Assembly: GCF_026210795.1 (NCBI RefSeq)
Contig: NC_089457.1
Coordinates: 2,046,001-2,110,000, forward strand
Direction of reading: 5' to 3'
Source of the DNA: Rhizophagus irregularis
Taxonomy: Eukaryota > Glomeromycota > Glomeromycetes > Glomerales > Glomeraceae
DNA length: 64,000 nucleotides
Shown: one piece after another, positions 1 to 64,000 of the stretch
Layout: each line of letters starts with the position of its first letter
Numbering within the stretch: position 1 is the first letter of the stretch
Program-made: the position numbers and the translations under genes
The notes under the pieces: model-generated
The model's input: the letters and a program-made list of their open reading frames with translations, nothing else
Databases searched by the model: none
What the model was told of the DNA's origin: nothing

Positions 1-1919
1 ATCCAGATTCTTTGTTTATATTCTTTTTGGATTCAATGAATTTTTAATGAAACAAATCACAATTCAACCATCAATTTTATTTTTTATGATTTAACGAATA
101 ACTTTTAACGAAACCATTTTTTTAACGACTAAATATATTTTATAATGATTTTTTTTTAACTCTTGCATGTTTTTTTTCAACACATTTTTTCACAAAAAAA
201 AAAAAAAAAAAAAATTTATCAACAAAAAAAAAATCAAAAAAAAAATCATTCATATTCTCTGCCCATTACTTAATTTTTCTTATTACATAGAGAAGTTCCC
301 TCTCATATTTTAATTTTATTTTTGAGTGATTAGTTCTTTTACTCCAATGCACAAAAAAAAAAATATTAATTACGTGATTAGCACCTTTGCACTTCTCTAG
401 AAAGAAAAAAAATACTGGAATTACTGGAAATTATTATTTTTATCATTAATAATATATTTATTTGTTACCATTCCAAGATTATATTTTTTATTAAAAAATG
501 TTATTTGATATAACTTTTTCCTTAATTTGATTCACGGTTACCATTTGAATCATTCAATTATCAAATTTGTGAAATATTTATAAATTATAGAAAGAAAAAA
601 AGAAAAGAAAAGAAAAGAAAAGAAATTAAACCGGTAAAGAATGATGAGTATATATATATTTATTTATTTATTTAATTGATCAATTGATATAGAATGTATT
701 ACTTTTTTTTTATTTTTTATATAGAATTTTGGGTGTATTATTTTAGGGTGAAAAAAAAAATATAATAATTTTTCTTGTGGTGATATAATGGGTTTTTTTT
801 TATAGTCCTTTTTTTTTTTTTCTCTCTCTCTCTTGTATTTATATATTGTATACGATAAAATATTTTTCCATATATATTATTTAAAAAAAAAATAATTTTT
901 TTTTAAAAATAAAAAATTTATTTATTTATTTACTTTTTGAACTTGTAAAAAAAAATTATTGTCGTATCATGTTATCTTAGAAATTTTCGCGCTTATGATC
1001 ATTCTCGTATGTTTCGTCTTGTCTTGTATGTATGACCATTCTCGTATATCTCGTATGTATATATCCTCATTTGTATTTGATCATTCTGTATATCTCGTAT
1101 GATATATCTCATTTGTATTGATCATTCTCCTTTCGGGTCACCTATAATTATCATATTTATGATTATCATATCCACTATTAACATTCGTAATGATCAAGGG
1201 TTATAAAAGGAGAAATATTAATGATCACTATTATAACATCATAACCATACGTAAGGATTTACATGGGATTTCAGAATAAGCCACGTTTTTTCATTTTACT
1301 TAATGGATTCATATAGTTTTGTATAGATCTCCGTCAATTGACATATTGCGCCCCAAAAAAGATTTCTATCGTCAGGACAACTGATGGAAAAATGACTTTA
1401 TTTAATTACAGGCATACATAGAATCTTTGGAGGCAACAATTTACACATTTTAGTTCAGATCATTAACAAGATTACGTCAAATACAGATCACAGGATTCAA
1501 CTAAAAAAATAAGGGATTTGTACTTGATAAAGTTATCAGTGACAGGAGTAATAACTTGTCATAGTGTTTATAGTAAGATAATGGAACGCACTTCATTACC
1601 AAATATAAAAAAAAGAATGAAAAGTTACTCAAGTTCAAATATTGTAAAATTTTAAATTATTGTAAAATTTTAAATTATTTAATTGTAATTAACTTGTAAT
1701 ATATATAATATTGCAAATTAATAATTAAATTAATAAATTTAAATTATTAGTTGTAATTTAATTAATTTAATTCCAAAATTTTGTAAATATATATAATATT
1801 GCAGATTTAAAAAAATCAAATAATTACATTTTTTTTATATATATTTAAAATCTAATTAAAAACAATTTTATTTTTAATATTTAAAAATCCAATTATTAAA
1901 TTGTTTAATCTTTTTATTT
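1..1919. other. AT-rich intergenic DNA, no gene seen
   Basis: This stretch is dominated by poly-A and poly-T runs and short purine tracts (for example repeated AAAAG near 600-625). Around 1000-1130 there is a degenerate direct repetition of words such as 'gatcattctcgtatg' and 'tatctcgtatg'. From 1640 to 1860 short AT words recur in both orientations. I see no open frame with protein-like composition. It may hold the untranslated end of a gene outside the window, but nothing shows it. Confidence 0.5.
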
Positions 1920-2314
1920 TTATTGCTGTTTTCTAATTACTGTGATCTAGCATTATTTAATAAAAAAAAAAAAATTTTGAGAAAATATGTGAAAATAAAA
2001 ATTTTATTGCATTTTCAAATAAAGGAGGTTTGATTATAAGCTAAAATTATAATTTTAAGAAAAAATTTTCAATCTTTAAATAAGTTTGCTTATAAATAAC
2101 TTTTTAAAAAATGATTTGTTACACAAAATTTAAAAAGTTACTTATAAGTAAACTTATTTAAAAATTGAAAATTTTTTCTTAAAATTGTAATTTTCAGCTT
2201 ATACATATCTCTTTTATTTGAAAATACAATAAAATTTTTATTTTCACATATTTTCTCACAAATTTTTTTTTTATTAAATAATGCTAGATCACAGTAATTA
2301 GAAAACAGCAATAA
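1920..2314. repeat. Long perfect-ended palindrome (foldback/MITE-like element)
   Basis: The sequence from 1920 (ttattgctgttttctaatt) returns as its reverse complement ending at 2314, and the two arms match over almost their whole length of about 190 bp. The centre lies near 2115-2120. No coding capacity is seen. A near-complete inverted repeat of this size fits a foldback MITE or a recent inverted duplication. No clear target-site duplication could be identified in the AT-rich flanks. Confidence 0.75.
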
Positions 2315-2369
2315 GTAATTAAAAAAAAAATGTCAAAATGACAAAAAATTACCATATGGTAATTATCAT

Positions 2370-2510
2370 TATATCAGTATTAGCAAAGTATTAGCAAAGT
2401 ATTAACAGGTAGAATTTCATGATATTTTTAATTCTACTTAAATTTCTAAATGTATCCCAAATTCTGGTAAAAAACAATTATCAATGGTTAATATTTAGCA
2501 ATATTTATTA
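2370..2510. repeat. Dispersed repeat, copy 1 (second copy near 46,915)
   Basis: The words 'cagtattagcaaa', 'atttcatg.tatttttaattctacttaaa' and 'tatttagcaatatt' occur in the same order here and at about 46,915-47,040. This is visible similarity between two intergenic places, not a known family that I can name. Confidence 0.5.
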
Positions 2511-2664
2511 AAAAACACACAATTTATCTTGTATATTGTATGATATTTAAATAATAAAATTATAATAAATTATTTAATTTTTTTTTTTTTTTAATAAAGT
2601 AATAAAGTTTTATTATAAGAAATCTTTTTAATATTATTAAATTTTTGATATTAAAAAAAATTGT

Positions 2665-2922
2665 ATTTAAGATTGCTGAAAAAACTAGAGGTTTTAGCAA
2701 ATTGGCAAAATGTTGAAATAGTAAAATTTTGCTAAAACTATATAAAAAAAGTCATAGTTAAAAAGTTGGCAAAACTTTGGAAAAAAGTAAAACCTGATAA
2801 AGCTTAATATAATTATTGAAACTGCTGAAATCTTACTGAAATTATAATAATTAAAATCTTGGAAAAACTAATCATAAAAATTTGGAGAGGTTTAACTTTT
2901 AAATAAGCAACCTTAAAACTGA
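2665..2922 (+). repeat. Dispersed repeat, copy 1 (second copy 9,285-9,502)
   Basis: Both copies share a series of 'gccaaaact'/'gcaaaactttgga' words and end with 'aaactaatcata...ttt(t)g(g)a(a)gaggttta...aagcaacctta'. The copy here is more decayed (tgctaaaac, ggcaaaactttgg). The internal word GCCAAAACT is repeated, so it may be derived from a short tandem array. Family unknown. Confidence 0.55.
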
Positions 2923-3424
2923 AACACCTTTTTTCTTTTGAATATTTATTGTAAAATCTATTAATTTTTATTTATTATTTAAATTTTAACTATAAATATA
3001 AAATATATATATATATATTTTTTTTTAAAAAAAAAACAGAAAAGAATACTATATTAATATATAGTTAAAATCATTTATTTTTTTAATAAAATATTTTATA
3101 AAATTTAAATAAAACTATTTAATATTTTATAAATCCAAATATTTAATATAATTTTAATAAAAATTAAACCAACTTGTTTATTATAATAATTTTTACTAAA
3201 ATAAATAAATTAAATTTTACAATTTACAATTAATATTAATAAATATTAAATTAAATTAAATTAATTTGATATCAAATTAGTTTTAATTTTACATTTATTA
3301 AATTTATTAATTAGTATTAATAATTGCAATTTTTGATATCAATTTTTATAATTTATTAAATTGGCTTATTGATTAATTAATAATGATTTAAAGGTTTTAT
3401 TTTTTAGAAAATTTCTAAGTTTAC

Positions 3425-3655
3425 ATGGGGTGTTTGTACACAGGTCATATAAATATAATTTTTAATAGACTAATTTTTTGTTTTTTAATTTAAAATTGAA
3501 TGCTACCGACATTATACTCTTTTACTTTTTATTCTTATTATATTACAGATAAATATATGTATTTTCACCTGCTCTGCAAGTTTACTTAAGGCATTAAAGA
3601 AGGTTTTGAATGCCATTTTTAATCTACTAATATGACCCGTATTTAAACACCCTGT
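3425..3655. mobile_element. Short TIR element (MITE-like)
   Basis: The left end 'ggggtgtttgtacacaggtc' is matched at the right end near 3630-3655 by the inverse of 'GGGTGTTTAAATACGGGTCAT'-like sequence, giving imperfect terminal inverted repeats of about 25 bp. The interior is AT-rich and non-coding. About 230 bp total. Non-autonomous DNA transposon is the simplest reading. Confidence 0.55.
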
Positions 3656-4611
3656 GTACAAATAGAAATTGCCTATTTTTTATTATATCTATAATTTATT
3701 ATATATTTTATAATTCTTATTATATAATTAATTTTAAATTTATTAATATAATGTTGCCAAAATTTTTGCTTAAAAAATTAATTAAAATTATTGTCATAGA
3801 AATAATTGAAAATCAAATAAGTCACATAATGTAATAAATAGAAATTCCATAATTATGGCTAAGTTTATTACAATATAAAACATTTCCTATAATATATTTT
3901 AGTTTTATTAATTACATTAATTAATCACTTTTAGTATTATTATTGCTTTTGATTTATAAATATTCAATTATAAGTATCAGTTTAATTATTACAATATTAA
4001 TAAAATTGCTTTATTAGTTAATTAAAGAAATTTCTTGAGATTTACATAGTTGATGAATTATATATAGTCATATGGAACTTATACAAAATAATAATAGAAA
4101 GGTTTTTACAAATAATTGCAATAAGAAAAGAACAATTAATTAATTAATATGCAATTAATTAAATAATTATATTAATATTAAAATAATATTGATAAGTTCA
4201 AACTGTTATATATGAAAATGTAAACATATATAAGGTAATATTTTTTTTGGTAAATCTAACAAATAGTATTATCTGAAATATTATTTTTTTGTATGAGTTA
4301 ATTGTTAGTTTTTTTGCAGTAAACTTTTTATGTGTTTTACTTCTTTTACCTTTGTATTTGTCATAATTTGTTTAATAGATTTTTATTTTTAAAAAACCCT
4401 TATATTATTTACCAAAATTATACTTTCATTATTAATTTTTTATTGGAAATTATTAGTGATATAAAGACCCTGCTTACTCTAAAACAACTTAGTGTAATAT
4501 TTTCTTTTTTAGGTATAATTTATTTATATATAATAAGATCTTTAAAAATTCTCAATTATAAATTTTACTTTAGGTTTTCAGTAACTTATTTTATAAGTAA
4601 ATAAGTCCTAT

Positions 4612-5456
4612 TAGGGTGTGCGATATTAGTTTAATCACAAATATAGTGCAATTATTATAGTAAACATCCTTATTAAGGATTTTTCTTGTCGATCATCTGT
4701 CAATCATTTTATAATTTATTAATATTTTAGAATCTTGGATTTAAATCATTTAAAAAATTTAAAAAAAGAGTTTTGGATTTAAAATTTTCTATTTAAAATC
4801 AGGTTATCGGTTAATTTACAAATGTAATGCATTACTATAGTGATCATTACTATAGATTTTTATTAAAATATAATAAATTACTAGTAAAACTAAATTGCCC
4901 ATAACTTTATATGCATGTTTAACTCTCCATTTTTAGCAACTGTTTATGATATTAAAATCAAGTGTACACATACTAATAGAGCCGGATTTCTTGAGTACAT
5001 ATAAATTTAGTTGTAATAATCATGTTGTAATATTTCACAGCAATGTAAACTTTTATTTTTTTTTATTTTATTGTTCAAAAACTGGCTCTATTTCATTAAA
5101 ATACGACATTTAAAATTTCCAAAAAAGTTGTTTTTGGAGGCTAGCATCTACTTACTATAGTGCCAACAGAATATGTTTCATATCTCAAAGAGTAAAACAC
5201 TATCACTTAAAGAATGCATAATGCAAAGTGAATTTTTAGCTGAAACTTTCTCAAAGATACTCAAAATAATGTACTATAGCCTATTGATACTATTTATACT
5301 ATTTAAATGTTGCAAATCATTTAAAATAATTCAAAACTTAGTAAACTTTTTTCAATTTAATGATCGTCAAAATGATTGACAAAAAAATTCCTCAATAAGG
5401 GTCTATAATATAGTGGTTTCACTATGTTTGTGATTAGGCCGATATCGCACACCCCA
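4612..5456. mobile_element. Non-autonomous TIR element of about 845 bp
   Basis: The left end begins 'gggtgtgcgatatta..tttaatcacaaatatagtg'; the right end reads 'cactatgtttgtgattaggccgatatcgcacaccc', its inverse. The TIRs are about 40 bp with a few mismatches. The inside contains a second inverted pair ('ccttattaagg' near 4668 and 'ctcaataaggg' near 5391). Two short open frames inside lack protein-like composition. I cannot assign a superfamily. Confidence 0.65.
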
Positions 5457-7079
5457 AAGTCCTATGATATATTACAATATTACTGAAATACCCGAAATTG
5501 ACTTTTTGTTCTAACTGATTAGTTTGACATCTTTGATGTTAGTTATCACTCCAAACCAAATCAGTGATAACAATAATAATTTTACTAGTATATTATATTT
5601 AATTATAATACATTATTAGTTTATATATATATTATTTAATTCGTGATCCGTGTGAAAACTACTAATAAATTTCGGGAAACTGGTTTTACAAATTAATTAT
5701 AACTTAAATGGCTTTTGAGCTGATTTTCCCAGAATTTTTTTTTTTTAAGTGTTATATAATAATGTTCTGGATATATTGAATGATAAATTTGCATCGTCAA
5801 ATATTAATATCACAAGTTTGATCAACATATACTTGCCATTTAAGGCTACGTTATTATACAAATTGGCAATATTGCCTAAAAAGTAACCAGCCAAATTTGT
5901 ATTACAACCCGGCTGAAAAATAGTGTAACCAATTGCTTAAAACCGAGTGGAATCAGGATCCATCAAAAATTTTTACATTGAACGATTAGTTAAAAAATTT
6001 TTTCTTTAGCGACGCTAGATTCCGGCCTTTAAAAACGCCATAATTATTCAATACAAGAGGTGTGACAATCACAAAATTGATATTTTTTTATTAAAATGTT
6101 ATTTATTTGCTGGTAAATAATTTATTTAAAGGTTATAAATAAGAAAAAACAAAAAAAAAGTATTAAAATTATTTATTTCTATTAAACACAGGTCGTACTA
6201 TATTTTGCTTATATTGAGTGGTGTATCTAGTAATTTTGCAGTTCTTCTAAACTACTTTTCTCTAATAATTTGTAAGTTCATTTCACATTCCTGCGTGCTA
6301 TATCTCTTGCTCTTATCTGAATTTCCCACTAAATTAATTTGCAAAATAATTCCCCAAAATGTATTAGTAGATTTCACTGGTTTGGAGACGGATCATGAAT
6401 TAATTATTATATATATAATAATAAATTAAAAATAAATTTATATAGTAATTCAATTTTTAGTTATATTATTTATATACAGTATTTTTAATTAAATATAAAA
6501 TTATTAAATTATTGTAATTAAGGTTCTTTATAATTTTTTTTAATAATGATCAATTTTTTATACTTTTTTTTTCTGCAGTATATTTGCAGTTTTATTAAAG
6601 TAAAAAAATAAAGAAAATATATACTAAGTAAAATTTCCTAATAATTATTCTAATATAATTAAACTACAAATTACTCATTATACTAATTGATAATACCCTA
6701 CATGTGCACTGTTGAGAAATTGTTTAATTTTGTAGATAGACTTCATTTAGTAATGGGTCATCTTAGCCAATAATAGCCATAAAGACTCTATCTTCAATAT
6801 TTGGTGATTACAGAATCCATTACGCTGAAATTTCAGTAAGATAGCGTCAATGTGCGGTCCAATTCCATTCTATTAATTTTTCATATATATCGTGTGTTTG
6901 GTTATCGAAACAATCCTTCCAATTACTATTCAAAGATCACGTAATCTCTTTCAATGATTCCAAAACTATTCTACACAATTTTCGAACACATCTATCTATC
7001 TCTATACTATGCCAAATTGGCAGAAATATAAAGGAAAACTATAATTACATATAAATTATAAGTTAACTAATCTATTAGA
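5457..7079. other. Intergenic DNA, no gene seen
   Basis: AT-rich sequence with no frame that looks like protein. A frame at 6205-6429 is hydrophobic by composition only. The sequence is somewhat less AT-rich at 6700-7020, which may be an old element remnant next to the LINE fragment, but I could not read a domain in it. Confidence 0.4.
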
Positions 7080-9200
7080 ATTGATAACTACTGTTTCTCT
7101 ACCTATTTTTACTATCATATCAGCCATATCATTCCAATAGCAACCTGAATGACCTTTAACCTTATATATTTTAATGTTCAATTTCTTAGACTTGATAATA
7201 TCATAAATAGCGAAAAAATGATATAATTATTAAATTTAAGAAATTTATGGCCATATCTCGATACCACATACATTGTTAATTGTGTTGATATCATCGATCA
7301 CTGCCTAACTATCTGTATAAATATATATCCATGGTTCTCTGGAGGTGACTAGTAAAGCTGTCAGTATAGCAAGCAATTTAGGTCTGGTTGATAAGGGGTG
7401 GAATCTTATTTCACATGAAAAGCTAATATCTGTATTTTTTAAAATCCAACCTGCTCCCATAGTCCTATTATAATGACATCTTCATTGTTTATACAATTCA
7501 AATCTATTGAATCATCGGTAAAAAGTGAAACTCTTGATTGTCAAATTGTTCGAGGTATCTGAGAATATCTGAGAGCTCTGTGATTAGTAATATTGATAAG
7601 ATAGTTTTTTTAATAATGTCTAGGTCATGACTTGAAATATCAAGTGATATGAAAGGAAATTCATTCTCATACGATAAAGGTTTCATAATTATTCTCATCT
7701 TGATCAAATTAACAGGTATTAAAATCTCATAAGTAGAAGTATCCTGGTAATTATTAGTTGAACGTTTTACATCAATAATTGTTGATTTATGATATTTTTT
7801 CTTCTTTACATAGGATCATCCTCTATGTGAGTCGAGTTGGTTGAGCATCTGACACATTGGGTAATCAAATTACTGTTATCTTGTCTTATCCAATGTTGAT
7901 ATAAGAATTGTATGAGATTTTTCTTTAAAATTTTTCTGAATTGGTACTTATCTCCATCGCGTATAATGATCTGCCTTCCATCGCTTAAAGGAGGAGAAGG
8001 TATAAGTGTAATAGTCTTATTAGTCAGGGTAATCGTAACTTGGTACTGTTCTATTAATGTACGTTATCTATTCGAATTCTGATTGATAGCTATTTCTTTC
8101 AAGTATTTAAAAAAATTTGGGATTGGCCCTTTGGGATTTTTACCAAAAATCTTTTTGATCTGAGTCCAGAATAACATATCTACACTATTGTTATGTGTAA
8201 TGTGATCTAGAAAGTTAATATTGAGTAATTCTGCAGGTCATTTGATAAAAGATTCAATGGCCTTTATCCTTGATTGTTCTAGTTTCCTGAAATTTGTATG
8301 CCTTACATCAACAGATGTATGTAAGATTGAAATAATAGTATGTTGATATTACGTGGTTAAATTCCATGCAGTAAGATCTGTTGGTCTGAAGCTAAACATT
8401 TAATCCTTAAATGATTTCAATAATTTAAAGTTAAAGTTATTTTGTAAATTAATTTTTAGAATCAGCTCTGTGTGATCAACCAATATGCATTCTTGTAATT
8501 CTATGTGAAGCTGTGCATTCCTGAGTATGATTCTTGTGTTTATTCCATTCCAATCTTGTAAATTAATTCTAATAATAAATTCTGAATATTGTGCTATCCC
8601 TTAAACTGTTTTGCAGCCAAATTTGCCTGCAATTTTGTTTTTTAATTAAAGACACTTTTAAATACCTTAAAATATTTTATTACATAAACCAATATTTTTA
8701 TAATAAATTCTATAGTATTTTCTAAGTAAAATTGAAAAAAAAGTTCAATTTGATTAATGATTTTTTAAAAGTAAATGATTGACAAATTATAACAAATAGT
8801 AGCTAAATTTTTTAAATTGAAATATCTTTTTATCCATTAACCCTAGAAATATAAAATTACCACCATTTGATGCGTCTTAATGAGAAGAATCTGATAGAAA
8901 TAAAATTATTCTTCTACAAATATTATATGACAGGATAACTTATAAAATCTAAAAATTTATAGATTAATATAACTTTTTATTTATCAATTTTAGAGTTATG
9001 ATTTTATTACCATTAAATGCACCTTAATAAGAGGAATCTAACAAATATAATTTCATCTTTCTATGATCACTAGATCTTAAGATATTTTAAAAATTCTAAA
9101 ATTTTTAAAATTAATTTTAGCCCTTACAGTTTAAGGGATATGTAAATGCTAAGATAATGGCACTAATCCAACAATATTTTGGTGCGTAAAAATATTATTA
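7080..9200 (-). pseudogene. Broken LINE (non-LTR retrotransposon) fragment with RNase H remains
   Basis: On the minus strand, 7150-7080 translates to YKVKGHSGCYWNDMADMI, the conserved end of the RNase H domain found at the C terminus of LINE polyproteins. Upstream, near 7420-7300, the frame reads LSTRPKLLAILTALLVTS, then W and YIYTDS, a stop, and AVI, which matches the earlier RNase H strand carrying the catalytic Asp (TDSQAVI-type). Further upstream (8600-7800) runs such as EFIIRINLQDWNGINTRI and VTQCVRCSTNS resemble the linker between reverse transcriptase and RNase H. Stops and frameshifts are frequent, so it is dead. The element at 8598-9137 interrupts it; LINE-like sequence resumes after 9138. 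No reverse transcriptase core is visible. Confidence 0.7.
8598..9137 (-). mobile_element. TIR element family A, copy 1 (CCCTTAAACTGT ends)
   Basis: The left end CCCTTAAACTGT and right end ACAGTTTAAGGG are perfect 12-bp inverted repeats, extendable by one base (T..A) with TA on both sides, which would fit a TA target duplication. A related copy lies at 21,904-22,350 in the opposite orientation and matches over most of its length, including 'caggcaaatttgcctgca'. It has no coding capacity. Each copy holds two units of the hairpin/AATGGTGGTAA module described under findings. It sits inside the LINE fragment and so inserted after it. Confidence 0.8.
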
Positions 9201-9284
9201 TTTACAGACCTTGTGATTCTCATTTTTGTCTTAAGTAGAGTAATCATACAATTAAGCGCCGTCTTCGTCCGAAACCCAGTTTAG

Positions 9285-9502
9285 GCAAGATGGCGTTTTG
9301 CCGAAAAGCGAAATTCTGCCAAAACTATATTAAAGTTATATTAAAAAACTGGCAAAACTTTGGAGAAAGACGAAACTGCCAAAACTTATTATAAATGCCG
9401 AAACTGCTAAAACTCTGCCAAAACTATAATAAATCTATAGTAAAATTTTGACGAAACTAATCATAGGATTTTGAAGAGGTTTAGACAAGCAACCTTACAT
9501 AC
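9285..9502 (+). repeat. Dispersed repeat, copy 2 (first copy 2,665-2,922)
   Basis: The better-preserved copy of a non-coding repeat with recurrent GCCAAAACT words, ending 'gaagaggtttagacaagcaacctta'. It is GC-richer than its surroundings ('gcgccgtcttcgtccgaaac' just before it). Family unknown. Confidence 0.55.
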
Positions 9503-9799
9503 AATTATGAAGTGTTTGGCATTAATTTTCACTGACCAAAGTAGTTTTCAGTTTGTATTCGAGCCTTGCCATTAAAACTACATTATTGACATATGCTATT
9601 TGGCTTTAATCTTTAAATTCTTGTTTTATTTTCTAATTTTTATTTTTTACTAACTATATTTTCTTCACTCTATACTATTCTTTAATTTAATATATTTTAC
9701 TTTTCAATATCACAAATTTTACTTTTTAACTTTATAAATTTTATTATTATTTTATTTTTTGACTTTTTTCATGAATTTTATTTTTTATTTTTATATATA

Positions 9800-9943
9800 T
9801 AGTTCACCTTTTCTATAGTGAATTTTTATATAGTGAATAACTTGCTATAATAAAAAAAAGTTCAAATACAGATTTTTTATATATATAATAAAATAATTTT
9901 TAGTATCTATAGGGATTCACTATAGTAAGAATGAACTGTAGTT
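9800..9943. mobile_element. Short TIR element, family B (TATAGTGAAT ends)
   Basis: The left end 'atagttcaccttttctatag' and right end '..ctatagtaagaatgaactgta' are imperfect inverted repeats of about 30 bp around about 80 bp of AT-rich DNA. The left half is closely similar to 42,042-42,120 (shared words ctatagtgaatttttatatagtg and aaaagttca..tacagattttt). Non-autonomous MITE-like element, about 144 bp. Confidence 0.6.
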
Positions 9944-11082
9944 CTGTTTTTTATTTTTTGCTTTATTATTATCATGTATTTTTTTGTGTACTATAATTAC
10001 TAATATTAAAAATAAATAAAATATGAATTTGATAGTTTTTTCTGATTAATTAAATATTTTTAAACCATTATAATACAAAAAAAAATTTGCAAATAAAAGT
10101 ATTGCAAATTTTTAATGAAAATAAATTAAAATTGATTGATTAAAATTGATTAGCAAAAAAACTATGTAAAATATAAATTTTTATAAAGAAGATTTAATCT
10201 GAATTATTTAATTTAACAAATATTATGAAATTTAATGATTTAAAATAAGGAAATAGAAAAAAACAAAAGTAAGTTTGATAAAAAAAAATGGTTAAATAGT
10301 AAAAAAAAGGTAAAAAAAGCATAAAAAAGTTTGATAAAAATAATTAATACAATAAATTTCTTTTAATTTATTTGTATATTTTACATATAAGTATATAACT
10401 TTACCTAATATTATCTTTTGGCAAAGTATCAAGAATTTTTTTAGAAAATAAAAAGACACTTTCCTATAAGTTTAAAAAATCAATTTTTCAAAATTTATGA
10501 TTTTTTATAAAAATTTTTCTCTAGCAGATTTGGACCTCTAAAAAATATTATAAGATTTCTCATTATCTATCAGTTCTAAAAAGAAAATTACTACCATTCA
10601 ATTCATCTCAGTAAGATGAGTTATATTTCTTACTTTTACAATCATTAAATACTAAGTTATAGAAGTGGTATCTCCCCAAAATTTATTATTAAAATAATGC
10701 TGATTCTCATGGATTGGTTAATTCATTAATTTAAAATAATACTTCAGTTTTATATATAATAAAATTAAAATGAATTTTTTATTATTAAGGTAGATTCTTA
10801 TCTATTTAGTATTATATAATGCTAAGAAATAATGTTGAATTAAGTAAGTAAACATCAAAATTTGTCATGAATGCTTTTATTAAAAGTTTAATTTATACCA
10901 TTAAAGAGTTTAACAAAAATTAAATGAAAATCTTTATACAAATACTTTTAGTAAGAATTACAGTTAAAGAAAATCTGTACCGTTTATTGGATATCTGTGA
11001 AATTATCACATTATTAGTCATGTGAAGATCAAATAAGCTATTTTAAAAGTCAAAACTCTCTTTCTTGTACGAAAAAATTAAT
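9944..11082. other. Intergenic DNA with one solo copy of the hairpin module
   Basis: AT-rich, no gene seen. At about 10,585-10,625, minus strand, there is a single unit of the module (CTCATCTTACTGAGATGAATTG, then AATGGTAGTAA) preceded by 'aatgattgtaaaa', as in the satellite at 42.6-43.2 kb. The 3' part should hold the promoter of the gene starting at 11,083. Confidence 0.45.
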
Positions 11083-12431
11083 ATGGCGAATAATTTGGGA
11101 TATGAAAGCTTAAAAGAACTTGACGAAGTAGAAATAATAATTGTCGTTGATAATGAAGTTGATCCGTTATCTTCTTCAAATGCTAGTATCGGGAATATCA
11201 CAAGTAAATAAATTACCGTGCATGTTTAATGTTAATTTTATTAAAGTAAATATGTAATTTTATCTCTTATCATAGCTGAAATTAAGAGAGATTTAATAAA
11301 TAAAAAAGAAACTTTGGAGATTATGGAATACTGTTGTGGTGCCCATGGTTATTCTGTTCTTATCGTAAGTTAAATAGTAAAATGCACGTATTATTAATGG
11401 AAAAATTAATGGAAAAATGTTCTTAAATAGACTGGTACATGCAATGGGGAATCTCATTCGGTATTATTTGATGCTGGACCGTATGGAAAAATTTTTATGG
11501 ATAATTCACGTAAATTAGGAATTGATTATTCAAAAATTGAAACTGTGGTATATACATATAATTTCTTACAAAAAATTTTTTCGTAATAATAATTATTTTT
11601 TTTATTTACGTTTCAAGGTATTGAGTCATTGGCATTGCGGTAAAGCGTGATAAAAGACGTATACATATATGTATATTTCCTAAGTCCTAACTACATTGTT
11701 CTCACATGATTATATGATTATTAGACCATTCTGATGGACTACCGAGTGCAATTGAAGCAATAAGTAAAGCAAGACGCGATTGTTCTTTAAAAGAAGTAAT
11801 TGTCGATTTACCCAAAGATAGACCATCTCGTCGAGGAATTAAGCTTCCCAAGAGTGATAATGTGATGGTTATTAATAATCCTACATTTGAGGAACTTGAA
11901 AAAGCTGGCGGGAAGTTAGTGAAAACTGATGAATCTCACACAATATGTTCAAATTTCTTTTATGTGAGCGGAAAAATATCTCGTCATATTAAGTATGAGA
12001 CAGGATTAGCTAACCATGTAGCGTACGATGAAACATTGTCAACTTGGACAGATGATCCGTTAATAATGGAAGAAAGGTTTTTAGTATTAAGAATAAAAAA
12101 TAAAGGATTAATTGTAGTCACGGGATGCGGGCATGCAGGAATTGTCAACACTTTATTACAAGCTCAAAATCCGCTTTCTGATAAACGAGAAAAATATCCA
12201 ATTTATTTGGTTATGGGGGGATTTCATTTAGCGGGTTATGATCAAGAAAGTAAAATTGAAAAAACTGTGAGAGATTTAAAAGCATTAGTTAATCCCGCTT
12301 TTTTAGCTCCTGGTCATTGTTCTGGTTGGAGATGCAGAGCTGCATTAGAATTTCAATTACATGAGGGCGAAGCTGCATTTGCTGGAAGGGTTGCACCAAC
12401 CGCCGTTGGAAAAATATATAATATTACTTAG
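11083..12431 (+). CDS. Metallo-beta-lactamase-fold hydrolase, COG1237-like
   Basis: Five exons (11083-11203, 11276-11364, 11431-11547, 11618-11639, 11725-12431) join in frame to a protein of about 351 aa; the fourth exon is only 22 nt. The metal-binding motif spans the last intron: LSHWHCDHSDGLPSAI, i.e. HxHxDH. Later come TGCGHAGIVNTL, GGFHLAGY and APGHCSGW, which supply the remaining His/Asp ligands. This motif order, and the early VDNE, match COG1237 metal-dependent hydrolases, the group of archaeal dihydropterin-ribofuranosyl-aminobenzene 5'-phosphate synthases. The substrate in a fungus is not known. The first exon read without splicing would stop after 42 codons, so the intron is needed. 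The family is best known from prokaryotes; four introns show this is a true nuclear gene. Confidence 0.85.
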
Positions 12432-12583
12432 TTTATAGGGAATAATGTGATGATCTATTTCCGGTTATGGAAGTATGATTAAAACATTCCTTAAATATAT
12501 CAATTCCATTTATGGAAATATTGATTCATTTTATGTAATTCGTTTATCTGTAATTATAAATACATCTCGTGACTAATAAGCAA

Positions 12584-12591
12584 TGACGTCA
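12584..12591. promoter_or_regulatory. Perfect CRE palindrome TGACGTCA
   Basis: TGACGTCA lies 119 bp before the start codon of the RING gene, in the 278-bp gap behind the preceding gene. It is the consensus for ATF/CREB-type bZIP factors. Function is inferred from the motif and its position only. Confidence 0.45.
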
Positions 12592-12709
12592 CGTTCCCTT
12601 ATAATCAAAATATAGTGTCATAGTAAAATATAAATAGCCACTCCATTTAATAATAAAGTCTTATTTTTTTTATTTCAACTTTTCAAAAAAACGGGTATTT
12701 CTAAATACA

Positions 12710-13733
12710 ATGTCAAGTCCAGCGACAATCCCACGAACTTTTATTAATATGTCGGCATCTTCACCTATTGACTTGACGATGACACCATTGCCTGTTAGAA
12801 GAACTCCAGTGACCGATATCATAATAATAAGTGAATCTGAAGACGAAAATAATGACTCTTCGCATCGTAACAATAGTAATTATCGCTTTAATGATAATAA
12901 CAATCCTAATAGTATGCTTGGTTTTGATAGCCAAAATATTTTCAATTCTTCAACAAGACATTCTTCTAACAACATTCAAGATTCTTCAGGCAACAATACC
13001 AACTATAATCTTAGGAATGGTTTAGCAGGACTTAGTACTAACGGAAGTAGTTCTAACAGGAGCACCTCAACACGTCCCAATCGAACACAAAGTAGACATT
13101 CAATTAGAAGTTTGTTTTGCTTTAAAGATATTTTTTTTTTCCTTGTATATTAATTATATAAAATTTTTGATTTACTAATAATTTGAAAAAAATCTTTTTT
13201 TATAAAAAAATCATAATTTATGTATAGGCTTTTTAAATTTTATGTTAACAATGAGTCAAACCAATAATAATAACAATAACAATCGCCACCGACATCATTC
13301 TTCGGCATTTCATCCATATGCTTCAACCACAGAAGTATTATTAACGGCAAATGATATACATTATGGAAACAATAATTCTTCAGGATCTTCCAGGTCTCCA
13401 ATGTCAACTTTTTTTGATCCTAGTAGAGCAAATACAAATATTAACTCTAATGATGTTCAAATACTCAACACTCCACCACGTCGAAGAAATAATAATTCTC
13501 CTAAACCGCCAATATTATCTGGTCATGCAAGAGATCTTGAAGATTCTCACACATTAATTTGTGCCGATTGTGATGAATTATTACATGAAAAGTTATGGGC
13601 TTTAAGTAATTGTGGACACGTAGTATGTGGTTCTTGTGTAGATAAATACAAATATTCGGAAAAGAAAAAATTTCCATGTCCAAGTTGCAAAAAGACAGTA
13701 AACTCAAAAAATATACTACCACTATATGTGTAA
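12710..13733 (+). CDS. RING-finger protein with SUMO-interacting motifs (STUbL-like)
   Basis: Two exons (12710-13109, 13228-13733) join in phase to 301 aa. Near the N terminus are two SIM-like stretches: PIDLTM (residues 19-24) and DIIIISESEDE (36-46), the latter a hydrophobic core followed by Ser and acidic residues. The middle is Asn/Ser-rich and probably disordered. The C-terminal C3HC4 RING runs from CADC (Cys 245/248) through CGHVVCGSC to CPSC (Cys 284/287) and the protein ends 14 residues later. SIMs plus a C-terminal RING is the layout of SUMO-targeted ubiquitin ligases (Slx5/Rfp/RNF4 group). The role in clearing SUMO-modified nuclear proteins is inferred. An ordinary RING E3 with chance SIM-like runs is the alternative. 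The second exon has its own ATG at 13242, but the N-terminal exon has a clean donor and good phase. Confidence 0.75.
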
Positions 13734-14212
13734 TATAAAATGTTTTCTCATCAATTTCAAATATTTGCATAAATGAAACAAATTATTACATTCTCTATTT
13801 CGCCACGGATTCCATTTTTTTTTTAATTAATAATTATTTTAGTAATTTTAGTCCTTTTTATTATTATAATCATTTGTGATAAAATTCGGCTGTAAAATCA
13901 TAGGTTATTTGAAAAAAAGGAATGAAGTTGCAAGAATAAGAAGATTTATTTGGTGTGAAAATAACAAAAAACGATAATTTATAGATTTTTATTATTAAAA
14001 AACTTTCAACATGTATAGTTTCATTCAGCAATTGTATGTAACACATGTAAACCATTATTATTGCAGCAAGAAAAATTTCGAAGTTTTATTAGAACAAATA
14101 AGATTAAATTCTTTAATAATATATTATATGTTATACAAAAAAGAAACATTGATTTGTTAAACCTTAAACCTTAGCTTTTAAACATTTTCAATTAAGATAT
14201 AATTTGATCTGT
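13734..14212. other. Convergent intergenic gap
   Basis: Lies between the 3' ends of the RING gene (plus) and the Arb2-like gene (minus). It is AT-rich and probably holds both 3' untranslated regions. No further gene seen. Confidence 0.5.
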
Positions 14213-17200
14213 CTAAACATTGTTGTTCTGAGAGGAATCCTTTGAATTATTATCATCTTTTAAAACTTGAGCATCTGTATTAAAATTTGAATCTGTCGTA
14301 TTTTCTTTTGGTGTATTATTATTATTAATTTTTTCATTTTCAGAAATATCATTTTTTACAGTAACTTCATCATTCGTGATAGCATTGTTCATAAAAGCTT
14401 TTAGCGTATCTTTTTCAGTATTTTTTTCTAAATTAACTTCATTGGTTTGCTTGTTTATTACTGTTTTAGTAGTAGTCTCATTGGTTGCTTTGGCAACTAT
14501 TTCCACTTGCTCGTTCATTATTGCATTAGGTGTTTCGCTACCTGTCAGTTCCTCAATAGCCGTGGTATCTTTTTCTGAGCTAATCACATTCGTTGCCACT
14601 GTTTCATCAACTATTTTCACATCTGAACTTGAATCTAGCTGAGATTCCTCAGTAGCCTTAGTATCCTTTCCTGAGATAATCGTTTCAGTTTCCATAGTTG
14701 AACTTGAATCTAGCTGAGATTCCCTAGTAACCTTAGTATCCTTTTCTGAGCTAGTCGCTTCAGTTTCCATAGTTGAACTTGAATCTAGCTGAGATTCCTC
14801 AGTAGCCTTAGTATCCTTTTCTGAGCTAGTCACTTCAGTTTCCATAGTTGAACTTGAATCTAGCTGAGATTCTCCATTAGCCTTAATATCTTTTTCTGAG
14901 CTAATCGTTTCAGTTTCCATTTCCATAGCTGAACTTGAATCTAGCTGAGATTCCTCAGTAGCCTTAGTATCCTTTTCTGAGCTAGTCGCTTCAGTTTCCA
15001 TAGTTGAACTTGAATCTAGCTGGGATTCCTCAGTAGCCTTAATATCTTTCTCTGAGCTAATCGTTTCAGTTTTCATAGTTGAACTTGAATCTAACTGAGA
15101 TTCCCCATTAGCCTTAGTATCTTTTTCTGAGCTAGTCTCTTCAACTTCCATTTCCATAGCTGAACTTGAATTTAGCTGAGATTCCTTAGTATCCTTTTCT
15201 GAGCTAGTCGCTTCAGTTTCCATAGTTGAACTTGAATCTAGCTGAGATTCCCTAGTAACCTTAGTATCCTTTTCTGAGCTAGTCGCTTCAGTTTCCATAG
15301 TTGAACTTGAATCTAACTGAGATTCCCCATTAGCCTTAATATCTTTTTCTGAGCTAGTCTCTTCAACTTCCATTTCCATAGCTGAACTTGAATTTAGCTG
15401 AGATTCCTCAGTAGCCTTAGTATCCTTTTCTGAGCTAGTCGCTTCAGTTTCCATAGTTGAACTTGAATCTAGCTGAGATTCCTCAGTAGCCTTAGTATCA
15501 TTTTCTGAGCTAGTCGCTTCAGTTTCCATAGCTGAACTTGAATCTAGCTTAGTATCATTTTCTGAGCTGGTCTTATTGGTTGCTTCAGGTAATTCGTCAA
15601 TTTCCATATCATTTGTACCTTTCTCGTGTGTTATTGATTCACTACCATTTTGAGTTTGCAGTTTTGTTTCTTCATTAAATGATTTGACAACTCTTGATTC
15701 TTTATCATCTGTAGTATTTTAAGCGCTATTAATTATCCCAAGCTTGCGTTTTTATTGTTTTTATTAACTTTACTGTTCCTTACCTTCATTATTATTTGTA
15801 AAAGATTGTTCACTTGTTTCATTCTTTTGGTTTGTTATCTCTTTATTACCTCGAGCCCGAAATTGCAGAAATTCAAAAACGGGCTCGATGGCTACACCAG
15901 AAGTATATTCATGTTTATGATGACCTTGTTTGATTAAAGTAATATTAGTTATTTGTACACAAACTATTATAAAATAAATGCAAAACAGACTCTTCACCTG
16001 CTGAAAAACAATTACATCCATAAAATTGATTTGCTTCGCGTATAGGATCATTTATAGGTAAGTCTGATTTAATCCAATTAATAGCTTTTTTTGAAAACCA
16101 AAGTTTAGAATGTGTTGGTATCATTCCAGAGCTATGCACACTGTCCGTAAGTGCAATTCCCTTAACACGTTTATAAAAATCATCAGCTATTATAAAAAAC
16201 AAGTTAATTACTAATGAATCTTTGACTATTTTCTAACTCAAGCTTGATAATTTGATTTACCATATTGATCTAACAAATAACTAGTACAAATTCCACCATA
16301 ACTATGAGCCACAATTAGAATTTCTTTCGCTCTCGCGTTTCTGTAGATGAATTAATTTAAAATCGATTTTTTTTTTTTGAAAATTGTCAACAAAAATAAA
16401 TATATCTTACGTTACAAATTTATCCCATACATATAAACAATGATTTTGTGGTGATTCTGAGCCAAATATACGACGATCCCTAACCTTGAATAAATATTAA
16501 ATGGAAATAAGAATAACTACATTGTATAAAACGAAAATATGATTAATAAGCATTTTAACTTACTTCTCCATCTTTCATAATACTTCCATAATTCTCATTA
16601 GGATTAAATATAACAATCCCCCATTTTAACTCTTGGGCCTTTCTGATGTATGGAAACATAGTTCCAAGCTATATTTAATCAGCATTAAAAATAACAAAAA
16701 CGAATTAAATAATATATTTTCATACAGCTGCATCAAAAACACATAAATACACATTTTCAACCTCGAGAGAATCATTAATAATCACTATCCAAAAATACGA
16801 AATAAATTAATTAGTTCCAACAAAGATTTAACGCGTTTATTAAAGATAAATTTATAAACCTTGACGTGCCCATTGTCCAGGCCGCACTACTCCGCTTCCT
16901 TGTATTAGCAAAAGCAAAGTTTGACACTCTTGGGCATCATCACTATATAGAAGATAATGAAAATATTCTATTATTGACTGTGGTTTTTTTTATAATAGTA
17001 GGATCTTTATTTCTTATTTTGTATGTACCTTATATAAATTCTACTTTTTGCATTTGCAATGTTATCATCTTCCTTCAACTCCACCGGAATAATTTTTCTG
17101 ATGAGGTTATATTGTTCTACTAATTCATTTTCAATGAATTCACCGATTACATCTATATAACATTTAATCAAGATTTTAATAAAAAGTATTTGACTCATAA

Positions 17201-17462
17201 CATTGTATTAGAAAAAAAAATGATAAAGTACCACCCAATTCTTCATAACGTCTTTGGTTATAATAACGGTCTCCAGTTCTATAAAAGAACTCAAATCTCC
17301 CACCTAATAAAATTTGATAATAAAAAGTATAAATTAATATTTTGTTAAAATATATTACAATTCCGTCAGCATACCTGTTTCGATATCTCTCAATTCTCCT
17401 TTTTCATTAAAACGGTATCCAAACCCTTCAACGGTCTTTGGAAACTCGGTTTCTTCTGACAT
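14213..17462 (-). CDS. Arb2/FAM172 domain protein with a long acidic repeat tail
   Basis: Eleven exons read in phase from the ATG at 17462 to a stop at 14213. The N-terminal region is an Arb2/FAM172 (alpha/beta hydrolase-like) domain: FGYRFNEKGELRDIETG, LLLLIQGSGVVRPGQWAR, FNPNENYGSI, IVAHSYGGICTSYL (nucleophile elbow with Ser), ALTDSVHSSGM, NCFSAGHHKHEYTSG and PVFEFLQFRARG. In fission yeast Arb2 belongs to the ARC Argonaute complex; in animals FAM172A/ARB2A is linked to Ago2 and chromatin. The last exon (15708-14213) adds about 498 residues, mostly a tandem repeat (13 units of about 25 aa, consensus SQLDSSSTMETEATSSEKDTKATEE-like), then an Asn/Asp/Lys-rich end. The join between domain and tail is phase-correct, but a transcript is needed to prove it. 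A shorter splice form ending before the tail is possible: the frame before the last donor runs to a stop within a few codons. Confidence 0.8.
14600..15560 (-). repeat. Coding minisatellite, 13 units of about 75 bp
   Basis: Inside the last exon of the Arb2-like gene, the motif 'gaatctagctgagattcctcagtagcc' and its neighbours recur about every 75 bp. Units differ in a patterned way: SAMEMEVEETSSEKD..ANGE and STMETEATSSEKD..VTRE variants come back at intervals, suggesting duplication of multi-unit blocks. All length changes are multiples of three, so the frame is kept. Confidence 0.9.
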
Positions 17463-17817
17463 AATACTTGAAAAAGTTCGAAGAAAATACCGATAAACAC
17501 GTAAGGAGAGAGAATAGGACGATAAGAGAACGTGAGAAGAACGTCAGGAGTTTCAATATAGAGACTCCGAAACATTTATTAGATCACGTGCTTTAATTAC
17601 AATACAATATATATACAATTATACAAATCAAAAAAAGTGTCTGGTATAAAGTGGTAACTTTATTTTTTTTTATGAATATGTTCTTACACGAGATTTTTTT
17701 TTTTTTTTTACAAGATAAGTTTTAAATAAACATTTTTTAAAAATTATTGATGTAATAAATGTATTTATCAAATTATTAAACTGATTGTATTATAGGATTT
17801 TTAACAATATATATTAT

Positions 17818-20373
17818 TTAATTGGAAACTGGAATTTCCTCGTAATCTTCCCATTCATTGTTACCAAGAAAGTCTTCCAAACACTCGGCCACTTGTTCAG
17901 TCTGGCTAAAGATCTTTTCAAAGAATTTGACAGCTTCTTCTGATTTCTTGTATGATATACGTTGTGCAACTTGCTTTGTCTCTTCTTCTTCCACGGCTTT
18001 TCTAAATTGGTCTCGAAGATTATCTGATACCTTTCTTATCTTTTTGCGGCCTTGTCTCACGATTCGATTGGTTTCAATGTTCACATAGTCTGAACGTTTC
18101 AAATGACCGCGAATTTTACGTGCAACTTTACGAGAAATTACATGTTTAGCATCAAAAAGTATATAGGTAACAATACCAAATCCTGTAAAAAAAATATATA
18201 ATAAATATTATGATAAAAATGGAGAAAAAATAATTTAAAGTAAATATCAAATATATATACAACCAGCTAGTCCAACTAATGGCAGAGCTAATCTTCGCAT
18301 GTTATTAAAGCCTACAAAACCGGTTAATTTCCACAAGCATGAAAGGGCATCCAACCTGGTTGCTGCACACATAACAGCTCCACCAGCTAAACCTGCAAAT
18401 CCCAATCCTTCACTAAATTTTTCATTTAAATCAAATTCAATGAAGTCAGATATTTCAATATCAATCGAAATAGACATTCCAGGCTTAGTATACATTCTAT
18501 CAAGGTTAACTTGTTTAACTTCTCCTAAATCTTTTCCAAGATCTTGGATTAATTTAATGCATTGAGCAGTCTTATTTTTAGCATTCTCTTCAGAAGCTAC
18601 CACTTCTTTTTGAATATCGTCTAACATTGAATCACGGAGGTCATTTGCATAACCCCAAATATATAATAAGCCATTAAATTCACATGAAACATTTTTACCA
18701 ACATTTTCAATAGCTTTTTCTAAAGAATTTCTAGTAAAAGTTTGTATCTCTTCACATACACGGGTTTCTGCTTTTTCAGCAGTTGCGACAGATGACTTTT
18801 GATCAGATACCAACTTATTATAAGCACGTTCCGCTTCCTTAAGTTTCATGTTTGCCTTATCATTCTCTTGCTGGGCAATGTTTCTGTTAAACTCAATTAA
18901 TACACCGATGTCAGTTACCAAATTATCGAGATAATGTTGAGCAGGTGCAAGTTTTGATTTTGATCGTTTTTTCAACACAAATGTACGTAACGATTCTTCA
19001 AGCTTAGAAAATTCTTCTATACTTTTTGTATCATTGTCATTCTGATCGGCTGTATTGAATTTATGAGACATATTACCAACATTATCATCATCTTTTTCGA
19101 TCTTTATGGATGTTGAAGTAACGAAATGAACCAAATCTTTTGCATATTCATGAGTACGTGGAGAAACTTCTTTGATTTGTTCCAAAATTGCTCGTCTACA
19201 TTTTTCTTTATGTCGAATATTGTCAAACCTATTAACAACTATAAAGAGATAGGCCTTTTCTTTAGAAGCGTTTGACAAGAATTCTTTAGCAGATAAGGTA
19301 AAATGATTTTCTGCACTGACAACAAAAATGATAACGTCAATTTCTTCTTGTCTAGCAAACAATGCAGTTGTTTTGAGTGTATCCCTATTCAATCCAGGAC
19401 AATCGATCAATGCAATATCAACTACTCCATTATGTAATAAACTCTCTTGAGCATTTCGACGATCTTTTGTATATATTTTCAATTGAGTGTACTCTCCTGA
19501 TTCTTCATTATTAACAATAGTGTCGTATAAGTCTTTCCATTCGATAACAGTATACGTTGAGACGTCTGTTCTTTTATACGAGGTAATATCTTTGATAGCA
19601 TGTATTTCTTCAATACCACCATTTTCTTGAACATCAAGCACCTCACAAAATAAAGTTGTACATGGTTGTTGATCGACTGGCATTACTTCTTTCCTGAGAA
19701 GTGCATTTACAAATGTACTTTTTCCAGCATTTACATCACCGGCAACCAATACTTTAGAACTAGTATCGGAAATTCGTGCGTGAAGACTTTCACATCGTTT
19801 TTCTGTTTGAACTAAGCGACCATCCAACAGGGTTGCGATTGCGCTTTTATCCAGGTCTTCAAAGACGGTTTCAGCAGAAGATGTGTCCCCCCTTTTCAAA
19901 TCAAGCTTAAGCACATTTAATTTTGAGTTAAATTCTTGAGAAGATGACATATCGGTAGGAGTGTGCAATCGATCATTAACTTTTTGCTTATATTTACTCA
20001 TTGACCTGTGATTTCTATCATTATACAACGAAGATTTTAAACCGGGTGTCTGAGTACTTTTAATACCAACAAAAGGATAATGTAAATCCCATCGTTGTTT
20101 ATTAGTTTCACGAACTAGTTTAAGGATTGAAGAGGTGTCGACCAAAAGACTCATAAGAATCTTGGACTTCTGTACATAATCCTGGTTACATTTCAACATG
20201 GCATTATGTACATTGGAATTTTTATACTCGGTTGGCGGCAGGGAAAATTTTTGAGAGGAGGAAGGAGTAGAGGAGTTATCTACTCTTATGTGTGTAATAT
20301 CACGTATTGATGATTCATTTTCTGAAGTTGAAAGTTTTTGTTGGTTTTTTGAAGGACTCGTAAGTGATGACAT
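17818..20373 (-). CDS. FZO1: Mitofusin-type dynamin-family GTPase Fzo1
   Basis: Two exons (20373-18264 and 18182-17818) give about 824 aa. Fzo1 sits in the mitochondrial outer membrane and drives GTP-dependent outer-membrane fusion. The GTPase domain shows the P-loop GDVNAGKST (residues 212-220), switch/G2 region DQQPCTTLFCEV, G3 DCPG (324-327) and G4 NRFD (381-384). A coiled-coil (LKEAERAYNKLVSDQKSSV) follows, then two closely spaced hydrophobic segments (FAGLAGGAVMCAATRL... and LALPLVGLAG/FGIVTYILF) separated by a short loop, and a second heptad-repeat tail after the RKVARKIRGHLKRSD stretch. The intron lies in the second membrane segment and is phase 1. The usual Lys of G4 (NKxD) is Arg here. 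The next gene upstream, NKAP, is on the same strand with a 585-bp gap. Confidence 0.93.
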
Positions 20374-20958
20374 CTTTCGAAGTTGTTATTGACAATATGT
20401 CTTTATTATAAAAGAATATGTGATAAATTAATATTAATCATGTAAGAAAGAATTTGCGAAAATAAATGGCGACGAAAACATCAAGGGAAAAAAAAGATGA
20501 AAAAAAGATTTTCACGTGCAACGATTCTTAAACTTGTATTCGTCCTGTATTACAATATTAAAATCGCATACATGACTGAATTTGGTATCGAAAAGGCTAA
20601 AACTAAAGTGAAAGTTTGACTAAGGTTGACTAAAAAAGGAATTTATCGGACTACGCGTCATTAATTTGGATAAGGGATAAATAATCCCGCTGATGACCGT
20701 AATTTTTTATCATGTTTGGCAAATTGGCATTCATACATTCATAATAAAAGTAATGAAAATAATTGGCTAACCCCCGATTTGTATGGAGACTAATTTGGTA
20801 ATTTGGTTTTGTACTTAATCGCGTGATTTATTTTAATCAGTCAAACCGTTTTTTTACAAACAGACTTTTTAACTATGATTACTACAACAAAACGTAACAG
20901 GTAATAAAGAAAACTTAAATTATGAAGTATATTGAATGTCCAGTAATACTAATAAAAA
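20374..20958. other. Upstream region of FZO1, downstream of NKAP
   Basis: No gene seen. It should contain the FZO1 promoter and the NKAP 3' region. Nothing in it stands out beyond low-complexity A-rich runs near 20,490. Confidence 0.45.
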
Positions 20959-21798
<840 letters not shown>

Positions 21799-21903
21799 TC
21801 AAGTGACAATTTTCCAGCTTGATTTATAATTTGAATGTAGTACAACGTAACCTTTAATGTGATTGATCACGTGTTTCGAATATATGTAAAAATATTTTTA
21901 TTT

Positions 21904-22350
21904 CCCTTAAACAGTAAGGGCTAAAATTAAGATCTAGTGATCATAGAAATGTGAAGTTTATTGAGGCGCATTTAATGGTAATAAAATCATAACTCTAAAA
22001 TTAATAGATAGAAAGTTATATTAATTTATAGATTTTATAAGATATCCTGTTACATAATATTTGTAGAACAATTTTTATTCTATCAGATTCTTCTAAGACG
22101 CATCAAATGGTGGTAATTTTATATTTCTAGGGTTAATAGATAAAAAGATATTTCAATTTAAAAGATTTAGCTACTATTTGTTATAATTTGCCGATATCAA
22201 ATTGAACTTTTTTCGATTTTTACTTAGAAAATACTATAGAATTTATTACAAAAATATTGGTTTATATAATAAAATATTTTAAAACATTTAAAGTATCTTT
22301 AATTAAAAAACAAAATTGCAGGCAAATTTGCCTGCAAAACAGTTTAAGGG
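21904..22350 (+). mobile_element. TIR element family A, copy 2
   Basis: Begins CCCTTAAACAGTAAGGGCTA and ends TGCAAAACAGTTTAAGGG. It is the inverted counterpart of 8,598-9,137, sharing almost the whole sequence but about 90 bp shorter. It carries two module units (near 21,960-21,980 and 22,085-22,112). It lies between the NKAP promoter and the 3' end of the nitrite reductase gene, so it could affect either. Confidence 0.8.
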
Positions 22351-22543
22351 TTACGATTAAAATAAATAAAATGCACTAACATTTTTAGTTCATAAATTTC
22401 ATTGACTGTATAAGAATCTATCGAATATAATCTGTTCTATAATGACTTTGCAAACTGCAAAGATATTATTTGAACTGCTAATATAAATAAAAATGGTACT
22501 TAAATTTAATTTATCCAATTTAAAATACACGGTACAGAAGTAA

Positions 22544-25500
22544 TTACCAATCCATTTTTTTATCACCACAAGGTGATATATCACCACACCCAACTGCAGC
22601 TGTACTTCCCAAAATTTCTATATTATTTTTGCTCTTGCTCATTTTCGATAATTTTTTAGAAACTTTCCATTTACTTGTTCCAAGAATTCGATCAAGTTCT
22701 TGTTTGGGAGGAAGATATAGCCATACGAAATCATCCTCAATTTTAATTTCGAAAGTCATAAGCTTGAGATCCACATCTCCCGATACACATTCACCAGTTT
22801 CCAATGCGAAATTTTTCTTATGCATTGGACAGCTTACTTTAATCGTGCCATTTTCTTCTTCGCCAACTAACCCCTGAGATAATACAAAAGCTCGCTTATG
22901 CGGGCACATATTTTGTGTAGCATACCATTTTGTACGTTCATTGGTATTAAAAATTGCGATTTGTGTGTCTCCATATTTGATGACCTGCCCAGCATCATCT
23001 GGGAATGCACTAGATGGAGCAATCTTCACCCATTTCTTTGATTCCAAATTTGCTGATTTTTTAACTTCACTAATGTCTTTTTCTGTGACTGCACATTCTT
23101 TTGGCCAATCTGCCGGACGGGATTGACCACGTTCACTTATACATTCAATTCCATCAATGGTTTCGTCCGTATTTATAAATTGAGTAAAATCTTCACGTCT
23201 TTTTGGGTCTTGCACGACTTTGGCCCACTTTCACATTAAAATATAAAATAAGATAAATTTATAATACAGACAGCATATTTTTCCTACTTAGATGATTCCC
23301 TTACCTCACATTCATAGGAATAAATTAATCGAGCCATGTCTTCTTCCAATTCTGCGCAAATGCCAAGATGGTCATCAATAATAATTTTTTTAAGATACTA
23401 AATAACGTAATTATGTCAAAGAGGCATGGAGAAAGGATGTTTTAGTTATTTTAATACCCGCCATTTCTTTTGTAATATATTTTTTCATCATTTTTTTCTA
23501 TATTGCCTCAAACATTAATTGATAACAAAAATAACTCACTTCAATTCCTCCTTCCATTTTTTCTAGCCATCTTGCTGTACGCGTCAATCTATCAGCAGTA
23601 TGGATATAATACATTAAAAACCTATCGATATATTTGATGGCGAGTTCTTCCGAAATATCCTTTGCCAGTAAAACAGCATGCTTTGGTTTAGCTCCACCAT
23701 TACCGCAAACATATAAATTATAACCATTATCCGTTGCAATGAGACCAAAATCTTTTCCTTGAGCCTAAAAAAAAGAAGCCATATTAGACAGGAATTTAAT
23801 AACATTACAATTAATAGGAACGAAGGTAAAATACGTGGATACTTACTTCTGCACATTCTCTAATGCAACCAGAGACGGCGGCTTTAATCTTATGAGGAGC
23901 TCTAATTCCCTTATACCGATTTTCTATTTCAATAGCAAAGGCTACGCTATTTCCTTGACCTTGTCAAGTGAAAAAATGATTAAAATTTTGTTCGCAAAAG
24001 AAAGACTGCGAAAATTTAATTATTACCATAACGACACCACTCTGAACCAACGCTGAAACAAGTAAATCGTAAAAAATTAATATTTAGTGAAATGATCATA
24101 ATATTACAATATAAAGCTTACCAAGATTTTACAGTTCTCAAAGCTTTTCCATAAGCATGGCCGGATTCAAAACCGGCATTAACAAGTTCTTCCCAGATAG
24201 TAGGTAAATCTTGTTTTCTAGCACCAAAAAGATCAATTCTTTGGCCACCAGTAATTTTAGTGTATAATCCATATTTTTTGGCAACTTCTCCTATCACTAG
24301 AAGCTTTTCAGGTGTGATTTCACCTCCAGGTACTCTAGGAATTATCGAATATAATCCACCACGTTGAATATTCGCAAGATAACGGTCATTCGTGTCTTGT
24401 AAATTGGCGTGATTAAGAATATGATCATTCCATAAACTAGCTAAAATTGACGCGACAGCTGGTTTACAGATTTCACATCCGTGAGTTCCATTTTTGCCGA
24501 CCTTTTCAATAATGTCTTTGAAATTTGTCAATTTTTTTATTTTGACAACTTGAAATAATTCAGCACGTGTTAAACTGAAATGAGGACAAAGCGCATTAGT
24601 CACCACGTGACCTAATGCTTTCATTTCAGTCTCGAAAATTTCTGTTACAGCCGGAAGACATCCACCGCATCCTGTACCGGCCTTTGTACATGATTTAATT
24701 TGACCAATAGAACGACACTCTTCGATTTTAACTGCGTCCCGAATTTGCCCTTTTGATACATTATTACATGAACTTGTATAATAAAATTAGTAAGGTAAGT
24801 AAAGTTTCGTGATTTTCAATTTAAACACGCTGATACGAGATGAGAAATTAAACATACCAAATTTGAGCTTCATCAGGAAGATCATCTGCACCGGGAGCTT
24901 GACCGGATTTAACACCAAGAATAAGCTCGCCGGGAGCAACAGTTAAAACTTTCTTTGATTTCATTAGAGCGTGTAGTTTAGTATAATCATCTGTATCACC
25001 GACCATAATTCCACCGAGCAAGTATTTGCCATCCTTTGAGAATAAAAGTTTTTTATACACAGAGCCAAAGGGATCGTTGTATAACAAAGGCATCGCCACA
25101 TCTTTACTAGCAGTATAGTCACCAAAGCTGGCAACGTGAACTCCCAAAAGTTTAAGTTTACATGACAAATCTCCTCCCAAGAATCGTTTATCTCCACCTG
25201 TCAAGTTACTTGCAACAACATCAGCCATATCATAACCAGGTGCAACAAGACCATAAATCATACCACCATATAAAGCGACTTCACCGATTGCGTAAACGTT
25301 AGGGTCGCTTGTTTGTAGACAATCATCAACAAAAACGCCGCCACGTTGGTGTGTCGAAATTCCCGATGCTTTAGCGAGTTCATCACGTGGACGAATACCC
25401 GCAGCAACGATAACTAAATCCAATTCAATTGAGTCATTTTCAAACCGAATACCTGAAACCCTGCCATCTTCGTCAGTAGTAATTTCCTTTGGTGGAATAC

Positions 25501-26226
25501 CAAGAATACATTTAATTCCTAATTTATCGATTTCATCTTTAAGCATTTCTCCACCTGTAGCATCTAATTGTCTTGCCATTAATACTGGAGCAACTTCAAC
25601 GATTGTTACATCCAATCCCAAATCCATCAAAGCTTTAGCGGCTTCAAGACCAAGTAAACCACCCCCAATTACTGCACCACGTTTAGATTTTTTGCCATAA
25701 TTGATAATTTCGTTTAAATCATTGATGGTACGATATACAAATACACCAGTTTTATCCCAACCAGGGATCGGTGGTACAAACGGATAAGATCCTGTAGCCA
25801 ACATACACGTGTCATAAGATACGGATAAGCCATTTTCCGATATTACACATTTTGTAGTTGTGTCGATATAAGTTGCTTTCTCGTTTATGTGAACAGTTAC
25901 ATCATTCTCCGAATACCAACTTAAGGGTTGCATCAACATTCGTTCTTCTTCTCGATGAGAAAAGAATTGAGTTAAACCGACCCTGTTATATGCAACTTAA
26001 ATAATAAAATAACGAAAATAATAACACAGAATTTAATAATTAAACGATCCAAATTATAAATCGGTTAAAATTAAAAAATCTTACCTTGAGCTTCTTCACA
26101 AAATACTTCTACTCTAAATTGGTGTTTTGTGTCATATTTTAATAACTTTTCAATAAATGATAGGGCGACCATACCAAGACCACAAACCACTACGGTCCGT
26201 TTGTCGTCAACTTTGTTAAGTGCCAT
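22544..26226 (-). CDS. niiA: Assimilatory nitrite reductase [NAD(P)H] with C-terminal Rieske domain
   Basis: A multi-exon gene reducing nitrite to ammonium in nitrate assimilation (cytosolic, FAD, siroheme and Fe-S). Domains in order: FAD/NAD(P)-binding oxidoreductase (VVVCGLGMVAL, then LATGSYPFVPP, GAVIGGGLLGLEAAKAL and VYAIGE); a BFD-like [2Fe-2S] domain (CSCNNVSKGQI...AGTGCGGC); the ferredoxin-like half-domain; the siroheme/4Fe-4S site (CVGSEWCRYG and GCIRECAEAQGKDFG, four Cys, then VCGNGG); and a NirD-type Rieske domain (NMCPHKRAF...SCPMHKKNF). It ends CGDKKMDW. Exons join in phase at every junction I checked, including a short one (about 30 nt) coding CVGSEWCRYG. The start at 26226 precedes the nucleotide-binding strand by a few residues, as expected. 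Nitrate reductase and a nitrate transporter are not in the window. Confidence 0.95.
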
Positions 26227-26343
26227 AATATATTTTTAGTTTAAGCAGAATTTCTGAAAAGAAAACAACTTGTGGGGCTTCAATATATAAATTATTTTTA
26301 AGTCACGGGACCATTACTTTTTTTTTTCCAACGCGCAATACGT

Positions 26344-26389
26344 GATAATCTTATCGCGAATCGGTTGTAAAATAATTAAGATAAGATAA
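26344..26389. promoter_or_regulatory. Cluster of four GATA cores upstream of nitrite reductase
   Basis: GATAA occurs at 26344-26348, as TTATC at 26351-26355, and twice in tandem at 26380-26389, 118-163 bp before the start codon. GATA factors of the AreA/NIT2 class activate nitrate-assimilation genes when ammonium is lacking. Clustering is meaningful, although GATAA is common in AT-rich DNA. Confidence 0.5.
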
Positions 26390-26397
26390 AGAAACGA

Positions 26398-26775
26398 ACG
26401 GCAAAGAACGGATCAACGCATTTAAATCCTTCTCTCCGTGGTACAATAAAGGTTTAGTGTATCACTAGCAGCTTTAGTCTACAAATAAACAGTTTTTAAT
26501 AAATGATTGACATTTATGTACTTTACGTAATCCAAGAACAATAATAAAACGGCAAAGAACGGATCAACACATTTAAACGGAATAAATTCTTTCTCCATGT
26601 GATACAATAATATTATTGACGGTTTTAGTTTACAAATAAGCGTCCTCGAATAAATGATTGGCATACAAAATACTATTTGATTTAGGAATAATGAAACGAA
26701 AACGGCAGAGAACGGATCAACGCATTATCCCTGTGTCCTGTGATACAATATAATTAATTTTTACTTTATAAAGAA
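26398..26775. repeat. Three degenerate direct repeats (151-153 bp period)
   Basis: 'acggca(a/g)agaacggatcaac' begins at 26398, 26549 and 26702. Each is followed at matching distance by 'tctcc(g/a)tg(g/t)..acaata' or a decayed form; the first two also share 'agt(t/c)tacaaataa' and 'aataaatgattg(a/g)cat'. The array lies in the nitrite reductase upstream region, shared with the divergent SF3B6 gene. Confidence 0.75.
26434..26441 (+). promoter_or_regulatory. NirA-type site CTCCGTGG
   Basis: CTCCGTGG matches exactly the CTCCGHGG consensus for the Aspergillus nitrate activator NirA. It lies 208 bp before the nitrite reductase start, close to the GATA cluster, and inside the first unit of the direct repeat. 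The equivalent places in units 2 and 3 (CTCCATGT, GTCCTGTG) have lost the match. Confidence 0.5.
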
Positions 26776-27240
26776 CTATACATGATCCAATTGATCCATA
26801 AAACATTGTTTTTTAAATATGAAATTTGTTTGATTTCCTTTATCTTATCTGAAAAAAAAATCAGAAGCGATTAGATTTACAGGCATATCAAGAGCTATAC
26901 GCTACACGTTGTCCCGATTACCCCAGAAGCATTTTTGTATTGATCTCCGAAATTATTTGCCTAACTTTCTTTAGAAATAGGGTGTTCACGGTTACCGCAA
27001 TAGCAAGTGAATACTCTTTTTTCTGGCAAATTTTACTTGAATTGAAATTGGTCAAATTGGTCATCTGTGCATTACATAGTTTAAGCACAATTTCGGGTAT
27101 GAGAATAGTAGTTCCCGTGTCCATATCTCAACCAATCAGAATCTTTTACCTTTTGTAACATGTGATATATAGTACGAATTTTTTTACTTTGCTGAATTCA
27201 AGTCTCTTTTTTTTCTATTCAATAACGCTACTTTACAAAA

Positions 27241-27832
27241 ATGGCTATGGCAGCCTCAGCAAAAAACCGGAATGTAACGTTTAATATTCTTAGTTTATCT
27301 ACTGATCTCTTTTAACAACTTAAATCTAAGATATCTTTGCGACTTGATCAATTAGGCCCGGTTACCACCCGAAGTAAATCGAGTATTATTTGTAAGGAAT
27401 CTTCCATTCAATATTACTTCTGAAGAAATGTACGATATTTTCGGAAAGTACGGTGCGATACGTCAAATACGATTGTAAGTTCGTAATTTTCATGTTTCAG
27501 CAAACAAGAGTCTTGGCTTAACCCTTTTTCCTACTCGTAGAGGCTGTGAAAAGGATACACGTGGAACAGCATTTGTAGTTTATGAAGATATATTTGATGC
27601 GAAAGCTGCTTGTGATCATCTTAATGGATTCAATGTTATGGGCAGATATCTTATTGTACTTTATTATCAACCTAATAAAGTTACTAAAAAGATGAATCTC
27701 CAGAAAAAAGAAGAGGAACTTAGAGAATTAAAGAGGTAAAATTTATTAAGTTTTTAGCCAATTATGTATAATTATTTATCTAATTCTTTTTTCTACACTA
27801 ACAGCCGTTATGGCATACCGGATCAAGATTAA
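27241..27832 (+). CDS. SF3B6: Splicing factor 3B subunit 6 (p14)
   Basis: Four exons (27241-27273, 27356-27474, 27541-27735, 27805-27832) give 124 aa, the usual size. It is one [20 protein letters not shown] (RNP2), [17 protein letters not shown] (RNP1), [11 protein letters not shown], then a basic C-terminal helix [18 protein letters not shown]3B6 contacts the branch-point adenosine in the U2 snRNP through SF3B1. The N-terminal RLPPEVNR, which docks on SF3B1, is intact. The terminal exon codes only nine residues plus the stop. Confidence 0.95.
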
Positions 27833-27919
27833 TTATATTTATTTATACTCTTCGATGTTTGATATTACAAAAATATTAAATAAACACTTCATAATGATAA
27901 AATTCGGTACATATATAGA

Positions 27920-29968
27920 TTAGTGTTGAATATCATCCCATTCTCTCCCTCTAACTTTTGTTAATTCTTCTTTGGAAAGGACTTTTCCACCGCTAAAGTA
28001 TCCATCTGCAATTTTAGCATCAATTTCAACTCTATAATAAACGAACATTTAGTACATTCAAAAATATATACACATATATATATACGCATATTATAAATTA
28101 TATTTTTTAAATATTTACCGAGAGTCTGGTGGAACCAGTTCATTAGGGATTGGTATGCGTTCGTGAATAGCGATTCCAGATCCAACAATAGCTTCGTATT
28201 TCATATTTGACATTGACATCATTCGGTCAATCTTGGTGATTCCCAGCCAGTGCAACACATCAGGCATCAACGCTTGAAATCTCATATCTTTAACACCGGC
28301 AATATTCTCTTTAAGGGATAAAATTCTCATTAATTTTAGAATTTAGTTTTATAATATTTAAATTTTCCTAAAATACCTGTACGCAAGAAATAATTATCCG
28401 CAGTATCACCCCCCGCGGAACGTTTACGGGCGTTATACACGAGGTATTTTGTAACTTCACCAAGAGCGCGTCCTTCTTTACGGACTATAATCAAAGTGAT
28501 TAGAAAATGTAATATGCAGTGAAAGTATTGTCTAAATAATGCTTACAATAAACTATAACTCCGGATCCGCCATTCTGAGCTTCTTTTACACATTCTTCCA
28601 TACCAAAAATTAAATATGGACGACAAGTACAAATATCGGATCCAAAAACATCAGATCCATTACATTCATCATGTACTCGCACTGTCAGTTTCTTAGATGC
28701 ATCGCTTACATTTTTCGGATTCCCAAAAATATACACGCTAAGACCCCCAATTGGAGGTAAAAATACTTTAAGATCCGGACGTGTAACTAATTCCGGATAC
28801 ATCCCACCGGTATCTTCAAAAAGTGCACGGCGTAATAATCCTTCGTCAATGCCAAATCTTGCTGCTACCCCTGGCAAATACCATACAGGCTCAACTGCAG
28901 CTTTTACAACATTCAATTCTCCGGTGTCGTTCAAAACAACTTTGCCATCTATCTGTAATCTTCCTTCTTTAACACAATTTTCAATTTCTGCTAATTTCAT
29001 ATGTGCTCTAGTAATAGCAATGGTTGGACGAATATCGATTCCTTGAGAAATTTGATTAGCAAAGCAAGTAGTTGCAATATGACCAAAGGGATCGAATGAA
29101 ACAATTCTATCAGCGTTTCCCCATTGTGGATGAGGTCCTATTTCTACCGTAGGTTCTGTATTTTTAAAATCAGGATGATGATTGGGGTCAAGTGCACCCA
29201 TAGCGACTGCCAAGGCGCGATAGACACAATATGTACCTCCATAAGCGCCAATAGCATTACTAATGACAATATTAATTTAGAACATCGATTATGTAATATT
29301 GTAATGTCAAAAAAATGAAGAATCTAATTTACGCACCGAATCTTAATACTCTTAGGATGACGAGATGCTACAATTGGACCACGAACAATAGGATCTAATT
29401 CACCCCACTTAAGAGATATTGGCTTAATACCAAACTGATCAGGATATGCTATATGATGAATTATAATGAACCGGGCAATATATTGTAAAATAAAAACGAA
29501 TAGAATGTAATGGTCTTACTTGTGAGAATAATTAATCTATCGCTATATATTGACTGCTTATTTGATTCGCTACTGGGCTCTAAACTCGCTTTCGATTGTA
29601 TTACTTCTGTTTCCTTCTCATCGACAACAACTATTAATAGAGGCAATGTTAATACACATAAGTAAATTTATTTCCTTAAAAAAACGTTCACAAACCTTTA
29701 TTTGCAATTACTGTTGTTTTAGAAATTCTCGTCGTCGTAGGATCAAGTTTTTCTTGAAGTTTTTTCAATTCTTCTTTGTTCTGAGCTTGAAACGAATCAA
29801 GCTAAATGTTGCGATTTCGTTAATAACAATAATATCGGCTAGTCTAAATTATTAAAACTGAAATACCTTGAAAGCTAACGACTCTTGATCCTTCTTCAGG
29901 GCTTCGACAGATTCCAAGATTTTATGAAGTACAGTATCACTTATGTTGGATGAAACTTCGTCCGTCAT
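27920..29968 (-). CDS. URC1: GTP cyclohydrolase II-like protein, URC1 type
   Basis: A multi-exon gene. After a short coiled-coil N-terminal stretch (LHKILESVEALKKDQESL) and an acidic linker comes the GTP_CH_N region (WGELDPIVRGPIVASRHP, NAIGAYGGTYCVYRALA, GPHPQWGN). The GTP cyclohydrolase II core follows: RVHDECNGSDVFGSDICTC holds the three zinc Cys with C-x10-C-x-C spacing, then GVIVY, RKEGRALGEVTKY and GGDTADNYF. The N-terminal extra domain separates it from the riboflavin enzyme (RIB1) and matches Urc1, needed for uracil catabolism in Lachancea kluyveri. It is divergent to a UPRT gene, which supports the URC assignment. The substrate has not been shown by the sequence; a riboflavin role is the less likely alternative. 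Confidence 0.85.
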
Positions 29969-30350
29969 TTTGTTTCTTTAGTTGCCTTTGTACGAAAATT
30001 GGATCAAATAATAATAAAAGTCAACGCAGGTTAGACTAGGCAAGGATTCATTATCGGATCATAGGTTGGGGAGATAGGGGTAAATCTATGGAACGTTGGG
30101 GTTTGATTAGCTTCTATTTTTTAATAAAATTTTAGCCAATCACAATACATAATAAAAGAGGGCGTAAAGTCGATTATCCTTATCGATGCAAGTTGAAAAT
30201 CCGCATTAATCGGCATGCATGAGCATTGAGCATGACATGCATGATTTCTCACGATGTTCGTCGATCCTGTAAAACTGTTCTAACTGTTCTGTTCGAAAAA
30301 GTTCCCTTAAACCGCGTTCGAAAATCAGATTCCGCGTCATAGCTTCAATA
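29969..30350. promoter_or_regulatory. Shared divergent promoter, URC1-like / UPRT
   Basis: A 382-bp gap between start codons of two genes of uracil metabolism. It contains two close GCATG-rich patches (ggcatgcatgagcattgag and gacatgcatgattt, 30211-30245). GC content is a little higher than in other gaps. No motif that I can name with confidence. Confidence 0.5.
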
Positions 30351-31373
30351 ATGTCTCACGTTTATGCTTCCAGTCACCCTTTAGTCGCTCATAAGATCTC
30401 CATTCTTCGTAATAAGAACACTAAGTCAAAACAAATAAGAGAACTTATGCATGAAATTGGTCAACTTCTTGCGTACGAAGCTACTGCTGACTTATCTCTT
30501 AAAACTGCAGAGCCTGTATGCCTAAAATTATAATTATTAAAATTATTAAACAATTTACCTTGTTTAATTGTAAACTTACACGATATTTTTATTTACAACA
30601 GCAACAAAGTCCCTTGAGAACATATTCAAGCGTTGAATTAGCACCTAAAATTGGTCTCGTACCTATATTAAGATCTGGTATTAGCTTTGTAAATGGTATG
30701 ATTTTTTCACTCTTAGCATCATATAATTTAGGTTCTAAATTAGTAATTATGATTGGTTTTATAAAGCTTTGCAAGAATTGATCCCGACTGCTAGAATTTT
30801 ACATCTTGGAATTTTTAGAGAAAAGATATCACTACAACCTGTTGAATATTATAACAAATTACCTTCGGAACCAAATGTAGATCAAGTTATTGTTTTAGAA
30901 CCAATGATTGCTACGGGAGGAACCGCTATTGCCGCAGTTAGCATTTTAAAGGATTGGGGAATAAAGTCTAAGATTAAATTCATTACAGCAGTTGCTTCTC
31001 GTCAAGTAAATCTAATTTTATATTAAATTAAAGAGGAGAAATAGCTTAATTTTAAATTCTAACTTTTAAATGTTTTATTTTAGGGTCTCAATAATCTTCA
31101 TAAAAAATATCCAGACGTCGAAGTTTTCGTGGGTGTAATAGATGAAATTTTGGATGATCATGGGTAAGAGACTATATGTAATATAGTGCATTAATATTAT
31201 TGCGAAATTAATTAATTACATTCAATTCAATTTTTTTATTTCAAGTTATATTGTGCCCGGATTAGGTATGTCTTAATAATAAACACTATTATAAGAGAGG
31301 ATTAAATTTAATTATTTTCTCTTTTCCTTTAGGAGATGCCGGTGATAGATTATTTGATACCCCAAGTGCATAG
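30351..31373 (+). CDS. Uracil phosphoribosyltransferase (FUR1/Urc6 type)
   Basis: Six exons join in phase. UPRT makes UMP from uracil and PRPP. Visible landmarks: the N-terminal HPLVAHKISILRNKNTKS, ELAPKIGLVPILRSGISFVNG, the PRPP loop LEPMIATGGTA, and the uracil-binding end YIVPGLGDAGDRLFDT. The PRPP motif of most UPRTs starts with Asp (DPMxATGG); here it is Glu. About 215 aa, the normal size. It is transcribed away from the URC1-like gene, so it may be the Urc6-type enzyme of uracil catabolism, the FUR1 salvage enzyme, or both. Confidence 0.92.
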
Positions 31374-31516
31374 TTTGTCAATATATATTTGGTAGTTTTC
31401 ATAATATGTATTTTATTTTTAATGTATTATTATTAAATATTTAAAAATTTAATATTAGTCTGTAAGCCAAAGAATTTGTTTAAAAAATTGAATTGTCTTT
31501 CTCAAGAAAAAAAAAA

Positions 31517-32350
31517 TTATTTTCTTCCTTTTCTTCCTTTCTTTTTGGAAGAACCGCTAGCTGAAGATATAGATTGACCAGAAGTTGTAGCTGAAGTGTT
31601 TGAACTACCAACATCACCGCCTCCTTTTCCTTCTTTTAGCATACCACTAGAAGCAGCAGGAGAATGACTTGGTGGAAATTGTTGCGGATTAATTTTTTGA
31701 ATTTCTGGTAATGATGATGCTACTCTTTTGATTAATTCTTTACCTAAATAAATAAATACATATATATTATTTATTTATTTCAAAAAGTTGAGTTAATTTT
31801 AAACTTACGAGTTGGAATTTCTGACTTAAAAGGTGTTTTATCTTCATTAAACAATTGTACGCGTACTCTACCAGGATTTTCCCAATCACAAGGGTGTCCT
31901 TTATGTGGCTATTTATTATGAAGATTTTATAAATAAATTATACTTGTAATTTAAAAATCAGTGGCAAAAACTTACTTCATATAAACAATTTATTCCTATG
32001 TTCTTTACAACTTCAGCAATGTCTTTTGCCAAAGGATGTGGGGAAGCTATATCCTTACTAACTCTTCTTCCTTTCTGTACAGATTTGGTCGAATCGAAAT
32101 AAATTGGATATAAACATATCCAACTTCATAAAAATATTTAAAATTTGTTAATAAATTTTAAAACAACGATTTAACTTCGAATGGGATATGTTATATATAA
32201 TTACGATTTATATGCACTATCGTCTGAAGTTATTTTTGAAAATTTTGATAATTCTGGTAAATAATCCGGTGGATCATCATCTAGATTTATCATTGGAGGT
32301 GATGTAGGAAACATATTTAGAGGGTTTTGTTTTTTTGAACCTCTCGGCAT
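31517..32350 (-). CDS. SRP19: Signal recognition particle 19 kDa subunit
   Basis: Four exons, ATG at 32350 and stop at 31517. The SRP19 fold is clear: YPIYFDSTKSVQKGRRVSKD, HPLAKDIAEVVKN, then HPCDWENPGRVRVQLF across an intron. The protein binds helices 6 and 8 of SRP RNA and helps Srp54 loading for ER targeting. An N-terminal extension (MPRGSKKQNPLNMF, then acidic) and a Ser/Gly-rich tail ending in Lys/Arg (SSKKKGRKGRK) match the layout of fungal Sec65/SRP19. Confidence 0.92.
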
Positions 32351-32563
32351 TTTTATAATTTACAAAAGATAATTGTAAAGTTCGCACGCAGATCATATAA
32401 AATATATATGCCGATTGCACGTGATAATGCATATTTACCATGTACAGCAGAGTATAAATTTTTGTTTTAATTAATTTTGTATTAAATTTTTAAATAATCT
32501 AAAAAAATATTTTATTTCTTTGTATTACAAAATAGCTATTTTTAAAGAATCGATAATAATAAA

Positions 32564-34576
<2,013 letters not shown>

Positions 34577-34875
34577 TTTTGCTTATTCACTTATTCGCAG
34601 TAAAAGATTTATAAGTAATAAATTTTTATTTAAAAAATATTTTTACAAATCTCAAGGATCTATTTATTTATACTTTAAATTAGGGTTGCGTAATCACCTA
34701 TTACGGAATGTGGTACGAATCACATGAACTTCGCGGCCGATCATTTATTGTTTAAGTCTTTACGATGACAAAATTAAAATACTGTCTTGTAACCAAATGT
34801 TTTAACTAATAGATGAATTATTAAAATACTATAATATATAACGGATTATAAAAATCATCCAACTACAAATACCAA

Positions 34876-36140
34876 TTAAAGTGATGTTAAAATGACTTTT
34901 CTGTATTCCCAATATTTTTTTCGAATAGCATCATGCTTTTCTGCTAAAAGTGTACAAATTCTGATTCCTTCTTCTTTATCTGTGGCAGATCCTTTTCGCG
35001 CCCGACTCTCATAAATATCTACAAGACATCCAATAGCATGAGGAGATATAATATCCTGTTTTTCGATCTCTTTACATAATTCTTCCAAAATACCAATATC
35101 TTTATTAGACTTTGCGATAATGCTAGAAATATATTAAAAAAGTAAATATTTTTAATGTTAATCAAAAAATTTTAAAGCTAAATAACACATGCAAAGTATA
35201 CCCTTTAATATAATTCCATGGGCTTATATTATTTGGAGCCATTTTAATTTTTTCAATCACATATCTAAAAATAGATAAACAAATGTTTTATAAATCAACT
35301 AAAAATTTATACATATTTCTTATCATTATCACTTACTCAATTTCTTGAGTAAGAAATTCCTCAGTAGGTTTAGTTGGATTGAAAAAAAGGGTAAAATATC
35401 TCTGATTCCAGGCAGAGTTATTTCGAACATCTTTATCCAATAATTTATTGACAAAATCAAGTTCATTTTCCCATAAATTAAAAGTTCTTATAATCCATTG
35501 CCTGTAAGTCCAAGCATGATAATTTTTTGCGTCATCATTCAAAATCTCATTAATAAATGGCAATTCACAAGAAGCATCCATAAGTTTTTCCACAAGAACT
35601 TGTCGATGATGCCTTTAAAATTTTTAAAAAATATTAGATTGAAAAAATCCAAAAAAAAAACATTTAAATTAAATTTACCAAAGCTGGTAATTCTTTGGAT
35701 TACTCTCTATTTGTTCCTTTACAAAATCCAATTCCTCATTTAGATTTTTATTCAAAGAGAATAAAATTTGTTGACGATAGTGCCTAAAATAAAATTTCAA
35801 ACGAATTGATCAAATAAGAAGATTATTTAAAAAAGCGAGTCCATGATGCTACTAACCAGATAGTATAATGAGCAGGGTTATACTCAACAATTCTTTCTGT
35901 TAGTTTTAAAGCTCTTTCACTACGTTCATCCCTTTGAGAAATAGCGCGAAAGTAACCCATAGCTTCAGAGTCTTTTAAGAAAATAGATAAATATATAAAA
36001 TTTATTACTTCAACTAAAATCTTAGAACATAAATGAGCTTATATACATTCAGCATCGTATGCAATTGGTGCCAACGGGTCAGGTCCATCGTCTAGGGGAA
36101 TTGGTTTAATGTCGCTCCACACTTCAGCTTCTAACGCCAT
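34876..36140 (-). CDS. RAM2: Protein farnesyltransferase / GGTase-I alpha subunit
   Basis: Several exons, ATG 36140, stop 34876. The protein is a string of prenyltransferase alpha repeats with the typical W/Y/R pattern: [68 protein letters not shown] and [13 protein letters not shown]. The N terminus [20 protein letters not shown] is the conserved entry of this subunit. It pairs with the beta subunits to prenylate CaaX proteins such as Ras and Rho. Introns fall at the same place (after the conserved Trp) in two repeats. It shares a promoter of about 290 bp with ARL8. Confidence 0.93.
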
Positions 36141-36429
36141 TTGAGCAAAGTGTATTTATTCAAAGGAGAATAATACTAACTTTTGGAATAGGTCTCAAGT
36201 CAGAAGGAGACGTCAGAGCTTTATAACACGTGAAGCATCTCATGGTTAGGAGATTGTTGATCTGTCTGTCGATCAGTTCTCTTCAATTATGTAGTGTTTT
36301 GCATGCAGTAATTGAAACTTATAATCTAAGCTGAGGCACGTAAATAAATCACACTTCTAAAAACTCATTTTCTCACTTCTTTTAATTTTCACTCTTTCAA
36401 ATTTTTTTGGTAAAGTTTACTGATTTAAA
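36141..36429. promoter_or_regulatory. Shared divergent promoter, FNTA / ARL8
   Basis: A 289-bp gap between the two start codons. It includes an inverted pair 'gttgatctgtctgtcgatcag' near 36,252 and a pyrimidine-rich run just before the ARL8 start. No specific factor site is assigned. Confidence 0.4.
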
Positions 36430-37364
36430 ATGGCTTCTATATTGAAATCGTTCCTAGAATGGCTTAGGAGTTTATTTTTTAAGGTATTTTGAGTAAATTC
36501 CGAACATGGTAGATTATGACCGAAATTTTTGAATTCATACTAACTACGATCTTACTGTGTTAAAATAAACTAATAAAGACGGAACTAGAACTTACTCTAG
36601 TTGGCCTGCAGAACAGTGGTAAAACTACCTTGGTCAACGTAATTGCCGTAGGTGTCATTTTAGGGTTTTTTATTATCAGTAGAAGTCTAAATTTGGTAGA
36701 ATTCTCTAATAATTTTTCTGTCTTTTTTAAAAAAAAATTTATGCAAGTCTGGTCAATTCAGTGAAGATATGATTCCAACGGTAGGTTTCAACATGCGTAA
36801 AGTCACGAAAGGAAGCGTTACTATGAAATTATGGGATATTGGCGGACAACCACGTTTTCGAAGTATGTGGGAACGATATTGCCGTGGTGTAAATGCTATT
36901 GTGTAAGTACTATAGACAAAATAAAATTCTCATCTCAGCATTAACAAGTAAAGAATTTTCTTATTGAAAATGTAATGCTTTATTTAATAGATTTGTAGTT
37001 GACTCTGCCGATCACGAAAAATTAGATGCAGCAAGACAAGAATTACGCAATCTTTTGGATAAACCTCAACTTGCTAGTATCCCAGTTTTAGTTTTGGGAA
37101 ATAAAAATGACTTAGAGGATGCTTTGCCGGTTGATAAACTTATTGAAGAAATGTAGGCGGATACTTTATTTTCTTGAAAAGATAAATATATATATTTATT
37201 TATTCTTTGACCTTTATTTAACTATTTTTTTTTATCTATTTTATAGGAATTTAAAATCCATCAATAATAGGGAAGTTTCTTGTTATTCAATCTCTGCAAA
37301 AAATCAAGTAAATATTGATATAACTTTGCAATGGTTGATTAAAAAGGGTAAAGGATCAAAATAA
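36430..37364 (+). CDS. ARL8: Arf-like small GTPase Arl8
   Basis: Five exons; the first codes an 18-residue N-terminal amphipathic helix ([18 protein letters not shown]). G motifs: GLQNSGKT (G1), TVGFNMRKV (switch I), [12 protein letters not shown] (G3) and GNKNDL (G4), with [12 protein letters not shown] near the end. The sequence matches Arl8, which recruits kinesin and tethering factors to lysosomes or vacuoles, rather than Arf1 or Arl1. About 185 aa, normal size. All splice junctions keep phase. Confidence 0.95.
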
Positions 37365-38073
37365 ATGAATTGAGCAATTATTTTGAAAGTATCAGTTTAT
37401 AGTATATTTCAATTCCTATGTATTTTTGTACGATTATTTTTTTTATTTTGGTTGATAATTTATTTTGGAGCTTATTGTAGTTTCTCATATGATAGTAAAC
37501 TATTATATATAGATGGCTTCCATTTTTACTTTTTCATAATTAATTTTATCATTTATTGACTTTTATTGACTTATTATTAATCAACAAATAGGGGGGATTT
37601 AACAATACATTTTTTTTATTTTTTTTTTTTTAATAAATATAGCTTTATGTGACGTAAAAATGGGTGTTGCGTCACGAAGATAGAAATCATGTGAGATTTT
37701 CTAATTTCAAAAGTTAATTTTATAATCCTTACTCTTAAAATCTGATTTTTCTTTTTCGAGTTTAGCATTTTAATAAGAGCTTCAATTATTTTTTATTTAA
37801 ACATGCTTTTTGCCAAAAATTTTAAATATTAGCGCCTAGTTCCAAAATGATCGACATATTATCATACGAAAATTTCAATTTTTTCGGAATTAACAGCGGA
37901 AAAATGAGTACCTTCGTGGTGCGGCATTTTTGCGTATGACAAATGATGCAATATTTTATCTATCTATACTAATACATCAGAAAAAAAAAGATTATAAAAG
38001 GATGAGATAAATCCCTTATATCAAATTCTTTTTATTCACGATAATTAATTTTTAAATATATTATACATTCATA
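37365..38073. other. Intergenic gap ARL8 to SOD1
   Basis: No gene seen. It holds the ARL8 3' region and the SOD1 upstream region. A long T run lies at 37,610-37,632. Confidence 0.4.
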
Positions 38074-38796
38074 ATGACTATTAAAGCTGTTGCAGTTTTT
38101 ACTCCTGATAAACCATCTATCAAAGTAGGTGGTACTATTACTTTCATTCAGGAAAGTGAAAATGGGCCCACGGAAATTGATATTAAAATTGAAGGATTAG
38201 CTCCTGGTGAACATGGATTCCACATCCAGTATGTTTCTATATTTTAAATGTCCAATCGTGTAATTTTTGTGGCTGAATTTTTTGCCATAAAAATTTTTTG
38301 GTGCTAATAGTGAATTCGGTGATAACACGAATGGATGCACTTCAGCTGGACCTCATTTTAACCCATTCGGTAAAACTCATGGAGCTCCTAAGGATGATGA
38401 TCGTCACGTTGGCGATTTGGGTAATGTTACTGCTGGCCCGGATGGTAAAGTTGCTACTAAAATTACTGATGACCAAATTAAATTAAGTGGTCCCAACTCT
38501 GTAATCGGGTAATTCTATTTCGATCCTAAATTAAATTTTTTTTCTATTTTTCTTCAAAAATCTAAGTTATTTCTTATTATTGTATTAAATGATCCTATAG
38601 ACGTACTATCGTTATTCATGCTGATGTTGATGACCTTGGTAAAGGTGGTCATGAACTATCTCTTAAAACTGGTAATGCGGGTGATCGTCTTGCTTGTGGT
38701 GTTATCGGTGAGTTAATTAATTTCACACAATTTCTCTCTTAGGATTCATTTTTTTGTTAATCATAAATAATTATTCTCACAGGTATCACCAAATAA
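38074..38796 (+). CDS. SOD1: Cytosolic Cu/Zn superoxide dismutase
   Basis: Four exons (38074-38228, 38311-38508, 38601-38707, 38783-38796) give 157 aa. Copper and zinc ligands are present: [31 protein letters not shown] and [10 protein letters not shown]. The disulfide Cys pair (NGCTSAG and LACGVIG) and the C-terminal Arg (GDRLACG) are in place. No signal peptide, so cytosolic. The last exon codes only four residues plus the stop. In a plant-associated fungus it would help against host oxidative bursts, but this is inference. Confidence 0.96.
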
Positions 38797-39360
38797 ATTA
38801 CATACTATACACATATATTTATATTGTATATTATATAAAAAGGTATAGCCGGGCCACCAGAAGAACGATCATCACCAAAATATTATTTTAGGAGTGAACT
38901 GTGAAGAAAAAATTCATTTTTTTTTTCAATTTTTATTGTAGCCAATATTTTGTAATAATTGTATGTATATATCTTATTGCGTGTTTCTTTTTATTTTGGA
39001 AATAAATTTGAGTGATTAATTTGAAAAGAACTAACAATGAAATTTTATTGATTATTATTAAATTAAATGTTAATTCTAAACTCTTAAACCATTAAACTGG
39101 AAGTCTGATAAATAATCATATTAACCTATTTACATATTTCGTAAAATTTGTCATTTGAAAATATTTAAATTAACAATTCAAACTATAAACTATAAAACTA
39201 TAACCTCATCGTATGTTATGTTGTTATTATATTATTATTATAATAATTATTTTATTGCAAAATATTTACATATTTGTACAAATTTAATCATGCAATGCAA
39301 ATAAGCTGAAAGATTCAAATTAAAAAATAATAAAAAAATAATAAAAGAAGATTGAAGGGT
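38797..39360. other. Convergent gap SOD1 / ZC3H3-like
   Basis: Probably holds both 3' untranslated regions; AT-rich, with alternating AT words near 39,220-39,340. No gene seen. Confidence 0.45.
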
Positions 39361-40968
39361 TCAGTCATCAATTGGGATAAATGTCCATCCTGCCGCGAAA
39401 GGGTTTACACCATTCGCCATTTCCTCGCGAAGTTTCTTAATTTTTTCACGCTCAATCACATCCTCAGTCGGGTCCCTATCGTGTTTCTTACCAGCTTCAC
39501 TCTCTGTCTCAGTCGGTTCCTCGTAGAGACCCCACTCATGTTTCTTGCGACAGTTCATCCCCGCCGGACAATATCGGCCCACCATGAAGTCTTTACAGAG
39601 TGGTGCCCGTTTGCTAACCTTCACGTGTGTGTAATGGCAATCATCTTTAAGGCACATACCTTTACAGAAATGTCGACAGTACGGGATTAAATGTGCAGAT
39701 TCGACGTGTTGAAGTGGACATTTGTTGCTCAATGTACATTCAGAACCTTTAAGCCACAATTTGCAGACTTCCACTCGATTTGGATCGTGTTTATAAGCGC
39801 AATAATCGCCTTCTTTGCATCGACCTAAAAAGTAATAAATTAATATAAATCTTGAACCTTTAACTAGTACAAAATTAACAGTGAATTACTTACCGTATTT
39901 GTGATAATAAGTACAATACTTATTGACCAGCTTAGTCTTGAAAGCAGCCTTTGGCTTCTTACCAGACTTGTACTCGTCTTCTTTTGTCCTGCTTACAGAA
40001 TTCGCTGGTTCTGCTCTCTTTGTTGTTTTGTTTTTAATGAGTTCGGCACGAACAACAGTGTTCGGTCCCGTCTTAACAAAAACATTACCTGTTCCTGAAT
40101 TTGAAGCTGATTTTGGAGTCGTTGGCCTTGCAAATCTACCTGATGTTGGTGAACTTGTCATGTTATTAGTTGATGCAGAAATTTGAAGACTCAATTGTTT
40201 TGTATTTGTTGTGCTAGAAGTGCTAGATATACTAGAAGTGCTAGAAGTGCTAGAAGTGCTAGAAGGTGGTAGTTTTGTTGTAGTTGATTTTACATATTTT
40301 GCATCTGTACTTAAAGTTGATATTTGACATTCTGATGGTTTCATGGTTACGCTTAGTGCTTTCTTTTCTAAAACTTTGTTCGAATTCTGAGAATCCGATG
40401 GTCTTGAAATAATTGGTGTAGTTGATTCAGCAGTTCTATTAAAACTTGGCATTTGAGAATTGGATGGTCTTGTAGCAGTACTAATTGCTTTTTGGTTGAT
40501 AACTGATGCTGCTCCTGTGCTCACATTATAAATTTCCTGTTGAGGTGCAATCAATTTTGCAATAGTATCAAGTGTTAGTCCATATTCTAATTGTCTCGTG
40601 CCCAGATTATAAGCTATCGAATTTGTATATTTTTGGGTTCCAGCTACCTGATTGGGAACTGTACTATTGCTTAAAGACATTTGGTAAGTTGTTGTTTCCG
40701 TGGGTTTACTCAAGCTTTTGTTTGAAGCTACTTGATACAAAGTCTTTGACGTTGTTTTACCCATACCAGTACTTGAAGCTGCGTTATATGGAGTTGCTGC
40801 TCTCGTATTCATGTCATAAGTTGTTGGTTTTCTTAGATCTAAGTTATAAGATGTTTTTCTTGGGACCATTGTGGATCTTGCATTCGTGTTATAAGTAGCA
40901 GTTTTGTTATAAGTTGAGCTTCTTGTGCCCACGTTATAGATTGCAGATCTCGTATACATATAAGTCAT
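39361..40968 (-). CDS. CCCH zinc-finger protein, ZC3H3-like
   Basis: Two exons; ATG at 40968, intron at about 39,825-39,896, stop at 39361. The N-terminal 250 residues are low complexity, with a Tyr-centred imperfect repeat (SAIYNVGTRSSTYN, TATYNTNAR, TSYNLDLRKPTTYDMNTR) and later a Ser/Thr run. The C-terminal half has four CCCH fingers in a row: CTYYHKYGRCKEGDYCAYKH (spanning the intron), CKLWLKGSECTLSNKCPLQH, CRHFCKGMCLKDDCHYTH and CKDFMVGRYCPAGMNCRKKH. Spacing is C-x8-C-x5-C-x3-H, except C-x7-C-x4-C-x3-H in finger three. The order and linkers (DPNRVEVC, SKRAPLC) match ZC3H3, which acts in nuclear mRNA polyadenylation and export. Human ZC3H3 has five fingers; I see four. Confidence 0.85.
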
Positions 40969-42038
40969 GTATTAATTCTTTAGAAATTCCGATGAAGCTC
41001 TTAACGGAGAATTTTTATTGATCTCAAACGAAAAGAAATTGAAGTTTTCATATGATGAAAAAGTTGAGAGTAACGTAAATGTTACATTACTACTGTTTAT
41101 TATTGTGTCACAATCTATCCTAGTATTACTGTATCACAATCTTTTTTCAGTTTACCATAATTGTAGCGCTCGGGTGGCATTAAAGAAATTAACCATGTAA
41201 ACAATGAGAAATTATTCTAGATTTTTATCAAACTTGATAATCACATTTTCGTATTATTAATCTATTTGATATTTTATATATTTTATGTTATATTATATCA
41301 AATATAAGAAAAAGTAATACAATTCTTTTACTAATTCATATTTCTAAATAAAAATAACCTTTACAATCTGTTTTAGACCAATTTCTATATTAAAGTTATT
41401 TAAAAAGTTCAATTTTAAGTTTATGCTGTAACATAACATTTTAAGGGGTAAAAGTTTTATATGTCATAAAATTAAGCATTTTATTGGTTAAAATTAATAT
41501 TTATATAATCGGTTAACAAAATTCTTTCTTAAATAAAAAGTTAAGGTTTTTTATATATAAAACTAATATTATTACTACTTTCTACTATTACTGATAATTA
41601 ACAATATAATCTATATAACAAAAATTTTTATTAGATTTTCAGAGCAATGTGAAACTTGTTAATATTTATCCAAACTGTCCTGTTGAAGAAATTCTTAAAA
41701 GAGGTGGTAAAAATCTAAAGTTTAAAGTATTAATAAAATAATTTTTTAATAATATTGTATTTAGAATAAGTATTTATTTTAATTTTAATACTGAAAGTAA
41801 TAACTTTATTAAGAAATTTTAGAATATAATATTACTGTTTGGTATTGCATAAATACTCCAGATATTTTACAAAATACTAATTGAATAATACTTATATATT
41901 TGAAATATCAGATATTATATAAAGAAAAGTACAGTATAATTTTAATTAGAATTAAATTTATTAAGTTATCAGAATTAAAGAGAAATATGATTAATAAAAG
42001 TAAAATTTTTATATTTAATAAAATACTAAAGCAGAATA
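40969..42038. other. AT-rich intergenic DNA, no gene seen
   Basis: The first few hundred bases should contain the ZC3H3-like promoter. The rest is low-complexity AT DNA without readable frames. Confidence 0.4.
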
Positions 42039-42384
42039 CAGTTTACCCCTTCTATAGTGAATTTTTATATAGTGAGTAATTTGCTATAGTAAAGAAAAGT
42101 TCAGGTACAGATTTTTTTATATGACTTTTAATATAGTAAATTTTTTACTATAATAAATTTTAATTTTTTATTATTAATAGTAATATAAAATATAAAAATA
42201 ATATTACAGTTTACCCTTCCTATAGCAAATTTGATATAATGAATCACGTGATGCTTAGCCAATAAATTATGTCAATTTTCCCTTACTATAACAAAATAAC
42301 CAATCAAATTCTTCAAATTCTTTTTTAACTTGCTATAACGAATTTGAGGTGCAGAACAGCTTCTTCACTATATTAAAAGTAGTA
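42039..42384. mobile_element. Family B TIR element fragments, two partial copies
   Basis: 'acagttta(c)cccttctatag' occurs at about 42,040 and again at about 42,206. The first continues as in the family B element at 9,800. The second ends in the inverse-like 'cttgctataacgaatttgaggtgcagaac' and '..cttcactata'. The pieces are nested beside the family C element starting at 42,385. Confidence 0.5.
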
Positions 42385-43345
42385 CAGTCAACTCCCTCTA
42401 TAGTCACTCCCGTTATAGTCACATTCTACTATATAGTCACACCAGTTGAATGTTCAAAACACTTTATTATTAAAATTTATCCTATATAGTCACAATCTAT
42501 CTATAGTCACTATCACACCTATCCTCAAAAATCTTATATTAAAAAGAACCGTTTATAATCACAGTTATATAAAGAATATATTAAATAACTTGGCATCTAA
42601 TAATCGTACAAAGATGTATCATAGCATGTTAGAATCGTCTCACTGAGACGAATCGAATGGTGGTAGTTTTATCCTTTTCCGATCACTGGCTGACGAGTTA
42701 TTCAACAAAACGTTGAACATCGGCATTATAATATTTCTTGATTTACGTTTACTGCGCCATTTAACATTTTGCTAGATTTCTCAGTACCTAGTGATTGTAA
42801 AAAGACGATTTATAGCTCGTTGGAATCGCCTCATCAAGACGAATCGAATGGTGGTAAGCTCATCTCTCTGTGATCAATATTGACGGAGTTATTACTTAAA
42901 ACCCATTTAATATTTTTTAATTTCGGAAATTGATCTAGTGATTGGATTTCGATGTATCTTATACCATTAGAACCGTCTCATCAAGACGAATCGAATGGCG
43001 GTAAGATCATCTCTCTACGATTAATATTGGCAGAGTTATTACACAAAAACCATTAATATTTTTTTAATTTCGGAAATTAATCTAGTGATTGGATTTCGAC
43101 GTATTTTATACCATTAGAACCGTCTCATCAAGACGAATCGAATGGCGGTAAGATCATCTCTCTACGATTAATATTGGCGAAGTTATAATACAATAAAGTT
43201 TTAAGTATAATTCTGGCTAAAATTATGTTAATTTTTGGCAGGAATTATGATATACAAATATAAGAAATTTTTTATATAGTCACATCTCTTTATAATCACC
43301 AAATATGGACTGTCCCAAATGTGTGACTATAAAGAGAGTTGACTG
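42385..43345. mobile_element. Family C TIR element carrying a satellite (961 bp)
   Basis: The left end CAGTCAACTCCCTCTATAGT and right end ACTATAAAGAGAGTTGACTG are inverted repeats with TA directly outside both ends. The CAGT start, TA target and TIR sequence fit the pogo-like branch of Tc1/mariner. Subterminal 'tatagtcac' words repeat on both sides. The interior is a tandem array (separate entry), with no transposase. Non-autonomous. Confidence 0.75.
42630..43190 (+). repeat. Tandem array of the hairpin module, 147-bp period
   Basis: The core GACGAATCGAATGG begins near 42647, 42838, 42985 and 43132. The last three are 147 bp apart and the last two units are almost identical; the first spacing is 191 bp. 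Each unit has 'ctagtgattg' about 50 bp before the core and 'g(g/c)agagttatta' or similar about 45 bp after it. CGTCTCATCAAGACG can fold as a five-base stem. Confidence 0.85.
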
Positions 43346-43347
43346 TA

Positions 43348-44850
43348 ATACAATTATATTTTAATATATTTTATATATTAAAAGGAATTAATTATTTTCA
43401 CCTGCTGATTTTTTAATTATTTTTTTAGCAAAAAAAGCTAAAGAAAAAGCTTTGTTTTTTTTACCTAAATGATAATAAAATGCTTTTTATATGTTTAAAG
43501 ACTTTAAGGAAATTCTTTTAAAACTTATCTAAACCATAAACTTCTAGTTAATAATACTGAATAAAATTGAATCACTGATGATAAGAGTAAATTAATAGTT
43601 TTTTCTAAAAAACCTTTGTCTTTATTCTTAATCCAAAAATATTGTAAACGAATAATTTTTACTGTGAATTGCAAAATGGATGCAATTAGGAAGGTAATGT
43701 TGAACAAAAGATTTATTAATGCAAATCAATATTAAAATATATTTAGTTATTTAACAAAATTAAAATAATTTAAACATTTTTTTTTTTTGCTAATTGCAGT
43801 ACATTTACAAATTTATTAGGATAATGTTAGTAATTATATATAAAGTAAATAACTTATATAACTATTTTAATATTATTAATTTGTAGATTATTCATCATTT
43901 CACTATAGAATTTTATATATGTACTGTTAGATAATCATATTGACTAATCAAATAAGTAACATATATAATACATATTGCCTTAATATCTATGTTTAGTAAA
44001 TCACAAAACTATTAAAATATAATATTTTTTTTAAAAAAAATTATAAAACTATTATAATTTTATATATCTTTATAATAAAACTATAATTTTATATAATTAA
44101 AATTAAAATTAAAAATTATTACTATATAGTTTAATTAATAATAAAACTGATAATAAGATCAAAATTTTTGATAAATAGATATCACTACTTTCAGTTTTAG
44201 AAGAACTATATATTAAAAGCAGTTTTTACCAAAGAAATTTCTACTACTATTTATTATTATCATTTTAATTTGTATTAATTATAAAGATAAATTTATTTCT
44301 CACTTTGAATAAGATTTAATATTTTTTATCCCTAAATTATTAATTGTCAAAAATGTCAAAAATGGTATTTACAACCTTTTTTAAGGTATTAAATAAATTT
44401 GTAAAGCAGTTAAATTATTTATAAATTATAATTTTAAAGGCTATATGAAGCTTATATTAAATTTTATTTTAAAAAAATTTTTTTTTTGTTAAAAATTATG
44501 TTGTTCTTTTTTAGAAATGATTGTTAATGATTAGCATAATGTTATTTTTATATATAAATTCAGAAAGGTAAAAAATCACTTGGATAAGAAATAAATTTGT
44601 TCTAATTATAATAATTATAATTCTTATAAAATAATAACAGCTCTTTCAAATATTTGCAATTTCTTTATTATTATTAATAGTTTTTTTTATTTAAAGAATT
44701 TGATATGCCATAAATTTTAAAGGATTAAATTATTCTAATTTTTTTACACTTAAATAGTTTATTTATATTTAATAATTTAATGTATAGTAATAGATATTTA
44801 GTAATTTAATATTAAAAATTTTTTAGATATTTTTTTTTTATGGTATTTTT
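43348..44850. other. AT-rich intergenic DNA, no gene seen
   Basis: Very AT-rich with simple runs; open frames on either strand lack protein-like composition. Nothing else supported. Confidence 0.4.
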
Positions 44851-44851
44851 A

Positions 44852-45072
44852 GGATCTCGAAAAATACATAAAAAGGTCACATTTGAGTTTACTTAAAAAG
44901 AACCTAAATTTTCATAAAAATCTTGCCTTTTTTAGATAGTACCGGCCTAAATTTTATTGTCCGTTTTAATACAGGCCAGCATTATCATAATTCCGGCCCT
45001 GAAAAGTTGCTTATTTTAGGCCAAAATCTTGCCAATCATTTATGACCTCCATATGTATTTTTCGGGATTCTG
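44852..45072. mobile_element. Short TIR element (GGATCTCGAAAAATACATA ends)
   Basis: The left end 'ggatctcgaaaaatacata' and right end 'tatgtatttttcgggattc' are inverted repeats of about 19 bp with one or two mismatches. The inside repeats the word 'ggcc' (accggcct, caggccagc, ccggccc, taggcca), giving it higher GC than the surroundings. About 220 bp, non-coding. Confidence 0.6.
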
Positions 45073-45303
45073 TATTTTTTAAAAGCTAAAACCAGGTTTA
45101 GAAATAAATCACATATAATTATATGAAAAGAACTAATAATTTATTTTATTATTTTATTATATATATATAACTAAACAATTAATAAAATTTTAGGTGCAAA
45201 TTAATATTAATTTTTGAATAAAATTAACATTAAAATAAAAGTACCTAAAATTAAGTACCTTTATAATAATTTTAAATATTTTTTATTTAATTTAATAAAT
45301 ATA

Positions 45304-45487
45304 CAGTCAAACCTTTATATAACGATATGTCGGGACATATATGAAATTTTTAGAAAATATCGTTATATCAAAGTTATACCGATATTTATATGTCCTCACA
45401 TATAGTGGGAAAATAAAATTTTATCGGTATATCAAGTTTTTAATAGTATATCAGTATATCGAATATCGGTATATCGAGGTTAGACTG
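45304..45487. mobile_element. Pogo-like MITE, 184 bp
   Basis: The left end CAGTCAAACCTTTATATAAC and right end TATATCGAGGTTAGACTG are inverted repeats flanked by TA on both sides. CAGTCAAACC followed by TATA/CGATA words is typical of pogo-type MITEs. The inside has many 'cggtatatc' words in both orientations, so the whole element can fold. Confidence 0.75.
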
Positions 45488-47888
45488 TATATAGTCAATT
45501 TTAACTTATAATTTTATTTTATTTTTTTTTAATGATTTATATATGCTTTATTGATATTAAATTTATATATTATACAAAAATTTTAACTTATAATAACTCA
45601 GCTAATATTAATATTAAAAATGCAATTTTACTATTATTAGATTTCTTTTATTAAGACAAATCTAATGATATAAAATTTATTAAAATTCAATCAGTAGATT
45701 ATTTTTTATTTAAAAACAGTAGTATATAGAATAAGAAAATTTGATAAAGTATTCTACAAATAGGTAACTTTTAAAAATTTTATATAATTGATACTAAACA
45801 ACTTTTACAACTAGTTTATCTATATTATTTAGGATTCTTTATAATAAAAAATAGATTCTTAATAATAAGAAAATACAGTAATTTATTAACTTTTTAAATA
45901 GTTTAGTATAAAAACTTATACTTTACTTTTTTATTAATAATAAATGCATATTTTTTATATATTTATAATTATTAATTATACATATTAAAAAAAATATATA
46001 ATAAATATTTTATTTACTATATATTATTAAATATTTTATTATTTAATTAAAATATTAATAGTAAAAGTAAGGCATATTATTACTGATTATTTGCTGATTA
46101 TTTATTAATTATCTTTTAATATTAAAATACTATTTTGTTAATACATAAAGCTGAAATAATATTTGATTTGACAATTTTAAAGGTAAAATTAATCAAAATT
46201 AACAGAAATTATATTAATTTATGTAAATTTTTATAATTAATAAATAAAATGAAAATTCAGATTTTATAATTTTGAGATTCATTGATTATATTCTAATAAT
46301 TTATATACTATTAGATTGGAGGAATTAAATAGTAGTAAATTATTGCAACCAAGTTTATTTTGGCAAAGTTATTGCATTTTAAAATTTTGTATTAAATTAA
46401 ATAATAATATTATTAATATTAATATTAATAATTAATAATTGCAAATATTAATTTGGCTATAACTCCTGAGTTATTTAAAATTATGCTGAGTTATTTTGGC
46501 CATTAATTTTAAAGCCATTAATCTATAACTCACAAAAGTTTCAAGTTTTGTCCAAACTTCTGTGGCTTTACCCAAAGCTTTAAAGTCTGATTAAATAATG
46601 ATTGGCATATATCAATTAATTGAAAAATTCAGTCTAAAGCTAACTTTGAAATTACATTTTATTTTGCCACAAAATTTTTATACTAAACTATTAATACTTT
46701 AAACTATTAAATAAAATAATTTAATATGATTTTTTTGCATATTTATGGTTTAAAATAATGCTTCAAAGCTAATGTAATATCACATATATTATGATTGGCT
46801 ATGGTGGTTAACATATTATATAATTTATAATATATTTACTATATAATATTAAATTTTGAACGAAAAATTAAAATGATATTGCTAAATTTTACTGCAAGTA
46901 ATTTTTATTAATATATACCAGTATTAGCAAATATTAATAGGTAAAGTTTCATGCTATTTTTAATTCTACTTAAAATTCTACTTTAATTCTAATGAAATGT
47001 CATTTACCAGTATTTAGTAATATTCAAATGAAAAAATGTAAAAACTAAATTTATTGTAATATAATTCCATTTGGCTATGATTTTTACAGAAATATACATT
47101 AATCTTTTAATATATTTATATAAAAAGAATGCTATAAATGAATTTATTAAAATAATGTTAAAAAACTGCAGCTGGTAATTAAAAAGATCATTTCAAATAT
47201 ATTGAAGTGATATGGTTTGTAAGAAAATTAATAAATATAAATGAAATAAAATATATAAAAAATGCATATATTTTAAATATTAATTATACTGTACTTATTT
47301 TAATTTGATGGTATTGTATATGTGAAAAAAAAGATATAATTGTCATTTTCTTTTTTTTTTATGAAATAACCTAATAAGATCAATAAATATATTAGTATAA
47401 ACATTACATTAAAGCGATTGTATGATTTGATATTTAAATTTTGGCGATTTAGTTTTATAATTAAATGTTTTATAATTAAATAATGCAAGTTAGAAATATC
47501 ATTATATGACACATCCTATATTTTACACAGATGCATAGAAAGCAAAGCTTAATAATACAAAGATAAAGGAAGACCATATGTCCGTGATAACCTGAAAATT
47601 GCGATAATGATACTGTACGTAACCACCATGTATCTGATATTTTATTGTATCCGTTAAACAAAAATGACTTGTATGATAAGATCTTATTATAAAGAAAGCA
47701 AGGTTAGTTATAATTTGATATGTATTTATTGAATATATGATTATGAATAATAATATACTGTACATTAATAAAAATGAAATAAATATAAACAAATAATTCT
47801 TTAATATACCATTATTAATATAATGTAAATAAATCGATTTATAATCAAAAAATATTTTTCATAATTTGCCTCCCTTAATCATCACTTG
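45488..47888. other. AT-rich intergenic DNA with decayed repeats
   Basis: A degraded single copy of the hairpin module is at 45,638-45,675 (agatttcttttattaagac, then aatctaatgata). The dispersed repeat of 2,370-2,510 recurs at 46,915-47,040. Frames on the minus strand at 47,300-47,800 overlap each other and show no recognisable domain. No gene called. Confidence 0.4.
46915..47040. repeat. Dispersed repeat, copy 2 (first copy 2,370-2,510)
   Basis: Shares 'cagtattagcaaa.tatta', 'tttcatg.tatttttaattctactta' and 'tatttagtaatatt' with the other copy in the same order. Confidence 0.5.
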
Positions 47889-48738
47889 CTATTTTGATAA
47901 AGTTAGTTTAGTAGCGGCAGCATCATCCAAGAACCAATACAATTTTCCAGTAACCGGTTTGACCAAGGCAGAAGGTAATTTGCTCTCAGAATTTTCAATT
48001 ATCTCTTTCAACACATCTTGTTTACCTTCACCAGTAGCCACAAAAGCTATATTATGAGCATGATTAACTACCGGTAAAGTAAAAGTAATTCTTCTTGGTG
48101 GTGGTTTAGGAGAATCACCAATATAAGCAACCCATCCAATATTCTCATCTAACAAAGGATGATCCGGGAAAAGAGAACAAGTGTGCCCATCAGGCCCAAC
48201 TCCTAATAAAAGTAAATCGAATACGGGAAATTTAACGGAATTTACGGTAGCAAACACAGAAATAAGTTTTTTTTCATAATCATCTACTATTTCCTCCTCA
48301 TCTTCTTCTTGAAGTAATGAAGGATTTATGGTGTAAATTTGATCTTCAGGGATTGAGACATGATCAAAGAATTCTTTTTTACATAAAGAATAATTGGAAT
48401 CCTCATGATCTAATGGAACAAGTCTTTAAAAAATAATTAGAAAAAAAAAATCAATTTATCACGAAATTGGAATTCGTTTTTAGATTGAATGAATTCATGA
48501 ATTACAAAGTTGAAAATTACCTTTCATCACAGAAAAATACTTCCCACTTTTCCCATTCGATACCCTGGCGATTTTTTAAATCCGCAGCCAAAAGTTTAGG
48601 TAGAGAACCACCTGAAATTCCTACGGTAAACCTATCACGTATTTCAATTGACTCTTTGCATAATTTCACCACCAAATCAGCAAGAGATATTGAAAGTTCC
48701 TGTGTGTTTGGAAATGTGTAAACAATTGGCGCGCTCAT
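47889..48738 (-). CDS. 6-phosphogluconolactonase
   Basis: Two exons; ATG 48738, stop 47889, with the intron in the codon after CDE. It hydrolyses 6-phosphogluconolactone in the oxidative pentose phosphate pathway, a cytosolic NADPH source. Motifs: [12 protein letters not shown], the substrate-site segment [17 protein letters not shown] across the intron, [16 protein letters not shown], then [13 protein letters not shown]. About 260 aa, normal for the SOL/devB family. The start sits 434 bp from the divergent ZIP transporter gene. Confidence 0.95.
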
Positions 48739-49171
48739 TGACTTTTTAATGATTTCAGAATATTGTTACTGTTATTGTTTTTTGTCTAATAATTTAAATT
48801 TAGTTATTAATTAAAATAAAGGTAATAAAAGAAGAGGAGAAAAGCATTAAAGTTCAAGTACCGAGAGAAATCGAAAAAAAAGAAACGTAATAACTGATAA
48901 CTAAATCTTCGTCAAATTATTTATCTCAAATCATTTGTTTTCAAATCGGCATGTGTTTATCATGTTTATCATAAATGATAATCAACCGCTTTATATCTTT
49001 CCAATCAACATTTGACAGCTATACTATGTCATTATTATGTAATCCGAATTCGTGTTAAAAAACATTAACAGATCGAAAGTTTTAATATTTTAATCAACTT
49101 GTTTGTATTGTTGATTTTTAAGAAATTGTTCATAATCAGAAAATTAGTTGAACACGTTTTTGTATAGAGAA
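48739..49171. promoter_or_regulatory. Shared divergent promoter, 6PGL / ZIP transporter
   Basis: A 433-bp gap between start codons. It contains the direct repeat 'catgtttatcat' and 'catgtttatcataaatgataatc' near 48,950-48,983, including an inverted pair tttatca..tgataa. No zinc-response element that I can name. Confidence 0.4.
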
Positions 49172-50458
49172 ATGAATTATTCAAGTTTACAAAGACTTTG
49201 GGGATTCTTTCTTGTTACATTGTTGTTATTGATAATTGTCAAAAGTGAAACTATATTACCTGTTAAGGAAGATATCTCATCAATAAATTCATTGACGCCG
49301 ACTACAGTTTATTCAGAATGTCCTTATGTACGGGCTCTTTCAGAACAAAAAAAAGAGAAAATGGAAAACGAAAGCAATAGAATAACAAAGCAAGTATTTT
49401 CATTTCTTTTCCCTGGAAGTCCGCGTGTTAACTCCCTTCTTGGTACATTTTATATTTCTTCGATACCAAATTTCATATTATATTTCGTACCGCCTGATAT
49501 TCAACCTTCATCATTAAATTCATTAGTTAGTTTTGCAGTAGGAGGATTATTGGGTGATGTATTTTTACATTTATTGCCTCATTCATTTTTAGGAGAGAAT
49601 AATGATGATGAAGTGCATTTTGTACAAGTGGAAGAACGAAAGAATGTTGTGATTGGGTCAGCAATCTTTGTGGGATTATCATTATTTTTTGTCATTGATA
49701 AATTAATGAGAGTCGCAAATGGAGGAGAAGGAGAACATTCACATGCACATGATATGAAAGAATATAAACATGAACATCGGCAACATGATGACATGGGTAA
49801 AACAACAGCTACAAAAGATAATTCATCAATAATTCGACAACGAACATCCGCTAATAAAGTAATGAACGAAGAAAAAAATGAAACTTCTAAGCAACAATCA
49901 AACAGTATAAAATTATCAGCGTATCTCAATCTAATAGCAGATGCAACTCATAATTTCACGGATGGATTAGCGATGGCTGCATCTTTTTACTCATCACCAA
50001 GTATTGGAGCAACTACAACTGTCGCTGTTTTCTTTCACGAGATACCTCATGAGATAGGTGATTATGCAATATTGATTCAAAGTGGTTTCACTAAGAGACG
50101 TGCCATGCTTTCTCAATTCATAACAGCAATCGGAGCTTTCCTTGGCACTTTAGCTGGTATTGCTATTGAAGAATATAGCAGGGGTGTACATGATAGTAAT
50201 AATAATACTAAAGATATGGTTGATATTAATGCATCTGAAGGTATTTTTGGTACTGGTGTTGTATTAAGTGATCTAGTTATACCATTTACTGCTGGTGGAT
50301 TCTTGTACATTGCTACTGTTGGTGTTATTCCTGAATTATTAGAAATTAATGGGAAATTATCTAGGAAAATTAGACTTAAACAAGCCATGACCGAATTTTT
50401 AGCCATGTTTATTGGTATTTCTATGATGGCAGTTATTGCCTGGAATGAAGGTGTATGA
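49172..50458 (+). CDS. ZIP-family zinc transporter, SLC39A7/KE4-like
   Basis: A single exon of 428 aa from the ATG at 49172 (an in-frame TTG lies 24 bp upstream, with no ATG). The first 30 residues (RLWGFFLVTLLLLIIVKSE) look like a signal peptide. Membrane segments include VGGLLGDVFLHLLPHSF and the metal-binding pair HNFTDGLAMAASF and HEIPHEIGDYAILI, the LZT-subfamily signature. A His-rich loop (HSHAHDMKEYKHEHRQHDD) lies between membrane segments. KE4/Yke4 proteins move zinc across ER or Golgi membranes into the cytosol. Intronless, unlike most of its neighbours. Confidence 0.93.
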   Translation: MNYSSLQRLWGFFLVTLLLLIIVKSETILPVKEDISSINSLTPTTVYSECPYVRALSEQKKEKMENESNRITKQVFSFLFPGSPRVNSLLGTFYISSIPNFILYFVPPDIQPSSLNSLVSFAVGGLLGDVFLHLLPHSFLGENNDDEVHFVQVEERKNVVIGSAIFVGLSLFFVIDKLMRVANGGEGEHSHAHDMKEYKHEHRQHDDMGKTTATKDNSSIIRQRTSANKVMNEEKNETSKQQSNSIKLSAYLNLIADATHNFTDGLAMAASFYSSPSIGATTTVAVFFHEIPHEIGDYAILIQSGFTKRRAMLSQFITAIGAFLGTLAGIAIEEYSRGVHDSNNNTKDMVDINASEGIFGTGVVLSDLVIPFTAGGFLYIATVGVIPELLEINGKLSRKIRLKQAMTEFLAMFIGISMMAVIAWNEGV

Positions 50459-51683
50459 ATTGTCATTATATTAAATTAATACTTTATATAACTACTATAG
50501 ACTCTGGAAGATTAGATTATTAGAAATTTGATTGTAGTAACTCGTGTTTATTTATTTATTACGTCACATGTTCATTATTTCTTTGTTATCTTCAATAAAG
50601 AGAGGACAAGTTACATGCCTTATTTATGACTTATTAGTATACAAAAGATCTTCTGTTTTCTAAAATTATGATAAATATCATCAGTTGAAGATTTTATTAT
50701 TGTCTTCAGTTAAGTGTATTTATACTTTGTTAGGAATTACAAGAGAACAATTTAAAAGATACCGTGTTAGTTGCTACAGCTTCTAGAACGTTGTATTACT
50801 CGTTTCATTAAAATCATTGTCGTATCATTGATGAATCCTTTTTCATATAATAATCTTGATCTTGAATAATTATCCAACAGTATAATTTAAGATTCATTTG
50901 ATTTGTAAGGAAAACAGGGATGTCTTTGTTCTAAGGACATCAGGAACCTCTCGGCATCGATAAACCTTAATAATGTTTTATGCGCAGGAGTTTGTACTTA
51001 ATATTCAGAAAGTTTTATTGTCATATGAACTACTGTATGAAGTTTCTGCGAAGGGAAAAAAAGTTACAAATTTGCGGCGAGTTATAAACGTTATTATTAT
51101 ATAAGATGGGTTGAAAAGTTGGAAATTTGGAAAATAAGCAATAAGCTCCATTTCGTCATAAACAAAGGCTAAGTATAATCTTAAATATTAGTTCTTTTTT
51201 TGTTTTATCTTTTTACATCGTTCGAAAAGTAAAGGTGTAGTGAGCGGAAGATATAAATAAAAATTCATAGTTAATTGTTCCGAACTTTTTTATACTCATA
51301 TCAAAAAATAGAAGTTCAAAATTTTATTTTATTATTTATTAAGAGTCATTTAATCATTTAAGAGATATATAGAAATGTAAGGCGGGCAAGGATTTATTAG
51401 TGTATAATAATTGGAAGACGGTATAAAGTCATAAAAGATATATACATTATCATGAAAAGTAATATGTAAAATCAAAGAAAAAAGTATTAATTCGCATGAA
51501 GAAATATAAAATTCATAGATACAATGTAATTGATTATTATTAAAAACTACAATCTTTTTCTTGGAGACGATTTTTTACTTCTGGTTTTGGTTTTTAGGAT
51601 TTTCTGCCCTAGAAAAATTGAACGAAAATTTATAAATTATAACAGATATTATTACGAAAATATAAAAAGGGATAAAAGAGTAT
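50459..51683. other. Intergenic gap, no gene seen
   Basis: Downstream of the ZIP gene and downstream of the minus-strand small gene at 51,684; convergent. The length (about 1.2 kb) is unusual for a convergent gap in this block, but no frame shows a domain. A non-coding transcript cannot be excluded. Confidence 0.4.
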
Positions 51684-51933
51684 TTACGAGTCTTTCCAAC
51701 GTTGAGCGACCATTTTGAAAGCATCTTTGTGCGGTAAATTTGGATTTTCAGCTTTTACTTTAACAATTTCGGTCTTCATAAACTTGTTATATGGTGAGAG
51801 TTTCTTTACTATAAAATAAACGAGGAGGAAAAAAATTTTTTAATAAAATTAAAAGAGGACGTTATGAAAGAAGTAAAAAAAACACAATTTTATTACCAGT
51901 ACTAGATTTCTTTTGGGTCTTTTCTTTGGCCAT
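51684..51933 (-). CDS. 53-aa YABBY/HMG-box-like small protein
   Basis: Two exons (51933-51897 and 51808-51684) join in phase to 53 aa. The core SPYNKFMKTEIVKVKAENPN, then PHKDAFKMVAQRWKDS, resembles the C-terminal helix-loop-helix of YABBY proteins, itself HMG-box-like (SPYNxFxKxE...P...HKxAFxxxAxxW). A Lys-rich N terminus (AKEKTQKKSS) precedes it. The family occurs as tiny stand-alone proteins in many fungi; DNA binding is presumed, not shown. No other domain fits in this length. Confidence 0.75.
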
Positions 51934-53315
51934 TTTTTTTATTTAGATTCGCGAATTTCAAATATTGAGTATTAGGTAGTTAGGTGAGAGAGTTTTATTC
52001 TTTTATTTGTATGAAGTAAGTGAAGAGAAAAAAGGCGAGAAGAAGGGAGGATATTTATAATGAATCAAAAGACACGAAATTAGCTAACGCGTTGAGACTG
52101 ATTTGTTTTGATTTAACCAAGAAGGTTTGCGTGTTGTTATGAGAAATATAAAAAAACGGAATGGTATAAAAAAATGAATGATTGAGGAACAAAGGAATTA
52201 AGGGCATTATAAATATAAATCACGTAAGATAGAGCGCGTGCATATATATAGAATATAAAGCACGAGGAATAACGTAAATAACGTAATAACACGAACGCGA
52301 AGACGCGTGGCGTGGTGAAAAAAAAAAAATTGCAGCTCATGAAAGGATAATGATTTAATCCGATTGGACAATTGAATTACATAACACTAGTTTACACTTT
52401 AAACACTTTTAAAGGAAAGGCCAAAAAATCAAGTTAAATCTGGCAGATATTGTATGATCTGCAAATCACAATTAAAATGATCTTCCGGCTTATAGTCCAT
52501 TTTAGTAAATTCCTCAATCGGGTAATAAATAATAATTAAATTATAGAAGGAAAGAAAAAAAGAAAAGGAAAAAAAAGAGAGAAAAAAAAATAATAGACCC
52601 GGAATTTACTAACCTGCATTATCAGATATTAGGAAATATATATCAAAAATTGTAATCACATTAATCACATTAATCACATAATATAATTTAATTACGTTAA
52701 TACAAGTGTGATCGATAATCATGTAAGTTCATGTAAGGAATATAGTATGATTGGTATTAAATTATTAAAAAAGTAATTACAGGGATTTAACACGAATGAT
52801 ATACTATTTCGGTAATTAGGTTGACAACATTAATAGGTCATTAAACTTACGCAGGTAGCTCGAGCATAATTCAATAAACTTATAACTCAAAGAAGGTTTT
52901 AAATGGATACAAAAATGGAATTACAGAATTCTTTGGTTAAAGTTTCGGCAATTAATTTAGGCTTATGGTTTCACAGCAGTTACACCCTGATTTTGTTCAT
53001 AAAAAAGATTTAAATTTTTCGTCATCTAAAATTTTTGTACGGGAAATACCTTTCGCTTCCATTTTTGTGTTTAATACAGGAATACCTTTATTGGTATTCC
53101 TTCTCACTCTCCCTTATACTTTTCTTTTTTAAAACTTTCCTTTATAACATTTATTATTCAAATTCTTTCTTTAAATCGTAATATTTCGCAGTGACGAAAT
53201 ATTCGAAATATTCCAACCTTTACATCCCCCTTCATCAACTTTTTCTCTCCCTCTAAAAATATTTTCCATATATAACGCGTTATAAAATAATAAATTACCT
53301 AAATAATAATCAAAA
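51934..53315. other. Upstream region shared by small protein gene and chitin synthase
   Basis: A 1.38-kb divergent gap. It includes a purine tract at 52,545-52,590, the tandem 'aatcacatt' at 52,657-52,680, and a perfect hairpin GGAATACC-6 nt-GGTATTCC at 53,079-53,100, about 215 bp before the chitin synthase ATG. No gene seen. Confidence 0.45.
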
Positions 53316-56300
53316 ATGGAAGCTGGCTTTGAATCTAATAGGAGAGCTTCCATGCTCAACCGTCGTAAAACACTCATCAGGCCTGAAAGATATCAACCGG
53401 CAACTCCTATGTTGCCAGGTGATGGTAAAAAAGAATTTGACCTCTGGGTATTTTTTTCAAAAGTTGTCACCATTTGGGCTCCCGCATCTCTATTGTCTTC
53501 TGTTGGTGGACTTCATGATAAAGGTTCCCGACAAGCTTGGCGAGAAAAAATTGCGTTGTGTTTTATCGTTTTTCTTATGGGTGGTTCTGTAGCCTTTTTG
53601 ACTGTTGGTTTCGCTGCCGTTTTGTGTCCCCCATCTCAACAAAATAATCCCGCTATGTTTTTACGATATGGTGAATCACCAGGTATTTTATAATTTCAAT
53701 TTCAATTTTTAGAATTTTTATGATTCTATTCGTAATTTTATAATAACTGACGCGTTTTGATTTTCGATATTATTAGGACATCTTGGTATTCGAGGATGGC
53801 AATTTGATATTACAAATGCTGTAAACCCTAAAGGTCAAGACAATAAAGATCTTATAAACTTTGATGCTCTCGCAAAAGATCAAAATGGACAAGATATTAC
53901 ACAATTTTTTCAACGTGATGTTGTTGAATATCCGAGTTGTCAGGACCCTGTGATACAAAAATTCGCTGCTGTAAATGACCAATTTTGTAAAAAAGATTCT
54001 CCTTGTTCACTTAAAAAACTTGATGATGCCACTTTTGCTGAATATAAAATTGTTAACACAACTAAAAAAGTCGGGTTCGATTGGGATCAAATTGGTGATC
54101 TTGCAGATTATTTAGTCATTGATGGTAATGTTCTTAACCTTGAAGGATATATGAAATCACATCCAGTTCCAACTGGAGATCAAATTGATAAAATCATCCG
54201 TTCAGTCTTGAATACTGACCATAAACAAGGTGGAAAGGATGCTACACGTCTTTTCTTTGGAAGACCTGACCTTAAAGCTTCAGTTAATTGTCTTGTTAGC
54301 AAATATTACGCTGGAAACATTGATAAGGAAACAATTGGATGTTTTACCTCCACACTCTTTTTATACGTATCTTTGACTGTCATCTTAAGTATTGTATTGA
54401 CTCGTTTTGCCATGGCTTGCATTTTCGATTGGTTTATATCTCATCGCCTTGCTCATAAACCGAAGGATAAAAATTCTGTTGATTCGACGCAAAATTTCGT
54501 TAATGCTGGTGGTCAACCATTAACTTCTGGAAATGGTGCGCTTAAAACTCTGGATGATGTTGGTAACGATTTATTTACTGTCTTATTAGTTACATGTTAC
54601 TCTGAAGATGAAGTTGGTATAAGATGTACATGCGAATCTATGGCTGCTACCGATTATCCTGATGATCGTAAATTGTTGTTCCTTGTTTGTGATGGTATCA
54701 TCGTTGGTTCCGGCAATGATAAAAGTACTCCTGATATTTGTGTCGGTCTTATGGAACTTGGTAATATATTTTCACTAAAATATGTTTAATTTGTTCACCT
54801 TCATTTAAGGAAAGTATTAATTAACTAAAATTTATTAAATTACAGAACCTGAATTTAAAGATCCTCAACCAAAAAGTTATATTGCCGTTGCTGCTGGTGC
54901 TAAACAACACAACATGGCTAAGGTCTATGCTGGATATTTCCACTATAAGGATCGTCGTATCCCTATGGTTACCATTGCAAAATGCGGTGCTCCCGAAGAA
55001 CAGGGTAAACCAAAACCCGGAAATCGTGGAAAACGTGATTCTCAACTGATTTTAATGAACTTCTTTAGTCGTGTTACTTACAATGACCGTATGTGCGCTT
55101 TGGATTATGATCTCTTTAGAAAAATCCATCATTTAATGGGTGTAACTCCAGACTTTTTCGAAATTGTACTCATGGTAATTATTTATAACATTGTCTTACA
55201 AGCTTACAAGGACTATCATTCATTTTATTAATAATTTACATGTATTTTAACAGGTTGACGCTGACACTAAAGTATATCCCGACTCCCTTAGACTTTTAAT
55301 TAATTGTATGTGTAATGACCCTCTCATTATGGGTCTTTGTGGTGAAACTAAGATCGCCAACAAGCGTGATTCTTGGGTTACTGCTATTCAAGTTTTTGAA
55401 TATTATATTTCCCATCATTTGGGTAAGGGTTTTGAATCCGTGTTTGGTGGTGTTACCTGTTTACCTGGTTGTTTCTGTACATACCGTCTTAAGGCTCGTA
55501 AAGGTGATGACGATTGGGTGCCAATTATCACAAAACCTGAAATTGTACAAGAATATTCGCAAAATACAGTTGAAACCCTTCATCAAAAGAATTTATTACT
55601 CCTTGGTGAAGATCGTTTCTTAACAACACTTATGTTGAGAAACTTCCCTCATCGTAAGATGATGTTCTGTCCGCAAGCTATTTGTAAAACAGTAGTACCT
55701 GATGATTTTTGGGTTTTACTTTCACAACGTCGTCGCTGGATCAACTCCACAATACATAATCTTTTAGAACTAATTCTCGTCCGAAATCTTTGTGGAACAT
55801 TTTGTTTTTCCATGCAATTTGTTATCTTTATGGAATTGATCGGTACCGTTGTACTTCCTGTTGCTATAGTATTAACTTATGGTTTGATTATTAGTATAAT
55901 ATTGAAACCTCCACAAGATGTTACTGAAGCTATTCCATTGATGATGTTGGGAATGGTTCTTGGTTTACCCGCTATATTGATTTTGATTACCACAAGAAAA
56001 TTGATTTATATTGCTTGGATGTTTATATATTTGCTTGCTTTACCCGTATGGAATTTTATCTTACCAACATATGCTTACTGGAATTTTGATGATTTCTCAT
56101 GGGGCGAAACCAGAAAAGTCGAGGGTGAAGGAAAAGGTGATGATCATGGTAAAAAAGATGGTGAATTTGACGCATCTAATGTGCCCTTAAAACGGTGGGA
56201 AGATTGGGAACGTGCTCGTATCCGAACAAACAAACGTCAGGAACGTCAAAGACACCAAGGAGGACAAATAAATCAATATGATGGAGATTATTATGGAGAT

Positions 56301-56501
56301 GCAGGTTCAGTACATTCACAGATGTCATCAGAACAAGGCCAACAACAATATTATGATTATTCTGCAAACTCCGCTAACGGTACAGGATATCCTCCACAAC
56401 AATATTATCAACAACAACAATTTGAAGATACACGGTTTAATACGTATGAATTGGAACGCGCACCGTCACCTAATCCGCAAGGTCACGGTGGTTATTATTA
56501 A
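53316..56501 (+). CDS. Chitin synthase, class IV (CHS3-like)
   Basis: Four exons (53316-53682, 53777-54760, 54846-55174, 55254-56501) give 975 aa. It polymerises GlcNAc from UDP-GlcNAc at the plasma membrane. N-terminal membrane segments ([20 protein letters not shown]) and a cytochrome b5-like stretch ([15 protein letters not shown]) are followed by another membrane helix ([18 protein letters not shown]). The catalytic domain has [34 protein letters not shown] and QRRRW. Three or more helices follow ([50 protein letters not shown]), then [17 protein letters not shown] and a Gln/Tyr/Gly-rich tail. No myosin motor is present, which separates it from classes V and VII. All junctions keep frame. 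Confidence 0.94.
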
Positions 56502-57239
56502 AAAAAAAAAAAAATTTAACTCTAAAAAAACAATTTACTTATACAAGAGAACTTTAATTTAATTAAAATAGAAAAAATCCGATTTTTTTAATACATTTAT
56601 AGAAACCTTCTTTACATTCTAATTTATAACAATATACTACAAAAATTTATTTGCAAGTAAAAAAATTTTTCTTTTTATACATAGTTTTAAGAGTGTTATA
56701 TATTTTGTCTCAAAATTAGGAAAATTTCTGTCGGTATCGACATTCTCATTTTAGAACGTATTTTTTTTATAATACCTTTGATTTAAACAAAAAAACCATG
56801 ACTTTTGTGTATCTTTGTATTTATTTGTAATTTGAATGAATATGCTTAGAAATTTTTTCTTTATACTGTCCGCTCTTCCTGAAAATTTGAAAATTTGTTA
56901 ATTATTTTGTATAAATCAATTACTCCCATAGATTTGGTGTAACGAACCGGAAATTTCTTTGTGAGTATAAATTGAAAATAATCTAAATTCCCAAATTTGT
57001 ATTATACTAGTCGTATAATAAATTTGTCATATTATATGTAATCGACTGGCCCTCCTCGTGTTACTTTCTTGACCTGTGTTGCATCAAAAGATGCACCTTT
57101 CCTGACTGGTCGTTAGTCGTCGATCATTTGAAAATGCGTTTTAGATTGTTTGTTGTACAAAACGTGTCATGATTCAATTCGAGTCGATAGATTCACCCCT
57201 TAATATAAATTTATGTAGCTTTTCTACTCTCTTATGTAA
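56502..57239. other. Gap between chitin synthase and ALG7
   Basis: Same-strand gap of 738 bp with the chitin synthase 3' region and ALG7 promoter. A perfect hairpin TGCATC-AAAA-GATGCA lies at 57,080-57,095. No gene seen. Confidence 0.45.
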
Positions 57240-58817
57240 ATGTTCATTACAACGCTCATATTTCTTTTTGCACTAACAATAATATATAATATAGCCCATG
57301 ATCCATTATCAGTTTCCGTAGGATTCTCTATAATAGGAGGTTTAATAACATGTAAACTTGTGCCAGAATTCAAAGAGAGCTTCATAAAAGCAAAATTAAC
57401 AGGAAAGGACTTGGCTAAAGACGACAAAGAACCACCAATGTAGGTATACATATTTTAAAATAGTTCTTAGTTTATACATTTTAGCAAAGAATGGATTTAA
57501 CCATTGTTTTATTTATTAAAGTCCTGAATGTATGGGAGTTATATGTGCAACAGTATATCTTGTGTGTATGTTTTTCTTTATACCATTTCCGTTCATGGAG
57601 TGGTTTTCGGGTAAAGGTAAAATTTCGCAAAGTGAAGAGTTCCACGCGCCAACATTCCCGCATCATAAAGTATGTATTTTAATTTCTTTTACCGTAATGA
57701 GTGTTTATTAATATATATTTGGTTTAGTTGGGCGAATTTTTGGCAGCAATGCTATCTCTTCAATCGATGACTTTCCTTGGGTTTGCCGATGATATTTTTG
57801 ATATCAGGTGGAGGCATAAATTGTTTCTTCCAGCTATCGCTTCGATACCCATATTGATGGTTTATTATGTGAATTTTGGTGTAACACACATAGTGGTACC
57901 GATACCTCTGCGCTTTATATTTGGACGAATTATAGATTTAGGTGAGAAGTTTTTCAAATTCACTCTTGCAATATTAAACTGATTTGCTTTCTAATTACAC
58001 TTTTTTAGGTTTTTTATATTATGTATACATGAGCATGATGGCAATATTTTGTACAAACTCTATTAATATCCTCGCTGGAATAAATGGAGTGGAGATAGGT
58101 CAATCCTTGGTAATTGCGTGTTCTATAGCTATCAATGACTTTCTTTTCTTGAATGATGCTGATCCAGCCGTGGAGGCACACTTATTCTCCCTGTATTTTA
58201 TATTGCCGTTTATTGGGGTTTCATTTGGTCTTATAATTTATAATTGGTATCCTTCAGAAGTTTTTGTTGGTGACACGTACTGTTATTTCGCTGGAATGAC
58301 TTTTGCTGTAGTTGGAATACTTTCTCATTTTAGTAAAACTGTCCTTTTATTCTTTATTCCGCAAATTTTCAATTTTATATACTCTTGTCCACAATTATTT
58401 AGACTGGTAGATTGTCCGCGGCATCGATTGCCTAGGTATATATTTGTTTATAAATGTTTAAAAGTTAATTTTGAAATGACTCTAATACCTTTTTTTTAAA
58501 AAAAATAAACGTGCTAAAGGTTCAATCCGTCGGAAAACAAGTTAGAATATAGTAGGGTTAAAATACAAAAGCCCTTAAAAAAACCAGCTAGTTTTGTACT
58601 CGATTTATTTGAGTTATTACGTCTTGTCAAAGTAGATAAGGGAGAAACTAGCATTGAAGTTAATAATTTCACATTAATGAATTTATTATTGTTAAAAATT
58701 GGTCCTTTACATGAGCGGACATTAGCAATTCTTGTCGTGGTTATACAAATTCTAGCAAGTTGTTTATCATTTTATATAAGATACCACCTGGTACATTTCT
58801 TTTATGAAGTTATATAG
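57240..58817 (+). CDS. ALG7: UDP-GlcNAc:dolichyl-phosphate GlcNAc-1-P transferase
   Basis: Multi-exon, ATG 57240, stop 58817. It makes GlcNAc-PP-dolichol, the first step of the N-glycan precursor, on the cytosolic ER face. It is the target of tunicamycin. Key pieces: [30 protein letters not shown] (the catalytic Asp-Asp), [29 protein letters not shown] (the conserved VGDT), and PRHRLPR-FNPS after an intron. The end reads [15 protein letters not shown] and [14 protein letters not shown]. Roughly ten hydrophobic segments, as in the family. The splice into exon two gives PPIPECMG, which fits the family better than any other join. Confidence 0.94.
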
Positions 58818-58899
58818 TAAATTTATTGTAATTAGACTGACTTAAAATTAGACAAATTAGACTTTAAATTTAATTCATAACATAACCGCACATCGCACA

Positions 58900-59304
58900 T
58901 CATTTTGGATCCGCCAATTTTTGAATATTTTCAAGATTATAAGTAACATTTCTGTTGTAATTTGACCAGAATTTGGAAAGAACCACAACGTCTTGGTTGT
59001 ATTCATTAATTTCCTACATTAATTTCTACATTATTAAATAATTTAATTATTTGCAAGAAATATTATGTAAAAATTTATGGCATACTTGGATACGGTTATT
59101 CATATCTTCTAATGCGTCATTGAGTTTTTTCTTTTCAAATAAAAAACAGTAATATTAATGAGTAAACTATCGCGTAATGTGTGACATTAATAAATATATA
59201 TACACACTTACAACGTTATTAACAATTCTACCTAATAACATTCTTTGTTGTTCTTCGTGAGGGTTTCCTATATTTTCAATTCCTCCCATTTTGTTGGTTG
59301 CCAT
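58900..59304 (-). CDS. DAD4: DASH complex subunit Dad4
   Basis: Three small exons; ATG 59304 (a second ATG five codons later is equally possible), stop 58900. The translation includes NPHEEQQRMLLGRIVNNV-KKLNDAL, NRIQ-EINEYNQDVVVL and KFWSNYNRNVTYNLE, which match Dad4 along its length (NPHEQVQ, RIxxNIKRLNE, NY..NV.FNLE). DASH/Dam1 is the fungal kinetochore ring coupling chromosomes to microtubules. An MCB-like ACGCGT at 59,341 lies 37 bp before the start. About 83 aa, normal size. Confidence 0.85.
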
Positions 59305-59689
59305 TTCTTTTTCTTGATAGGTTTAATAATTTAGGTTTGGACGCGTTGAAAGATTTTTTGGCCGATCTAGTTACTTTTTTGTAGCACAAAGTTTGTAATG
59401 ATGCAATAACTGCGCCACGAGTATTTATGCGTGAAAGATAGTAAGGTGATACAGTAACTATTGTGTCGATTATACATTTGGTACGACTCGAGTGCTACAT
59501 AATGACCACTTCTAAGCCACCAAAATTTAAATATAAATAGGCGGAAAAAATGCCCGTTTGTTAGTTTTTCGTTTCAAAGATATCGGGAAGGGAATTTATT
59601 TTGGTGCCCGACGTCGATCAATTCCGTTTTTTACTAACCTGCTTTACCTGCTTTATCTTAAATCCATTATTCGACCTATTGTTGAAGTA
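59305..59689. promoter_or_regulatory. Shared divergent promoter, DAD4 / INTS4
   Basis: Gap of 385 bp. The INTS4 frame stays open upstream of its ATG back to about 59,558 (no ATG), so part of this is the INTS4 5' leader. It contains ACGCGT at 59,341-59,346. Confidence 0.4.
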
Positions 59690-62600
59690 ATGAAGAGAAC
59701 ATATCATCCTACTCAGGATTTCCGTCAAAATATTATTCCTGCCAAGTAGGACCTTGTGTAAAAACTTTTTTATTATCCGTATATTTTTAATTGCAATATT
59801 AACTTATAGTAAATTTCTAATTAGAACACGAGTTTTTGAGTATGAAGCTGATGACATTTCTTCAAGTGTATCCCATATTCAAAAATTCGAAGATTTAAAT
59901 GAAGCCCTTTCAAATATTAAAGTTGAAAACACAACATCCTCACGAGTAAAAGAAAAGTCAAATGTTCTAGATGCAAAAATGGACATCGATGACATTTCTT
60001 CATTTGATGTATGTTGTTTTTTAATGACCGATATGTGATTTTTGAGTTTTTCCTCATTATATTTTTTTTTAGGTTAAAGGAGATGATATGATGAATATTG
60101 ATTCTTTGTCTAATCAACAGACTATCCCAAATGAACACGAGGTTTGGCATTTTTATCGTAACTTTGCTAATTTATTTTCTCTTATAGATGTTTAATTTAA
60201 AATTTTTATAGCTTAACATGACCGAATTATTTTCCGCGGAAGTACGAAATAGAATTCATGTTAGTATATATTGATCTTCTATGCTAATTTTAATATTGAA
60301 GATTATACTCACTGCATAATTGTGTAACAGTCATTGCGTCGATTTACAAAATTGCTTCCATATATGGATGATGCGAACAAGAAAACTTTATTTGATTATC
60401 TTAGAAAATTATTATACAATGAACAAGACAAAGATGTTAAGGTAACTAACAATTACTATCTTTTATTAATTTTTTAAATTTTGTTACATGCTAAAAAAAT
60501 TATTTAAAAAATAAAAAAGATTCTTGTAATAATACTCTTAGGTAAATTGGCACTTGATCCGATAATTAATTATAGTATAGTACTCGAGGAATTTATGGAT
60601 CAGGTATTTAATTTAACAATGCTAATTAAGTTTGTTTCTTCAGGCCCGCATTTATTTTTTTTATATTAATTATAGATGCAATCAAATTCTACCGAATTGA
60701 AATGTAAAATATATGATACAATTGTTAGAATTTTACAAGTATGTTGATTTCAAATATGCTCCGCATTAAAACTGAAATTTGACTAAAATAAATTTTATTT
60801 TATTATGAAGGCGAGATTCGAAAGTATACTACAAATGCCAAAGTTAAACACCATACTAAAGTTTCTGTGTGTAAAAGCAACTAATGAGCTGACCGATTCA
60901 CATTACAGTATTAGATCATCTTGCATTAGTTTGCTCGCATCTTTAGCACCTATTATTATCCGCGTTAAATCGATGCGAGGGCAAGCAAAGTTTACCGAGC
61001 AAGAGTATCTGGATGAGACGCAAATTCAAACTATAATTCGTGATTTTGGGAAAGATTCCGATCCACGTGTACGAAGTGTAAGATATCTTTATTATTTTAA
61101 CTTTAAAATTTCAATTTTTTTTTTTGTAACTTTCAATTCCTTTTAAAAATAGAATGCTCTCAAAGCGCTTCTCCAGCTCCATAATTGTGATTATAAACTT
61201 GATCTATCATTGTATAATTTATGTGTTGCATGCTTGACAGATGATTATGAAGAAGTTCGAATAGAAGCTTTGAGTTTAATTTGGTAAATTTCTTCAAATA
61301 AGAGTGTTTTGTTGGGTCGCTATTGTTAATTAAAAAATTATAATCTTTAATCTTAGGGTTTTAAGTAGCATTTATCCTGAAAGAACGGTACAATTAGATG
61401 ATAAAATTACACAAGTTTTTCGACTAATAGATGATGCATTTATTAAAATTTGTGATATGGTATGCGATGAATCTGTAAAGGTACGAAGCAAGGTAAGTTA
61501 GAATATCGGCAATAATCCAGTATAATTAAGCTAGAAGTTGGGGAATTAACATTCAGTATTGAAAATAACGGTTCTTTACAGAATTTGCTCAATCAAGTTG
61601 GGCTCTTATTTCAAACAGGCATGTAATATAATGGGAAGCTACAAACTCGTAGAAGACTCGATTCTACTATCGACGCTAAGCCAACAAGTTATATCACATG
61701 GAAAACCTCGTAAACCGATGTTTAAAAAAGTAAGTTTTGATTCATTGATTTCGATATTTGACATATAGGATTAATTGATTTAATGGAAATCTTAATTATT
61801 AAAAATAAAGTCAAGATATATTCCAAATCCAGAAGGTGATATTGATGTCGAATCAGCAGAAGTTCGGCTTTTAAAATCGAGTGCGAATGGAGCGTTTATT
61901 CACGGATTGGAAGATGCCTTTCAAGATGTTCGCAATGCCGCAATAGGTAATTATAATCAACTTTTAGTTCTTTTATTAATATTAAATTGTTAAAATTGTT
62001 ATCTTCTATTAGATTCCATTTGTGAATTAAGTATGCAAAATCAAAAATTTTCGAAAAGAGCTGTGGAATTCCTCGTAGGTAAATATTCGTGGTAATAATA
62101 CTATTTGATATAAGTTTGTCGTCTGAAAATATTTGCTAGACTAAATTATAAAATTATTAAATAGATATGTTCCAAGATGAAATTGATTTTGTACGACTGA
62201 ATTCAATTACCAGTCTTCGTAAAATTGGAACTCTTCAGCCTATTGAATTAGACTCAGAATTGTTGCAGATTACACTTAGTGTACTTAATGATGCAGATCC
62301 TATTGTGCGAGAGTCAACACACGGAATGTTGGGGTAAATTAAATTGTTGAAATATTATTGAATAAATTACGTTTACTAAATTATTGTTTTTTTTTTTAAT
62401 ATTTTAAGCGTTGCACGAATTACTTCTCCAGAATTAATACCTCCATTCATTAAAGAATTGTTGGCAAGTATGTCGCGATATCCAGAAGATCAATTATCAA
62501 TTTATCAATGTTTTCGTGAATTTGGCTCCGCTCATGGTGAATATATTGGTAAGGTTTATTGCTCACTTAATTATAATGAATATATTTCATTTTATTTTTT

Positions 62601-64000
62601 CATTGTTGTAATTCCTCTTTAAACATATTGTAGAAAAGTTTATTCCTAAATTTTTCAAGATGGAATCAAGTTATATTTCTAAAGAAATTAATCAAAATGA
62701 CCGTGGACGTATGTTAAATATTATAGAACTATCATTGTAAATAATTATTTAGACTGTAAATAATTTATTTTTAAATGCTTTAGATATTGGAAATTTGATA
62801 CTTGCATTTAACGCTTCGATCTCAAATCCAAAGATATTATCAATCTTACCAAAATATGCATTTAGGCATTATGAATATCTTAGAGACAAATATCCTAATT
62901 GTTTCCCAGAAGTAAAGGTATTTTATTTTATTTATTTTAAAATCCAATCTCTTTATTTGGTTCATTATTTTTGAAAATACCAAAATATTTTTTACTCAGA
63001 TCCCAGGCGATGCACCACGGCAAAGTATTCGGGTCAATGCAGATGGTAAAATTTATTTAAAAACAATATATATTATATATTTCTTATGTACTATTTTGAT
63101 AAAAAAACTCTTTTGATAGATAATACGCAATCATTTATGAATCAAACCATAAAAATGGTGTTTTCAATGGGGAACTTTTTCAAAACTGGCGATTTCAAAT
63201 CTGCACTGCGTATTGCAAAAGTTTGTACAAAGTACGTAAATATACCGAATATTTATTTTGTCTCTTGTTTCCATAATGTGATTGCTTATTGATTATTATT
63301 CGTTTCTAGCAACTTAAAGTACATATCACATGTACCATCACTTTCTGGTAGTGCGATATTTATTATTATGTATCTAGACTGTGTAAAAACTATAATACAG
63401 GTATATATACTTTAAATGGAATTTTGTTTATTTTAAATAATGCTTATGAGAGATGTTTATTAATTTTAGACGAAGCAAAATTATTTGGAAGCGAGTACTT
63501 TCACAACCGCGGCAGACACGGCGGCGCGACTGTTATCATCCTCTTATATTATGGAATATAAGCTTATCGGACTTTCGGTTCCAACAAAAACTTTTGTCAT
63601 TTACTTGAGAGTACTTGCAAATATAGTGTGGATATTTGGTTGCTTGACAGAATCTAATAATGGGTTCGTTTAATAATTTTATATATATATTTTTTTTATT
63701 CGTCATAATTTAAGTATTCATTTTTTATTAGTCAAGGATTATCATTTTTGAGTAAGAAAGGTCTTTTGAAATCTTTTATCAAGAGAGTTTCAGATTTACA
63801 AAGGTATGCTTACATTTATTTTGATTGCAGAATTATAATTACTGATTTTAATTTCTCTTTCTTTTTTTTTTTTTAGAAAAATTGAGCGGGACAATTTCCT
63901 CTCAAAAAACCTGACAAAGCTCCAAACCAAATTAAATAAAGCTAGTGTTTCTCCGACGATTGAAAACATGATGTCATTGTTTGATTATATAATGGTGAAT
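59690..64000 (+). CDS. INTS4: Integrator complex subunit 4 (partial, runs off the window)
   Basis: Many short introns; the 3' end is beyond the window. The start at 59690 (MKRTYHPTQDF) splices in phase into NKFLIRTRVFEYEADD; this start is the least sure part. The body is HEAT repeats matching INTS4: IIRDFGKDSDPRVRS-NALKAL, CLTDDYEEVRIEALSLIW, RLIDDAFIKICDMVCDES, SKACNIMGSYKLVEDSILL, GAFIHGLEDAFQDVRNAAI, FLVDMFQDEIDFVRLNSI, then FRHYEYLRDKYPNCFPEVK and the PGDAPR stretch. In animals INTS4 scaffolds the INTS9-INTS11 cleavage module that ends snRNA and attenuated mRNA transcription. An acidic Ser-rich linker (residues about 30-110) precedes the repeats. Confidence 0.88.

Follow-up and report, generated by a model that had tools for sequence, protein, structure and literature searches.

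Bivalve MITEs of the pearl type contain short arrays of a ~160-170-bp repeat, BIV160/Cg170, within non-autonomous elements (PMC5139131). Tetris/TIR-220 of Drosophila virilis and Galileo are non-autonomous as well and have inverted ends that enclose tandem repeats in varying number (PMC4079207). Highly conserved domains are known from SINEs, and the V domain occurs in the MITE MER6 (PMC6887750). For Rhizophagus irregularis, the available portion of the description of a curated transposon library reports many unclassified repeats, together with families of the Tc1-Mariner and CACTA/Plavaka types (PMC11075540).

Here, we analysed a repeat unit found in a 64,000-nucleotide stretch of R. irregularis DNA (G000:C29:2046001-2110000, hereafter the window) and followed it through the genome of 146,748,485 bases in 32 contigs.

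Units of the window

The initial annotation had listed ten units in the window, in two element families called A and C and outside them. All ten are found where it had placed them, and profile searches back them (Table 1).

Table 1. Unit-bearing elements and units in the window (position 1 is its first nucleotide)
Feature	Position	Strand	Description
Family A element, copy 1	8597..9138	-	ends TCCCTTAAACTGT..ACAGTTTAAGGGA adjoining TA; two tandem units
Unit A1a	8821..8937	-	core CTTCTCATTAAGACGCATCAAATGGTGGTAA
Unit A1b	8968..9085	-	core CCTCTTATTAAGGTGCATTTAATGGTAATAA, 147 bp from the A1a core
Single unit	10556..10650	-	without a recognised transposon end close by
Family A element, copy 2, shortened	21903..22351	+	two units
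Unit A2b, shortened	21930..22020	+	profile match
Unit A2a	22052..22152	+	profile match
Family C element	42385..43345	+	23-bp inverted ends CAGTCAACTCCCTCTATAGTCAC; TA duplication; four units
Unit C1	42584..42702	+	subtype of its own; 191 bp to the next core
Unit C2	42777..42893	+	profile match
Unit C3	42932..43040	+	147 bp from C2
Unit C4	43079..43186	+	147 bp from C3
Decayed single unit	45592..45699	-	E 4e-9 with a profile without A and C

A profile built exclusively from units of other groups (D, E, F, I, J, K, M and N, see below) recovered all units of the window, with E values from 1.7e-7 to 1.8e-25. With an A-only profile, four of the four C units were matched (E 2e-10 to 3e-13); a C-only profile matched three of the A units at 4e-10, 2e-6 and 4e-7, and the fourth, shortened unit only at 0.1. 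Five shuffled windows searched with the same unit profiles gave no match at E<=1. The short core CGTCTN5AGACG is by itself poor evidence, since with up to two mismatches it occurs 11 times in the window versus 5.85 +/- 2.12 expected, hardly over chance, whereas the whole unit is far past chance. Its count was dropped as proof of sharing in favour of whole-unit profiles.

The annotation had defined the unit by this core and a tail. The core is present, but the symmetry reaches beyond CGTCT..AGACG and covers nearly the whole unit, and the second A unit (CATTTAATGGTAATAA) deviates from the proposed tail. Its main claim has held: the shared unit is much longer than the core and occurs in families with unrelated ends, far more than the two first recognised. 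The termini of A (TCCCTTAAACTG) and C (CAGTCAACTCCCTCTATAGTCAC), each adjoining TA, differ as it had described; these are not one family with homologous ends, and the units resemble each other better than random AT-rich DNA would.

Two other features were noticed in the window. At 14213-15607 on the minus strand, a 464-aa ORF is made of near-identical repeats of 25-27 residues (QLDSSSTMETEATSSEKDTKATEE), corresponding to DNA repeats of 75/81 bp. An 82-bp, TATAGTGAATT-rich repeat is present at 9797-9878 and 42036-42117 in copies that are 88% identical, and probably represents another TA-type element family.

Host elements and their ends

Elements of at least five families (A, C, D, E and F), whose ends are unrelated, contain the unit. 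A, C and F have target duplications of 2 bp (TA), and those of D are 3 bp long. Family A elements measure about 540 bp and contain two tandem units, and their ends (TCCCTTAAACTG..) adjoin TA in most of 22 copies. The family C element of the window, of 961 bp, has no ORF above 66 aa, and in this family the TA duplication is found in 21 of the 23 elements with paired ends. Inverted pairs of units characterize both family D, with ends CACAGGTCGAAAAGTGAAAAATCAGG, and family F, whose elements of about 527 bp have ends CATCAGGAAATTTGTTTAGGCG that adjoin TA (the first base is variable, and what adjoins it is mostly TA). In family E, the ends (AAAGCTCTGAACGGTTCAGG) are near the units, which alternate in orientation; group I shares these ends and is located about 518 bp inside them at several places. 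In the genome, we counted 934 ends of family C, 563 of D, 260 of F and 81 of E, with 0 in the controls.

The A, C, D and F hosts have inverted ends and duplications of fixed length and fit MITEs, i.e. non-autonomous DNA transposons. The host elements are also short, as the sizes of C, A and F indicate, without coding capacity and present in many copies (81-934 ends in each family counted). Hosts of the Helitron or pearl type, which lack inverted ends and target duplications, were rejected, as both are present here. The ends of family D (CACAGGTC) agree with the CAC(A/T) start of CACTA/Plavaka ends, and 3-bp duplications flank four of five elements. These features make D a candidate CACTA/Plavaka member, a lead provided by its sequence.

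The unit also occurs in at least four further contexts, namely J (L095), K (L097 and L107), M (L099, L100, L105 and L106) and N (L101); ends were mapped for five families, and each of these further groups may be a subtype of another or of a known family. Genome searches returned 3,191 matches to a 30-base core pattern with up to one mismatch and 1,809 to a 35-base consensus with up to three, both with 0 in the control, and these numbers omit diverged units. Unit counts also overstate the independent evidence, because the arms of D, E and F elements duplicate their units. The exact 21-base core had no match in viral contigs or in bacterial and archaeal genomes, and neither had a 16-base core string in a search of literature texts.

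Some copies have been rearranged. At C13:4156720-4157250, a C element is inserted near the left end of an F element, so that two unit-bearing families are nested. In C copies at L091, at L092 and in the C8:1788198 region, the first unit is abruptly joined to differing foreign sequences; the L091 and C8 copies share one foreign repeat, and such junctions may show elements breaking or capturing DNA.

Anatomy of the unit and arrangement of its copies

Over ~110 bp, the unit forms an imperfect palindrome with the layout ATCTAGTGATC..CATTnGATTCGTCTCAnnGAGACGAATCnAATGGTGGTAA..CTCTAGnATnnATAGAT..GAGTTATT. The sequence of its left arm is ATCTAGTGATCGTA..GATGAATTATAGCTCATTnGATTCGTCTC; the reversed right arm is alike over nearly its full length, with 52% of arm positions pairing in register versus 25-29% when the arms are slid.

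In the tandem families A, C, K, M and N, successive cores are 146-150 bp apart, nearly always 147 bp, and in the inverted arrangements of E, I and J steps of 145 bp alternate with steps of 181-184 bp. Family C elements contain 3-8 units, four of them in 16 of the 23. No array above eight units per element was met, and the exact cores, of undiverged units only, form clusters of three at most on the entire contig C1 and on two thirds of contig C2. The description of the unit as a satellite in the initial annotation is therefore not supported. As for its idea that units shuttle between transposons, the sharing across families is real, but no unit was seen moving alone and no single unit has flanking duplications.

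Origin and spread of the unit

The explanation that we favour, and consider probable, is that an old palindromic cassette of ~110 bp constitutes internal cargo of many non-autonomous DNA transposons of R. irregularis, each of them moved by its own end-recognising transposase. Since the ends and the duplication lengths differ, each family has most likely been multiplied by a different transposase, to judge from its ends; the transposases would act on those ends, with the units as passengers. No end of the five host families matches the unit better than it matches shuffled units. Three pairs of D ends are only 109-120 bp apart (C1:2687940-2688048, C3:5864632-5864751 and C8:1563192-1563300); judged by their coordinates, not by their sequence, they leave no room for a unit, and D ends thus do not require one to spread.

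In family C, unequal exchange or slippage would change the number of units in 147-bp steps, and a number varying from 3 to 8 is expected if steps are added and removed in this manner. The inverted pairs of D, E and F may have arisen by the doubling of a single unit when the element turned into a long inverted repeat. Recombination, conversion or nested insertion between elements would have brought the cassette into each family, either singly or in a short array. This entry is placed long ago because two units of one element are no more alike than units of different families: identities are 0.66 between C1 and C2, 0.56 between K1 and K2 and 0.67 between Aa and Ab, and mostly 0.5-0.74 between families. 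In a unit tree of low support, which we used for this point alone, the two C unit types fall apart, and so do those of K. Passage between families is inferred from the sharing itself, because no acquisition event was seen. Rather than an RNA hairpin, the central palindrome might be a putative site of protein binding that active source elements have retained.

The unit could instead be a small palindromic transposon in its own right, a hairpin MITE with ends near AATAACTCG..CGAGTTATT, inserted into elements that then spread it. The entire unit is indeed palindromic, with AATAACTnG..ATCTA at both outer ends, and single units occur, at 10.6 kb and 45.6 kb of the window, at C1:5034283 (L096) and at C12:22021. 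However, conservation peaks mid-unit, at 1.3 bits, and fades outward, to about 0.7-1.2 bits in the arms and about 0.4-0.5 outside, which is the opposite of what a transposon would show. Moreover, the few single units inspected had neither a flanking target duplication nor a common border, and nearly all exact cores of contig C1 are recognisable as units of C or D elements. We hold this origin to be unlikely; the single units could be what is left of decayed elements, or free units. The one at C1:5034283 is well kept and lies in a sequence resembling a Sel1-repeat gene.

A different possibility is that the cassette is a working part, i.e. a cluster of binding sites serving as a transposase helper, for a host factor or as a chromatin signal of nucleosome length, which favours its carriers and has been kept and re-recruited. 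Between families, the core diverges by 0.305 and the arms by 0.44-0.47, with composition alone giving about 69-74%; units fetched through their core were left out of this comparison, and the slowdown of the core is inflated because the profile alignment is anchored on it. Among within-family copies (A and C1), core and arms are alike (2.7% vs 2.6-3.4%). The core thus appears to evolve modestly slower between families, which hints at a mild constraint in source elements and at putative protein binding. The units are clustered, and the 147-bp spacing is kept in five families. C and M have similar inter-unit spacers (identity 0.49-0.56, p 0.0004-0.03), likeness of C or M to K, N or A was not detectable, and among the other pairs tested a low p value was obtained for N vs A alone (p 0.01); a spacer common to all tandem families was discarded, as only C and M are alike. 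Conservation of the step without that of the spacer is compatible with a constraint on spacing, and also with an old common array whose spacers have decayed. Against a working part, D elements without room for the unit occur, and the unit is unlike all five host ends, in contrast to Tetris repeats; we know of no protein that binds it. This explanation seems improbable to us. The same is true of a selected module acting across families, in which a putative protein-binding palindrome at nucleosome-length (147-bp) steps would aid any carrier and be re-recruited across superfamilies.

All unit-bearing families might also descend from one composite element, the inside marking the lineage and the ends having been replaced later or borrowed. 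The tandem 147-bp layout of five families and the spacer sequence that C and M have in common are in line with such an ancestor, but the duplications are of 3 bp in D vs 2 bp in A, C and F, and the layouts differ, being tandem or inverted; we find this descent quite unlikely.

The symmetry of the unit is without covariation, and arm pairing itself is not maintained: when partners were shuffled among units 53% of the positions paired, and 123 double changes were observed vs 128 expected. It follows that no RNA hairpin is being preserved in the unit. In the window, no Rfam match reached the gathering score; elsewhere there were sub-threshold matches only, nearly all to long-hairpin miRNA models, and a tRNA search found none. 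An RNA hairpin gene or miRNA precursor was discarded on account of the lack of compensatory stem changes and of known-family matches; a tRNA, SINE or other RNA origin was also rejected, as some units have a box-A-like TAGCTCATTGG, but neither a tRNA nor an accepted match in Rfam was found. A coding repeat (147 bp would be 49 codons) was dismissed too, the only ORFs of at least 40 aa touching the C element, of 46 and 66 aa, leaving the array uncovered. In some units, folding is better than after shuffling (C3, z -3.3; D, -4.2; L093, -4.6), but in A (-0.7) and L096 (-0.8) it is not. With arms that do not covary and no accepted match from either Rfam or the tRNA search, a structured RNA or small-RNA hairpin, or a derivative of a tRNA or another known RNA gene, is very improbable.

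On the cargo reading that we prefer, DNA transposon families of different end types have a cargo in common in an arbuscular mycorrhizal fungus. They form a countable system in which to ask whether modules of non-autonomous transposons have been selected for or travel as neutral passengers. Should the core bind a protein, the action of that protein would extend to thousands of sites. Unclassified repeats make up a large share of all repeats in this fungus, and a profile of the unit would help to sort them.

Comparison with known systems

The curated library is from the same species, and the available portion of its description, which is what we compared, does not mention the unit; the library retains elements with transposition domains (PMC11075540), and hosts without such domains, like those described here, would have been excluded.

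Like pearl, BIV160 and Cg170, the fungal units vary in number, occur as related repeats in different elements and have conserved motifs (PMC5139131). The arrays of Cg170, however, are mainly in Helitron-type elements and have up to 17 monomers in the sample described (PMC5139131), whereas the R. irregularis hosts are bounded by inverted ends and flanked by target duplications, their unit is palindromic and no long array was found. As in Tetris and Galileo, the fungal hosts hold internal tandem repeats of varying number (PMC4079207). TIR-220 shares 37 bp with the element end and forms long arrays in one element family (PMC4079207); in contrast, the fungal unit is without likeness to the ends and present in several families, and long arrays were not found. 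The domains of SINEs and MER6 provide the parallel of one internal domain, possibly constrained, common to families otherwise unrelated (PMC6887750). SINE domains are mainly those of animal retroelements, whereas the mapped hosts described here are all fungal DNA transposons and the domain is an arrayed palindrome. What sets the R. irregularis unit apart from its known relatives is how many end types of DNA transposons have one palindrome in common, together with the absence of long arrays.
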